Assembly: GCF_000708205.1 (NCBI RefSeq)
Contig: NW_014575563.1
Location: 1,812,068-1,876,067, forward strand
Reading direction: 5' to 3'
Length of the DNA: 64,000 nt
Origin: Mixia osmundae IAM 14324
Taxonomy: Eukaryota; Basidiomycota; Mixiomycetes; Mixiales; Mixiaceae
Every line of letters starts with the position of its first letter. Position 1 is the stretch's first letter. Positions 1 through 64,000 of the stretch are shown one piece after another. The translations under genes and the position numbers were made by a program. The notes beneath the pieces were generated by a model. That model searched no databases, was not told the origin of the DNA, and saw only the letters and a program-made list of their open reading frames with translations.

Positions 1-77
1 AATCTGTTGACTGAGCTATGTACTGTGGCATGAACCAATGAATGACGCGTCATCATGCATGCCTACACCGGAGCGCA

Positions 78-3000
78 TCACCGCTTCTCCTTGACNAANA
101 GCTGTAACGCAAGGAGAGATGCTGCNGTGAAGGCNACNAAGAAAGCGAGTAAGATANCAGCATCGGCATACAGTTGACTCGCTGCGAGTTCCTCTCATCA
201 GCTTGTCGCAAGCNATGCAGCTTGACATACCTCTGAAGCCAAACATACTGAGGATTGTCGCCGACGGAACCTCAATATCGACACCATACTGCAGAGGCGC
301 GTCAATACTGTACGGNCCTGATGCCACGTGGACTCACTCGATGGTCCTTGAGCTGCAAATACCGAAGCTCGTTGACGAGCAGCGATTCGAATGCGGCATG
401 AAAGAATGAGATTGTCTGCAGCCAACCGACAGCTTGCGGAACCTTGTCGCGATTGATCAAGAGGCCAGCGAACAGCAGGCTGCCGTAAGAAGTCAGTCAC
501 AGAGACGCAAGCATGTCGGATGACTTGCTTGAAGAGCATGACGAGGCTTCCGACTAGGTTAGCAACGCCGTTGTCGCTAATGACGATGCTGATGAACAGA
601 ACCACCGAGCTCGCGACGAGGTTGAATAGCACCAGGATGAGGATGAAATTCCAGAACTCTGTAACAGTCGGCACGAGACCGACAGGTCGATAGATGATCG
701 CGCCTAGAATGAAGGGTGGCACGANGCGCAGTGGCAGTATGTCGAAGAGCACCTTTGCAGTGAAATAGGTGAAAGGACTGTAGTACCCATTCGATCGCTC
801 GCGCATGAATAATATCCGCTCGTTGGCAAAGACAGTGAGGCTCGTCAAGCAAGAGAAGCCGAAGAGTGCCAGAACAAAGAAGAAGAGACCCATCCTGTTC
901 TGAAAGCCAGGAATGTCGTCCGTAACATTGCGGAANANGAAGGCACAGACGAGAGCGAGAACGACCGACAATACATAGTGGGAGAGCATAAGCATCGGAT
1001 TGCGATATAGGTTTTTGAACGCGCGACCGCTGAGGATAGTAAATTGCGTCCATAGCCCGGCCTTGCGATAACCTCGCACCTCGCTGTCGATCTCCAGATC
1101 GCGAAGAGCAGAACCGTCTGCAATTGCCAAAGTGCTGCTGATCGCGTTTTGAAAGGTCGACAGCTCTTCGCGAAAGGCAGTAGCCATGTGACTCGCTGAA
1201 AAGGTGTCTACGAGTTCCTGTACACGAGGAGATGATGACTCTGGTCTGCTGAATCTGCTGCCCGCGGTTTGCATCACGCTCTGACCGTTCTGCTGTCTCT
1301 GTGTCTCGGAGTTGGAGTTCTGTGAGCGCGCCAGCCGAGAAGTGAGTGCTGGCTCGTCAAGCTCTGCATCATCTCCGTCACCACTTAGTCTCGACCTCTT
1401 GCTGATCTCTGTATCGTCCTTTCTTGACGTGAGATCGACTGTAACGAGAGTTTAGTGGGAATCAGAGGCAGCAAGGAAGCAATGCTCACTGAGAAAGTCT
1501 GCTAGATTGTAGCCAGGCGGGCAGGCATGACCGATGCTTTCGAAATACGCCTGACAGTGATCGTATGATCCAGAATAGACAGTCCTGCCCTTGGCCAAGA
1601 GTAGCAGCTGGTCAAACAACGAGATGATATTGCTGCGAGGTTGATGTATCGTAAAGATGACCGTCCTGTTGTAATTCCTCGCCAATGCGCTAAGGCAATC
1701 CACGACGTTGAATGCGTTGTATGCGTCCAGGCCCGAAGTTGGCTCGTCGAGGAAAAGCACGGAAGGTGAAGTGACGAGCTCGCATGCGATCGAGACCCTT
1801 CGCTTTTCTCCGCCAGAGATCGAACGCTTGCCCGTCTCACCGATGCGAGAATCTCTGATGCTGAGGATACCCAGCTCGTGCATAGTCTCGAGCGTGCGCA
1901 ATCGCTTTGCGGCCAAGCTCATCTCGCGCGGCAGCCTGAGCTGAGCTGAATAGAAGACGGTCTCGTAGACTGTCAAGGTCGACATGAGTGTGTCCTCTTG
2001 ATCGACATAGCCGATGATGCGCTTGTACTTGTTGTCTGGGATGGTACGTCCATTGACGAGCACCGTCCCGCTGACAGTCCCTCGCTTGTCCTTCTTCGCA
2101 AGGATGTCTAGGAAGGTCGATTTGCCAGCGCCAGATGCGCCTACGATAGCCAACAGCTGCCCAGGCTTGACGGATCCGCAGACGCCCGACAGCACAGTCT
2201 TGCCGTTGACAGTATAAGTCAGATCAGCGAAATGGAGTGCAGCTGGGATATGCTCCGACATGAGCTTGTCAGTCTCGTCTTCTGGCAACTGTATCGTGCC
2301 GCGCCCGAGGTAGTCGGGGTGCTTATGGGCTCGGCCCAAGTACCAAAAGAGCAGAGAGAAGCCGACGACGAGCAAACCGGCAAATGCGATCGAGAATGCG
2401 ACCAGAGCGCTATTGTCAGGCGGGTCAGGTATCCTGAAGCCTGGCACCTGGGAATAGTGCATGCACTCTCCCGATTCGCAATTGAGCGTAATGTAGCTGT
2501 CGCCGAAGATGTCGTTGATGAGATTATTCATCGCTGGCTCCTCGAACTTGCAGCCAGATCCGTCAGACTTGCAAGAGAATCTGCCGGGTCCTCTGATCTC
2601 TTCTGTGAGAAAGTCTGATATGTCGACCGAGCCATCTTCGCCGCAGAGCATGCGTTCGGCAATACAGCTGCATTCGACCTCCTGACACCTGTAGTCGGTC
2701 GTGTTGACATCGTAGCCGATCTCGATGCTGCTTTGACAGTCTCGAAGACCGCAATAGAACGACTCCAGCTGGCCGATCCAGAATTGGAAGCCACATGTGG
2801 CCGTGCTATTGTCACACGTGAAAGTGACTTGCGGTGCGCGATCGGGCAGCATGTCAAGGATCTTTCGGTCTGTGCAGGGTGCTTGGTCAGTATATCTTCA
2901 CAGATAGATGGCAGCAGATGTACTGGTAACATCGCACATCTGATGCATCCGGTTGACCGTGTAGCCTCCTTTGTAGCAGACTGCGCCATTGCTTGCGCCT

Positions 3001-3600
3001 GGCTTGGGCGGCTCAGCTGACGCGTCCTTCGATATCTGATAGCGCTGTGCGTCTTCAGAGCCAGGCAGATAGCTGTAGGGTGCGCCATTGCCTCTATCAG
3101 GTGCAGCGACGAGCGGTACACAGGCCTCATCGGTCTGACACACTGTACGCGTATCGAGGGTCAGCATCGCTTTATCTCGATTGACTATTACCAGTCTCAC
3201 CATTGCAATTGATCCCCGTCCAGCCTAAGGGACACTCGCATTGACCGTCTGTGCGAGGATAGCGCTCGTTGCCATCTGCGAGCGAGCCGCACAATGGCTC
3301 GCTACAGTTCTGGCCACCGAAGCCCTCTGGACAGCGACACTGGCCATCATAAGGATTACATTCTCCAAATTGCAAGCAATTGAACGCCGGTAGCTGGCAA
3401 TTGAAGCATGGCGGGCATTCCTTGTCCCTCTGAGGCAGTGACAAGCCTGCGAACGGTCGCACTGATGACCTGAGATCGCTGAATGTCGTCACATTGGGCT
3501 GGCGTATGGAGAGCATCATCGGCTGGGGCGACAATGCGTCTGCCCTTGCTAGGCAGCCTGTCAGGGCTACCGCGAGGGCAGAGTAGACGAGGAATGTCAT
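78..3600 (-). CDS. ADP1: ABCG-family half transporter with extracellular EGF-like domains (Adp1-like)
   Basis: ATP-driven membrane transporter, about 1074 aa in seven exons: 3600-3201, 3142-2924, 2869-1490, 1438-529, 479-338, 288-231, 193-78; the joined length is a multiple of three. The start at 3600 opens a signal peptide ([16 protein letters not shown]). Two EGF-like Cys clusters follow ([24 protein letters not shown]), then a Cys-rich lumenal part and a membrane segment near residue 365. The ATPase domain has Walker [10 protein letters not shown], signature [12 protein letters not shown] and Walker [13 protein letters not shown]. The C-terminal ABC2 membrane domain ends in VKEKR. Length and layout match yeast Adp1 (1049 aa); the substrate is unknown. 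Intron 480-528 needs a GC donor (GCAAGT). Single N bases in the last kilobase leave the short intron at 194-230 uncertain. The start lies 105 bp from the divergent uL6 gene, so they probably share a promoter region. Confidence 0.9.
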
Positions 3601-3705
3601 CTGCAGAGGCCGGTGTCGAGCGATCTGATGCTGTGGATTGTCGTCACTCGACCAAGTCGATCGAATCTCGCGCGACAAGTCGAACTTGCCGCCTGGCCTC
3701 CGAGC

Positions 3706-4562
3706 ATGCTGCCATGTACCTGCCGAGCGCTACGTGTACGCTTACGAGCAGGCTTCTCAAAGTCAGCGACGGCTAGATCTCACGTCGGCAAGGACCCTGT
3801 CGAGATACCTCCGGGCATCTCCTTCAGCATTCGTCCTTTGCCCGACAAACCGTCTGCAAAACGAGCGAGGATGGATCTGGCCGAGCTGGCCGTCACGGGT
3901 CCAAAGGGGATCGTGAACGTAGAGATTGCGAGCTGCGTCACCTTGCGAGTCGGCGACACTGTACTGCCCAATAAGACGCCAAAGACTCTTTCGCCGGCCA
4001 ACGCTGGCTCGACCGTACAAGTTGAGATAGCAAAGCCAGCCGTCAAGTACCAGCGAGGAGTCTGGGGTCTCACTCGCATGCTCATCTACAATGCCATCAG
4101 AGGCGTCACTGTTCCCTTCACGAGGGAGATCGAACTCGTCGGCGTTGGCTATCGCGTCACACTCGAGCCGAATCCAAAGTCAGACACGGGCGGTCAGCAG
4201 CTGACGTTCAGATTGGGCTATCCAAATCCTTTTGAGGCACCCTTGCCACCAGGCATGACTGCCGAAGTGCTTTCGCCCACCCGCGTCGTCATCACAAGTG
4301 TCGACAACCATCTCCTGGGCGAGTATGCAGCAAATATCCGACGGCAAAGGTACGCCGCTTCTTCTCGTCCTTGTCTGCCTCGAGCGATGCTGACGGGCAT
4401 GATCAGACCGCCGGAACCCTACAGAGGCAAGGGCGTCTTTGTGCACAACGGAGAAAAGCGTGATACGATCAAGCGCAAAGACATCAAGTTCGTTGCCTCG
4501 CTCTTGCTGCACTCGCGACAACTGACAAATGGGCTTGCTATTGTTACAACAGGAAGAAGTAG
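3706..4562 (+). CDS. MRPL6: Mitochondrial large-subunit ribosomal protein uL6m
   Basis: Structural protein of the mitochondrial large ribosomal subunit, 244 aa. Exons 3706-4349, 4407-4487, 4553-4562. The ATG at 3706 begins a basic, hydroxylated mitochondrial presequence ([20 protein letters not shown]). The body has bacterial L6 features: the segment [11 protein letters not shown], a central [19 protein letters not shown] and the C-terminal [10 protein letters not shown]. The last exon is only 10 nt and restores the usual Lys-rich end (IKKK); without that splice the frame runs on into unrelated sequence. The last intron has the unusual donor GTTCGT. The stop codon is 15 bp from the stop of the convergent NHX1-type gene. 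Confidence 0.9.
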
Positions 4563-4577
4563 TGGTAACACGTATGT

Positions 4578-7283
4578 CTATCGCCAGTCGTTAACGTCGT
4601 CTGCGCTTGTCCTGCGTGCGGTCACGATGGTCTGTGGCACCAGACTGGCCGATGAGGACTGGCTTGTCCGGCTTCGGCTAGCGTTATCTGGATGCATACT
4701 CGTTCTACCGGCCAGGGAGAGATCGATCGTGGAGCCATCATCCTGATCGCCCGGTGAGGCAGGATCGTCACTCTCTCTTCTTTTCCTCCCGTTTCCCAAC
4801 ATGGCGGCGGCAAAATTGCTCGCGCTCGTACTGGGCGCCGATACGCCTGATGAGCTTACGCCCGGGTTGCCCGAAACCAACGAGGATAGGACACTTGAGA
4901 AAGTGCCCTCAAAATCCTTCTTGGGCACTGACGAGGAGCTGTCACGCTTGTTGACGGGCGAGTCGGCGCCACTGCCCGCGAGGTCCCCCTCGTCGAGCGA
5001 CATATCACCGTACTGGCCGCTCTGGTGTCGCGCCAGTCTGGACGCCTGCTTTTTGGACTGTTGTCGCCGCGAAGCAGTCGCGTTCGAGAAGACAGGCAGG
5101 AGGAAGCGTTCGTCCAAAACGTTGAACCACTGACCGTCTCGCCAGACATGTTGCGTATGGTCTTGTCCGTCAGCAGGCGGCGGCTCGTCTGCTCGATCTG
5201 GGTCTAGTCTGGTGGGCGATTCGGTCTCGTCATCTTCTTCTCCAATCGATTGATCGCTAAAGTGACGATTGTGCCTTGGCGGCATAGAGGGATAAGGTAC
5301 GTTCCGCGAGCCGTTGGACTGCTGACGATGATGACCTCTTGTACTCCAGTCGATGTACTGACTGTCGTCCGCTGACGCCAAGCCATTCTCCATGGATTGC
5401 AGTGATTGCTTCGAGTTGTGCGCGTGGCTGACCTCGTGATACTGATTCGTACTGCCCGAGATGCCCGCATAGCCTTCGTCCTCAGAGCTATCATCTTCTT
5501 CGTCCACACCAGTGCGAATGCCGAGGATCTCCACCATCCGGCCGGTCGTCCCGCCAAAGAAGATGACAGTCAGCACGACGGTGACGAGGACGCTGGTACG
5601 CAGAGCAGCGGCGCCATCCCCCGTCAGGCCCGCTGCGAGAGCCACGCCGACTGCACCTCTGAGGCCGGCCCAGAAGAGCATCATCTGGTAAGAATGCGGT
5701 AGCTCGTCATGTCGCTGACCGCGCGCTTTGAAGACGACGTTGATGAGCTTGGATATGGGGAATACGGCAGCATAACGTGCTACACAAACTGCCAGTGCAG
5801 TGACGAGGATGAAGATAGGCTTGTAGACGAGTTGCTTTTGAGTGAAGAGGGCCAGGCCGAGATAGATGAAGATGAAATTCTCGCACAGCTGTGCGAGCGT
5901 ACGGAAGATGTATTTCGTCGCTCTCTGTGTCCGTCGTGACATGTTGTGATAGGCATAGTGCTTGAGCGTGATGCCACAGAACAGCAGGGACACGATGCCT
6001 GTGGGCGCGCTGTCATCAGTTTCGCGCTGCCTCGAGAGGAAATGGACGAACCGCTCATCGTGAGACCATTGCTGAAGAAGTAGCTCGTGTACGCCGTCAG
6101 CGTGACGAGACAGCTCTCGATCTCGGGGTAGTGAGCCAGGTTGGAGTGCTTGAGCATGAGCGAGAGTCCGAGGCCAAAGATGACGCCGAGCGCCATGGAA
6201 GTGCAGAACGTGAGAAGGAAGATGCCCACGCCGTGGAAGAAAGACAGCAGATGGATCTTCTCGCCATGAAACTTTGACAGCGTTCTGTACGGCCCATCGT
6301 AAGGTTGCGTATTGAGCGTGCTACAGAGGGTGCGCTTACTCGAACATGACGATAGCGACAGCATCGTTGAGGATGGACTCGCCAAAGATGACACTGTATA
6401 GCTTTGGGTCGACCTTGAGGGCATTGAAGATGGCGAGGATCGTGACGGGGTCTGTCGCGCTGAGGGTCGTGCCGTAGATGAGACATTCGATGAGCGTCAA
6501 CGACAGTCCTTCGAGTCCTAGCAGAGCCCATATATACACCAGCACGCTGTATCGATAGCGATCAGTGGCTATACGTTCAGCTTGAACAAGTCGCTCACCC
6601 GAGCACGATGGCAGAGATGAAGGTGCCAGTGAACGCGAAAGTGAGGATGACGCCAAAGTTGCGAAAGAAGTTCTCCTGCGAAGTTGCACATCAGCACGAG
6701 CCGTACGGTGGTCAGACATGATGACATGCCTGCCGGAGCTCGAAGCCACTGTTGAGAATGATGGGGGGCAGCAAGACATTGAGCATGATGGTGCTCTTGA
6801 ACGTGAGCATGCCTTGTATCGCGTCGCCTGGCAGGACCCGTATGACGAATCCGACGAACATGCCTGCACGGACGCGCTCAGACGAGTACAGAGCTGCACT
6901 GAGAGGACTTCACTCGCCAGCAAAGGTTGCTACAATCGTCTCGTGAACGCTCTTGATCTTGCGTACCTTGACTATCTCGACGGGTCAGCGCGCACCGATA
7001 GAGCGTGCCGATCTGCTCTCACGGTAGTAGGCCGTCCAGAAAGACAGGATCAGGAGGAGCAGCACCTGTCGAGAAGGGCACAGTGATGAGCTATCGCGTG
7101 GCTATCTCGATCCAGGTCACTGACGAGTAACAACGCTCTGGACGACCATAATTCCTCCGTCTCTGGGTCTAGCTCCGGGCCTGCGACAGACTTCAGCGTG
7201 GCAGTGTATTGAGACGTTGTGTGCGTGCCCGTGCTGGGCGGTGGAACCAGATCCGGCGGTGAGGGCGAGATAGCATCGGCCAT
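4578..7283 (-). CDS. NHX1: Endosomal/vacuolar Na+(K+)/H+ exchanger, NHX1/NHE family
   Basis: Cation/proton antiporter of endosomes or vacuole, 775 aa. Exons 7283-7125, 7065-7023, 6971-6918, 6863-6730, 6675-6599, 6546-6340, 6284-6052, 5998-4578. The start at 7283 is the first ATG of the frame. Typical NHE segments are visible: [29 protein letters not shown], the amiloride/pore region [33 protein letters not shown] and [13 protein letters not shown]. The last 300 residues are an acidic, Ser-rich cytosolic tail. Two introns (6864-6917, GCGAGT; 6676-6729, GCATGT) are best explained by GC donors; the GC choice keeps the family sequence ungapped. Intron 5999-6051 has the odd donor GTTCGT. Confidence 0.92.
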
Positions 7284-7384
7284 TGGATCTCGCAGGCAGA
7301 CGGACACGGCACGACTCGCACGACGCGCGACTCGACTCGACTAGCAAGGGACTAGTCCGCTGACGCCTCAGGCAGTCAGATGGG

Positions 7385-8020
7385 ATGAAGATCACGCTGG
7401 TCGAGTACAGGCCAGTCGCAGTCTGGGCATGGGAGCTCGGCAAAGCGACTTCAGGCGTCCAACGACGTACCTCAAACGCCTCTGTCGACCACTCTGCCTC
7501 GATCTTGTTTTCCTCCACCAACAAGGCTGCCCCGGACGGAGACGACAGAGAAGAGGACGAGGAGGAAGACGTGTGCGGTATCTGTCGAGCTCCGTTTGAT
7601 GGCTGCTGCCAGGACTGCAAGCGTCCCGGCGACGAATGTCCACTCAGTCAGTTTGCTCGGGTCGTGCGCCTATCTCGAGGTTGATCGCTCGCGCGACAGT
7701 GTGGGGAGAATGTTCGCATGTCTTCCATATGCATTGCATACTCAAGTGGCTCAGCACGGACCAGTCCAAGAAGCAGTGTCCCATGGACCGCACCACTTGG
7801 GGTAAGCCGACGCGTCTCTCTCTCGCCGCCGTCTACGGCGCTGATCATCCGCCCAGTGACGGCAAGCAACCCTGGAGCGCTGCCCATCGTGCGTTCAGAT
7901 CCTCCTTTGGCAGATCTTGAAGCTGCCAATCGAGAGAATGAGGTGCCTATGCAAGATCGCTTGACCGCGCCGCGAGACATGCCAACAGCGGTGCACCTAC
8001 AGCGCGCACACTCTGCTTGA
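7385..8020 (+). CDS. APC11: Anaphase-promoting complex RING-H2 subunit Apc11
   Basis: Catalytic RING subunit of the APC/C ubiquitin ligase. Exons 7385-7646, 7700-7801, 7899-8020, 161 aa. The N-terminus MKITLVEYRPVAVWAW matches Apc11, followed by an acidic insert of about 45 residues. The RING reads CGICRAPFDGCCQDC, then CPLMWGECSHVFHMHC and ILKWL. The eighth zinc ligand, Cys in Apc11 (CPMCRQ), is Asp here (CPMDRTTW), as in the cullin partner Rbx1. If the second intron is retained, the protein would instead end at 7920 with another tail. The neighbouring NHX1-type gene is divergent, 101 bp away. Confidence 0.9.
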
Positions 8021-8126
8021 ACATCGCCGTTGATGCAGTAACGGCCCAGCACGTGCGCATGCGAGCGGGTACATATATGCAATACATTGGGGCAGTATTC
8101 GCGATCGAGCGGCAGAGCTTCTAGCT

Positions 8127-9733
8127 TCATGCTGCTTCTGCCGCTTTTTTGGCCTTCTTGGCGGCCTTCTTCTTGTCTACTTTGAGCGGCTGACTCAGCA
8201 GCGCCTTGACTTCTTCCGACTTGATCTCTGTGTCTGGCTTGACCAGCTCGGCAGAGAAGAAGTGAGGCGTGTGGCTCAGCCTCGTCACGCCCGTCTTACC
8301 GAGCATAAACGTGACCATGACTTGCGCGACCAAGTCGGAGCTCTTGTCGGCCGTGCTGCATCAGGCTCTTCAGGTCTCATCACGGGCTCGCAAGGTTGAG
8401 TGTACGCACTAGACATCAAAGGGCTTCATGAGACCATGCTGGACGCACTCTTGCATGCCCAGCTTCGCTCTTCGTTCGTCGTCCAGAATTCTGAGGGAGA
8501 AAGGGAAGGAGCCGGCCTTCTTTGAGACTTCTGAGAATGTCGCACGAGAAGTCTTCATTTTGAGTTGGTATGCCGATGACGTCTTGCCATACACTGTCGT
8601 AGGGACATTGCCTGTCGCTTTGGCCTACCACGCGTGTCAGGAGGAGGCCAACGACATGTGAGATGGGCTTACCTTTCCTTCCTCGCCGCTTGTGACGATG
8701 ACATCGAGAGCGAACACATCGCCCTCTTCGAGCAGAAAGTTGTTGTCAGAGTCTCTTCGACCCTCTGAGGTGGGAAAGACGGTGATCGTTTTCTTGGCAT
8801 AGATGTCGTTTTGTAGGTGCTTTCATTCAGCCACTCATCAGCTCATGTTGTACTCTGCGCTGCTGGACTGACTTGATGCGAGGACATGCCTGTACCAGCC
8901 AGCATCAGCTCTAGTCCACATTAGCCTTCAAGGCGGGGCATACCTTCGATTCCCTTGAGCTTGCCAGCATACTCGTGCAGCACCTTGGCTGCGCCATCGG
9001 TGACCTCCCAGTTCTTGCCGCCAACCTTGGCACTTCTCAGCGCAGCCTCGGCGACATGGTGAGCAGCAGCGATCAGGTCGGCCTTGCGACCGGTCACAGG
9101 GTCCTCTTTGCTCGCGCCTACGACGATCCTGCACGCACGAGGACCCGGGTGAGCTTGCTCGTGTGACCCAATCTGAATGAGAGGGCACGCGCGTTTCTGC
9201 TGCGATACTCGCGTAGCCGTCGATGTGGGCGCCCATGACAACCTTGACGAGGTCTCCCTTGGAGAGCTTGGTGATCGAATGAACGCTGTCTGAGGGCAAG
9301 GGGCTGTAGTGCGCCACGACGTTGTTGACGCTGATGCAGGTCGGATGGGAGATGCCTGGTGCCCCAGAAGAGTGCAAAGGTCAGCAAGGTGTTCGAGGGA
9401 GATCCCGAAGGCTTCGGGGCAGCTCGACGAGAGAGCTCTTCGTCGAATGGCGAGGGTAGCAGGAAAAAGGAGACAAAGTTCACCTTTAGCGACCTTGTGA
9501 GCGCCGGTCTTGTTGTAGACGTTGGCGCACTCGTCCGTGATGGCCTGATCACCCTTTGTGACGATGTCGAGGATGAGGGCAGAGTCGACGAGCAGGCTGA
9601 GGACATGCTTGAGCGCATTGCCGACGACGCTTGACGCAGCCTTGTATTTGTCGAGTACGACAGCGGGCACGACAGCCTCCTTCTGGGCTGCTGGCGCTGC
9701 CGTCTCACCTGTCTTGACGGTCTCTTCTGCCAT
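8127..9733 (-). CDS. EBP1/PA2G4-type protein (inactive methionine-aminopeptidase fold; curved-DNA/ribosome-binding)
   Basis: Homologue of human PA2G4/EBP1 and S. pombe Cdb4, proteins with the type II methionine aminopeptidase fold that bind ribosomes and nucleic acid. 401 aa. Exons 9733-9484, 9355-9193, 9128-8944, 8889-8873, 8819-8673, 8624-8410, 8355-8127. Conserved segments: GISHPTCISVNNVVAHYSPL, LSKGDLVKVVMGAHIDGY, VTGRKADLIAAAH, GIEGMSSHQ, LEEGDVFALDVIVTSGEEGK, AYQLKMKTSRATFSEV and the Lys-rich tail KVDKKKAAKKAKKAAEAA. Length agrees with human EBP1 (394 aa). Intron 9129-9192 requires a GC donor (GCGCGT) and then aligns residue for residue with EBP1 (HTFVV against ETIVV). Confidence 0.9.
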
Positions 9734-9794
9734 ATGTTGAGCTGCTCTTTAGCTAGTCGACTGCTTGCCTTGCCGCTTCGAGAGACGACTTCCC

Positions 9795-9801
9795 TATAAA
9801 A
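9795..9801 (+). promoter_or_regulatory. TATA-like element upstream of OXA1
   Basis: TATAAAA lies 35 bp before the OXA1 start codon, in the 102-bp divergent gap with the EBP1 homologue. Spacing is short for a fungal TATA box to ATG, so it is only a candidate. Confidence 0.35.
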
Positions 9802-9835
9802 CTCGCGCTCACCCTGACAGCCTTCAGCCTCCACG

Positions 9836-11430
9836 ATGTCGCTCCTGCAGAGGTCTCGCCAGGCTATCGCAGGCCCTTCACGGCTGAGGCAAGCAGAGGA
9901 TCGCCCGCTCTGATCACACACTGACGTTCTGGCGCATTCCAGGCTCGAGCATCTCTCAGGCTCATCGATCGCTCAAAGTCGGCGTCGTCTCACTCAACCG
10001 GCAGGACCGGCGTCATCTTCCCTGCTGTTGACGTCGTCTCGAACTCTAGCCACTCGCCGGAGTGGTCGATACGTTGACTTTGGACGGCGAGCGCTGTCGT
10101 ACGATGTACTCGGCAGATTAGGTCCCAAAGAGCCAAGTTGGCCAGCCGCTTCACCAGACGCAAACGAGCTCGCCCAAGCGACGGCACAGGAGAGTGCTCA
10201 GGTCTCAACACAGCCCGCAGAGAGCATGGCAGAGGAAGTCGTCGCGCAAGTCGAGGCGACCACTGACGCTGTCGTTGCCAATGTCGAGACTGCCTCGCAC
10301 ACGTTAGCAGAATACGGACTAGGCCAGAGCTGGTGGCCATCTTCGCTCGTTCAGCAGATGCTCGAGAACATACATACCGCTACCGGACTGCCCTGGTGGG
10401 CAACGACCATCGTCGCCGTCGTGATAACTCGGTCACTCATCTTTCCCATCGTCGCCAACGGCATGGCCAACAATGCGCGCATAGCGAACATTAATCCGCA
10501 GATGAAACCGTTGATGGCCGAACTGAAAGAGGCCAGGGCGAATAGCGATACTGCCAAAGTACAGGCAGTCTCGCAGAAAGCTCAGGCTCTTTACATTGCT
10601 AACAACTGCAGTCCACTCAAGATGCTCGGCCCGGTCGCTGCACAAGCCACAACTGCCATCACGTTCTTCTTCGCGCTGCGAGGTATGGCGTATGCCAAGT
10701 ACCCCAGCCTTCTTGACGGTGGCCTTGGCTGGTTCACCGATCTGACGCTGCGCGATCCCTACTATGCGCTACCCATCGCAAGCGCTGTCGCTACGCTCAT
10801 CGTCCTCGAGACTGGTGTAGAGACGGGCAACGAGGCAAGCAAGAACATGAAGATCGCCTTTCGATTCCTTGCAGTCGTCTCCATTGCCTTTGTTGCGACC
10901 TTTCCCGCTGTAAGTCTCTGATGCAAAGTCAATTGGCATTGTCTAAGGTGTCTTTGCAGGCTATGCTCTGGTACTGGACGATTAACAACACCTGGTCGCT
11001 GATCCAAGCCTTCATCATGAGACTACCAGCTGTGCGCAACTATTACGATATCCCGGAGCGCAAGAAGCAACCCGTCCTGCCAAACGCTCCGCCAGAGCTG
11101 AGCTTCACGGATTCTATCAGGAAGACATGGAACGACCAAGTCGCGACAGCGCAGCAAAAAGCCAGCGCCCGTACGGCCGAGCAGAGGCAATACAATGCCA
11201 TCCGACAGCCAGACGCGCGTACATACTTGGCACCTGCTCGCCGCCAAACTATCGCCCAAGCACAAGTGCGGCTAGACGATCTCGCTCACTCAGTTGGCGC
11301 TCCGGCTAGCGCCTCTCGCAACAGCCACAGCATATTAGCATCAACTTCAGAGACAGACTTCAGGGCGCAAAAGGCCCAAAGGCTTCAAGCCGCGCGCCTT
11401 CGCAAGCTAGAGAATGCGAGATCCAGGTGA
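9836..11430 (+). CDS. OXA1: Mitochondrial inner-membrane insertase Oxa1
   Basis: Inserts mitochondrially made and imported proteins into the inner membrane (YidC/Oxa1/Alb3 family). 496 aa. Exons 9836-9888, 9943-10909, 10960-11430. The first exon gives a presequence MSLLQRSRQAIAGPSRLR. The insertase core contains LPWWATTIVAVVITRSLIFP, PQMKPLMAELKEAR, the Asn/Cys segment YIANNCSPLKMLGP, and transmembrane stretches through AMLWYWTINNTWSLIQAF. The C-terminal matrix tail is basic, as expected for ribosome binding. The first intron can use a GC donor (GCAAGC, 54 nt) or a GT donor further upstream (88 nt); both keep frame. The stop is 28 bp from the stop of the convergent gene. Confidence 0.92.
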
Positions 11431-11458
11431 TGTTATGTGTTGAAGGATATGCACCGCT

Positions 11459-13318
11459 CTACAGGTCTTCCATCGGAGCCTGACGACTAGTCGACGTTGC
11501 ACGCTGTCGAATGAGTTCGCTGACTTGATGATCCGAGTGCGTGCTATACGTGCTCGTAGCGAGTGTGCGAGAGGTTCGACCGGGAGAGAATTCAGTCGCA
11601 TAAGGCGAGACCCGACGAGGTAATGCACTGGCTTTGAGGGATTTGGCGAATCGCGAGGGACTTTGCCAGGGCATGACTCGTTCCGCGCTTGCCTGGCCTA
11701 GGTCGATCTGAGTCATTCCATCAGGTGCAGGCTTCGCTTCATCGGACCGTTCCTCAACAGTCACAACCGACTCTGGGTAACCGTGACGAGACTCGCTGCG
11801 AAATACGCTGGGTGCCCCGCGACGGTTCCGTGAGATGCGAGAGAAGGCATAGCTGACTGCGCTGGCAAGGATAGCAATTGAGGCCATCCCGATAATGATG
11901 TAGACGAGAACACCCGTCGTGCGTGTTAGCTTAAGGTTGCCGAGATTGACTGTATCGTGGGCATTCAGCTCGGGCATATCGGTAGGGCGAGTGCCAGGCG
12001 CGATTGTCGTTGTAGCGGTCACCGAAAGCGTATAGGTCGAACCGATCGTGGATGAGCTCCGGTGGCGCAAGGTAGGTACACCGACTTGTCTGCTGTAGCT
12101 ATCGTTCTCATTGTCAACGATGGCATCGATGATGGCAGGGCTACCATCGGGATAGACATATTGCGTGCTGGTCACGACGAAGACGCTCGACGATGCTTCC
12201 TCAGCCGCTGCCGCCAGCGCCGAAGGGCTCGACGCTGTCATGTCATTAGCTGCATGAAGGGCCTGATCGCTCATAGAACCACTACATGTGGACATCGCAG
12301 CGGTTGTAGAGGTGAGAGTGCTCGGCGGAGCAGCTTGCGCTGTGAGAGATGCAGAGCTTGTGCTTGTGGCGGTAGCAGCTTTCGTCGACTCAGAAATCCC
12401 GCCTGAGCTGATTGTGGCGTCCGCCGGTACAAAGCTCAAGCTCGGAGCGGGTATGTCTTTCATCGAGGCAGCGCTCTCGCTCGACATGGAAGCAACGTCC
12501 ATCGAGGCGAAAGTCTTGCTCGAGCTGCATGTAGCTATCGCCGATGCAGAGCTCGTGGTAAAGATGGACGCAGTTTGCATCGCGGCAGAGCTTGTGCACA
12601 AGCTGGATGCAGCCTCAATCGAGAATGAGCTCGAGGTCGCCACTTCGGCTGCAAGGGACAATGAGGATACCGTAGAGCTGCAGGGTACCGTACTGGCATC
12701 TGACAAGTCCGCCATGACTGCATCTGGCATTGGCGGAACTGACGAGACTTCTGGGATTGTCATTGCAGTAGACGACGCGATTTCAGCAGCCACTGGTGCA
12801 GGTGGCGTGTAATCGCCGTCATCTGGTCCCGGCGTCCACCAGGCCGTTGCGGCAGCCGGCTCCGCAATGTAGGGATTGAATGTGTGCGTAGCCTGCCATG
12901 AAGGGAATGCTGCGTCGCCGGCTGTCGGAGTCCACCAAATTGTCGAAGCGGGCTTAGTCTTGTGCGCCTTGTGACGTCGCGACGTCGTTGGCTTGGCAAA
13001 GCTCACCGGAGCAGACGATACGGACTCTGCTACATCTGATGGCTCTATCACATCGTAGGCGAGCATCTGTGGGCCATGGACATCTGCCTTTGTAAGCGCG
13101 AGATGCCGTTGTTGATGGTGAGGCTGAGACTGGTCATCATGATGACGACCCTGATGCCCTTGTCCATGGCTTGCGCCGTGTTGGACGTGTCCGGGTACTG
13201 CAAGCTTTCGAATGGCAGCATCTGGACCAGGACTTTGCCGGCCCATGTCTGAGGTATCGTCCGATTTCAGCAATGCGGCCGGACCTTGCGCCTCGTCGTC
13301 GCCCGCCAATTGGGCCAT
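11459..13318 (-). CDS. Single-pass Ser/Thr-rich membrane protein with double Trp/Gly-Asp motif (copy A)
   Basis: Function not recognised. 619 aa in one exon from the ATG at 13318; a short upstream exon is possible because the coding bias continues a few codons upstream, but no signal peptide is seen. The N-terminal third contains two copies of a motif, IWWTPTAGDAAF and AWWTPGPDDGDY, joined by a THTFNPYIAEP linker. A long Ser/Ala/Thr-rich region follows, then one membrane segment (VLVYIIIGMASIAILASAV) near residue 465 and a basic cytosolic tail of about 130 residues. The downstream neighbour on the same strand has the same two motifs, so the two are tandem paralogues. The build resembles fungal wall-sensor or mucin-like proteins, but the head motif is not a WSC domain. 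Confidence 0.7.
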   Translation of the reverse strand: MAQLAGDDEAQGPAALLKSDDTSDMGRQSPGPDAAIRKLAVPGHVQHGASHGQGHQGRHHDDQSQPHHQQRHLALTKADVHGPQMLAYDVIEPSDVAESVSSAPVSFAKPTTSRRHKAHKTKPASTIWWTPTAGDAAFPSWQATHTFNPYIAEPAAATAWWTPGPDDGDYTPPAPVAAEIASSTAMTIPEVSSVPPMPDAVMADLSDASTVPCSSTVSSLSLAAEVATSSSFSIEAASSLCTSSAAMQTASIFTTSSASAIATCSSSKTFASMDVASMSSESAASMKDIPAPSLSFVPADATISSGGISESTKAATATSTSSASLTAQAAPPSTLTSTTAAMSTCSGSMSDQALHAANDMTASSPSALAAAAEEASSSVFVVTSTQYVYPDGSPAIIDAIVDNENDSYSRQVGVPTLRHRSSSTIGSTYTLSVTATTTIAPGTRPTDMPELNAHDTVNLGNLKLTRTTGVLVYIIIGMASIAILASAVSYAFSRISRNRRGAPSVFRSESRHGYPESVVTVEERSDEAKPAPDGMTQIDLGQASAERVMPWQSPSRFAKSLKASALPRRVSPYATEFSPGRTSRTLATSTYSTHSDHQVSELIRQRATSTSRQAPMEDL

Positions 13319-13457
13319 GTTCGCAGTAGAAGCGGACTCGGTGTGTCAAGTTCAGCACCTGCCGGCGAATGCTGATGTCGGCTGACATCACGACACTAAG
13401 AAGTACTCGAGGTCAAGCCGGGCGTCGACGCGTATGCATTCTATACGTGTGCGAGCC

Positions 13458-16400
13458 CTACCGACTCATAAGATGTGCATGTGAGTCGATGCGACGACGA
13501 GTGCCCCGACGTAATCTTATAGTGTGCACGATGGGTATCACGCCGAGTGTCAGGAGCAACATGAGCATGGCTGCCAGTATTGGGACGTCTAGCCCAATTT
13601 GGCCTGGCCACTCGCGGGAACCATCGATGAAGAGCGCTTTTGGATTCTTTGCGGCAGGCTGGCGTACCGACAAGTACCTAGATGGGTCAGGTGGGCCAGG
13701 CACCGTCCGACGCAATAGATCGGGCGCGTCTGCGTTGTCCGCGTCTTCATAGAACACGCCGCCGTCAGGAAAGGGATCGTCCACGTCAGCAATATCGAGT
13801 CCATCGAGAGAGTCCAAGGAATCGTCCGCTGCCCCAGCTTCTGCGTCATCGACTGCGGGCACATCGTCCGCATCGCGCGATTCTGTGTCCGGCATGTCAT
13901 TTGCTGGTAGATCTGTGTCCTCATCATCCGGAGATGGCGCCGCATCGGGACTTGCAGTGTCGCTCGGGTCAACTGCTTCGGGTCCATCTTCATCCACCGG
14001 CGCTGTTGGGGCTTCTGGAGTATCCTCTGGCGAGTCAGGAGGAGGAGACACTGGGTCTCCAGGCGCATCTTCAGGCCCAGCATCGTCAGTTGGCGCTGTT
14101 GGGGCTTCTGGTGTATCCTCTGGCGGATCAGGAGAAGACACTGGGTCTCCAGACGCATCTTCAGGCTCAGCGTCGTCAGTTGGCGTCTCCTCAGGCTCCG
14201 AATGGGGCGCAATGCTCATGTCCGGCGCTTGAGCAGGGTCAGCCGGTACATCGGCGTCTGTGGGGTCGGTGTTCGTGTCACTGTCGGTCTCATCGCCTGG
14301 CACATCGCTAGGTGTTGCCTCTGGCTGGGGCGAGGCATCGAGCGTTGCCGCGGGGACGTCATCGCCAGCGATAACGCTTGTCTCGGTCGGGCTGTCAGAG
14401 TCTACGATTGAGGCTGGAGTGATTCCGGCCGAGTCAGATGCGAGGATGCCGGTGGGTTGCAAAGATTCAGATGATAGCAGATCTGTAGGCTCGATAGCTC
14501 TGTCGATGTCATCAGCGGGTGTTTCTTTGGGGACATCGCTTATGGATCCTAATGTGGAGCTAGCAGTCAGTGCCTCGGAAGTAGGGCTTGTGTCTCCGTC
14601 GGGCGTAGGATCGACATCTGTTTTGCTCGCACCGTCGCTCTTTGAGTCAGATGCCGGGCTGGCTTGCGTAGGCAATCCCATAGACGTTGTCGCTGGCGTA
14701 CTGCCAGCGATGTCTGGTCTATCTGAGCCGTCGATCATCGACGACAGCATTGTGAACAGTACGGCGTCAGATGTGCGCGAGGTCGCCAATGATATATCTG
14801 ATCTACTGAAGCTGACGATGCTCGGCGACAATCCGCCGTGTTCGCGTCCTTCAGTCGGTGTCGCTGTACTTGTAGGGCTGCTACCGCTGCTGAAGGCCCA
14901 CGTATACTTGACAGCCAGCGAAGACTGCTTTGCAGGCTCCGGGCCGCTGGGCGATGGCATAGGTACTGTCATTCGTGTGGAAACATGGCGCTCGTGTGAG
15001 CCACCGCTCGGGCGCGTTACGGTAGCCTCCGACAAGCCTCCTTGCGACATCGTGCTGATAGAGATCAAGCCTATCGTACTGTTGGAACGGCTATTGGAGC
15101 CGGATGGCTCAGAGGGCAGGGCACCGGCGGATGCATCCGACGAAGGACCGCTTGCGCCTGGCAACGATTGCATGTCTCTGCTGAATGTTGTCGTAGTCGC
15201 ATGGCTCTGACCGCTGCCAGAGCGATTCAGGCCAGAGGAACTGTCGTGGGCTGCTGATCTCGCACCGCCTTGAGCCGAAGTCTGCACAATGTTCGTCTGA
15301 GAGTCAGCGGAGGACATATCCGATCTGCGTGCAGTCTGAGACGACCTCAGACCTTGCGAGCCTGTGACTGATGTGATCAAAGACGACGCTCGAGTCGCGC
15401 TTGCATTGGTGGCACCACTCGCGATTGCTGATCCTGCCGACGCGATTGGTGGGTGACCGGTGCGCAGAGATATCGAGCTGTCTTGTAAGGCTGACGGATG
15501 AATAGTAAGCTGGGAAGCAGGCCGCGACGAGGCAGATGCTGCTTCGTTCTTATGCTGTGCAATTCATAAGACAAGGTATGATGAGGAGCTGACTACGTAC
15601 CTTAGGAATCGTCTCACTTCTGCTCACACTGGCGCCGCTAGTAGCTGCCGACGAGCTGTGTGTATGAGATTGCGCCTGCAATTGCCCGGCGGGCCCGAAT
15701 CGGGCGGACGACGCACTGTCATGTATAGTAAGTGGATGATGAGTCTGCCGAACAGCCTCGGGCGGTCCGCTCAGGGCTGGGCGAACACTAGTCTGTGCAG
15801 ACGCTTTGGATTTCGCATTTGACAGTGCGCTATAAGACGTGGCTGTATGCGAGGGCGTACAATTGACGCTGCAGACGGGTCGCGCTGGCTGGGCCGATGT
15901 CCTAGAGCTCACAGATGGGCCCGTCGCTCTCGTGGCAAGTCCTCCGGAGGGCAGAGATTTTGACACCTGGTGCGATATAGTAGAGATACGAGGTCTGCCA
16001 TCGCTGCGAAGAGTAATGCTGGCCTGGCTCGCGACATGAGGGGGTGATGTGGCGTGACGTGAAGCGCTTGAAGCGCTATGATGCATGTCTAAAGACTTTG
16101 TTGCGACCGACGCAGCCTTGGAAGCGGAGCTTTTACGCGGTGGCTCGGGCGATGTAGTCGCTTTCTTGGCACTGAAGGTATGCTGCGCGGCTTTACTGAC
16201 TTGATGTTGCGTCAGGGGGGAGTGAGACGCCGCCGGCAGAGCAGCCATCTTCGACAGACTGTGCTTGACCGGAACAGGCGCTGGCTTGTAGGCACCGTCG
16301 CCAGGACGGGCGGTCCACCAGACTTTTGCAGGCTTAGGCTCAACGACTCGAGGATCGTATGTATGAGTCTTGACGAACTGACTGTACTGACCGTCACCGG

Positions 16401-16614
16401 GTGTGGGTTCCCAGTAGATCGTAGAGGTCGGAAACTGCTTGATCTTGTGGCTGGCTTTCACTGATTTGGGCCTCGGCTTGGCGGGTGACTTGCGGTGGGC
16501 GGGCTTGCTCTTTTTGGCCCCAGACAGCTTGCCCTTTGCCCAGTCTAGCCAGCCTTGATCATCCGTTGAGCGATGATCCGGCGTCGGTGAGCCATGCAGA
16601 CCCACTGATGACAT
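13458..16614 (-). CDS. Single-pass Ser/Thr/Pro-rich membrane protein with double Trp/Gly-Asp motif (copy B)
   Basis: Function not recognised. 1036 aa, exons 16614-15601 and 15554-13458, phase 0, intron donor GTACGT. Near residues 60-115 two motif copies occur (IYWEPTPGDGQY and VWWTARPGDGAY) with linker THTYDPRVVEP, as in the preceding gene. The middle 600 residues are Ser/Thr-rich; an acidic Pro/Glu/Asp region holds a tandem duplication. One membrane segment (VPILAAMLMLLLTLGVIPIV) lies about 30 residues from the C-terminus, so the cytosolic tail is very short, unlike copy A. No signal peptide is visible at the chosen ATG; an in-frame stop lies just upstream. Confidence 0.7.
14001..14183. repeat. 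Tandem duplication, period about 93 bp, in copy B coding sequence
   Basis: Two nearly identical blocks begin at 14001 and 14094 (both start cgctgttggggcttctgg). They encode repeated Asp/Glu/Pro-rich units such as PEDTPEAPTAP and GDPVS. A third, more diverged unit precedes them in the protein. In frame, so likely length variation of the stalk. Confidence 0.8.
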
Positions 16615-16980
16615 GTCGGTCGAGGAGCAGCGATTTCAGCAACTTCGTATCGTGCCGAGGACGATAAGCCCGACGACGAGCTGACCTTCGGTGCTTGCTG
16701 AATCATCTCTGCGCGGAATGGGATGTCAGAGAAGGATGCAGTCAGCTGTGGGCAGTCAGTCAGCAAGGAAAGCAGCAGGCTTGCCAGGGCGGTCTGGCCC
16801 GATAAGCTCGACGGACACTCGGACATATGCAGGGGATAAGCATCCCGGTGGCCTGCTTGCTTAGGCAGCAATCCTTACCTGTTGCAGCTATAAAGACGGC
16901 TCCATCTGATCCCTCTTGGCACACACATACACGTCGTATACACGCATACGCCAGTAGTGAGCATCAGCACCATCACAATC
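16615..16980. other. Divergent intergenic region of 366 bp
   Basis: Lies between the starts of copy B and the NmrA-like gene. A minus-strand open frame of about 100 codons here contains a hydrophobic stretch (ALASLLLSLL), but I found no splice that joins it in frame to copy B. A TATA-like site for the NmrA gene is the only other signal. Confidence 0.4.
16889..16895 (+). promoter_or_regulatory. TATA-like element upstream of the NmrA-like gene
   Basis: TATAAAG lies 86 bp before the ATG at 16981, followed by a pyrimidine/CA-rich leader. Position is plausible for a fungal core promoter. Confidence 0.4.
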
Positions 16981-17938
16981 ATGTCAACGAGAGCGATTCT
17001 CATTTTCGGCGCTACCGGCAAACAAGGCGGCGCTGTGCTTGCCAAGCTACAGCAGGACAACAAAGATGCAGAGGCAAGCAAGAGAGAGCTGCCATTCGAT
17101 CTGTACGCAGTCAGTCGCAACGCGTCAAGCAGCAAGTCGCAAGCCTTGTCCAAGCTCGCCGGTGTCAGCGTGATCCAAGGCAATATGGACAATGTTGGGC
17201 CCATCTTCGAGGAAGCAGCTCAACGCGCCGGACACAATGGCTTGTACGGCGTGTTCAGCGTCCAAGATGCGGGCGCCAATGAAGTCGCCCAGGGCAAATC
17301 GATCGCGGATCACGCCGCGAAGCACCAAGTGAAGCTGCTCGTCTATTCTTCAGTCGAGATGGGCGGCCTCGAAGACACAAAGGTCCCGCAGTGAGCTCGC
17401 ACTCTTGCTTCAAATGGACGACACTGACCCTCTTGCTCGCAGCTTTGAGACCAAGCGAGTAATCGAGAAGTATACCCAGCAAACGTATCCTGAACTCGCC
17501 CTCACCATTCTCCACCCCGTTGCCTTTATGGAGAACTTCAATTACTGCCAAAGCACCTTTCAGGGCAAGATATTCTCGACCATGCTCACCAGAGACGTCA
17601 AGCGCGAGCTCAAGTACGTCGCAGTCGCCGACGTTGGCCACTTTGCGGCGCTTGCATTCGAGACGCCAGAAAAGTACAAAAATCGGACGCTACCGCTCGC
17701 AGGCGACAGTCTGACCCCCGATCAGATCAGGACGATCTTCAAAGAGACAAAAGGGACGGAGCTACCGACGACATATCGCATCGTTACTTGGCTCCTGCTG
17801 AGCCTTGTCGGCGATCTGCGCAAGATGGTCTATCTCTTCAATACACAAGGCTATAAAGTCAATATCGACGAGCTGCGCAAGGAATACCCAGAGCTCAAGA
17901 CGTTCAAGCAGTTCCTCGAAACGGACTACGAAGCATAG
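16981..17938 (+). CDS. NmrA-like family NAD(P)-binding protein
   Basis: Atypical short-chain dehydrogenase of the NmrA/HSCARG type, which sense or reduce with NAD(P)H. 301 aa, exons 16981-17390 and 17443-17938. The ATG at 16981 gives MSTRAILIFGATGKQGG, with the dinucleotide motif GATGKQGG at residues 10-17. Later family features are VYSSVEMGGL, LTILHPVAFMENF, YVAVADVGHFAALAFE. No catalytic Tyr-x3-Lys pair is evident, as usual for NmrA-like regulators. Substrate unknown. Its stop is 57 bp from the convergent gene. Confidence 0.85.
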
Positions 17939-17995
17939 AGCAACAACCCGATTAATTGTCATTCACGTTGTCATCTCGTATACCCGCATGCACAT

Positions 17996-19699
17996 TTAAT
18001 CACTAAAGCTCGAGAGTCTTTCGTGACTTTGAAGCGCTTCCGAGTTGCCCCAGACATCGTCATGCTCGCCAGCACTGTGTCCCGCATCAGAGGGGGGCTC
18101 GATACTGATGCGTGGTGGCTGCATCGTATTGGTGTCGCTGTCGACGATCATGGGTGCGATCGATAAGGGCTCCTGTATGATGTCTGCCATGACAGATGCC
18201 GGTCGAGGGGGTATGAAGCTCACACGTCTGTTGGATTTTGTGATTATCTCGGAAAGTGGACGCGTAGACAGGCTACCCAGATCGACTGCTGAGGGTCGAG
18301 GGTCCGATCCGACTGTGGCTTGAGCATCCATTGGACTCTCGGGCGCATCTTCGCCTGGCAGAGGTAGTGAGCGTCGGGCCGACAACCGCTTGTCATTCTC
18401 GTCGCGATAAAAGGAGGGATCTTCATCCAGCTCTGCGGGCTCAGTCACTTGCATACTTGTGGTCGTATCGGACAACGCAGGCGATCCTGATGGAGAGGCA
18501 CGTTGCTCTTGCTGCTCAGTGATCTCGCGAGTCTCTTGATCTGATGCAAATTCAGCAGGTACGGAAGGCACCGCAGGCATATCAGTCGCATAGGGTGGTG
18601 GCACTAATTGAGCAAGATCGGCATCTGGCGTGGAGTTGCGCGCAAAGGACAGATGACTCGAGCTAAGTCGCTTGCCGATCTTCTTGGCAAGAGAGATCTT
18701 CGTCGTTCTGATGGGCACGGTGACGTCATCCGTGACGCTCGCAGCGCGTTCGGAAGTTGGCCGCTTGGGTGACACGGGTGATGAGTCACGCTCTGTCAGC
18801 AAAGAGACTGCGCGTCGATCTTCGGCAGAGCGCTTGCGGTGACCGAACAAAGAGATGCTAGACAAACGGCGATTGATACTCATGCGTATAGAGCGCGTGC
18901 GAGAGCGAGACCTGACGGCTGTCTGCGTCGAGAGATCATCGGCAAGAGTATCGATCGGGTCGAGAGTGGGCAAAGAGTGAGGGGTATCTTCTTGGACAAT
19001 TACGGGCACTGATGGTGTCGAATCGCCCTGTAGAGCGCTATCTACCACATCTGAAGCTGCCGGCGCAAGCGAGGAACCAAAGACGATGACTTCGCGCGGC
19101 GTAATCTTGTCAAAATCGCTTAGCTTCTGAAGGGATGATCCTCTGCTGTGTCGGGCAGCGATAGCATGCCATGGCTCTATCATACTGTAAGGACGTCCAC
19201 GCCGACCGTCTGATGAGCTCGCAGACGAGCGTAGACGCGTCACGTGCAAGAGATCGCTAGCAGAACGAGCTCGTGTACGCGGTCCGGTCTCCGATGCGAC
19301 CTCGTTGAGCGTGATAGAGCTGGCGTTCTGTCGTAGCAGGTTCAGTAAAGCCGAAGGTGTCCTTGCATGTTGCGAGGATCTGGATGATGTCTCAATGGGT
19401 GGCAAGGGCGCGAATGGTTCGTGCGGTTGATCTGCGCGCGCGGGCTTAAACCGTCTGCTATGGTTCCTTCAGGCTGGCGGCTTACCGAGTGCGTCGCCTA
19501 GCTCGCTGAGTCTTCTCCACTGCTTGTCAGTCAAGCTTTTTTTTGGCGGCACAAATTCGTCGACGACCGAGGGCGAACGAGGCGATTGCTCAACGGGCGA
19601 TACGACGGTCAATGCCTGACGACGCAGCCTTTCCTGGGCTAGGTGCTTCTCTTCTTCCGGATCCTTGTACCAAAGCTTGATGATCGACTTGAACTTCAT
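17996..19699 (-). CDS. Unrecognised disordered Ser-rich protein
   Basis: 549 aa, exons 19699-19486 and 19431-17996; intron donor GTAAGC and phase agree. The start at 19699 gives MKFKSIIKLWYKDPEEEKHL, a short amphipathic, charged N-terminus; earlier in-frame codons exist but no better ATG. Apart from a helical piece (KQWRRLSELGDALG) the protein is low-complexity, rich in Ser, Arg, Pro, with many SP/TP sites that suit phosphorylation. I do not recognise a domain. Its start lies 99 bp from the divergent Skg3/Caf120-like gene. Confidence 0.65.
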
Positions 19700-19798
19700 T
19701 GACCTGAGCTGAGCTGACTGAGCTGTTGCGAGGAAACGCGGTCCTACATCGGTCGCTAGTGGCAGACTTGAGACGAGCGTCACCACTCCCCTGAGACG

Positions 19799-22700
19799 AT
19801 GCCTTGTTGCGATGTGAAGTTTGTCTGCTTCAGATCAGGAAGCGTGCCAACGGAGGCTATGTCGGGCAGACGAGCGAGCGTTGTGTCGACCAAGAGTGAG
19901 CCTGCGATGGAGCCAGACGGCTACATCTCAGAGGGCAGCCGCATCAGGCGTGACGGCTCGCACGGCGGACAGTATCGGACGAGCGGTCGACTGCGCAAAG
20001 CCAACAGCGATGCAGGGTCCCTGAGGCAGTCGAGACGATTGGCCGCTTACAACGCAGACGACGAGGCGTCATTCGAGCAACAGGTCAAGTATCTAACGGC
20101 ACCTCCTGCGGCGACATCAGGCAGCCAGCGTATGTCAGTCCTGGGCTCGAAAGGACCGGCTTCGGCAACTGTAGCAGCAAAGGACATGCAAAGTGTACGG
20201 CCGGCGCCGACACAACAGCTATCCGGATCGACTAACCGCTATACGATGATACCCGTCGAGCGCGCGAAGCCGGTATCGCCAGACAAGCGACAAAGTGAGC
20301 CGCATCGAGCCATAAGAGACGATGTGATCGCCTGGAACGCCAAGAGGGAGGGCAGGCAGACGACGGCCGCACTCGTATCGCCCCCACCGCCGCCCAGGCG
20401 AGCTACGCAGTCGTACAGTCGGCCTTCGAGCGCGATGAGTGGGGCCAGATCACCAGCTCAGCATCGTCAGACTCTGAATCTCAAGACTGCGCCCATTCCC
20501 CTGCCACCGAGACCTTTGGCGCTCCCTCTTCGTCGAGCGCCAAGCTTTGAATCAGCCAAAGTTGGCCTGGCTGTACCGCGACCAGGTTGCCGAGAGCCAT
20601 CGCAAGCGCGAATGGATCAACGATGCTACTCCGGCATGGCAGAGTCTGTGTCGAGCAATGCCTCGGACAGCAGACAGCGGGAAGATCAGAGCGAGCAAGA
20701 CGATAGCAAAGTTCTGGCCGTTCACGCGAATAATGAATACAACGGGAAGCCCGATCTCGTCAAGCAAGTTGCTCGTGAGAATTCTGACTTCACAGCATCA
20801 CCGTTGCCTTTGTGGACAGGGCCTCCGAAGCCCGCTGGCTTGCCAGAGCCAACCCAGTCCGACACTCGAGCGAGCGGTCTCGAGACTTTCTTGGGTCGCC
20901 AGCTCGACAGTCAGGGCCCCGAGGCGTTGCCAAACGGTGCAGAACAGCCAGCACAGCAAAGACCTCTTTGGTCAGAGAGCGTACGCGCACAGGCTGTTTC
21001 GCACAAGCCTGCCGACGCTCGGACGACACCGACAGCGGTCCATCGCAATCAGCCCATCTCTCCGCTCCGTACGGATTTTGGGCTAGACAGCGCAAGGAGA
21101 TCGCCTCCAGAGAGCTTAGCAACGCCAATTGGCCGCATAAGCTCTGCGAGCGCTGTGCCTGCTTCTGAGCATCCTAGAGGCAGGCTATCGAGTGCACGCT
21201 ATTCTAAAGCGTGTACACCACTGCCGTTCTACAGTCAGTCGCTGCCAGCAGACGACCTTTATCTCACTGATCTTGACGAACGCAAGCTTCAGCACAGACA
21301 GTCCCGCCCACCTCTGCAAGAATCATCGCATATTGTCGCGCAAGCTGCTGAAGCTGCTCTTGCTCGAATTCCCTCGAGACATTTGACTGTTGATAATCAG
21401 AGCCTATCCCGTACGCTTTCGCGACTATCGCTGTGCTCCCAGGAACCCGGTGACCGCAGCTCTGTCAATTACATCGTCAACTACCTTACAGACCGACAGC
21501 GTCCTATCAGCCGGATTCATACGCGCACTTCTTCAAGTGCCACTTCTGCTGTCTTAGCGTACAGACTCTCAAGCGAAAGCTCTCGGTCACGGGCTAGTCT
21601 CAAGGAGCTCTCTGTTGATTCACCAAAGTCGCTCTCGCCCGTCGATCGACCACCCCGTCGCTTACATCCGCCCTCACTTCGTCCGGGCGATCTAAGTGAC
21701 ACCGAATCAGTCTATTCAGAGCATTTAGAGGATCCAAGAGGCCCAGCGATCCAATCCCCCGCTTTAGCGCCGCCTTCGATCTCGTTGCAACATTCTGACC
21801 TTTCGTCATCATCTTTGGCCGGATCACGTCCGTCAGGCAAGCTCGCAGCGAGTTCTGCTTTGCGCATGCTGACGCCTCTGCACAGGTGAGACAGCGCCTG
21901 TCACTTCCAGGCCTGCACAACGAACGAGGACATCGACGACACCATCGATTTTGAAGCCATTAGCGCGACTGTTCAGCAGTAGCAAACATAGGAGAGATAG
22001 GTCCGCAAGTCCCGCTTTTGGCAAGCAGATTAGCGCTCCTCAGCCACAAGCCTCATCAGACAGAAGCTCGCGTTCATCTGGATATCTAGATCTACCTGCT
22101 GCTGCTCGTCAAAGGCTTGAGACGACCAGCGGTCAATACTGTGAGCAATCTAAAGCCGACCTTCAGCCGGACCACCCGGACTTGCAGCAGTCTTCTGACT
22201 TTGCCAGATCAAACCACGCACGCGATCTCTTTGCTCTCGATACATCGCATCTCACTCCGTTCGGCTTTCCTCAACTTCCGCCAACGTACCAGAGTGCGCT
22301 GCAATTGCCTGCTTCTCGCTCGGATTATCTGGGCAGTGACCAAGCATCAGAGCTTGATACTCACGAAGCGTGCGCCGGATCCTACGAAGAGGCGAGTCAG
22401 ACTCGCCCTCGAGCAGGCAATTCGTCGTCGCATAATTCGACAGGCAGCCAGCTACAGGAGCCTCCTTCGGCGTCTTATTCACCGCGCAGACTTTCTATAG
22501 CGTCATCTGCGTCTAATCTTGCCCAAGCCTCTAGATCTGCAGACATACGCGTCAGACAGAGCAGATCAAAATCAACGAGTAGTCTCCTAGAGGGCCCATT
22601 TTCTCAGCAGTCTCGATCTGTGTCAAGAGAGGCAACCGACGACGCCGACATGTTCTCGTCCCTTAAAGGCCGAGCGGCCAAGCGTGACAGTAAACGAATC

Positions 22701-25700
22701 TCAGTCGGCGGAAGTCCAGCCCCCGAGCAGTATGGCCCAGATACCGACGATGTTTCACGGACCATGAAGCGACAATCATCGCTCGATACGGGGGCAAACG
22801 CATTCAGCAAGCCTATCAATGGACGCGCAACAGCAGGCAGTAACTACTCGCAGCGTCAAGCGCCGAGTCCATCTACGCCACGGTCGCAGAGCTCGGGCAC
22901 TCTGGTCGCGCCTACGCCGCCAAGAACGAGCGAGGGCTCGCGCCGAGGCGTTGCACCTAATGGCGTTGGTGCAGTACACGACATGAATCGCGTCATCAGC
23001 TTATTGTCCAGTCGCAAATTCTACACGGAAGGCTATGTATGGAAGCGAGACGAGTCGAGACCTGATGGATCGATCGACGCAGCAGCCTCTGGCTCAGCAT
23101 GGGATCGCTTCTTCATGCAGCTCACAGGCTCTGAGCTATCGCTTTGGAACGTTCGCGATATGGAAGAGGCTGCCCGCAATAACACGACCATACCACCGGT
23201 CTACATCAAGATCACAGATGCGTTCGTAGTGCTGGCTCGCCCGGAAGAACAGTTCCAATTTGTCTTTGCCCTCAACACTGCCGGCTCGAATAGAATCCTG
23301 TTTGCCTGCGAGACTGACGCCAAAATGACTAGATGGATGAACAACTTGCGACTTGCTTCTTGGGAACTTGGCCGCCTCGCAGAAGTCTTCACAGGAACGC
23401 TGCTGGGTCTTCGAGGGTTCGGTCAACGCGCATCTCCGCTCACCAAGGGGGTAATGGACGGGTGAGTTTCCAGACATGTTGCTACTATATCCATTGACGC
23501 GCAGCACAGAATGGTCAACGTTCGTCTCCCCGGCGAGACAGAATGGCAACTTGTCCGCTTGGTCCTGCACGAGAATCCGCCGGAGAAGAAACGCCGAAGT
23601 CTGTTGCCCAGCATGACGCGTAGCGCAAGTCTCAGCCAGCTATCGTCCGAAGGCGAGCCCGAAGTCTCCACCGGCACTGCTTATCTTTACGCTTCGCGCA
23701 AGGCGAAACGACCATTCATGACTCTTTCGCAAGCATGGTACTGTGCGTCGGTCTATCCCGAAGTCCCGCAGCTCGTCGATGCGACCAATATCTTCAAAGT
23801 TGAGGCCTGCGCCGAATGGGACGAGACGGGCGAGCAGCCGAGCAAGCTGCATCATGCACATTACCTTGCTAGGTCAGGTAGCCGCGAGTCGGGTCAGAAC
23901 TACATACTTGCAATGCCAGCGGAAGGCGGTCAGGGCGAGATGCTCGACTGGATCACCGGCTTTTGCGACGCATTCAAGGTATGACTTCAGCCAATGCAAT
24001 AAGCAAGGTCGTAAGCTGATTTGATCTGCGCAGCTGTATGGACGACCGCGCGAGTTCGTCTTTGATCCTCGCAATCCGATCTCGCAGTACTTTGTCGTGC
24101 CGATCGGTCCAAGCCGTGACCGCCTCTTCTTCGATTCACAATTGGTCGAGCATCTCGACGTACGCGAGAACAGGCCGCGCGAGATCCAAGCCAGCTTCAA
24201 AGATATGCTTGTTCAGCGCATGCGCGGCAGAGCTGCTGAGAAGCGGTCATCTGGCAAGCCTGCGCTAGGCTCGTTGCCACGCTCGAATACCGATTCCGAT
24301 ATTCAAGCTCAGGCTCGTCAGCATCGCCAAATCGCCACAGGGCTGCCTGCCATCGGCGAGGGTGCCATACCGGAGGAGCAACAAGGCAGGAGCGAAGAAG
24401 TCCAGGCGTCGCATCGCGACGATGCGCTACGCCAGCTTGAGACCGCACCCGAACAGGACAACTCTAATCGTGCACCACACGTACCAACCCATCAGCTGCC
24501 CATGCTTGACCTTCAAGGCGATCAAGACGAAGGTCTGCAGGACCACAATCCTTCAGCAAGCTACGTCCCCGAACCGAGTCGGGAGCTGCCTGCCCGGGGT
24601 AGCCCAGTACCCGCCCAGACAGTAGACAGCTCGCCGTCGTCCAGACCTGTCCTGGCACAGCTTGACACTCACACGTCAAATCGACCGCTACCCGGGTCGC
24701 TGGAAACCTTCGGACGACGAGCGCTGCCAGTACCTGCACCTGTCGCGAGCGGCAGCAGTTCTCGCGAACGCAGTCCTGTTCAGTCCGTATCAAAGGACAT
24801 GGCCCTTAGTAGCTCAGTGCTTGGCTCTACTAGTCAGTCGTCTCCCAGGTCAAATGTCGCGCAGAACGAGGAGCTCCCAAGCGCGATCCGTGCCGAGCTC
24901 CCGAAGGCGCGAACTGCGGATGTCATCGCCGGCGGCGATGCGAGGACGCAAACTGCTCGAATATGTATGTCATATGCTACATCTCGCTTTCAGTGGTCTG
25001 ACAGCTCTTCTGATCTAGCTGGTCCTACAAGATCGGATACGAAAACATCGGATGGTGCGATCGAGATGGATGACGATTACAGAGCTGCGCTCTCGTTCAT
25101 CAACAGTAATGCGCAAGCGACTCCGCCTTCAGTCACGCGGCAAGCAGCTGTCTCACAGCCCTCGTCAATCGCACACAAAGGTAAGCACGAAGCGCTGGAA
25201 AGCCGCACAGCTCACCCATATGTGATAGTCACGCCTACAAGATTCAATGATGGCCTACTCGGTGCCCCATTGGCTGCTACGCGAGAGCCTTCCTCGCCGG
25301 ATCTATACGGAGACAGCTCGCCAGCAGTGAGTCAAGGTATCGCCCGTCAGCCCTCTCTCCGTGCACCCTCGCCTTCGAGCTCTGCTGCGCCGACGATCAG
25401 CAAGGCAGTTGCGCTCGGCACGGTGACTGCCAGGGCCGGCGCGTTTGGCCAGAACAGAAGGACTGCAGAACGAGCGGCTGCGGCGGGTCCAAATCTGTCG
25501 TCTACGACGGCAGCTCGCACCCAGCCTGGGAGAACAGCTGGCAAGTCTCCGGTGCCGGCTAAGGCTTCTTGGAGCAGCGACGAAGATGACGGTGTCCCGC
25601 AAGATGACGACAGCGATGATGACAGCCGAGCTCAACCCCCATCGACGGCTCAGGCCAGGCAGTCTAGCTTGCCGATACCTGATCAGAGGCAACCCAGCGT

Positions 25701-26814
25701 GCCCGACTCGATGCCCGGCAGGTTCGCCGGACAGCAGGCCGGTGGACCGTCCAGCTACAGAGCAGCAGATCCATACCATTCGAATGCGAGCGTGCCGGTT
25801 ACGGCATACCACAGAGACTCTCCTGGTCAGATCTCTCAGCCGGCATCGGAGCGCTCGTCACCTGCGCCTATCTCACAAGGCGTCAGATTTCCTGGTCTCT
25901 CGGCTAGCATGAGCCAGCCAGCCGCTTTGCCATCATGGCAGCAACAAGGACGCAATAGCAGCATGCCGCAAGTAGGCTACGATCGCGACGGCCGACCGAT
26001 GACCGTCATGGGCAATTCGGCTGGCATCAATCCACATGGTCTGCTTGGCGCAGCCAATCAGACTGGTAACACGGCAAAGCAGCACGAGCAATGGGCACGT
26101 CAAAATGGCCAGCCGCTGGTGCAAGTCGAAGCCAAGAGTGGTCCGCCTCGTTCCGGACTGGTTGGCGCAATTGCAGAACACGAGAGGGAGCGCAAGCGCG
26201 AAGGCGGCGTGGGCGCGACCATCACAGAGAGACAAAGACGTGAAGTTGACGAGCACCAATATCAGCAGCAACAGCAACAGCAGATGATGTTGATGCAACA
26301 GCAACAACAGCAGCAGCTTGCGGCCTCACAGGGCATGTTTGGCTCACCTTTCATGGGTGGCATGATGCCTTTTGCCGGCATGCCTGGCATGCCAGCACCA
26401 GGCGCAGGCTACGATCAAAATGCAATGATGCAGCAACAAATGGCGATGATGGCAGCGCAGCAGGCTTTCATGGCTGCAATGTCTTCTTTCGGCCAGCAGC
26501 CCGGTGCGTTCGGCCAACAGCCTGGCGCGTTCGGTCAACAGGGAACGGTGCCTTTCATGTCATCTATGCCCTTTGGATACAGCTCGCCAATGCAACAGCC
26601 CGGCAGTATGCCAGCGCCTGGCACTCCGGGGGCAGGCAGCACATCTTTACCATACCCTTCGTACACTCAGCCGGCACGGTCCAATGGCACGCACACGCCG
26701 CCCATCTCAACAGTCACAGCTGCTTCCTCACAGGATGCAAGCCAGTCTGGACGGGCGTCTCGTGCGAGCGCACATAGGGAAAAGGAGCGTCCGATGCCCG
26801 GAAATTATCAGTAA
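19799..26814 (+). CDS. Giant PH-domain protein, Skg3/Caf120-like
   Basis: About 2287 aa, exons 19799-21836, 21886-23461, 23510-23978, 24034-26814. The first ~1050 residues are disordered and Ser/Arg/Pro-rich. A PH domain begins near KFYTEGYVWKRDE and includes WDRFFMQLTGSELSLWN, PPVYIKITDAFVVLA, FACETDAKMTRWMNNLRLA; the homologous part continues to YGRPREFVFDPRNP. This matches fungal Skg3/Caf120 proteins, which associate with bud-site membranes and CCR4-NOT. The last 300 residues are Gln/Met/Gly-rich with FGQQPGA repeats. Start may instead be the ATG at 19859. Intron 21837-21885 has GCAAGC; a GT donor nine bases upstream also fits. A 48-nt in-frame intron near 25181 (GTAAGC) is possible. Confidence 0.8.
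26255..26545. repeat. Glutamine-codon repeats and FGQQPGA units
   Basis: Runs of cag/caa at 26262-26319 encode poly-Gln interrupted by Met. From about 26491, three imperfect 24-bp units encode FGQQPGA. Both lie in the C-terminal low-complexity part of the PH-domain gene, a prion-like composition. Confidence 0.8.
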
Positions 26815-26930
26815 TGAGGAATGTGCACCAGCAGTGTATAATACATGCAATCTGTCTGATCTACAGGCTTAGCACAACAAAGGCTTGCGTGGCTATACAT
26901 CAACTGAGTATAAATAAGCACAGTGGGCGA

Positions 26931-27724
26931 TCAGTCTTCGCTTGCAGCAACCCGTCTTGCCGCGCCAGCCACGGTCCTGCGAATATCGTTGAGACTGTCG
27001 AGCCAGTCGTTGATGAGCTGCCGGCCCTGTGGGTCAACAACGCCGTCGCCAAGATCTTGTCGTATATCATCAAATGGCAAGACGTCGACGACAAGCCGCA
27101 GCCAATTCATATAAGCAGCCTGCAACGCGCATGTGAGAAATGCATCGCTTGTCAAGCAGGCAATGGACCTCTTTGGCAGAGACAGAGTGCATCTCTGTCG
27201 TCGGGTGTTCCCTGTGCCGGTCGAGATAGGCGAATATACTACGAGATGAACGCCGTCAGGGTCAGAACCTTTGCGAATCCATGGACTTAGGATGCTGACC
27301 TGCTAAGCTTCTTGGTGGAGGATGTATAACTCTGCCAATGTGTCATGTAGTAGCGCAACAGAGCCACACCAGTCAGCGTGCGAGCTTGATGGGCGACGCG
27401 ATGACAGTGGCGCTGTAGCTTGTTACAGAGACACAGGAAGATGACATCGCCCGAGCCATAGAGGGGCCTCTCTGCGCCAAAGGGATCGCCGAGCGGGCCA
27501 AGAGGGAAGTCTCCCCAGAGGAACTGGCCCTGGGTCGGTGCCTGCTGTCTGCAGTTGTGAAGTGCGGTGTAGACTGCCATGTAGGTCGCATAGTTGAGTG
27601 GAGCAGTCGGGGCTGTCAACAGTTGGTCGATGATGGGGCTGCAGAACTGCCAAGTCTCCAGCACGTCCATGCCCGGCACGAGCACGCCCGTGGGCTCAGG
27701 TGCTTGTCCAGCGAAGCGATCCAT
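26931..27724 (-). CDS. Cullin N-terminal-repeat-only protein
   Basis: 227 aa, exons 27724-27300, 27238-27169, 27119-26931; joined frame open. Resembles the first cullin repeat: TWQFCSPIIDQLL, then LNYATYMAVYTALHNC, LLRYYMTHWQSYTSSTKKL, IFAYLDRHREH and AAYMNWLRLVV. Whole cullins are 750-900 aa; here the frame stops after about 200 residues. There is no room for the cullin-homology and neddylation domains, because the next gene's stop is 116 bp away. It could be a degenerate duplicate or a small adaptor-binding protein. The frame is open to an ATG at 27883, which would give 280 aa and overlap the ORC5 start codon. Confidence 0.6.
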
Positions 27725-27881
27725 CTGGACGACGCCGGACCCAGTGCGCCTGAGCCGCAGACCACCTTGGATCGACCGGCACGCTCTTTTCTGGTTTGAC
27801 ACGTCAATGACGTGAGCGCTCGTCCACTTGACGCGCTCGTGACGTCGTGACAGCGAGGCCTTCAGGCTGGCAGCTCCAAGC

Positions 27882-29795
27882 ATGGACCGACAAGCATATA
27901 GCGAAGCGCTCCCATCACTTCGCGCTCAGCTTGATGAGCTGTCGATGCTCGTGCAGACATCGTACCCCTCCTTCTACGACGCCCTGCCGTCAAGCTCAGT
28001 ATGGGTCGAAGTCACTCATAACTTTGACGTTCTCATCGACGTGATCGCTGCCTGCCTTGAGCCACGCGCCTGTACGATCAGTCAGAAGCCTGCAGTGCAG
28101 AATTGTCTTCCCAAGACATGTCTGATTGACTGCCGAGAGATTTGCTCCACTGCATCGCTCTACGACAGAATACTGAACGGCCTGGCATCCTGGCCGCTTA
28201 CCTTCTGTGCTCAGTCTGGCGCCGTCAAGCTCTGGAATGGAAGACGATCAGGCTGTCACGTCGTCCGCAGCCGGTCAGATGAATGGCACGTCGAATGGAC
28301 AACGCCCACCGAGGACGCGCCAGATAATCAGTCTGCTCGCCACAACACCTCATTCCAAGCATTCTGCGACGGTCTTCGTACAGTGTTTGATCTGCAGGAG
28401 CAAGACCATACACTCGGATCGGATTCGCAGCTATTCGCCGAACAGCAGCGGGCTTTGCCGAGAGCAATCATCTTCACACATGCTGACCTGCTATATGATA
28501 TCGCTGGCGACGTCGACACGCCACTCTTTTCTTCACTCGTGCGCATTGCCGAGCTGGTATGTCGATAGTGTAGCACTGGCTCGCGCTGATACAGCTTCGC
28601 AGACCCGGCGGCCCATTGTGCCCGTCTTTGTCTCATCCTTGCCGTCGCGCAAGCTGCTTTCGCGACGGGGTTACAGAGAGCCAAGTCAAAATCTTGTTAT
28701 CCATCGGCTAGAGACGCAAGGTCAGGAGCCCCGGCATCTCTCGTAAGCTCGCTGACAGACGAATGCAGACGCCAAGAACATCTTGCATAGGCATCTCGCC
28801 TCGCAAAGCGACGATGATCAGAACCAAATCCGCCTAGCACGCCCATTAGTCGAGCTGACCATTCAGATCTATGAGAATCTCGTCGGCCTGGAGCTGTCCC
28901 AGCTGATTGCCATCTGTGATGCTGTCTGGCCACATGTCCAACTGCGAGCCAGTCAGCTGCATAGTAAGTCGCGCCAAGCTAGATCTGCTACCATCCTCAC
29001 AGGCCCGTTCGATAGCGGCAGATATTTCAGCTCTATATCGCGTCATCAAAGATATACTGGAGCGCGAAAGAGAAGCGCTTTACGGCACCCGATTTGTCAG
29101 CATGGATGCCGCTCCGGGTTCAGCGCTCCAACTTCTCGACCAACAGATGCCCATCGTAGCATCTCCTCTATACATGACGCCGAGCAAGAGGGGAAGAAGC
29201 AATGCAACTCAATCACCTACTTCGTCCGCCTGTGCTAGCCCAAGCAAAAGTCCCCAAAAAGCGACGATAGAGCGACGCTCGTCGCCCTTGCTGTCCTTGC
29301 CAGTCATTGGTCGGTACCTCGCCATTGCAAGCTACTTCGCCAGTTACAATCCCGCCAAGAGCGATGTTCGCATGTTTGCCGTGGAAGAGCCAGAAGGTGG
29401 TCGCAAAAAGAAGGGTGGTGGAACGCGCAAGACAGCCCAAGCGCCGACAAAGGTAGCTGCAGAATACTTTGTATCAAGCAAAGCTGACCACTCGACAGCG
29501 TAAATTTGCGCAACTCCAGCTCGGGCCGAAACTCTTTTCGCTCGGACGGATGCTTGCAATATTGGAAGCCATTCTCGATGTTGACGATCGGTCACTGGCA
29601 TCTTCCGTCAATGTGGACGCTCAGATCATCACCCTGCTGCAGATGGGCTTGATTTCAAGGAGCGTAGCAGCTGCACCCACTAGTATCGACCGATTAGCAA
29701 ACCTCAAGTTCAGATCGCATGTCACCCTAGCTCAAGCGGACGATCTAGCAAAGACTGTCAATTTGACACTCAGCGAACGTTTATGGGAATCATGA
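27882..29795 (+). CDS. ORC5: Origin recognition complex subunit 5
   Basis: Subunit of the complex that marks replication origins and loads MCM. 571 aa, exons 27882-28556, 28603-28720, 28769-28963, 29022-29452, 29499-29795. Recognised by its C-terminal half: LPVIGRYLAIASYFASYNPA, KSDVRMF, LGPKLFSLGRMLAILEAI, VDAQIITLLQMGLI and the winged-helix end. The N-terminal AAA+ part aligns by CLIDCREICSTASLYDRILN and RAIIFTHADLLYDI. The Walker A region has no GxxxxGK and the Walker B Asp is Thr, so ATP binding looks lost. About 100 residues longer than yeast Orc5 because of a Ser/Lys-rich insert. Stop codons of this and the convergent SUN gene are 29 bp apart. Confidence 0.85.
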
Positions 29796-29824
29796 GATAG
29801 CTTGTAATGGCACGACAACACAGT

Positions 29825-32539
29825 CTAAACGATTGAGGTTCTGTTGAAGCCTTCGCGATACTTCAGACCTCCATGCACGCGGAAGCGGTACAGGCAGCCA
29901 TTCTCTGCGCCATGGGTAGACGTGATCTTGAGTAAGATCATCTCGTAGGCGAGGTTGAGNTCNTTGGCAGAGGCAACGATNGGCCAGGTCTGGGTAGCGC
30001 CAAAGTAGTCATCTGCNGGCGTGTAGGTACCATTNGTCAGATAGACCATTTTGCCTCGATCGTCTCCATATTTGAGCACGGCAAGTCGTTGTTCTTCGCT
30101 CTGACGCACGAGGTTCCAGTAGGGTCTGTCCGTGTCGTCGTTGAGTATACCCCAAACTTCGAAGTCCTTTGGCGCAATAGCGACGCTTGGCCAGACCGAA
30201 CGAGGTGCATGGTCGAGCGAGATGTGTGTAATGNAGACTGGCCCGCCAAACTGGATGCCGAGCGTTGTTCTGTTTCCNTTGAATGCCCAGCAGTGNCCGG
30301 CAGTCCTATCGATATCCATAGCGTATTCGGGTGGGCGAAAGGGATGACGGGTCGCGTACCACTTCTTGATGGGATTGGTGGTCTTGATGAAGGACTTGCC
30401 TGTCCANTTCTTGATGACGCGAGCGCCAGCAGAAGCGAGAGCTACGTCGGACATAGCGACGCCGTCTTGCGCGATAGCCACCTCTCTTTGGACCGCNTTC
30501 TGAAGCACGGTACGCATGCCGTCATCGTGGCTTAGAGATCCGTTGCCATTGCTATTTTTGTAGATGTCCGCTTGGAGCTCCTCTACCAATGAACTTTTGA
30601 CCGTCTCGAAGACAGCTGAGACATCCATTGAGGCTGCCGTCTGCATCTCTCCGCTCGCCCCTGGGCTCCCGCCCATCTGCTCTTTCATGGCTTGCTTGAT
30701 CATGTCGCTGACTTGCTGCGTTGCAACGCCAGACAGCGCGCCGCGCTCATCTGAGGTACAGCGTTCTTGCACTTGCTCGTTCAAGTGCTCGAACGATTGC
30801 TTGAGCTGTCCGTTTTCTTCGACAGTGGTTCCCATCATCTTGGACAATATCTCTGATTGGCTTTGCACGCGCGAGAGCGTGTCGTTCATCGCTCGCAGCT
30901 CGTCTTCAAAGGCTTCATGCGTCTGCTTGACGTGAGCTTTGAGGAGGTCGTGTGCATCCTTCAGAGAAGCAACGCGTGCTGACAGAAGGTGAAAGTCTCT
31001 TGCTTCGGTCTGTGCAGGGTTTTTGAGCTGGATCAGCTTGTCTGGACGCCAGCGTCAGCATGGACGTCCCATAAACCCGTCATGCCCACGTACCCGGATA
31101 GAGCATAGAAAGCACTGCAAATGCGATTGCGATGAATGCTGCTGCACCCACAACACCGTTGAGTGAGGCGTAAGCTCTCTTGAGTAATTGAGCTAATTTG
31201 ATGCCGTAGCGACCCGGCACAGGTTGAGCATGAGCGTCGTCCGACTCGCTCGCCCGCAAGCCTCCAGATGAAGGGCTGTGATGTTGCTGCTGCTTCTTAG
31301 CCGGCAGCCTAGGCACTGCCAATTTTGTGGTCGTGTGACCAGGCCTATCTCCTGAAGTCACCACGGGGCCAGTGCTGCCTGCGTTGTGCTCGGGATCTCC
31401 CTGCGATTGCTCGAGAGCAGCCACGATACTTTGAGCATCTTCTGCTGCGCTAGCAGAAGCAAGACCAGCATGTGGTGCCGCCGCGCCCAATGCATTGCCG
31501 CCGGGACGATTGGAACGGACGTTACGAAGATGGAATTCGTCCTCGTATGCCGATAGCTCGTCATCTCCCGACATCGAGAGACTGTCATTCCTTCGCAATG
31601 ACTCTGGATTTGACGGCTCCGCTGTGGGCTTTATTGGCGAGGGAACACCGATCTCGATATCCCCTCCATGTCTCGACAGAAGAGAATCAGGCGTCGACAA
31701 AGGCGTCACCTGTACGTGTCGTCTCGCTGTCGTCAGAGCGACAGCAGGGCTCAGCTGAATCGTGCTTGCTGGGCTGAGCGCTGGATAGTGCGAAGCTGCA
31801 TTTCTGGCTCGACGGGGACTGGCCTGGCTGCGCGACTGTGAACCACCGCGAGTGGGCGTTCCGTGTACACGCGTCTCTGAATGAAGAGGCTGAGCGGGGG
31901 ATGCGACAGTGTCTCGCAATTGACCATAGCTGTTCATTCTGATGCCTTTGCGACCCACGTCGAGTTGAGAGGTCGCTTCATCATCAGAAGCAAGGTCGTG
32001 ATCGTCAGCATTGGCACTGTCAGTAAGTCTGTTGGGGTTGCGTTGTTCGTCGCCAACAGGCGAGCCAGCGCTTGATCTTTTGCGCTTTGACTCTGCTTGA
32101 GACAACATCTCTGTAATCGGCGGTTGTGGCGCTGTCCCGCTGCCGCTAGCTGCACTGTCGGCTACCAAAGAGTACTCGAGACCTGAGCAAAAGTGTGAGC
32201 CTCTTCGGCTCTGCACGTGAAGCAGGGCGACTGACTGGCAGGTGCTACTGGGTGCGCTGAGGCCTCAGATGAATGTCTGCCTGCCGCTGATGTAGATGGA
32301 GCCTCAGGATCTCTGTTGTGCGACTCTTGAGACGAGACGAGACTTGCGCTGAGTATCTCTCGATGAGCGCTGCGACCGCGAGAACGAGCTCGCTCGGACA
32401 CGGTTGACCTGCTGCGAGGTCCCACAGGTTGGTGGTCGCCTGCTGCAGGTTCCAGCGACGACACGGTCGAGCTCAGCTGGGCGTTGAAGACAGCAGTAGA
32501 GCGGCGTCTACCCCCAACGGGCGTGCTGGACGAGAACAT
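29825..32539 (-). CDS. SUN-domain inner nuclear membrane protein
   Basis: Sad1/UNC-84 type protein of the LINC complex, which ties the nuclear envelope to the spindle pole and cytoskeleton. About 866-873 aa. Exons 32539-32176, then 32131 (or 32110)-31094, then 31041-29825; two acceptors fit the first intron. The first 430 residues are disordered and nucleoplasmic. One membrane segment (VVGAAAFIAIAFAVLSML) lies near residue 445, then a coiled-coil (residues about 475-590). The SUN domain follows from about 668: WYATRHPFRPPEYAMDID, CWAF.GNRTTLGIQF, VWPSVAIAPKDFEVWG and LYRFRVHG at the end. Several N bases at 29960-30497 leave single residues unknown. Confidence 0.88.
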
Positions 32540-32899
32540 TCATCGGCTGAGCGCTTTGACTGAGCTCCATTCACATCAGACAGACGCGTACAATCTGGAG
32601 CGTTGCGCCAGCCAACGCGCGACGAAGTACATTCTACCTAGCGTGAAAGACGAGAGCAAGGGAGGGGTCGTACGTTGCTCAGCTGACATCGCTCAAGCGG
32701 CGTCAGATCATTGCACGACGAACGTTCCGAGACTCGCTCATGATTCTGGTGCGATTCTTGTTTGCTCATTTCGGCTCATCCTCGCACAAGGGTGACCGTT
32801 CTCACGGCGAAAAGATAAACCTTTGCGATCCTGCTGAAAACAAATCGGGAAAGCTGCATTCCCGCAATGAGGTATCTATCCGACATAGAGCGCGCGTGA

Positions 32900-33292
32900 C
32901 TAATCGTCAAGTAGTCGACAGATTGTGATAAGTGGATGAAGTGCGACAAGGCTCGCACGCACTTTCGCTGATCGCATTGTCGAGTGGGTGCCTTGCGCTA
33001 GAGATGACAGCGTTTGATATGTGTGCTCGGGATTGGCGCGATGTGCGAGATGAGTCGAGTCGTGCAAGTGCCCATCGGGCGGTCGAGGAGGGGAGGCGCG
33101 AGGCAAAGCAGATGCAGATCTCTTCTGCGTGCAGTGTTGGCCAGATACACTGAAACCAACCGCTGCCCGCAAAGTCCCCGGTCTGACATCTGCAATCCAG
33201 CGCAAGTGTTCGAGGACCGATAGCGGAGGCAGACCTGGGAACTCCTCTCCTAGCGAAATCTCACCGCCAGTGCCAACCCTAATTCGGCTCAT
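32900..33292 (-). CDS. Possible small hypothetical protein
   Basis: 130-codon frame with an ATG start. The first 45 residues (GLPPLSVLEHLRWIADVRPG in the middle) look protein-like; the rest is His/Ser/Pro-rich and may be intron or untranslated. No family recognised. Upstream lies the CGCCAG cluster, which would be its promoter. Confidence 0.3.
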   Translation of the reverse strand: MSRIRVGTGGEISLGEEFPGLPPLSVLEHLRWIADVRPGTLRAAVGFSVSGQHCTQKRSASALPRASPPRPPDGHLHDSTHLAHRANPEHTYQTLSSLAQGTHSTMRSAKVRASLVALHPLITICRLLDD

Positions 33293-33451
33293 AAATTTGC
33301 TAGGCAGAAGTGTATTCTAAGGGTTAGAGGTAGGGCGAGCAGGCCGCTCGAGACAGTTGCCGATGAGCCAACACCGGAGCTGGAAGCGACAAACTCTTGT
33401 AGTCGGGCTCGAGCGAACGGCTGACGAGGCCGAGAAGGGCTGAGAGTATAT

Positions 33452-33582
33452 CGCCAGATGATTCGCCAGTGCCGTCAGCTGTTCGCCAGATAGTCGCCAG
33501 AGTTCTACAACGACCGTCAGTATCAAGACGGACGAGCTCAGAGCCCGCAGACGAACCTCGCCAGTGGTACACTGATCGCCAG
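33452..33582. promoter_or_regulatory. Cluster of six CGCCAG hexamers
   Basis: CGCCAG occurs at 33452, 33464, 33484, 33495, 33559 and 33577, all in one orientation and mostly inside TCGCCAG(A/T). Six copies in 131 bp is far above chance for a hexamer. It lies upstream of the weak minus-strand frame. Confidence 0.45.
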
Positions 33583-33786
33583 ATGCTGCCAGAGTAGTGT
33601 GACAATCCCTTTCGCGCCTCTTGATGACTCTCAGTCTGGCTCTGCGCTTTAGCCCCAACTCTTGCGTGATAGGGAATGTCGAAGAAAAGTGCAATTATAT
33701 ATCCGCTGGCTGAGCAGATGGCTGGCAAGCTTGCAATGTTTCTGCACCAACAGTTGACGAAAGTGGTGGCCAACGAGACGCGACTT

Positions 33787-33816
33787 GTTTATTTCCTGGT
33801 AGTTTATTTCCTGGTG
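33787..33816. repeat. 15-bp direct tandem duplication
   Basis: gtttatttcctggt occurs twice, at 33787 and 33802, in an AT-rich patch of the intergenic region. Confidence 0.7.
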
Positions 33817-34139
33817 TTTTTTGTAGCGCCGCGCCAATCATTGTTAATGCTCATGAGCTATCATCAGGAGATGGCTGGCTATGCAGACCGCCACGGTGCA
33901 TCAAAGAGAGCTACACCAATCTCAATCGCGACGTTGCCGAGGCGAACGTCGCAGATGATGCTTCGTCTTCTTTCTTATGACGCGGATCGAGCCGATCGCA
34001 AGAGTAGCGCGGATCGTTAGCGCAGCGCTCTCGGCAGACAGAGCTCGTCTTGCTTCGATAGGCTAATTACCTCTGACTGATATCATCTCTTGTGCGTGCT
34101 CGTAGCGCTCGGTGCAGACAGATCAGAGCCAGATCAGAC

Positions 34140-35485
34140 CTAGTGAGGCGCGTTGCGAACGAGCATTCTGATGTTGTTCAAGAAGACTTGGATCATGTCT
34201 CTGTACAGACTTGGTTGACCCGCAGCTTGCTTTGCGCCTTCTTGCATGATCAAATCTGTCGGTGTGAGCTCTAGCTCGAGCTCGTGCCGTGGCTCTATTG
34301 TCTCTGGTGATTTGACTTGCGTTAGATCGATCTGAGTGATCTGATGCCGATAAGACAAGCGATCTTTGTACCTTTGACGGCTAGGCCGATCTGTAGGCAT
34401 GACAGCTGCGTAAACAACGTCAGGCAGAACCTAAAACAAGCAATGACGAAGCTTACTGGGCGATTCTATGCTGACCGAGATCCGGTAGTCAAAGGAGCGC
34501 TTGGGGCAGTAGACGTTCATATCCGCCACTTTACGCTTGATGATGACGCCATTAGGAACGACCTGGCCAGTCTTCTGGTCTGTGGTCACTCGGAGCTTGG
34601 CAAAGTTGTCGCTGGGGAAGCTGTGTATGCTGTCGAGATGCCTCGTATGTACATACTGTATCCGCTCGCCGTCGTATTCCTGTTTGTTGGACTCTGCAAA
34701 GCGAGTATTGAGCATTTGGTTGTAGAAGCCATGCTGCTGTACTGTCATGTTGCTCTCGAATCTGAAGGTACTTGCATCTGTCAAGACTGGTCGACCGCAT
34801 CAGCTCGTCACCGACCGGCCTGGTTATGGACGTACTCGTCTCGACAGCGACGGGAAAGATGATGCGCGCTTGTGTACGGTTGTCTATCAGCGTGCCTAGC
34901 TTTGCTTCAATCTGCAATTCGCTCGTTGTTGCTCAGCAGCGCATCGACGCAGGCATGCAGACCGCTTGCCTCTACATTCTCGAGAGTCCTCGTGAAGGCC
35001 CATATCCAATCGGCGACTTCTCTCGTGAACTCGTCTATCGGCGCCAGACCCAGCATAGACGCCTCGAGCGGTCTGATCGTGCCGTCTAGGGGCAGCTCAC
35101 TGATTGCAGGCGGTATCTGCACGCCTTCATTGTTCTTGGGAGGCTTGAGACTGTCATTGGAGCTTGAAGGCGATACCAAAGCTGTGTCCTGTTGCTTGAC
35201 ATGCTCACTGTGAGCCGCGCTGCCGTTCATAGCTCGCTTTGCTCGCGCAGGGTTTCCCTGGCTCGTTGCGGCGTCGTCAAACGTTCGCTTCAACGCGGGT
35301 GCTGCTGTTGTTGAGTGCGTAGCTTGGGATGCTCCTAATTGTGACGGCAGAGGTGAAGCAGGCCCGTAGCGAGGCGCAAAATCGCTGCCGGGCTGCATTG
35401 ACATCTGCAGGCAGAGCGCGTTCGACCGCAACGAATGTGGGCCGAGTGGGGTATCGCGAGGCGGGCAGAGGCTGTCAGCACCCAT
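34140..35485 (-). CDS. CET1: mRNA capping enzyme beta subunit, RNA 5'-triphosphatase (Cet1/Pct1 family)
   Basis: Removes the gamma phosphate from nascent mRNA, first step of cap formation; fungal tunnel-type metal-dependent enzyme. Exons 35485-34970, 34911-34836, 34777-34457, 34405-34140, 392 aa (365 aa if the ATG at 35404 is used). The first ~140 residues are disordered. The tunnel strands are visible: NVEIEAKLGTLID with the metal-binding Glu-x-Glu, RFESNMT, KLRVTTDQKTG, GVIIKRKVADMNVYCP, DYRISVSIE, RQRYKDRLSYRH and the final RHELELELTPTDLI. The first intron (34912-34969) has a GC donor (GCAAGC): only that splice keeps both metal-binding glutamates. Confidence 0.9.
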
Positions 35486-35591
35486 TCGAGCTCATCCGCC
35501 AGCCAGACAATTCCCCAGCGAGCCAAGTCCACAGACGAGTGAAGCTCAAGATGGTCAGTAACGCAGTCTGCACGAACCTGTCGAGCCTGCC

Positions 35592-35750
35592 ATGGCCGAC
35601 CTGACTCTCTTTGGATCGAGTCCCGCTCTGCATCTAGTCTGCGACCAGATCATCCAAGGAGAGGTCATGCCAGGCACATCCCGGGCAGAGTCAGGCCAGA
35701 ATAATGGACCAGAGGCTGATGTCATGCTGTGCGATGGTCGCAGTCGATGA
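35592..35750 (+). other. Upstream ORF overlapping the YRA1 start codon
   Basis: ATG at 35592 in good context (gccATGg) opens 52 codons (MADLTLFGSSPALHLV...). Its TGA overlaps the YRA1 ATG as ATGA, in a different frame. Could regulate YRA1 translation by reinitiation. It may also lie outside the transcript. Confidence 0.45.
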
Positions 35751-37141
35751 ACATTGATCAACCGCTCGATACCGTCATCGCTGAGAAGCGGAAGAACAAC
35801 AGGAGCAAGCGAGGCGGTCGTGGACCTCGCAATACCGCTGGAACGGGCGGCGCTGCACCCTCTGCCCCGTCTGCTCGTGATCGCTATGCTGGCAGTGCTC
35901 CTGCGTCCAACAAGCAAGCCGCCAAAGGTCAGACCGGCTCGGGCGCCGTCGGTCTCCCCAGCGGCTTGGACGGTCACAAGATCATCGTCAGCAACCTGCC
36001 GGACGACGTCACCGAGAACCAGATCAGAGTAGGCCTCCGGTCGCCACAAGACGATGGCTGCAGTCGCTGAACGGCGCCTTCCTGTCTCTGCAGGAGCTTT
36101 TCAGCTCGACCGTCGGACCCTGCAAGTCCGTCTCGCTCTCGTACGACTCCAAAGGCAAGAGCAAAGGCGTTGCTACCATCGAGTTCACCAAGCGAGGCGA
36201 TGCTACCGTGGCCTATCAGAGCTACAATAAGCGTCTCGTCGACGGAAGTCAGTATTTCTCGCTCATGTCTCGTCTGATCTCGTACCCCGGAAGTCTACAC
36301 GCGCATGGCCTCTCTCATCGATCACGCAAGGCATATGTCACGCTCGCGCTCAGTCAAGTCGTGACTGCTGCATAAAGCAAGCGAAGCTTAATCCCTTCCG
36401 CCAGGCTACCCATGAGCCACGCTTGGCAGAGGGAATGTGTTTTCACGCCCTGGTCTTGTCAGTCTTACCAGGCCGGACTAGACTTGATCGCTGCGCTCGA
36501 TCGGCGGGCAAGCTCGACTTGGCGGGATGTCAGGCTTTCACATGCCTACTCGAGGACTCCCAGAGGGCATTTGCGCAATTGTGACACGCCGAGGCCATGC
36601 GCGTGGACTTTATAGATCTCAAAACGATCAGACTCGGGCACATCGCGCAGGAGAAGATTTCTGACGCTCGCTGTTTTGCTTCCTTTGCGTACTTGCGATC
36701 TCACAGAGCGCCAGATGAAGGTCGAGATCGTCGTCGACCCCCTCAAGGCGCCCGCTAAGCCTCTAGCCGACCGCATGGGTCAAGCACCAGCCAAAGCAAG
36801 GTAATTCGCTTCTACTGGCCTTCCTTGCGGCAACGGCGAGGCAGCAATGTCGAGTCGCGCGATTCCCGAACACCATGCTCATTGAAATGCTTCTCTTTTT
36901 TCTCGCTCGCCTGTCAACTGTTGTTCGACTGTCCAATCACGACAGCGCTACCAACAGCGGTCAGGAGAGCAAAGGTAGATCGGGAGGCGCCAACGGCACC
37001 GAAGCCAAGCGCGGAACAGGCAGCAAGAGGGGCCGCGGCGGTCGTGGCGGCCGCGTTGCTCGAGCACCAAAGACGGTAGAAGACCTTGACGCAGAGATGG
37101 AGGATTATCTCTCGACACAGAACACTACTGCTGCTGCCTAG
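35747..37141 (+). CDS. YRA1: mRNA export adaptor Yra1/ALYREF (RRM protein)
   Basis: Binds nascent mRNA and hands it to the export receptor through UAP56/Sub2. 237 aa, exons 35747-36028, 36094-36247, 36707-36800, 36958-37141. The N-terminal UAP56-binding motif reads LDTVIAEKRK, followed by an Arg/Gly/Lys-rich part. The RRM has RNP2 KIIVSNLP and RNP1-like GKSKGVATIEF, ending in RQMKVEIVVDP. After a GKRGRGGRGGR-type stretch, a second UAP56-binding motif VEDLDAEMEDYL sits at the C-terminus. The second intron is 459 nt and the third about 157 nt (or 145 nt with an upstream acceptor), against about 50 nt elsewhere. Confidence 0.93.
36248..36706 (+). other. Unusually long intron (459 nt) of YRA1
   Basis: Donor GTCAGT at 36248, acceptor CACAG at 36706; flanking exons join exactly within the RRM (DGKRQMKVEIVV). 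No open frame or clear box C/D signature inside. Nearly all other introns here are 45-65 nt. Yeast YRA1 also has a long, inefficiently spliced intron used for autoregulation. Confidence 0.8.
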
Positions 37142-37283
37142 GACCATCGCACACCCAAAGAATGTACGCAAGCTGTATGACTCGCACCTGATCTCGCGCT
37201 CATCTCTGGCGATTTCACACAGCGGATGGCCTTCTTCGTTTGTACAACTAGTTATGCGAATACAACCAGATCTCGGTGATTCG

Positions 37284-37958
37284 CTACAGCTGAGCAGAAA
37301 CGATCATCGGACTTGCTACTTCGTCGCGCTTTGCCTTGCCACACATCGCCTCCACAAGCGTGAGAGCCCACAGCAGAGCTGTGCCTGGACCGCGTGAGGT
37401 GATCAAATTGCCATCGACAACGACTCTCTCATCCGAGTATCTGTAGTCTGAGTGGGAGTAACTCAGCGGTGCAGCATGGTGGGCTAACACGATACATACC
37501 TCTTTCGAGCTGATCTCGCACACTTGGATGCGATGTAATCGTCTTGCCGCGAGCGATGTTAGACGTCTTGACTGCTAGAGAGCCAGCGCAGATGCAGCCG
37601 ACAATCTTGCCAGCTTCGTAATGTGACTTGAGCAGCTCTTGAACATGCTGATCAGATCTGTCGCTTCATTCAGCTCCATTCGTGCCAAAATAGAAAGAGC
37701 TGACGAGATTGTCCTTGCACCTGCTACACCACCGGGCACTAGCACAGCATCGAAGAGGTCATTAGACCGTAGATCCGAGAGGGAAGAGTGCACGTAGATC
37801 GGCAGACCACGGGACAGCTCGACTCTTCCTTTGTCCGCTCTGCCAACGCTCACAAGCAGCGGCTTAAGACCAGCTCGCACTAGGACATCATACGGAGTAG
37901 ACACCTCCATCTCCTCGGAACCATGAGCTACGAGCAGTAAGACTCGCTTTTCTGACAT
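37284..37958 (-). CDS. DJ-1/PARK7-family protein
   Basis: Class I glutamine-amidotransferase-like fold; DJ-1 proteins are redox sensors and glyoxalases. 191 aa, exons 37958-37705, 37657-37500, 37447-37284. Key residues are present: Glu in HGSEEMEV near residue 16, the nucleophile elbow GCICAGS with Cys at about 108, the PGGVAGARTIS loop and VVVDGNLITSRGPGTAL. Length equals human DJ-1 (189 aa). Located 79 bp downstream of SEN1's stop on the same strand. Confidence 0.9.
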
Positions 37959-38037
37959 GGCTCTGCACGCTCACGCTGCGACGAGACGCGACATTGGAGC
38001 CTTGGCCGGCTTGGCGCTCGACCCTCATCAAGCTTGC

Positions 38038-41000
38038 TCAAGGCAATCGCCGCTTTTTTGTGATGAAAGGATTGACGGGGCGGGGCGGGGGCGGCGCTCG
38101 TCGCTTCGAATCTCCCTTCATTGGCGCAGATGCTTCTGTGCCATTGCTCGTTGTCTGGGTGGGCCGAGTCTCGATAGCCTTGTTGCTTGGCTGCCTACCG
38201 ACATCGTCTAGATCGATGATCGCAGTCGTACTGATCGTCGAAGCGGATCCAGACTGATCGTGGGCAGTATCAATGCTTTCGCGAATCCGCTTCTTCGTCG
38301 TCACTACCGTCGTTATCACCGGTGGTAGAATCGCCTGTTGATCCGGCTTTGATCTCGATTCAGTCTTGACAATGCGCACGGGAGCAGACGAGCCGTCTTG
38401 ACTCATCCTGAGCCCATTCGGCCTGACTGCCGCTGGCTCGTCTTTCGGCTTCACAAGCGGCAGGGCCGGCGCCGCTCCCTTCTGACTGTTTGAAGAGCGG
38501 GCCTTGATCGGCGAGGTCGGCAACACGGCTGGCATCATGACGGAGCTGGTAAAGGTGTTAGCCGTCACCTCGCGATACATAGCCCGGGCCTGTGCATTCT
38601 CGATCAAACGGCGCCAAGTAGGATCTGTCCTGAGCGTCGGTGCATGGCCTAGGATGAAAAGTGAGGACTTTGCGCGCGTCAAGGCAACATTCATACGCCG
38701 GGCGTCGCGGAGAAAGCCGATCGGGTCCGAGCCTTGGCCTGACCTCACGCAGCTAAATATGATGACGTCCTTCTCTTGGCCTTGAAAGCCATCGACGGTG
38801 CTGAAGTCGAGGCGATGAACGATGTCGTCGCCAAAGGCGAGCTTGAACAGCCTGCGCAGCTCGAACACCTGTGCTTTGTACATCGTCACGACACCAACGC
38901 GGATGTCCGAGATGGCATCGCCAACTTCTTTGAGAAACTGCTTGAATATTGCTACTCCTACGCGCGCTTCTTCAGGGTTAAAGACTGAATGATTTCTGCC
39001 TGTCTGCTGTGCGCCAGAGCAATGCAAGAAGGAGTACGGCGGCAAAAGGGGATTGCGGTGCCACGAGGACGCCGTCAAAGCGGCAATACCAGGACCATCG
39101 CGCAGCTCGCCGCCGTAAAAGACTTCGCTCGGCCATGCCGAGATGCTTGGGTGCATACGATATTGAATGCTGCGCAGTGGGGTCAGAAGCTGCTCGTCAA
39201 AGCCAAATCGCCATACCTCAGCAAATGCACGCCATCGGCATGGTTTTTCTGCATGCGGACGAAGAGACTCGACGCATAATTCGCGTCTTTAGCAACTGTA
39301 GACAGAACTGTGGGCGGCAATTGACGGGGATCTGCGCATCGGAGCGTCAGTGAACTTGCTGGTTGTGAGCTTTTTCGCACTCACCCCCGACCATGATGCA
39401 ACGCTTTGCGCCGTATCGGAGCGGGATGAGCGAACTGATCTCAACCGATTGCGCTGCTTCATCGATTATGACGGTCTCGAATTGAAATGGCAGTTGCGCC
39501 ATGTAATCATGACCACTTCCGGAGAGCGTCGCGCAGATGATGTCACAATCGCAAAGAACCTGATTGCGCATCTGAAAACGACGCGTATCCTGCGCCCGTC
39601 TTCTGTCGCCCGTCTTGTCCTTCTCGGCATCTAGCCTGAGGCCAAGCTCATAGATCTCACGCGTTTGAATTCTGCGCACATCTGCTAGTCTTCCTCGTTC
39701 CTGATCGTCTAGCCCCTGCCTCGCCAGCATGTCCTGAGTCTGAGCTCGCTCGGCTTTCAGTTCTTCCATCTGCCGTCGCAGCGCGCTGAGGGCTTCGTCT
39801 GCTTTGTCATCCCCGTGCGAGCCGTCGTTGAGCAGCGCATCAATTTGCTCGTCGATGAACAGGTCTTTCACGGCAGCATGAATTGCAGAGTCTGCGCCAA
39901 TACGAACAATCTTTGGTACTACCATGCGATTGTCTTCCGCACGCACGCCGTTCTTGAGTCGGGCAGCGATCTCGTCAATGGCAGCATTGCTGGGTGCACA
40001 TATGAGCAACTTCTCCGAGGGCAGGCCATCACTGGGCTTGCGGCGCGCAAGAAAGGCACCGACGAGGCCAATAATTGTCTTCGTCTTGCCTGTGCCTGGC
40101 GGTCTTCGTAGGGGCTATCAGCAAAGTCCGAGGCACAGACCGGCGAGCATACCCTTGGATGAGAGTAAACCCTTCAGCGTCCAGAGCCGCAGCGATTGCA
40201 AATGCTTGCGGCTGGTTGACTTGATGCTTCCGTGCAATCGCATCCACCGTATCTGAGCGAGCGGCAACTTTTTGCTTAAGCCTGCCCCGCAGAACATCTT
40301 CGGCCAGCTCATAGTAGGGCAGGCTTTGTAGCGCAATGTACTCCCGGATGGTAGTACCGAGACTAATACCGGATCAGTAAATTAACGCACTGACGCCACT
40401 GACCTACCCAGTGAGCTTTCGCACATGCCATGACGATTGAGGAGTCATCTGAGCACGACAACCAGTCGTATTGCGTGGTGAACACCGAAAGGTCACATTG
40501 AGGGCTGCACCTTGACGTTTGGTGCTGACCACTTTTGCAAAGCATTGCGCTAGCTCATCATGCATACATCGCATGAGAACAATCTCGGTGTCGACAAAGT
40601 AGACATTATGAGGCACGCTGCCACCAGGAAAGCTGCAGGTAACTTCGAGAAAGTCATCGATCGACATGCGAGAGACGATGCTGCAAGCCATGATCGGCGT
40701 TCCGTTCTCGTGTGCTTCGCGCTTAGCATTGACAAGCTGCTGCCAGCATTCGATGAGTAGCAGCGGCTGCATGACCGCTTGGTAGTGAGCAACACTGCTG
40801 AAGCGATCGATGATCTTCTGTGGTTTGATCCCGGCATTGTCCGGCGTTTGTCCATCACTGAAGCTGTCCCATTGCAAGATGCTGCGGAAGAGTGGATCTG
40901 TATCGACCTGCTGACGCATCCGTGCAAGATTCTGTCGCCTGTCAGCCTGTCTAGCAGCTTCCACCGCCAAGCGCTCGAGACCTGGCACTTGATGCTGTGG

Positions 41001-44000
41001 AAGAAGCTTGACGCCTTGCGCCTTTTCGGCCTGACGGATGATGGGCTTCTTGTTACCCAACAAGATATCGATGCCGCGCGTTTCAGTATCGCTCGAGCTC
41101 GAATCATCAGCCAGTAGACCTGCCTGCCGTCGCTCGCGTTCGGCAGCAGCATCCTTGTGCGAATACTTGAGGCGCGGTCCTTTGGGCACGATCGGTTTCT
41201 GAACGATATTTGCTGAAGGCAGTGGCCTCGGCTTGGGCAGCATACTCGGTATCGGCTTTCCGGCAACGAGCTTGCCGTTCTGCAAGCTCAAAGCAGGATG
41301 CAAAGGCGCACTTGCGGGCTCCGTAGTTGATCTGGGCTTGAGTAGCGGCACGCTGCGCTGTACTGCCGCTTTAGGAGGCGCAAGAATCTCTTCGAAGCCG
41401 GGCTCGACATAATCGGAGAACTCAGCAGCGTAAAGTGGGTGCATCGATACTGCCTGAACAATATCGCGTTGTTGGTCCTGATTGAGCAGCAGCTTATTCT
41501 TCGCAGGGTCCTCTTCCAAACTCTTTGCGAGCTTGCGGACGCGGTGGAGAACGCGGTCAGTAAGCCTTATGCGTTGCCCGGAGAGGCGAGAGATCATGGC
41601 CTGCGTGAGTCTCGCAGTGCTCGCGAGCAAGACGATATCGTTGAGACGCATCCAGGCCAGTAAGGCTTCCAAGGGCTCGTTGAGAGATTCGGTCAACTTG
41701 ACACGGCCTTGCTCGGCCTGCGCAGAAGAGCCATGTCGACTCGAGACAGAGGATAGCAAGCGACACTGGTCGACCAGCCGCTGTCCGAATATGATAGCGT
41801 CGCGCATCCAGTCTGTCATCTGCTCGTTCGTATGATTGGGTGCCCAGGTTGGCGTGTGATCGAAAATGACAGCTAATGCATGACACATGAGCGGCCAGAA
41901 CGTCAGAAGCTGCTCGACGTTGGTACAGTCCGGTCTGGTAATCCATGCTTCGTCCCGCACCAAGCCGTCCTCCTGATCGCAGAGCGCTTCAACTACATCA
42001 GTGTAACACCGGACCAGACGCTTTGACGCTGCACAAAGATCAGGGAAACGCTGCGCGTGATCCGCAAACGTTTCCGTTGCTTGTGTGAGGGCAGACAAGG
42101 TCTCGCTCGGATAATTGTGCAGGAGCGCACGAAAGCAATCTGCTCTCGTGACAGCATCGTATGCAGTCTTGACGACAGCTTGAGCTGGATTGTGCAGATC
42201 GTCTTCAGGCGAGAGCATCAGGCGGACGATCGCAGTAAGAGCTTCTCTGTCCTTGAGAAGGGCCAGAATGTGATCCTGCTCCGTTGCCTGGATGTCCAGC
42301 AGAAGATCGCGCATAGGAGCTCTTGTCTCGGTGAGTAGGCTGTTGAGGCGTTTCAACACCGGCTTGAGATCGTTATGCTGACCGAAGACCCAGACGGGAC
42401 CGGATAGCATCTCGAAAGGCGCAAGCGTGCTAATGCACGATAGCAGTGGCACGATGGCTAGTATGTCATGGCTCGGATTGACGATATCGTAAGTCGCCTT
42501 CCATAGGCCGGAACAGATGCGAGCCTGCGAAGAGCGAGCGATCCAATCGATCTGCTCCTGTGTTACAGATGCATCTCGTATTCGCTTGTTCTCGCGTTTC
42601 CAGTCTGCGAGGGCGGTCAAGCGTCTGCATATCCTCTGGCAGTCATCGTCGAGGATGCACGCGATGAATGCCCTGACTGGCTTGGTGAGGGAGTCACGAC
42701 CGGCAGCGAGGTGACTGCTGCGAGCAAAGCCAGCATTGACAAGTACGCGAGCACGTGTATCGATGAGATCGATGAGCTCCGCACGGTATGGCCAATCCTC
42801 TGCTGATGATGTCAGGACGTAGAGCAGGGGCTGAACGAGACGCAGAAGCGCAAGGTTGCGAGTCCGCGCATTGAGATGCTCGCGCTGAAAATGATCGAAA
42901 AAGGTTGTGATGAGGAGCGAGCAGCCATCGACGAAGGCAGTCTTCGATTGCGCGATGGAGATGAGCAGGGGCATTATCCAGGCACGGTAAGGTCGATTCT
43001 CACTTGTGAACGCAGCTTCGTCTTCTGCTTCTTTGGCGAGCAGTGCTTTGTAGGCTGGATTGTCCAGTAGATCGGACAGCGAGACAGTCAGGTATGCCTT
43101 GTCGCGCCACATCTCATTAGCGAGTTTGATGAGCAGTTGCGTCCAGACTGATAGTATTGTCGCGAAAGAGTCGTCTGAGCTGCTTATGTGACTCGAGACA
43201 AATCTGACGATATCCGTCCGCAAGGCCGCCGCTTGGGCAGCTGAAGCCGGCAGAAGATGAGCTTGAATGATTTCCCCGGAGCATCTAGAGAGTACTGCGC
43301 CCAGTACTGTCCACAGGGGCGTCTTTTCACTCGGCGCTGGTGATCGTGACATATCGTTCTCGATCGCATGCTGCTGGTCTGAGATTGTTACCAGCAAGCT
43401 CCTGACTTCTGTCTCTATGGTCACATAGTCTTCGTCTGTTTTGATAGCAGACCGAGAAATCATGCGAGAGCACCATTCGCTCAGATCTGGTAAATCGCGC
43501 GAGGCAAAGTGTATGTGACCCGGCAGAAGCGTCTTGCTGCGCACCGAGCTCAGTAGGGCAACATGTGTCTGTTCTGACATCGCCGATCTGATGATCGGAT
43601 TCCGGTAGGCAGCTGGAAAGCAGAATATGCGGTAGTACAAGCCTGTGGGAAGTGCTCTGGGCGCGACGGAGCTCGAGCTAGGACTCGAGGGCGCGATCCA
43701 GCGCAAGGTCTCGAGTTCCTGCAAAATGAGCGTTCTTTCCTTGTCTGCCATGCCTGCGCTGAACCGTTTGATCGCTGCCTCATTTTCGCCAATTGACAGA
43801 TATCTGAACACACTCAAAGGATGAGTAGCCGCAGGGATGCAGAGGTCCGCAGAACTGACCTATCGATCACATCTTGCTTGGCAGTCTGATAGGCCTTTAT
43901 GCAATCTGTGCACGAGTCGAGCACGCCGCTCAGGAGATCTCTGTGCTGCTGTACGCGTGGATTGCTAGCTTTGTAGGCGAGCAGCTGTAGCGAATAGATG

Positions 44001-44218
44001 GCAGGCTCATAGGTCCCGTCTTGCTTTGCGCGATGACAGAACCAGTGATGCTCGCTTGTGCTGGCCTCCTCGGGTCTATTCGTGGACTGAGCCAGGCTGA
44101 GCACATCGACGCAAGCGAGAAGAGTGGCTGTGACTCTCTCTCTGACTGGATCGATCCTGGCTGTCTGCAAAGCCTGGCTGACTTGCGCAAGAAGCTGCGC
44201 GCGAGTAGATGAACTCAT
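38038..44218 (-). CDS. SEN1: Sen1-type RNA/DNA helicase (superfamily 1)
   Basis: Helicase that ends transcription of short RNAs and resolves R-loops. 1976 aa, exons 44218-43860, 43803-40408, 40362-40153, 40103-39385, 39331-39217, 39169-38038. The N-terminal ~1050 residues are the helical Sen1 N domain (WFCHRAKQDGTYEPAIYSLQ). The helicase core has Walker A GPPGTGKT near 1322, APSNAAIDEI, motif II IDEAAQ, VGDPRQLPPTV, IQYRMHPSIS, VDGFQGQEKDVII and ALTRAKSSLFILG. The C-terminal ~200 residues are basic, with a likely nuclear signal at the end (ITKKRRLP). Intermediate in length between S. pombe and S. cerevisiae Sen1. Five introns of 45-56 nt. Confidence 0.95.
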
Positions 44219-44360
44219 GCTGCTGCTTATTGGACATGATTCATGCGCATTGAGCGCTGACAGCGAGCGCCATGAGCCTAATGAGTGACTGACCGGTCGA
44301 TCACGACGCGGTACATTCATTCGCGATGGTCGCAATCTGCTCTTCGCCGACTTACCAAGA

Positions 44361-45283
44361 ATGACATCAGTGACTGCCAGCGTCGACTTCACGGGTCTCG
44401 CAGTGCGCAAGCTTGTCTGTGCTCACCTTGCATCAGCTGAGCTCGGAGCTGCAGGACGTCCTCGAGTCAGATGCTGCCATCAGGGAATCAATTCGGGATG
44501 CCACCCGCGATCTCGAGTTGCCCGTCAAGACGATGCTGGCCAGCCTCAACGCGATCCATTCATCGTCCTCCCACGAGTCCATCGTCGAGCGTGCACGCAG
44601 TCAGATCCCAGAGATCGTCACGAGACTGGCCAAGCTAGTCTCGTTGATCCCATCCCAACAATTCTGGCGATTCCACGAGAGCTTCAATAGGACGATACAG
44701 TCCATCTGCTTTGGACTCTGTCTGATCGTCTATCTCGAGTCAGAGTCTCTTGCGACAAAGTCAGAGGTAGAGACCGTGCTCGGACTGAGGAAAGACCAGC
44801 AAGATCGCTTTTCGCTAAGCACAGAGGACTACCTGCATGGCGTCATCTCCATGGTCAATGAGCTCGTTGGTCTCTTCTTGCAGAGAAGAGCTACACGAGC
44901 TGACAGTGTGGCGAACAGTCACGCCTCGCTGTCAATTCGGTGACCATGCAGGCCTATCAGACACCCGTCAAAATTTCGCTCTTCCTCAAGGAGCTCTCTG
45001 CAGGCTTCAGTCTGCTCAACCTGAAGAACGACAGTCTCCGGAAGCGTACAGATAGCATCAAGTATGACCTCAAAAAGACTGAAGAAGGTACGGTGGCATG
45101 CGTGCATGCACATCGCCGTACTGACAACCCGCTACCGCAGTCGTATACGATCTCACCCTGCGCAATCTTTGCGGTCCAGCAAGCGAATCAGCAGCAGATT
45201 CGAGCCGCAAGCGCGCTCGCAGCAACGAAGCACAGATAAACGGCAAACGAGAGGATGACATGAATATGGCCATGGCCTCTTAG
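44361..45283 (+). CDS. TSN: Translin
   Basis: Single-stranded nucleic-acid binding subunit of the translin-TRAX (C3PO) RNase. 253 aa, exons 44361-44381, 44437-44865, 44919-45087, 45141-45283. The 21-nt first exon was chosen because the second exon has no early ATG and this splice (55 nt, good branch site) gives a normal N-terminus. Family segments: ELQDVLESDAAIRESIRD, FWRFHESFNRTIQ, DYLHGVISMVNELSRLAVNS, ISLFLKELSAGFSLLNLKND and RKRTDSIKYDLKKTEEVVYD. The tail is Arg/Asn-rich. A 12-codon frame with an ATG at 44326 precedes the start. No TRAX partner is in the window. Confidence 0.9.
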
Positions 45284-45547
45284 GCTTTCCCCAGCCAGAG
45301 CAGTCAGAACGTAAACAAAACAAAAATGTATTGTGTCTGTTGTATGATCATTGTCGGCGTACTTTCTTTGGTGATACAACTCTGAAGTCAGCCCGGCCGG
45401 TGCACGAGCTCGACCTGTCTCCCCAATAGATCTCGACGTGAAAGCAATTCGAATTTTGACAATCTCAGTCCTATGATTTGATCGTATCGTGGTCCTGTCA
45501 CTCGCCAGTCCGTCGATGCTCCTTGCCGGACACGCGTGGCGGCGCGC

Positions 45548-46282
45548 TCATTCTTCCATAGGGAATGCCATATCGGTCGGCTCCGGCCTGGCTGACGCTG
45601 GCTTCGAGACTGATGTCGCTCGCTCTGACATGCTCTGTTCGACTGATCGAGGTGGTAGAGCAGTACCGGGCTGCTCGGGTCGCGTCGGTTCGCCGGACAA
45701 GCTACTGCCGTTCGTCGGCGAGAAAGCTGACGAGCCGAAGCCCGCGCCTTGAAACTTGGGCGGTGACATGGCCATACCTCCGCCAGGATAGTTCTTCTGA
45801 GGTGACGAGACCGCCGTGTTGGGTGAGACGGATAAGCCGCCATTGCCATGTGCAGCAGGCACGGGCGACGTCGGATTATTGGCATGTGGGATATCCTCGG
45901 GACTTGGTATGGCTGTGCCTACCGCGGCATGAGGTGCTTTACCCGCCTTTGAGAGTGCGTAGTCGCCGCTGTCAAAGTACTTTCGCTCCTGCGCCGGCTC
46001 TCGTCTTGAGCCTCGCTCGACATGCGTGTTTGGTCCAGCCTACCGTGAGATTCTTGTTGAGGTGGTTCTTCTTCTGGGGTAGCTTGCCGTACAGCCTTCC
46101 TCGACGAATCAGCTCGCATGCCATCATCAGTGCGCTGTATGCTCACCTGAAGAGCTTCTGTTCTTCCTCCGTCATCGACTGTGCCCAGAGGGAGCGTGCG
46201 CGAGAGTGTCAGCACAGCTCAGTCCTGCCAGCTCGAGACAGCTCACACTGATGTCCACTTTGTTGCGCTGTGCTGGCAGCAT
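45548..46282 (-). CDS. IGO1: Endosulfine/ARPP19-type PP2A-B55 inhibitor (Igo1)
   Basis: Substrate of the Greatwall/Rim15 kinase; once phosphorylated it blocks PP2A-B55 at entry to mitosis or quiescence. 186 aa, exons 46282-46247, 46178-46147, 46095-46044, 45988-45548. Assembled protein reads NKVDISSMTEEEQKLFRLYG, KLPQKKNHLNKNLTERKY, then the invariant FDSGDYALSKAG with the phospho-Ser. The first 36-nt exon gives the usual VDIS lead. The last 120 residues are Pro/Ser/Gly-rich. Lies 127 bp downstream of PKC1 on the same strand. Confidence 0.9.
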
Positions 46283-46409
46283 CCCTGTCTTGCTGTCTGT
46301 CGTCTCTCAATGTGCCAGGTGTGTAGTAGCACGGCTGCGCAACGCTCGACTGTCTCGTCGCGTGCAATTGGCATGCATTCAGCATCTATGCTAGCAGCAA
46401 CAATTGATC

Positions 46410-50439
<4,030 letters not shown>

Positions 50440-50857
50440 CTTGGTCACTTTCAGCAAGGGCCGCCTTTTGCGCGGATGGCGTGATCACGTCGCGCCAATG
50501 CTGTCTGCGAGCGCCTTCACACTTTACGTTGGAGCCTCTCGCCAGGTCGTGATGTCCTCAAGGTCGCACGCGAGCTGGCAAGAGCTGACGAGCAAGCGAC
50601 AGACGTGACGTGACGGCGAACTCGGCCAGACCGAATTTGCGTAGGCCTGCCTCGATAAGCCGGCGATTTCAGGATGATGCCGATCAGATGTAGGACTGAC
50701 TGCCTATATTGGCAAGACGAGGCTTGGCGTCCTTCGCTGGAGCCTCGAGCCTCTGGCGGCAACAGGCGCTGCGGCAGTCGCGTTTCTCACGCTGACTTGA
50801 CTCTGACGCGATACCGGCAGTCACCCCGCTGAATAGCCGCACATCGCTTGATCCGTC
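50440..50857. other. Divergent intergenic region between PKC1 and the dehydrogenase
   Basis: 418 bp, no gene seen; short frames on both strands lack family resemblance. Presumably holds both promoters. Confidence 0.5.
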
Positions 50858-51842
50858 ATGCAGACCGGCAAGCTCTTCGATGTCACCGACAAGGTACGCA
50901 CAAGTCAAACACACTCATGCGCACCTTCTGATGCTCCTCGAAACAGGTCGTCGTCGTTACCGGCGGCGGCAAAGGTAGATGATGGTGCTCATCACTCCGC
51001 ACTCTGCTGAGCGCTTCTCGCAGGCATTGGCAAGATGATCTCGACTGGATTCGTGCGAGCGGGTGCAAAGGTCTACATCACTTCTCGGGATGCAAAAGCG
51101 CTCGAAGCAACGGCAGCAGAATTGACGAAACTCGGTCCTGGATCTTGTCACGCTATCGCTGCCGACATGCAAAAGTACGATCAAGTCGAGCAGTTTGTTG
51201 CCGAGCTCGGCAAGAAAGAGAAGGCTGTACACGTTCTCGTCAATAATGCGGGCGCCAATTGGGGCGCGGACTTGGAGGAGTACCCAGATGCCGCCTTCAC
51301 CAAAGTCATGACGCTCAACGTCCAGCGAGTCTTCACGCTGACGCAGAAGATGGTACCGCTACTACAAGCTGGAGCGAAGAAAGGTTCGGCGGCAGGAGGT
51401 GCGAAAGAACCTCCCTTTGACGATCCGGCGAGGATCATCAATATTGGCTCGATTGACGGATTACGTGTTCCTTCACTGAACACGTATGCCTACTCCTCAA
51501 GCAAGGCTGCGCTGCACCATCTGTCGAGAGTGCTAGCCTCACAGCTAGGGCCGACTGGCGTGACGAGCAATACACTCGCATGCGGTCCCTTCGAATCCAA
51601 GAGTCAGTCTGGCGCTGGTCGTAACTTCTCGATGCTGATGAGCCTCGTGCGCCCTCTCAGTGATGGCTGCCACGCTTGCAGCAGCAGGTGACGCTATCCG
51701 TGATGGCGTGCCCCTCAAGAGGATTGGTTCTCCGGAGGATGTAGCTGGCGCATGTATCTTCCTCTCCAGCCGAGCAGGTGCCTACATCAACGGTGCAACG
51801 ATTCCGCTCGATGGAGGCATCGTCATCTCGGCTAAGATGTAA
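50858..51842 (+). CDS. Classical short-chain dehydrogenase/reductase
   Basis: NAD(P)-dependent oxidoreductase, 274 aa, exons 50858-50893, 50947-50974, 51024-51602, 51661-51842. Cofactor motif TGGGKGIG at about 17-24, NNAG, the catalytic Ser in IINIGSIDGL, Tyr-x3-Lys in YSSSK, and the substrate-loop end GAYINGATIPLDGG. Most like fungal reductases of the RhlG/3-oxoacyl reductase kind; substrate unknown. Two very short first exons (36 and 28 nt) are needed to build the Rossmann start. Confidence 0.88.
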
Positions 51843-51960
51843 ACAAATGCATGAAACAGACACAGCATCGTAACCAGACTAGACCTGCGCACAGACACAG
51901 ACTCCTCAAGAGAACATGTTGTCATACTCGGGATTGCTTCCGGGCTATTGGCAAGGCTTC

Positions 51961-53277
51961 TTAGAACATCTGCGAAAAGCAAAGCAGAGCATGAGCTTAC
52001 TGGCATAAACTCGTCGTTATCGGGGTCCCCGCCTACCCTGCCCCCAAAGCCGCCTGAACCGCCACCAAAGCCGCCCGAACTTCCACCAAAACCACCCGAG
52101 CCTCCGCCGAAAGGTCCGTTCGGCCCCCTCGGTCTCGGTATCCCTTGTCCAGGTCTAGAAGGTCCTGTTCAGTCGGGCCTCGTGAGCGATATAGAGTCCT
52201 GCTTACCCTACAGGGTCAAAGCGAGCACCTGGCGGGGCGCCCATCGGAGGCAGGAAGCCGTCGCCACCCCAAGGGCCTGTCGGGCCATTTCTGCCGGGCA
52301 TAGCGAGGAGATTGTTGGGATCGCTCGCGAAGCGGTCTCGGAACAGCGGGTGGTCAGGTCCAACGAGCATGCCGTCGCCCCCTGTGAATCGTCCGTCTCT
52401 CGAGGGGTTTGTCGTTCCGCCCAGACCGCCCAAGGGTAGCAGATCTGAACGACCTATATCCGGCACAGTCCGATCAGGCGCTCGCAGAGGTGACCTTTGG
52501 CTGGGTGGTAAGCGAAAGCCGGGGCACAATGGCGCGTGAGACCTACCTTGGCTCGCGTGACGGCTGAGGACCAACAGGCAGAATCGGGCCTCCCGGATCA
52601 GGATAGTAGCCTCCCCGACCTCCTGGCTGAGCAACAGGCTGACTCTGTGTCGTCTGCGTGTCCTCCTCTTGGATCTCACTGTAGCCCTCTTTCCTCAACC
52701 CGGGAATGAGTCTCTGGATGACCCTGAGCTGGTACAATGCCGTCAGATCTTTCAGGCGCGTCAAGTGGATGAAGAGATGCTCTGGTGCAGGCCCGCTCGA
52801 GCTTGATGGACCGCCCGCTGATGTCGATGGCTCCGAAGAGGCAGCGTCGTCAGCAGGCCAAGGCAGGGAACTTGGCGAGAAGTAGTCGAGCAGAGCGATG
52901 TCGAGGCTGGCCGTCCGATCGTCCTGTCGTAATCATGAATGCGCTGCGATGGACGGCAAGGCACTGCTTACCTCTGTAGCGATGGCGTTGGCGACGCCTC
53001 TACCGCCGAGTCTGTGGACATGCAGCTCGAACTCCATCGAAGACTGCTCATGTCGGTACTTGAAAGCAAATGAGTCCTTGCCAGATGCCAGTATCGCTGA
53101 TGGTAGCTCGACACCGTCTGTGCCAGGCTGAGGCGACACGAGTCGAAAGCCTAGACTGACATGAATTGCGTGGAGCAATACTGCCAGCACGGCGATCGGC
53201 TTCTCCAGCCTGGCTTCATGGGGGACGCTCTGACTGACTCTGGCCAGCAGGCTCGATGGATCGAGTGGACGACTCAT
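51961..53277 (-). CDS. Proteasome inhibitor PI31-like protein (Fub1)
   Basis: Binds the 20S proteasome core. About 379 aa, exons 53277-52972, 52923-52547, 52500-52207 (or from 52494), 52154-52001, 51969-51961. The N-terminal PI31 domain includes EKPIAVLAVLLHAIHVSLGF and FAFKYRHEQSSMEFELHVHR. The Gly/Pro-rich C-terminus has the family segments GRSDLLPLGG and GGDGMLVGPDHPLF and Gly-Phe repeats. The last intron would be only 31 nt (GTAAGC...CGCAG) and yields the family-like ending PDNDEFMPMF; without it the frame reads on to 51782. Stops 118 bp from the convergent dehydrogenase. Confidence 0.85.
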
Positions 53278-53352
53278 GAGCCCGATGGAAGGCTGACGGA
53301 GCCAGAAAGTGTTGGTCGAATCGCCAAGGCGAACGCGTTTCTGCTGAGACGG

Positions 53353-54546
53353 ATGCAGCTGCAGACTGAAGGCGAGTGAGGTCTCTTTGAGCTCGTGTGG
53401 ACGGTGGCTCAACGGTGGCACAGCTGCTGTGCGAGGTACAGACGAGGATGCATCAGTATCGAGACTCTCAGCAGTCTCGCTCGGCTACTATGACGATCCT
53501 TTCGCGAGCATGTTCCTCAAGCCCTCACAAGCATCACGGCGTCCCCCTCTGATCAACATCGGCACGACGCTTCGTACGAGAGCAATAGACCAGCTCGTCG
53601 GCAAGTTCCTCGACCTGCCGCGCGTCAGAGGCAAAGGAGCTCAAGTCGTCTCGCTCGGCGCTGGCAGCGATACTCGCTTCTTCAGGCTGGCGAACAACTT
53701 GATCAGAGCAGATCAGACTGGCCAAGCCTCGACGGTGCTCCCTACGTGGGTGGAGATCGACTTTGTCGAGTCAACGACGCGAAAAGCGATGACCGTATGG
53801 AAGCGTCGAAACGACTTGCTTGCATCCGACGCCGGCTCTGCTAGCATCAGTGAGCAATCGTCCCTGATCTCTCTTCGCAGTCTCACATGCTGTAAGCGCA
53901 CGGTGGTAGCGGACTTGCTTCGACGCACTACTGCCTGTTGCCGGGTGACTTGCGACAATGGACGGCCACCGTCACATCGAAACTCAGCATGCTCGACACT
54001 TCAGCTCCCACGCTGATTCTAGCAGAATGTGCACTGGTCTATCTCGACGCAGCATGCACGCGTGAGCTCATGCAATGGTTCAACAAGACTTTCGAGACTT
54101 TGCATGCTGCCATCTATGATCCGTTGAACTTGCAAGACGCTTTCAGTCGCGTGATGCTGTCCAATCTCTCTGTGCGTTCACAACTTGTCGACTGTGGTCC
54201 GGCTTGACGGAGATCGACAGGCCCGAGGTATTGCGATGCCAGGCTTAGCAGAGCACTCCGATCCAGGTCTGCTGCGGCGACAGCTGCTCGGTCATGGCTT
54301 CACTCGCAGCGACGCCATTTCGCTCAAGACGTATCGCAAGAAGCATCTTGATCATGGCGAGATGATTCGGTAGGCATATAAACCGCCGGTCTTCACGGAT
54401 GCTGACATACCCGCAGCTTGTCGCAGGTAGAGCGACTGGATGAGATCGAAGAGCTCGACCTGCTGCTCGATCATTACGCGGTCGCCTGGGCGAGCAAAGC
54501 GGCGACTGGCGAGTCGCTCAGCTGGTCAAGTCCAGATCGAGATTGA
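53353..54546 (+). CDS. PPM1: PP2A leucine carboxyl methyltransferase (Ppm1/LCMT1)
   Basis: Methylates the C-terminal Leu of the PP2A catalytic subunit, steering B-subunit assembly. 332 aa, exons 53353-53371, 53424-53849, 53897-54171, 54221-54369, 54417-54546. Family segments: DEDASVSRLSAVSLGYYDDP, the SAM-binding VVSLGAGSDTRFF, WVEIDF, CLLPGDLRQW, PTLILAECALVYL, and the end LDLLLDHYAVAWASK. The 19-nt first exon is followed by an intron with GC donor GCGAGT (53372-53423); this is the only ATG-bearing splice I found that meets the conserved frame. The third exon starts after an AAG acceptor. The last 29 nt overlap the coding end of the convergent F-box gene. Confidence 0.88.
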
Positions 54547-55443
54547 AGACTACGTCGAGTCGTATGTCTCTTCCCAGGCTGTCACGTCTCTTGCAGGGCC
54601 GCGCTGGCCTCCTTTGCCTTTCGGCTTCGAGTTTTTGAGGCCCTGCGCGACGAGCTGTCAGTGACAGGATATGCAAGAACGAGAGCAGGGCAGGCAGTAC
54701 TTTGTAATGCTCGCGCATGGCAAGCTTGTCGACACCCGCCGTCAGCTGATCGCTTTCCTCCGCCCATTTGGCTTCTCGCTGCTCTTTCGGTGTCAGGTAG
54801 CCCTCTGCACGAGCTCGTTCATATTCGGCATCTCTTGCGTCGGCATAGTCGAGATCGTCACGACGATGTATCGATCGATACCTCGCCGCCCAGTCTTGCT
54901 TGGCGTCTTTGCGGGTCCAGGACGGCTTCTCGTCTGGATCGATGTAGGTCGAGTCATTGCATTCGATGTACCAGCAATAATCTGGGCGACACGTCAGCTC
55001 ATGTCACTCGAACCTCGACGGACAAACTGACTGAGAGTCTGGGAAGCCTTCCATTTCTTGCTGACCTGACGACAAGTCAAGAGATCTTCTATCTCGAGCT
55101 GGCCAAAGATCTTGAGCGAGAGCTCATGCTTGAATCTCAGCAGGGGATCAAGGCTGCTCTCTTTCTTAGCGCGCTCTTGCTGTCGCTTGCGCGCGGATGA
55201 CGATCGTGTCGGTGAACCCGAACGCGAACCTGCTCTACTGCCTCCCCTGGGAGTGCCCGCCCGAGGTGTGCCTGTTCGTGAGACTGCTCGTGAATGGAGC
55301 GGAGTGACGGTATCGTCTTCATCAGAGTGCACGCCCGCATCTGATCGATGATCGCTCAGCCTAGCATGAGCAGACTGCGGCGGTGACAAGTGAGCGTGCT
55401 GCTCGGCTGCTCGCGTGAGCGCTTCTTGCAAGAGGTCCGGCAT
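54518..55443 (-). CDS. F-box protein
   Basis: Probable SCF ubiquitin-ligase receptor, 291 aa, exons 55443-55032 and 54981-54518. The ATG at 55443 opens MPDLLQEALTRAAEQ; an Arg/Ser/Gly-rich linker follows. The F-box lies at about residues 99-137 (FKHELSLKIFGQLEIEDLL, CRQVSKKWK). The downstream half, joined by a 50-nt intron (donor GTCAGT), begins YCWYIECNDSTYIDPDEKP and is charged and helical (DYADARDAEYERARAEGYL), of a kind I cannot place; no WD repeats or LRRs. Its coding end overlaps that of PPM1 by 29 bp; the final 40 codons may be spurious if a further intron exists. Confidence 0.7.
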
Positions 55444-55847
55444 AGCAGCTCGTCTCAGTCTGGGCACTTCGACTTATCGCGTCATTGCGCAACAAGGAGG
55501 AGGGGTGGCGCGCGCGGAAGCTGGAGGACCCTGGCTTCTTTCGACTTCGACTTCTGGAATTCAGGAGGCTGACAAAAGCAAGACGGGCAAGGGCCAAGAA
55601 CAAGAGCGCGATTGTCGGACGCTCAGAGAGAGAGGGTATGTCGCATTGAGGAGAGCATACCGCCTGCCTCAACCGTCATAGTAGCCACTGGCCAAGAGCT
55701 CTGTCACCAGCGCTGATACCGCCCTCACGAAATTGCGTGCCGTTCCGCATTGACCTCTTCCCGATCTGCTGGCAGCCCATCCGCACTCATCATCTTGAGA
55801 CGTCGTGCGCTTGCAAGCAACACATCGCACTGAGTGATTGACCCCAG
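55444..55847. other. Divergent intergenic region between the F-box gene and YPD1
   Basis: 404 bp. Only short frames without family resemblance; likely two promoters. Confidence 0.5.
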
Positions 55848-56453
55848 ATGTCGGCACACGCCAGCTCGCTCAAGGCAGCTCCATCATTACCCAAAATCCC
55901 TTCATCGAGCTCTGGTCCGGCACCGTCGATGGTGGCCGCACGAGCAGGCGAGGATCAGGATGCTCTGGACGTAGGCACAGAAGTCATCGATATGGAAATC
56001 TTCTCCCAACTGCTCGAGATGGACGACGATGACACGCACGAGTTCTCGAGACCGCTGGCAGTAGAATACATCGAACAAGGCGCCAAAGCCGTGAAAGACA
56101 TTGAGATCCTCCTGTGAGTCTTTCCTTTCGGTGTTTCGCACAAGGACTGACGTTTGGCATCATCGCGCAGGGACGATGAACTATCCGGATCGCAGAGTAT
56201 TGACGTCAGGTTGAAGACATTATCAGAGCTCGGGCACTTCCTCAAGGGCTCCTCGGCCTCTCTGGGACTGCTCAAGGTGACAAAGACGTGCGAGGCCGTT
56301 CAGAATGTCGGCAAGCCTAGAGAGGGCACAACCAAATTTAGAGATCAAGACGAGAAAGAAGCCGCTCTCAGGCGTCTCCGCCATCTTACGCTCAAGCTCA
56401 GCGACAGGCAAGCAGAGGCTACACGAGAGCTGCGGACGCTCTGCTCAATCTGA
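55848..56453 (+). CDS. YPD1: Histidine-phosphotransfer protein of the two-component phosphorelay
   Basis: Relays phosphate from hybrid histidine kinases to response regulators such as Ssk1 and Skn7. 182 aa, exons 55848-56113 and 56171-56453. A four-helix HPt domain follows a 45-residue disordered start: MEIFSQLLEMDDDDTHEFS, then the phospho-acceptor HFLKGSSASLGL with His at about 111, LLKVTKTCEAVQNVGK and a C-terminal helix. All core HPt residues (His, Lys three on, SSASLG) are present. Confidence 0.93.
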
Positions 56454-56574
56454 GCCTGGGCCCAGCAAGCTAGCTTGGTCACTTGGCCGCTCACGTGACA
56501 GCGACTTCAGACTGCAATTCATTTGTAACCCCATTTCGCATGCATCATCAAGATTCGTATGACATGAGCATCAC

Positions 56575-56651
<77 letters not shown>

Positions 56652-56796
56652 CATGGCTGTTACACTAGGTATCGCTGAACATGATGTCAAACAACAAAAG
56701 ATAAGGCTCCAGAGCCTGCTGGCTCTCTGCTAGACACTGATATGATCGAGAGGCTCCTGCTTACGTTGCTTTGGCGTATGCGCATGCGTGTGCGCC
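56454..56796. other. Convergent intergenic region with a CAT microsatellite
   Basis: 343 bp between the stops of YPD1 and the RHO2-like gene; holds the trinucleotide run described separately, otherwise nothing. Confidence 0.6.
56575..56651. repeat. (CAT)n microsatellite, about 26 units
   Basis: Uninterrupted catcatcat for 77 bp, preceded by one imperfect unit (cac). Intergenic, not in a gene. Length likely varies among strains. Confidence 0.97.
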
Positions 56797-57775
56797 TCAG
56801 AGAATGATACAGCATCGGCTGTCGGTCGACTCGTCTCCGCCATCGTGACCGTTGCCGTTGGCATGGGACCGCCTTCGCTTGTTCTTCTCTGCGCCCTCGT
56901 TGGTGCCTCCTCCACCGGTCGATGCGGGCGTTCTGACCAGCATGGCCGCTCTCGTCGCCGCTTCAAAGACGTCGTCCACACCTTCGTTGCGCAGCGCTGA
57001 ACATTCCTTGTAGCATCTCGCGCCTATACTCTGTGCGACTTGTTCTCCCTTTTGCACCCCATCACGTGAGCAAGAGTGCGTTCATGACTCGGAGGCCCGA
57101 CTGACCTGACGCTTCTGCACGAATCGGTTGCCCGCACCCATCTCTCCGGCCTCATCTCGCAAGTCGCGCTTGCAGCCGACGAGGATGACAGGGATCTGGC
57201 GACCGCAGATTTGTCGGACTTCCTCGTTCCATTTGACCGTGACGTTCTCGAGCGAGTCTGGCGTGTCGATCGAGAACGCAATCAGGATGACATGTGACTT
57301 TGAGTAGGACAGGGGACGCAATCGCTGTCATCACCCATTCAGACTTTCAGGTTCTGACGTGCTGTAGCCGGCTGACACACCTCATACTCTTCTTGTCCAC
57401 TGTGGGCGAATCAGCAGATGCAATCGACGGTCTGCAGGCGGAGCACTTACGCTGTATCCCAGAGCGCGAGTTGAACAGCTTTGCCGTCGAGCCTGATCTC
57501 GGCAACATAGTTCTCAAATATTGTCGGCTCGTATTCTCTGTGCGCGACGAGGGCGAGCAGTCAGCGATTGCGTTGGCTGCAGCAAAAGCGAAAGACCCAC
57601 TGCGGGAATTCGCCCATTGCAAAGACGGACAGTAGCGAAGTCTTTCCGCAGGCTCCATCCCCCACAATGACGAGCTTGCGTCGAAGCTGAGGGACGCAAG
57701 CAAGGGTGATAAGTCTATGCCCAGATTGCGCACGTTGGGTGGACGCACCGCGGCGGTATTGTTTCCGGGAGTCAT
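56797..57775 (-). CDS. RHO2: Rho-family small GTPase, Rho2-like
   Basis: Membrane-anchored GTPase switch for wall and actin control. 229 aa, exons 57775-57749, 57686-57601, 57537-57451, 57399-57381, 57324-57106, 57048-56797. P-loop GDGACGKTS at about 18-26, effector loop [10 protein letters not shown], switch II DTAGQEEYE, base-recognition VGCKRD, and [15 protein letters not shown] before a Gly/Asn/Arg-rich variable region. The end is CCIIL: a CAAX box ending in Leu (geranylgeranylation) preceded by a palmitoylatable Cys, as in yeast Rho2. Rho1 itself usually ends in a Lys-rich CVLL. Exons of 27 and 19 nt were placed by the conserved frame. Confidence 0.88.
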
Positions 57776-58109
57776 GTCGCACGGTACCTATGCTATCAGG
57801 GGTAGGAAACAGCGCACAAAGTGTGCGTCAATTATCGAAGATGAGTGCGATGCCCGCTTGGCAACGTCAAAGGCTAAGGGCGCCGTCACCGCGAGGTCGG
57901 CCTAGGTCACTGCTGGACCCGTTTTGAGCCTGCCCAACGGATACTGAGGCAGAACGTCGCTTTGTCCGAGAACAGGCCGAGCGTTTGCAGCAGACGAGAT
58001 TGACTGCCAACGCTAACAGGTTGGCATCTAAAGGTCGTGCTTAGCGTGCAGACCGTACTCTGCACGATGCTGCCTCAAGGCGCGCGATTGACGCCTGATT
58101 CAGCCCCTG
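57776..58109. other. Divergent intergenic region between RHO2 and the SEC2-like gene
   Basis: 334 bp, no convincing frame. Presumed promoters for both neighbours. Confidence 0.5.
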
Positions 58110-61100
58110 ATGAAGCGAGGTCGACCGGAGCACCCTCTATCTGGACCTGACAGGCTGACTGCGGTAGATCGTTGCGCTGCCTGCTTCGTTGCTCGGCCGC
58201 GCTCCCCCGAACTCCGCCTTCGAGCGACGCGTGTCACACAAAACGCGCCAGCAAAGTGGCCAAGCAATCAGCGGCTTATGCCGTCTGTGGCCTCCTCCCG
58301 AGACCCGCAAGTCCGACTGGGGAGCGGTAAGATATCAGCCATATCGCATCCCTTCGCAGCCGGCAGCCGTCCCAAGCTGCCTGCTCTATCGACCGATACG
58401 GCTCTCACAGACAATCGGTTGCCATCTTCGGCAGCAGGCACGGGCACTGCGCCTGGCTATGGACAGGCTATCACCAAGACCGAGCCCTTTCGCTCCAAGA
58501 CACCTTCGGAAACAAGGATACCCTATTCCATCGGCGAACAGCGCTCGACACGCGCACAGAGCGTCGTTGCCCGCTCGGCGCCGCGCTCGCCTGCTTCTGC
58601 CGGCGCAGTAGGCCAGACACGCTCGCTTTGGAGAGACTGGGAGACAACTGCGCCACCGTCTGCTCCGCCCGCGATCCCCCACGCGCCAAAATCGCCTACT
58701 GCATCCCTCAGAAGTCTGCCAAGAACTGCCTCGCGCCGACCGCGTTCGCCTGATGAATTTCTGCCACCCGTGCCAGCTCTGCCGCCGGTACTCAAGCGCG
58801 CAGACACCGAGCCTCATTCTTCCGGCAGCGCTTTCTTCGCGGAGCCAAGACGCCCAAGACAGAGACAAGGCACGCAGGATAGCGTGAAGAGCTCGATCAG
58901 TGAGCCGAGGTCTGTGCGCGTACCCTCGCGAGATCCCGCCCCACGGTCAGGCCACAGAATACAAGAGGCCTTGCCTTTGCCAAAGTCAGGCTCCTTGGAT
59001 CCCGATTCGCCTGTTGATGCGCCTTTAGGAGCACCAGGGCGCGACCGGGACGTTCATGCCATCCCTTTAGCATCCGAGGCTACAGAGCCACCGAGGCTGT
59101 CGTCCTTTCAGCACCGCCCAGAATCAAGTCAGGGCAGTCAGTCCGCCAGTGGTCAGAGTAGCCAGCGTGAATCTAGCAGAAGTACTTCACTAGCTGGCAG
59201 CAGCTTGCCCACTCGAACATCCCGCGAGTCCTTGTCGAGCTCATCTGGCCGGTCTCGCCAGCCGAGCCACGATACCGATCGTGAACCAAGTCTCGAGATC
59301 GATCTGCCTCCTTGGGCCTTCGATGCTCGTCCGGCAAATCAGACCGAATCTCATAGAGCCCGGCAAGCCTCATCTTCGTCCTCCCAGCGCTCGTCAAGTA
59401 GAGGCGCAAGCTTAGCCAGCGGTAGCAACGCTCGCTTGGACGCCTTTCTGGGCAGAACGCCAGCGATGCCCTCGCCCTCGATGTCACGGAGCGAGTCCTC
59501 AACCCCAAGCCTGGCAGAATCGCTGAGAGATGACAGATCAGTCGAGCTTGAGCCGGTCACACCAAGGCCATCACAGCCAGACCACAAACGCGTGCAAAGC
59601 TCGTCGACCAATCATTTTGACTTGAGGCTCAGTACAGCCGACAGCCTCGATGGCTCTGGTCCTATCACGCCCCGACCGATATTGCGGCCGGCTACCTCGC
59701 AGATATCAGCTACAGGTGACAGCGCTGCCGATGTGACCATCGACGCGCGTGCAGACATTGAATTTGCGAGGCGCGTCATGGGCAACGCGAAAGGCATGTC
59801 AATGCTCTATCTCGAAGAAGCATATGGCTGACTTCTTGCGGCAGGTGCTGACTCGTCACCAACAAAACGTATAGCCGCTCGACAGGAGCAGGCTATACAA
59901 GCCATACAGCGCTTAGTGCCCCGATACGACGCCCTCGTGCGTGATCAGCCTCCAGTCGTGCCAGAGGCTGATGCAATGGCAGGTCGAATATGTCGAAACG
60001 CTGACGAGCAGACAGAACGATCTCGAGGCTTCCCTCAAGATCGCCCGCTCGAACGTTACGCTCGTGGAACAGCATGCGGAGACGCTGTCAGAGGCACTGA
60101 GGCGGCGCGACCAAGACTCGCGCATGCTGCGCTCAGATGACAAGCCAAGTATCGAGCTCGAGCGAACACGAAGCGGCACTTCTGATACTGGACAAACTAC
60201 CGAGCTGCAGGCGCCCGCACTTGAGCGCAAAGACTCGTTCTGGCGACGGGCGGGGAAGAAGTTGGCTGGAGCAGCTGAAGATGAGCCGCCTCGGATGCGC
60301 CGCACTGCGAGCGAGAGCAGCAATACCAGTTCTGCTCCTTCGTTGACCAGCTTGACAGAGGTGCTCGATCCATCTGAGAGCTCGGTGGAGGATCCCTCCA
60401 TCAACGACCTCTGCGCTCCTCTATCAGACAAAGCCACTACGGCAGACTATATCGCTCGGCTACAAGACATACAGGTCTACATGAATCTCTGCCGATCGGG
60501 CTACAACCGCCAGCGTCAAGAACACGAGTCTCTTCATAGCTCGCATGCCACCCTTCAGCAAGCATTCAACGCGCTGCAGCAAGAGCATGCCTCGACCAAA
60601 GCTGCGCATGTCAAGCTGCAACATGCCCACGGTGAAATGCAGACTGAAGTCGAGAGCCTGTCGGAGACACTTTTCGGCGAGGCCAACAAGATGGTTGCAG
60701 ACGAGCGCAAAGCTGCTGCTGAGTTGCAGGCAGAGCTTGATACTGCTCGACGTCAGATCGAACAGCTCTCCCAAGATGCTGCTGCTGCCACCGTCATTCG
60801 TGCCGAATACGACAGACTCAAGAAGCGCGTTGGCGCCAGCCCTACACCTAGTCCAGATCGAACTGTCGCTGGCATAGAAGCATTGAGAACGATGCACTCG
60901 GGGTCCCCTGGTCAAGGCAGTCTTGAACTACAGCCTCCTCGACCGCCATTCTGGCGCAACATCAGCAATATGTCAGGCGTGTCTGCTGTGTCGAATCCTG
61001 CAAGTCTCGCCAGCCTGGTCACGGAGGCTCATGAGGATGCTATGGCTCATGAGGAGAACGAGCTCTCGCCGGGAGCGAGTGGGGGCGCCCGGGCTTGGCT

Positions 61101-61863
61101 CGCTGCAACCTTTGGCCGCAAAGCGAGCAGTACGAGTCTGCCCATGGACGCCACAGACAGTCGCGACAGCCTAGAATCCTCGCCCGCCTTCTCGACATCC
61201 TCTCGTCAGGACGCGACTGCAAGGATGCAGCGCTTCTTGTCCGTTACATCGGAAGCTGTTGTCGCGCGCTCTGTCAGCCAAGATCGCGCAGCGCCTAGTG
61301 TGCAGGTTTCAGCAGCTGCACAAGATCACAGCCCGCAGTTCTGGAGGTCCGGGGAACACCCGTCCACACCTTCGCCCAAGCTAGGCTCGGGCATGCTACG
61401 CAGAGACTCTGAAGAGCTGACGCCCGAGCCTCGCACGCTCGCACTCAAGCCACTCCGGATGTCGAGATCATTGGGCGATTTTAACAGTTTGCTGCTATCA
61501 CCTAGCTCAGCCAGCCTTACAACGTCTCCAGAATCAATGTCGATCAGAAGCGAAGCGCCTATATCGAATTACCCATTGGCACGGAAGGTTCGGCCGCCGG
61601 CCTCGCTCGATGCCCTGCAGAACGCTACGCGACTGCTGAAGCAGACACCGTCGTTGGGTGCGATGACATCTCGAGCAGCGCCATCCGTACCGACCCTTGC
61701 ATCACTACCGGCGGGCCTGACACGTCCCAGCAATCGCAGAACTGCGAGCTCTCAGAGCGCTCGAAGCACTGGCAGCACACGCAGCGGTGCCCGTTCGCCT
61801 GCCATGACGCGAGCTGCAGACGATCTCGATCAGCTCATGGCAGATATGGCTGACCTCATTTAG
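58110..61863 (+). CDS. Sec2-like Rab guanine-nucleotide exchange factor
   Basis: Likely activator of the secretory Rab Sec4 on exocytic vesicles. About 1218 aa, exons 58110-59793, 59845-59936, 59983-61863. The first 560 residues are disordered, Ser/Arg/Pro-rich. A coiled coil starts near 590 (YVETLTSRQNDLEASLKIAR) and the Sec2 signature lies near 813: EVESLSETLFGEANKMVADE followed by a heptad helix (LQAELDTARRQIEQL). The rest is disordered and Ser-rich. The first intron (59794-59844) uses GC donor GCATGT with a good branch site; the alternative GC at 59829 is weaker. Yeast Sec2 is 759 aa, so the N-terminal extension is unusual. The ATG choice is uncertain. Confidence 0.7.
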
Positions 61864-62284
61864 TATACGCTCAGTGCGATTGTTGTTGTTGCTAAAGAGT
61901 CTGTGTACGCTAGCGAGCGCGAGCGCGCGAATGAAGATGACCAGAGTGCGTGCAATAGCCCTCCTTACAAAGAAAGAGATCCAGACCGTAAGGTAGTCTG
62001 CCCCAACGATGATCAATGTCCACAGATTGTCCCGCCCGTCTGCTCCTGAACGAAGGACTAGGGTGAAAGAAACGGACGAGGGCCTGTGCTATTGCCCGTG
62101 TGAAGTACGAAAGTTCGAGCTGTGGTGGCTTGATCGTGAGGGCATGAGTCGGCGTGAAACGAGAGTAAAGAAACCAATTGTATAACAGTGCGGCTTTGCC
62201 TTGTCCCCTATGCGAAACCGCATACGAGCGCAAGGCTTGTACATCGGAGCGTCTGACAGTCGTAGCGTGCTTCTCTTTTGCGAC
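61864..62284. other. Convergent intergenic region of 421 bp
   Basis: Only minus-strand shadow frames of low quality. Presumed 3' untranslated regions of the SEC2-like and surface-protein genes. Confidence 0.5.
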
Positions 62285-63309
62285 TTAGCGGCCGTATTCT
62301 GACATGGCAGGCTCTTCTGCAGCCTCGCCATAGCCTGAAGCAGGACCGGGCAGGTCGTCATCGTCATCGAAGCGCACAAAGGATGATGGCACATCTCCGT
62401 TGTACTGATTGGCATAAGGATCTGGCATATTGGACGGTGCCATCACTGCGCTCGCATAGGGTCAGCTTAAGGCCAGCATGTATGATCCAGGCGCGACTTA
62501 CTGTCGGAAGTGGCAGCGCGAGCGCGATCATTACGCCATCGTGCAACGAGGAAGCCGATCAGAGCGAGCAGAGCAAGGATTGCGAAGAATGCGCCGACAG
62601 CGATGCCACCGATGGCGCCCTTGCTCAGACCAGACTTTGTATCGAATTGATCATTGGCAGAGGCCAGATTGGAATTGCTTGGTGCGATGACGACGACGGT
62701 CGAAGTGCCATGCATCAACGCCGACTCTGCTGCAGCTTGCGCTGCCGCGATGGAACTGAGCGAGGCGGCAGCGGCCGAGGCACTGAGGGCGGATGCAGAG
62801 GCCGCGAACGCGCCTGATGAGGTTGTTGTGAGGCTCGGCAGCAGACCAGACGGAATAAGAGATGCAATCGAGAGCGGCAGCACTGTTGGTGTGCCATTAC
62901 TGAGTGTCAAAGTCGTGTAGGCGACAGAGGAGGACGAGGCGGCGGCGGCAGTCGCGAGCGAGAGAGGTTCGACAATGACGGTGGCGGTGACAACGTTGGC
63001 ATTAGGATTGCCTGCTACCTGCGTCGCAATCGGAGTCGTTGTCGCTGTTCTCGTCACATAGACTGTTGACTGGCCCGCTCTGGTGGTACCGGCAGCCTGA
63101 GCAGGGCCTGCACCAACTGTTGTGGTTCGATACACCGTCGATGGCGCTGGCGAACTCGAGACTGTCTGTGCGGCTGCTCTCTTTGCTTTCTGCGGTAGCT
63201 TGACATCAGCATCGGCATTGGCCTGATGCCCAATGTCTCTTACTTGATCGTCTCGCTTGTGATGCCGCCTTACAGGCTGTGATCTGCGCATGATGGAGCC
63301 GCCCTGCAT
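62285..63309 (-). CDS. Single-pass Ser/Thr/Ala-rich surface protein
   Basis: Function not recognised. About 322 aa from the ATG at 63309, exons 63309-62502 and 62445-62285. The ectodomain has dibasic sites (HHKRDD, KAKRAA) that could be Kex2 cleavage points, then TVYRTTTVGAG and TVYVTRTATTT repeats typical of O-mannosylated stalks, and Ala/Ser-rich helix. One membrane segment (AIGGIAVGAFFAILALLALI) precedes a short acidic cytosolic tail (FVRFDDDDDLPGP). No signal peptide is seen at this ATG; the frame is open 45 codons further upstream, so an upstream exon may supply it. Overall like fungal wall-stress sensors without a recognised head domain. Confidence 0.65.
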
Positions 63310-63757
63310 ATCGAATGATGAACAAGGGGTACTGATGGTATTGCTGGTGCTTTGACAGGCTTTGCCGCTACTTTCGAAAGGAGTGTGACTCGTGTAGATG
63401 TTTGTCAAAAGCTTAGCGAACGGTATGTGATGGCGTAGAGCCAAAGGGTCCTGAGGCGACCGATGAATGCGAGTATGCGAGACGAGTCCTGTCGACTCTG
63501 GCGTGCCTTGTGTCGACTGCTGAGCGGCTCGACAGAAATGCAGCGTTGGATGTGTTTACCTATCGGAAACGATTTCTCATCCCCCGAATTATTTCCAAGA
63601 TTTCCGGCACCAGCGCTGTGGCCGACCACAACAAGGAGATGTCTCTCCTTCTCCGCAACCTAGCCAAGCTTGCAGGCCGATCTCTGCATTGAACCAACTC
63701 CACAACCTGATGCGGTCGACAATTGATTGACATTGATATTCGGGAACGCGACGCGTC
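63310..63757. other. Stretch with no supported gene
   Basis: 448 bp between the surface-protein gene and a partial gene. May contain the missing first exon of the former. Plus-strand frames here lack family resemblance. Confidence 0.4.
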
Positions 63758-64000
63758 TCACGAAAGCCATGCATTTGCCAGCGAGGCTGTGAGGAAGGCC
63801 AAGTCTGCCTGAGGCTCTACAAGTGCAGCCAGCATACGGCGCAGGACGATATAAGCAGCCGGGCTAGCGAATATCGCGTGATGTAGCCCGACGGTTGCTT
63901 TGAGGTCTCGCAAGACAGCTCGCGAAGGCATACCCGAGCTATTGATCGCCTCCGCCAAATCCTCTGCTTGTCGTGGCTCCAGAGGCAGCAGAGGGCCAGC
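63758..64000 (-). CDS. C-terminal fragment of an unrecognised protein, cut by the window edge
   Basis: Open frame entering from the right edge and stopping at 63758; about 80 residues visible. It reads PLLPLEPRQAEDLAEAINSS, then a helical hydrophobic end (PAAYIVLRRMLAALVEPQ). No domain recognised; the start lies outside the window. Confidence 0.5.
   Translation of the reverse strand, partial: AGPLLPLEPRQAEDLAEAINSSGMPSRAVLRDLKATVGLHHAIFASPAAYIVLRRMLAALVEPQADLAFLTASLANAWLS

Follow-up and report, generated by a model that had tools for sequence, protein, structure and literature searches.

Few bases in eukaryotic genes are as conserved as the donor +2 base, and a 64,000-nucleotide stretch of the Mixia osmundae IAM 14324 genome (hereafter, the window) raises the question of whether many introns there start with GC instead of GT and, if so, how the spliceosome would tolerate them. 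Based on our analysis, we propose with good confidence that roughly 6–9% of M. osmundae introns are spliced from GC donors, and that C at +2 is paid for by a stronger donor elsewhere; this proposal is read from DNA and protein sequence. The initial annotation had named nine intervals in the window, seven as needing or favouring a GC donor and two as possible, and all nine run from GC to AG on the coding strand at those coordinates (a slash marks the exon boundary):

480..528, minus strand: GC-AG intron (GCAAGT) in an ABC transporter gene, ABC2_membrane domain
6676..6729, minus strand: GC-AG intron (CAG/GCATGT) in a Na+/H+ exchanger gene
6864..6917, minus strand: GC-AG intron (GCGAGT) in the same Na+/H+ exchanger gene
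9129..9192, minus strand: GC-AG intron (GCGCGT) in a PA2G4/EBP1-like gene
9889..9942, plus strand: possible GC-AG intron (GAG/GCAAGC) near the N-terminus of a predicted 496-aa protein
21828..21885, plus strand: ambiguous intron with two candidate donors, GT at 21828 (GTCCGT) and GC at 21837 (GCAAGC), and one shared acceptor
34912..34969, minus strand: GC-AG intron (GAG/GCAAGC) in an mRNA-capping triphosphatase gene
53372..53423, plus strand: GC-AG intron (AAG/GCGAGT) in a leucine carboxyl methyltransferase gene (53353–54546)
59794..59844, plus strand: probable GC-AG intron (AAG/GCATGT) in a coiled-coil protein gene, by gene model

Protein homology backs six of the seven sites at which a GC intron had been called necessary or favoured. 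For five of them the support is a Pfam score: the ABC2_membrane match at 480–528 reaches 96.4 bits when spliced against 70.7 for the best alternative (gain 25.7; the gene model also favours the GC intron, delta 7.4), and the corresponding scores are 112.5 against 103.6 at 6676–6729 (gain 8.9), 57 against 46.4 at 6864–6917 (gain 10.6), 52.2 against 40.9 for Peptidase_M24 at 9129–9192 (gain 11.3), and 89.6 against 80.9 for mRNA_triPase at 34912–34969 (gain 8.7). Alignments run without gaps across the junction of 6676–6729 (PDB exchangers) and that of 9129–9192 (PDB PA2G4 chains 7oya_q1 and 2q8k_A), and both exchanger junctions are present in the deposited Mixia protein L969DRAFT_92119. The donor at 9129, GCGCGT, is among the weaker ones of the supported set. 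The sixth site, 53372–53423, is backed by identity: its GC-spliced model equals the deposited L969DRAFT_57516 (100% over 332 aa), and Pfam gives 39.7 with the intron against 37.4 without exon 1. The seventh, 59794–59844, is favoured by the gene model (delta 1.1) but left unconfirmed by homology, which decides nothing across its junction. As for the two sites listed as possible, the gene model is what favours GC at 9889–9942 (delta 1.9), whereas 21837 has a GT alternative at 21828, which the model picks; both donors are in frame and both translations are open. Run automatically, the model placed 91 GT and 7 GC introns in the window; the intron at 53372 was missed in the joint run and recovered when its locus was run by itself.

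Are such calls to be trusted more widely? Our gene model allowed all 16 donor dinucleotides, penalising the 15 non-GT ones equally, and in 264 kb it called 395 GT, 28 GC, 9 AA, 5 CA, 4 TC, 4 TG and 12 other donors; GC was the top non-GT donor at all four penalties tried (25–40 against 7–13 for the next best in the results obtained). AA donors were called 9–12 times by the model. Since decoy donors were called too (34 in total against 28 GC), the GC calls could be an artefact in which GCRAGT near CAG in GC-rich coding DNA is over-called while the real introns use nearby GT donors. Under an equal prior GC was indeed over-called outside strong contexts (118, against 50–103 for decoys); when GC was given the GT prior, introns with AG/xxRNGT donors comprised 14 GC, 21 GT and 0–3 for decoys. 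Pfam argues against the artefact. The first Pfam test omitted 7 of the 28 GC calls that lay outside likely domains (T10, T14, T16, T18, T22, T24 and T27; T22, tried later, was uninformative), and among the 21 tested, three junctions (T04, T09, T19) fall outside the Pfam match. All 18 within a match score higher when GC-spliced than under the best alternative, by +1.5 to +27.5 bits, with gains of at least 6.9 in 15 and small ones in three (1.5, 2.7 and 3.4), so that a GC start and an AG end are needed to keep the conserved frame in every domain-internal case. Homology thus shows these to be GC introns, which would be spliced as such in RNA. Among the four of 34 decoys given to Pfam (T28, T35, T36 and T42), two were uninformative, T42 lost, and T28, called as TA, is a GC donor two bases on, which scores better (121.1 against 109.3). 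Deposited Mixia proteins match GC splicing at all three junctions compared. Taking these results together with the spacing tests described below, we regard the artefact as very unlikely.

The share of GC donors was estimated from 264–354 kb of the 13.5-Mb genome, on the basis of 18 GC introns and 30 sampled GT introns. The floor is 18/413, or 4.4% (95% interval 2.6–6.8%). Scaling the GT introns by the random sample, in which 14 of 30 lay inside domains, gives about 9% (5–15%) in 264 kb, and an annotation-free spacing test gives about 6%. A share of 44/453 from a self-trained model was left out because its prior feeds on itself. The GC-donor share of M. osmundae therefore appears to be about 6–9%, or one intron in eleven to seventeen, well above the 2 percent named beforehand as the mark of a raised rate. 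The earlier figure of about one intron in ten was right in that the rate is raised, and lies near the top of this range. That fungi usually have about one percent agrees with the mean of 1.009% GC-AG that the main text of PMC7072748, in which the word Mixia does not occur, gives for annotated fungal genomes; the Mixia share appears to be about six to nine times as high.

The rest of the donor offers a clue to how C at +2 is tolerated. Positions +3 to +6 had been described as resembling the normal donor, and the GC donors in fact fit the consensus even better than GT donors do, matching the U1 complement at 6.33 of 9 positions against 4.50. Among the 18 confirmed GC donors, 15 have G at −1, 15 have A at +3 and 8 have AAGT after the dinucleotide, against 160, 153 and 19 of 395 GT donors, although a model that penalises GC introns favours strong donors, so this contrast is inflated. 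An annotation-free test points the same way: AG/GCRNGT followed by a branch and acceptor at 45–60 nt was found 18 times against 3.5 expected (z 7.2), in one of seven contexts per spacing test, filtered and unfiltered, the strong ones having been picked after the confirmed GC donors were seen. With AG/xxRNGT the 14 decoy dinucleotides gave a mean z of −0.10 (sd 0.98, maximum 2.0), which counts against the artefact; in another context decoy CT reached 3.4 (filtered), and CA reached 3.6 unfiltered. AA showed no clear excess among the contexts listed for the filtered test (largest z 1.7), but reached 3.0 unfiltered. Simple motif counts showed no GC excess, nor did a broad spacing test at 45–58 nt in any donor-like context (−5.6, z −0.3) or the wide contexts of the filtered test (−10.3 and −1.0), where the excess was positive in strong contexts only. 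These negatives, as the artefact would predict, are still counted against us, but they can be explained by weak contexts diluting the signal. GC donors thus concentrate in strong contexts and are about as common as GT in AG/G-RNGT, where the C:T ratio at +2 is about 14.5:7.7 filtered and 15.0:12.8 unfiltered; across counts, C makes up about 36% to 65% at +2 in the full-consensus context. Median intron length is 54 nt for GC and 51 nt for GT, length, branch and acceptor having also served to find the introns.

A different answer would be that U1 pairing itself has changed, through an altered A7 or a second U1 type, so that C at +2 is read directly; the initial annotation had suggested relaxed U1 pairing in this lineage and a U1 snRNA check. 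We located U1 by its 5′-end pattern and a permissive Rfam scan. Two U1 genes emerged from the genome search; they agree at all 174 bases and share the 5′ end AUACUUACCUUG. A query with the full U1 sequence found no copies in the genome beyond these two. The RF00003 profile search of the genome missed both, and an Rfam scan at gathering scores, covering 17 loci with one U1 copy among them, missed it as well. A mutated U1 was sought and not found: A7, the base facing +2, is normal in both copies, which read AUACUUACCU. At position 11 both carry U instead of the G of the Rfam consensus, but this base faces the exon and not +2, so no support for a changed U1 was found. U6 retains ACAGAGA, and the U1-C finger matches its Pfam model over the full length. 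Loss of METTL16 was also considered and is not borne out, as the genome has a PF05971 match above the cut-off. With canonical U1 and ordinary U6 and U1-C, altered U1 pairing is unsupported; direct reading of C, moreover, would not require the strong flanks observed. We consider a changed U1 extremely unlikely and already largely refuted, and what the results support is compensation from the remaining donor positions.

We therefore return to compensation within the donor as the preferred reading. The GC introns would be of the ordinary major-spliceosome type: short, with a CTGAY branch and a YAG acceptor. C at +2 would face U1 A7 as a C-A mismatch, whose cost may be offset by better pairing through an exon ending in AG, a purine at +3, G at +5 and U at +6; pairing with U5 and U6, at −1 and +5, may carry the compensation. 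In full-consensus donors +2C and +2U are similar in number, as if the swap were near neutral, and in weak donors GC is too rare to exceed background. The source of the tolerance itself could be a spliceosomal protein or relaxed selection at +2. A rival reading, to which we give somewhat less than an even chance, is that the spliceosome is unchanged and that +2C has drifted upward in strong donors through ordinary GC-AG tolerance, GC-biased mutation and the weak selection of a small fungal genome. The GC content of the window (54–58%), the ordinary look of U1, U6 and U1-C and the strong flanks described for human GC donors in passages of PMC11732430 are in keeping with it, and the C:T ratios given above are compatible with mutational equilibrium. 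Fungal annotations, however, average 1.0% GC-AG although the main text of PMC7072748 calls fungi GC-richer than animals and plants, and base composition alone should therefore not suffice. A more far-reaching reading, which we hold tentatively and think rather unlikely, is that the Mixia spliceosome largely lacks a penalty for +2C, so that +2U and +2C are interchangeable in full-consensus donors and drift to mutational equilibrium despite ordinary U1 and U6. If so, +2 recognition would sit after U1 pairing, in a relaxed protein or proofreading step. To our knowledge, why U is required at +2 after U1 departs has yet to be settled; a fungus with a small genome, common +2C and unchanged U1 and U6 recognition sequences could be a natural system for finding the step, and the protein, that reads +2. 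Proteins in contact with the 5′ splice site include Prp8, Cwc24/RNF113, Yju2, Prp28 and U1-70K.

GC introns also occur within the U1-C gene (Pfam 71.5 against 37.4) and the single LUC7 gene found in the genome (203.8 against 201.8), both outside the sampled stretch. If the far-reaching reading were true, these introns could serve as dose sensors. GC donors could also be mainly regulatory, marking retained or alternatively spliced introns, with feedback on U1-C and LUC7. The presence of GC-AG introns in both U1-associated genes whose DNA was read, in part, speaks for this, and C. elegans GC-AG introns have reportedly been studied for regulated splicing. But two genes are too few, the LUC7 gain is only 2.0 bits, genes with GC introns share no common theme by Pfam names, and the flanks are stronger, not weaker. 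We judge this very unlikely. In Mixia, GT-only annotation tools would disrupt or misplace about one in every eleven to seventeen introns. The initial annotation's warning that the trait would mislead gene finders is borne out by our own gene model, which erred at several sites, but not by the deposited annotation, which splices all three GC introns compared and so was not misled there.

Other fungi use the same GC-AG dinucleotides as Mixia, six to nine times more rarely on average by the main text of PMC7072748. The closest parallel we know lies in the cyst nematodes, for which passages of PMC4901422 give GC-AG shares of 3.46% in Globodera rostochiensis and 3.53% in G. pallida. Globodera is likewise a lineage with a raised share; agreement with the flanking consensus is at least as close in its GC donors as in its GT donors, and its GC introns too were noticed during the curation of gene models. 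Mixia differs in being a fungus, in a share estimated to be about twice as high and in the concentration of its GC donors in full-consensus contexts; in Globodera the introns are backed by RNA-seq and conserved between species, whereas those of Mixia are known from sequence alone. Published RNA-seq of Mixia comprises about 35 million aligned reads (PMC3376729). In human, GC 5′ splice sites make up 0.87% and have consensus G at −1 and +5 (passages of PMC11732430). There, as in Mixia, −1G and +5G compensate, but human GC donors are far rarer, and since the exon ends next to GT donors are weak in Mixia (G at −1 in 160 of 395), its GC donors stand out more than those of human.

Based on our analysis, the GC introns of Mixia osmundae appear to be ordinary GC-AG introns, and what is unusual is their number. 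M. osmundae is a basidiomycete of the Pucciniomycotina and reportedly a fern pathogen; its assembly comprises 13.51 Mb in 19 contigs. The window spans positions 1,812,068-1,876,067 of contig C1, with a GC content of 54-58% in 4-kb steps. Single N bases, 21 in total, are scattered at window positions 96-938 and 29960-30497, adjoining the 3' part of an ABC transporter gene and the ~30 kb position, and probably reflect low-coverage assembly. The initial annotation had listed nine GC-AG introns, seven as needed or favoured and two as possible, and all nine intervals indeed read GC...AG on the coding strand. A custom gene model combining coding statistics, donor, branch, acceptor and length on both strands was run on the window and on 200 kb of contig C2 (C2:400001-600000). 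The model permits every donor dinucleotide, the 14 besides GT and GC serving as decoys. With a flat penalty on non-GT donors, it called 395 GT and 28 GC introns, followed by AA 9, CA 5, TC 4, TG 4 and minor donors (CG, TT, TA, AT and GA, 2 each; CT and AG, 1 each). GC led the non-GT donors at four penalties, with 25, 28, 36 and 40 calls vs 7, 9, 11 and 13 for the next best. An AA donor called at the start of the ribosomal protein L5 (uL18) gene (C2:419700-419960) probably marks a mis-modelled gene start. In the window and the C2 stretch, introns carry a strong CTGAY branch, and GT donors are weak (-1G 41%, +3C 22%, +4C 30%), with a +5G in 91%.

In a Pfam test, the spliced protein segment was scored against that of the best model with the donor in question forbidden, and 21 of the 28 GC introns were compared. 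The junction lay inside a Pfam match in 18 of these (outside it in T04, T09 and T19), and the GC splice gained score in 18/18: 25.7, 20.4, 3.4, 18.3, 27.5, 6.9, 10.6, 8.9, 1.5, 10.6, 2.7, 12.7, 27.2, 8.7, 19.4, 12.1, 11.3 and 15.9 bits, each intron being represented by its best-scoring family; with the DNA ligase intron, a second family shifted by 0.4 in the opposite direction. Four decoy introns entered this test: two were uninformative, T42 lost score and T28, called with a TA donor, gained. Re-read, T28 has a GC donor two bases downstream and a TAG acceptor (121.1 vs 109.3 and 96.3 bits):

C2:417663 (locus L032, position 7663), ammonium transporter gene: GC donor with TAG acceptor, miscalled by the model as a TA donor.

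PDB alignments run gap-free across the GC junctions of the exchanger, a G-alpha gene, a PA2G4-like gene and carbamoyl-phosphate synthase. The deposited Na+/H+ exchanger of M. osmundae IAM 14324 is 98% identical to that of the window and shares the junctions of both introns starting at 6676 and 6864, and for leucine carboxyl methyltransferase the model with the intron starting at 53372 reproduces the deposited protein at 100% identity; these deposited proteins are themselves gene models.

For a GT reference, 30 introns drawn at random from the 395 with GT donors were given the same Pfam test, with borderline G09 and G24 scored as outside; 14/30 fell inside a match, which scales to ~184 GT introns. 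The GC share is then 9.0% (18 GC vs ~184 GT; Monte Carlo 95% interval 5.2-15.4%), with a floor of 4.4% if all remaining GC calls are taken as false (18/413; 95% interval 2.6-6.8%). The fungal mean is given as 1.009% in Table 1 of PMC7072748, and among the published shares compared here the nematode Globodera pallida has the highest, at 3.53% (PMC4901422). A full-text search, poor in subscription papers, returned no paper linking Mixia or Pucciniomycotina with GC-AG splicing, and we make no claim that the trait is unreported.

Leaving aside +2, the second intron base, agreement with the U1 complement reaches 6.33 of 9 positions in the 18 confirmed GC donors vs 4.50 in GT donors (Mann-Whitney p 1e-7), a contrast inflated by the model penalty, which favours strong GC donors; the initial view that positions +3 to +6 resemble the normal donor is borne out. 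A -1G, the last exon base, is present in 15/18 confirmed GC donors vs 160/395 GT donors, and AAGT in 8/18 vs 19/395. The full AG|GCRNGT pattern fits 8/18, and -1G is absent from 3/18; therefore weak-context GC donors exist, but they are few. When the GC prior was set equal to the GT prior, AG|xxRNGT introns numbered 14 for GC, 21 for GT and 0-3 for each decoy; beyond this context, GC counts (23 and 118) were not clearly higher than those of decoys (3-30 and 50-103).

An annotation-free spacing test on 354 kb compared donor-like sites having a good branch and YAG acceptor 45-60 nt on with those having them 75-170 nt on, the filtered version dropping sites beside a better GT donor. In the filtered AG|xxRNGT context, GC reached 18 vs 3.5 expected (z 7.2) and GT 11 vs 3.3 (z 3.9), the 14 other dinucleotides having a mean z of -0.10 (sd 0.98, maximum 2.0). 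Unfiltered excesses in this context were +15.0 for GC and +12.8 for GT, with CA as the top decoy at z 2.4, up to 3.6 in another context. Setting the GC excess in AG|xxRNGT (14.5) against the GT excess over all contexts (197 + 35) gives ~6% GC. Contexts without -1G showed no GC excess (43 vs 55.0 expected; GT 91 vs 25.2; decoy CT at z 3.4), nor did +6C (162 vs 172.8) or +3 pyrimidine contexts (247 vs 248.0); summed over the same wide contexts as the GT excess, GC comes to -11, a figure too noisy to reveal a few per cent. Since the contexts, seven in filtered and in unfiltered version, were picked after the confirmed donors were seen, and some counted sites are Pfam-test introns, the spacing test controls for chance and is not a second sample. 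An earlier, broader spacing test (GC -5.6, z -0.3) and simple motif counts for GC donors were negative, and they stand as results against a high GC rate in weak contexts.

Relaxed U1 pairing had initially been offered as a possible explanation. Family searches at the curated cut-off did not recover U1; its 5' end, together with an Rfam scan at a relaxed threshold, located it with a score of 32.8 bits (E 0.00014), under the gathering score:

C4:1086418-1086591 (L018), U1 snRNA gene, identical over 174 bases to the copy in L020.
C4:1110569-1110742 (L020), U1 snRNA gene, in opposite orientation to L018, ~24 kb apart.

The U1 5' end is AUACUUACCUUG, and both copies found keep the normal A7 opposite +2, which argues against relaxed pairing. 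Position 11 is U, where the Rfam consensus has G, and the expected Sm-site region reads AATACTTCC, which looks unlike the usual Sm site. U6 carries ATACAGAGAAGATTAGC, the standard box. One LUC7 gene was found, a METTL16-family match is present, and two U1-associated protein genes were read:

C1:1192904-1195966 (L052), 1266-1560, reverse: U1-C gene, three introns within ~115 coding bases.
C9:298300-299500 (L054), 631-689, reverse: candidate GC-AG intron of LUC7 (GCAAGT, 59 nt), from the gene model.

The U1-C gene contains a 61-nt GC-AG intron and a 12-base exon overlooked by the automatic model; read by hand with both, it scores 71.5 Pfam bits vs 37.4 for the automatic version. The putative LUC7 intron is weakly supported, at 203.8 vs 201.8 bits.

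Neither U1 nor U6 nor the U1-C finger accounts for the many GC introns kept in Mixia. A protein reading +2 at a later step could be behind their abundance, as could weak selection together with GC-biased mutation. Better pairing at other donor positions probably offsets the C-A mismatch with U1. The same compensation is proposed for human GC donors, via U5 at -1 and U6 at +5, in PMC11732430; compensation by other donor positions would be common to the GC donors of Mixia and those human donors.
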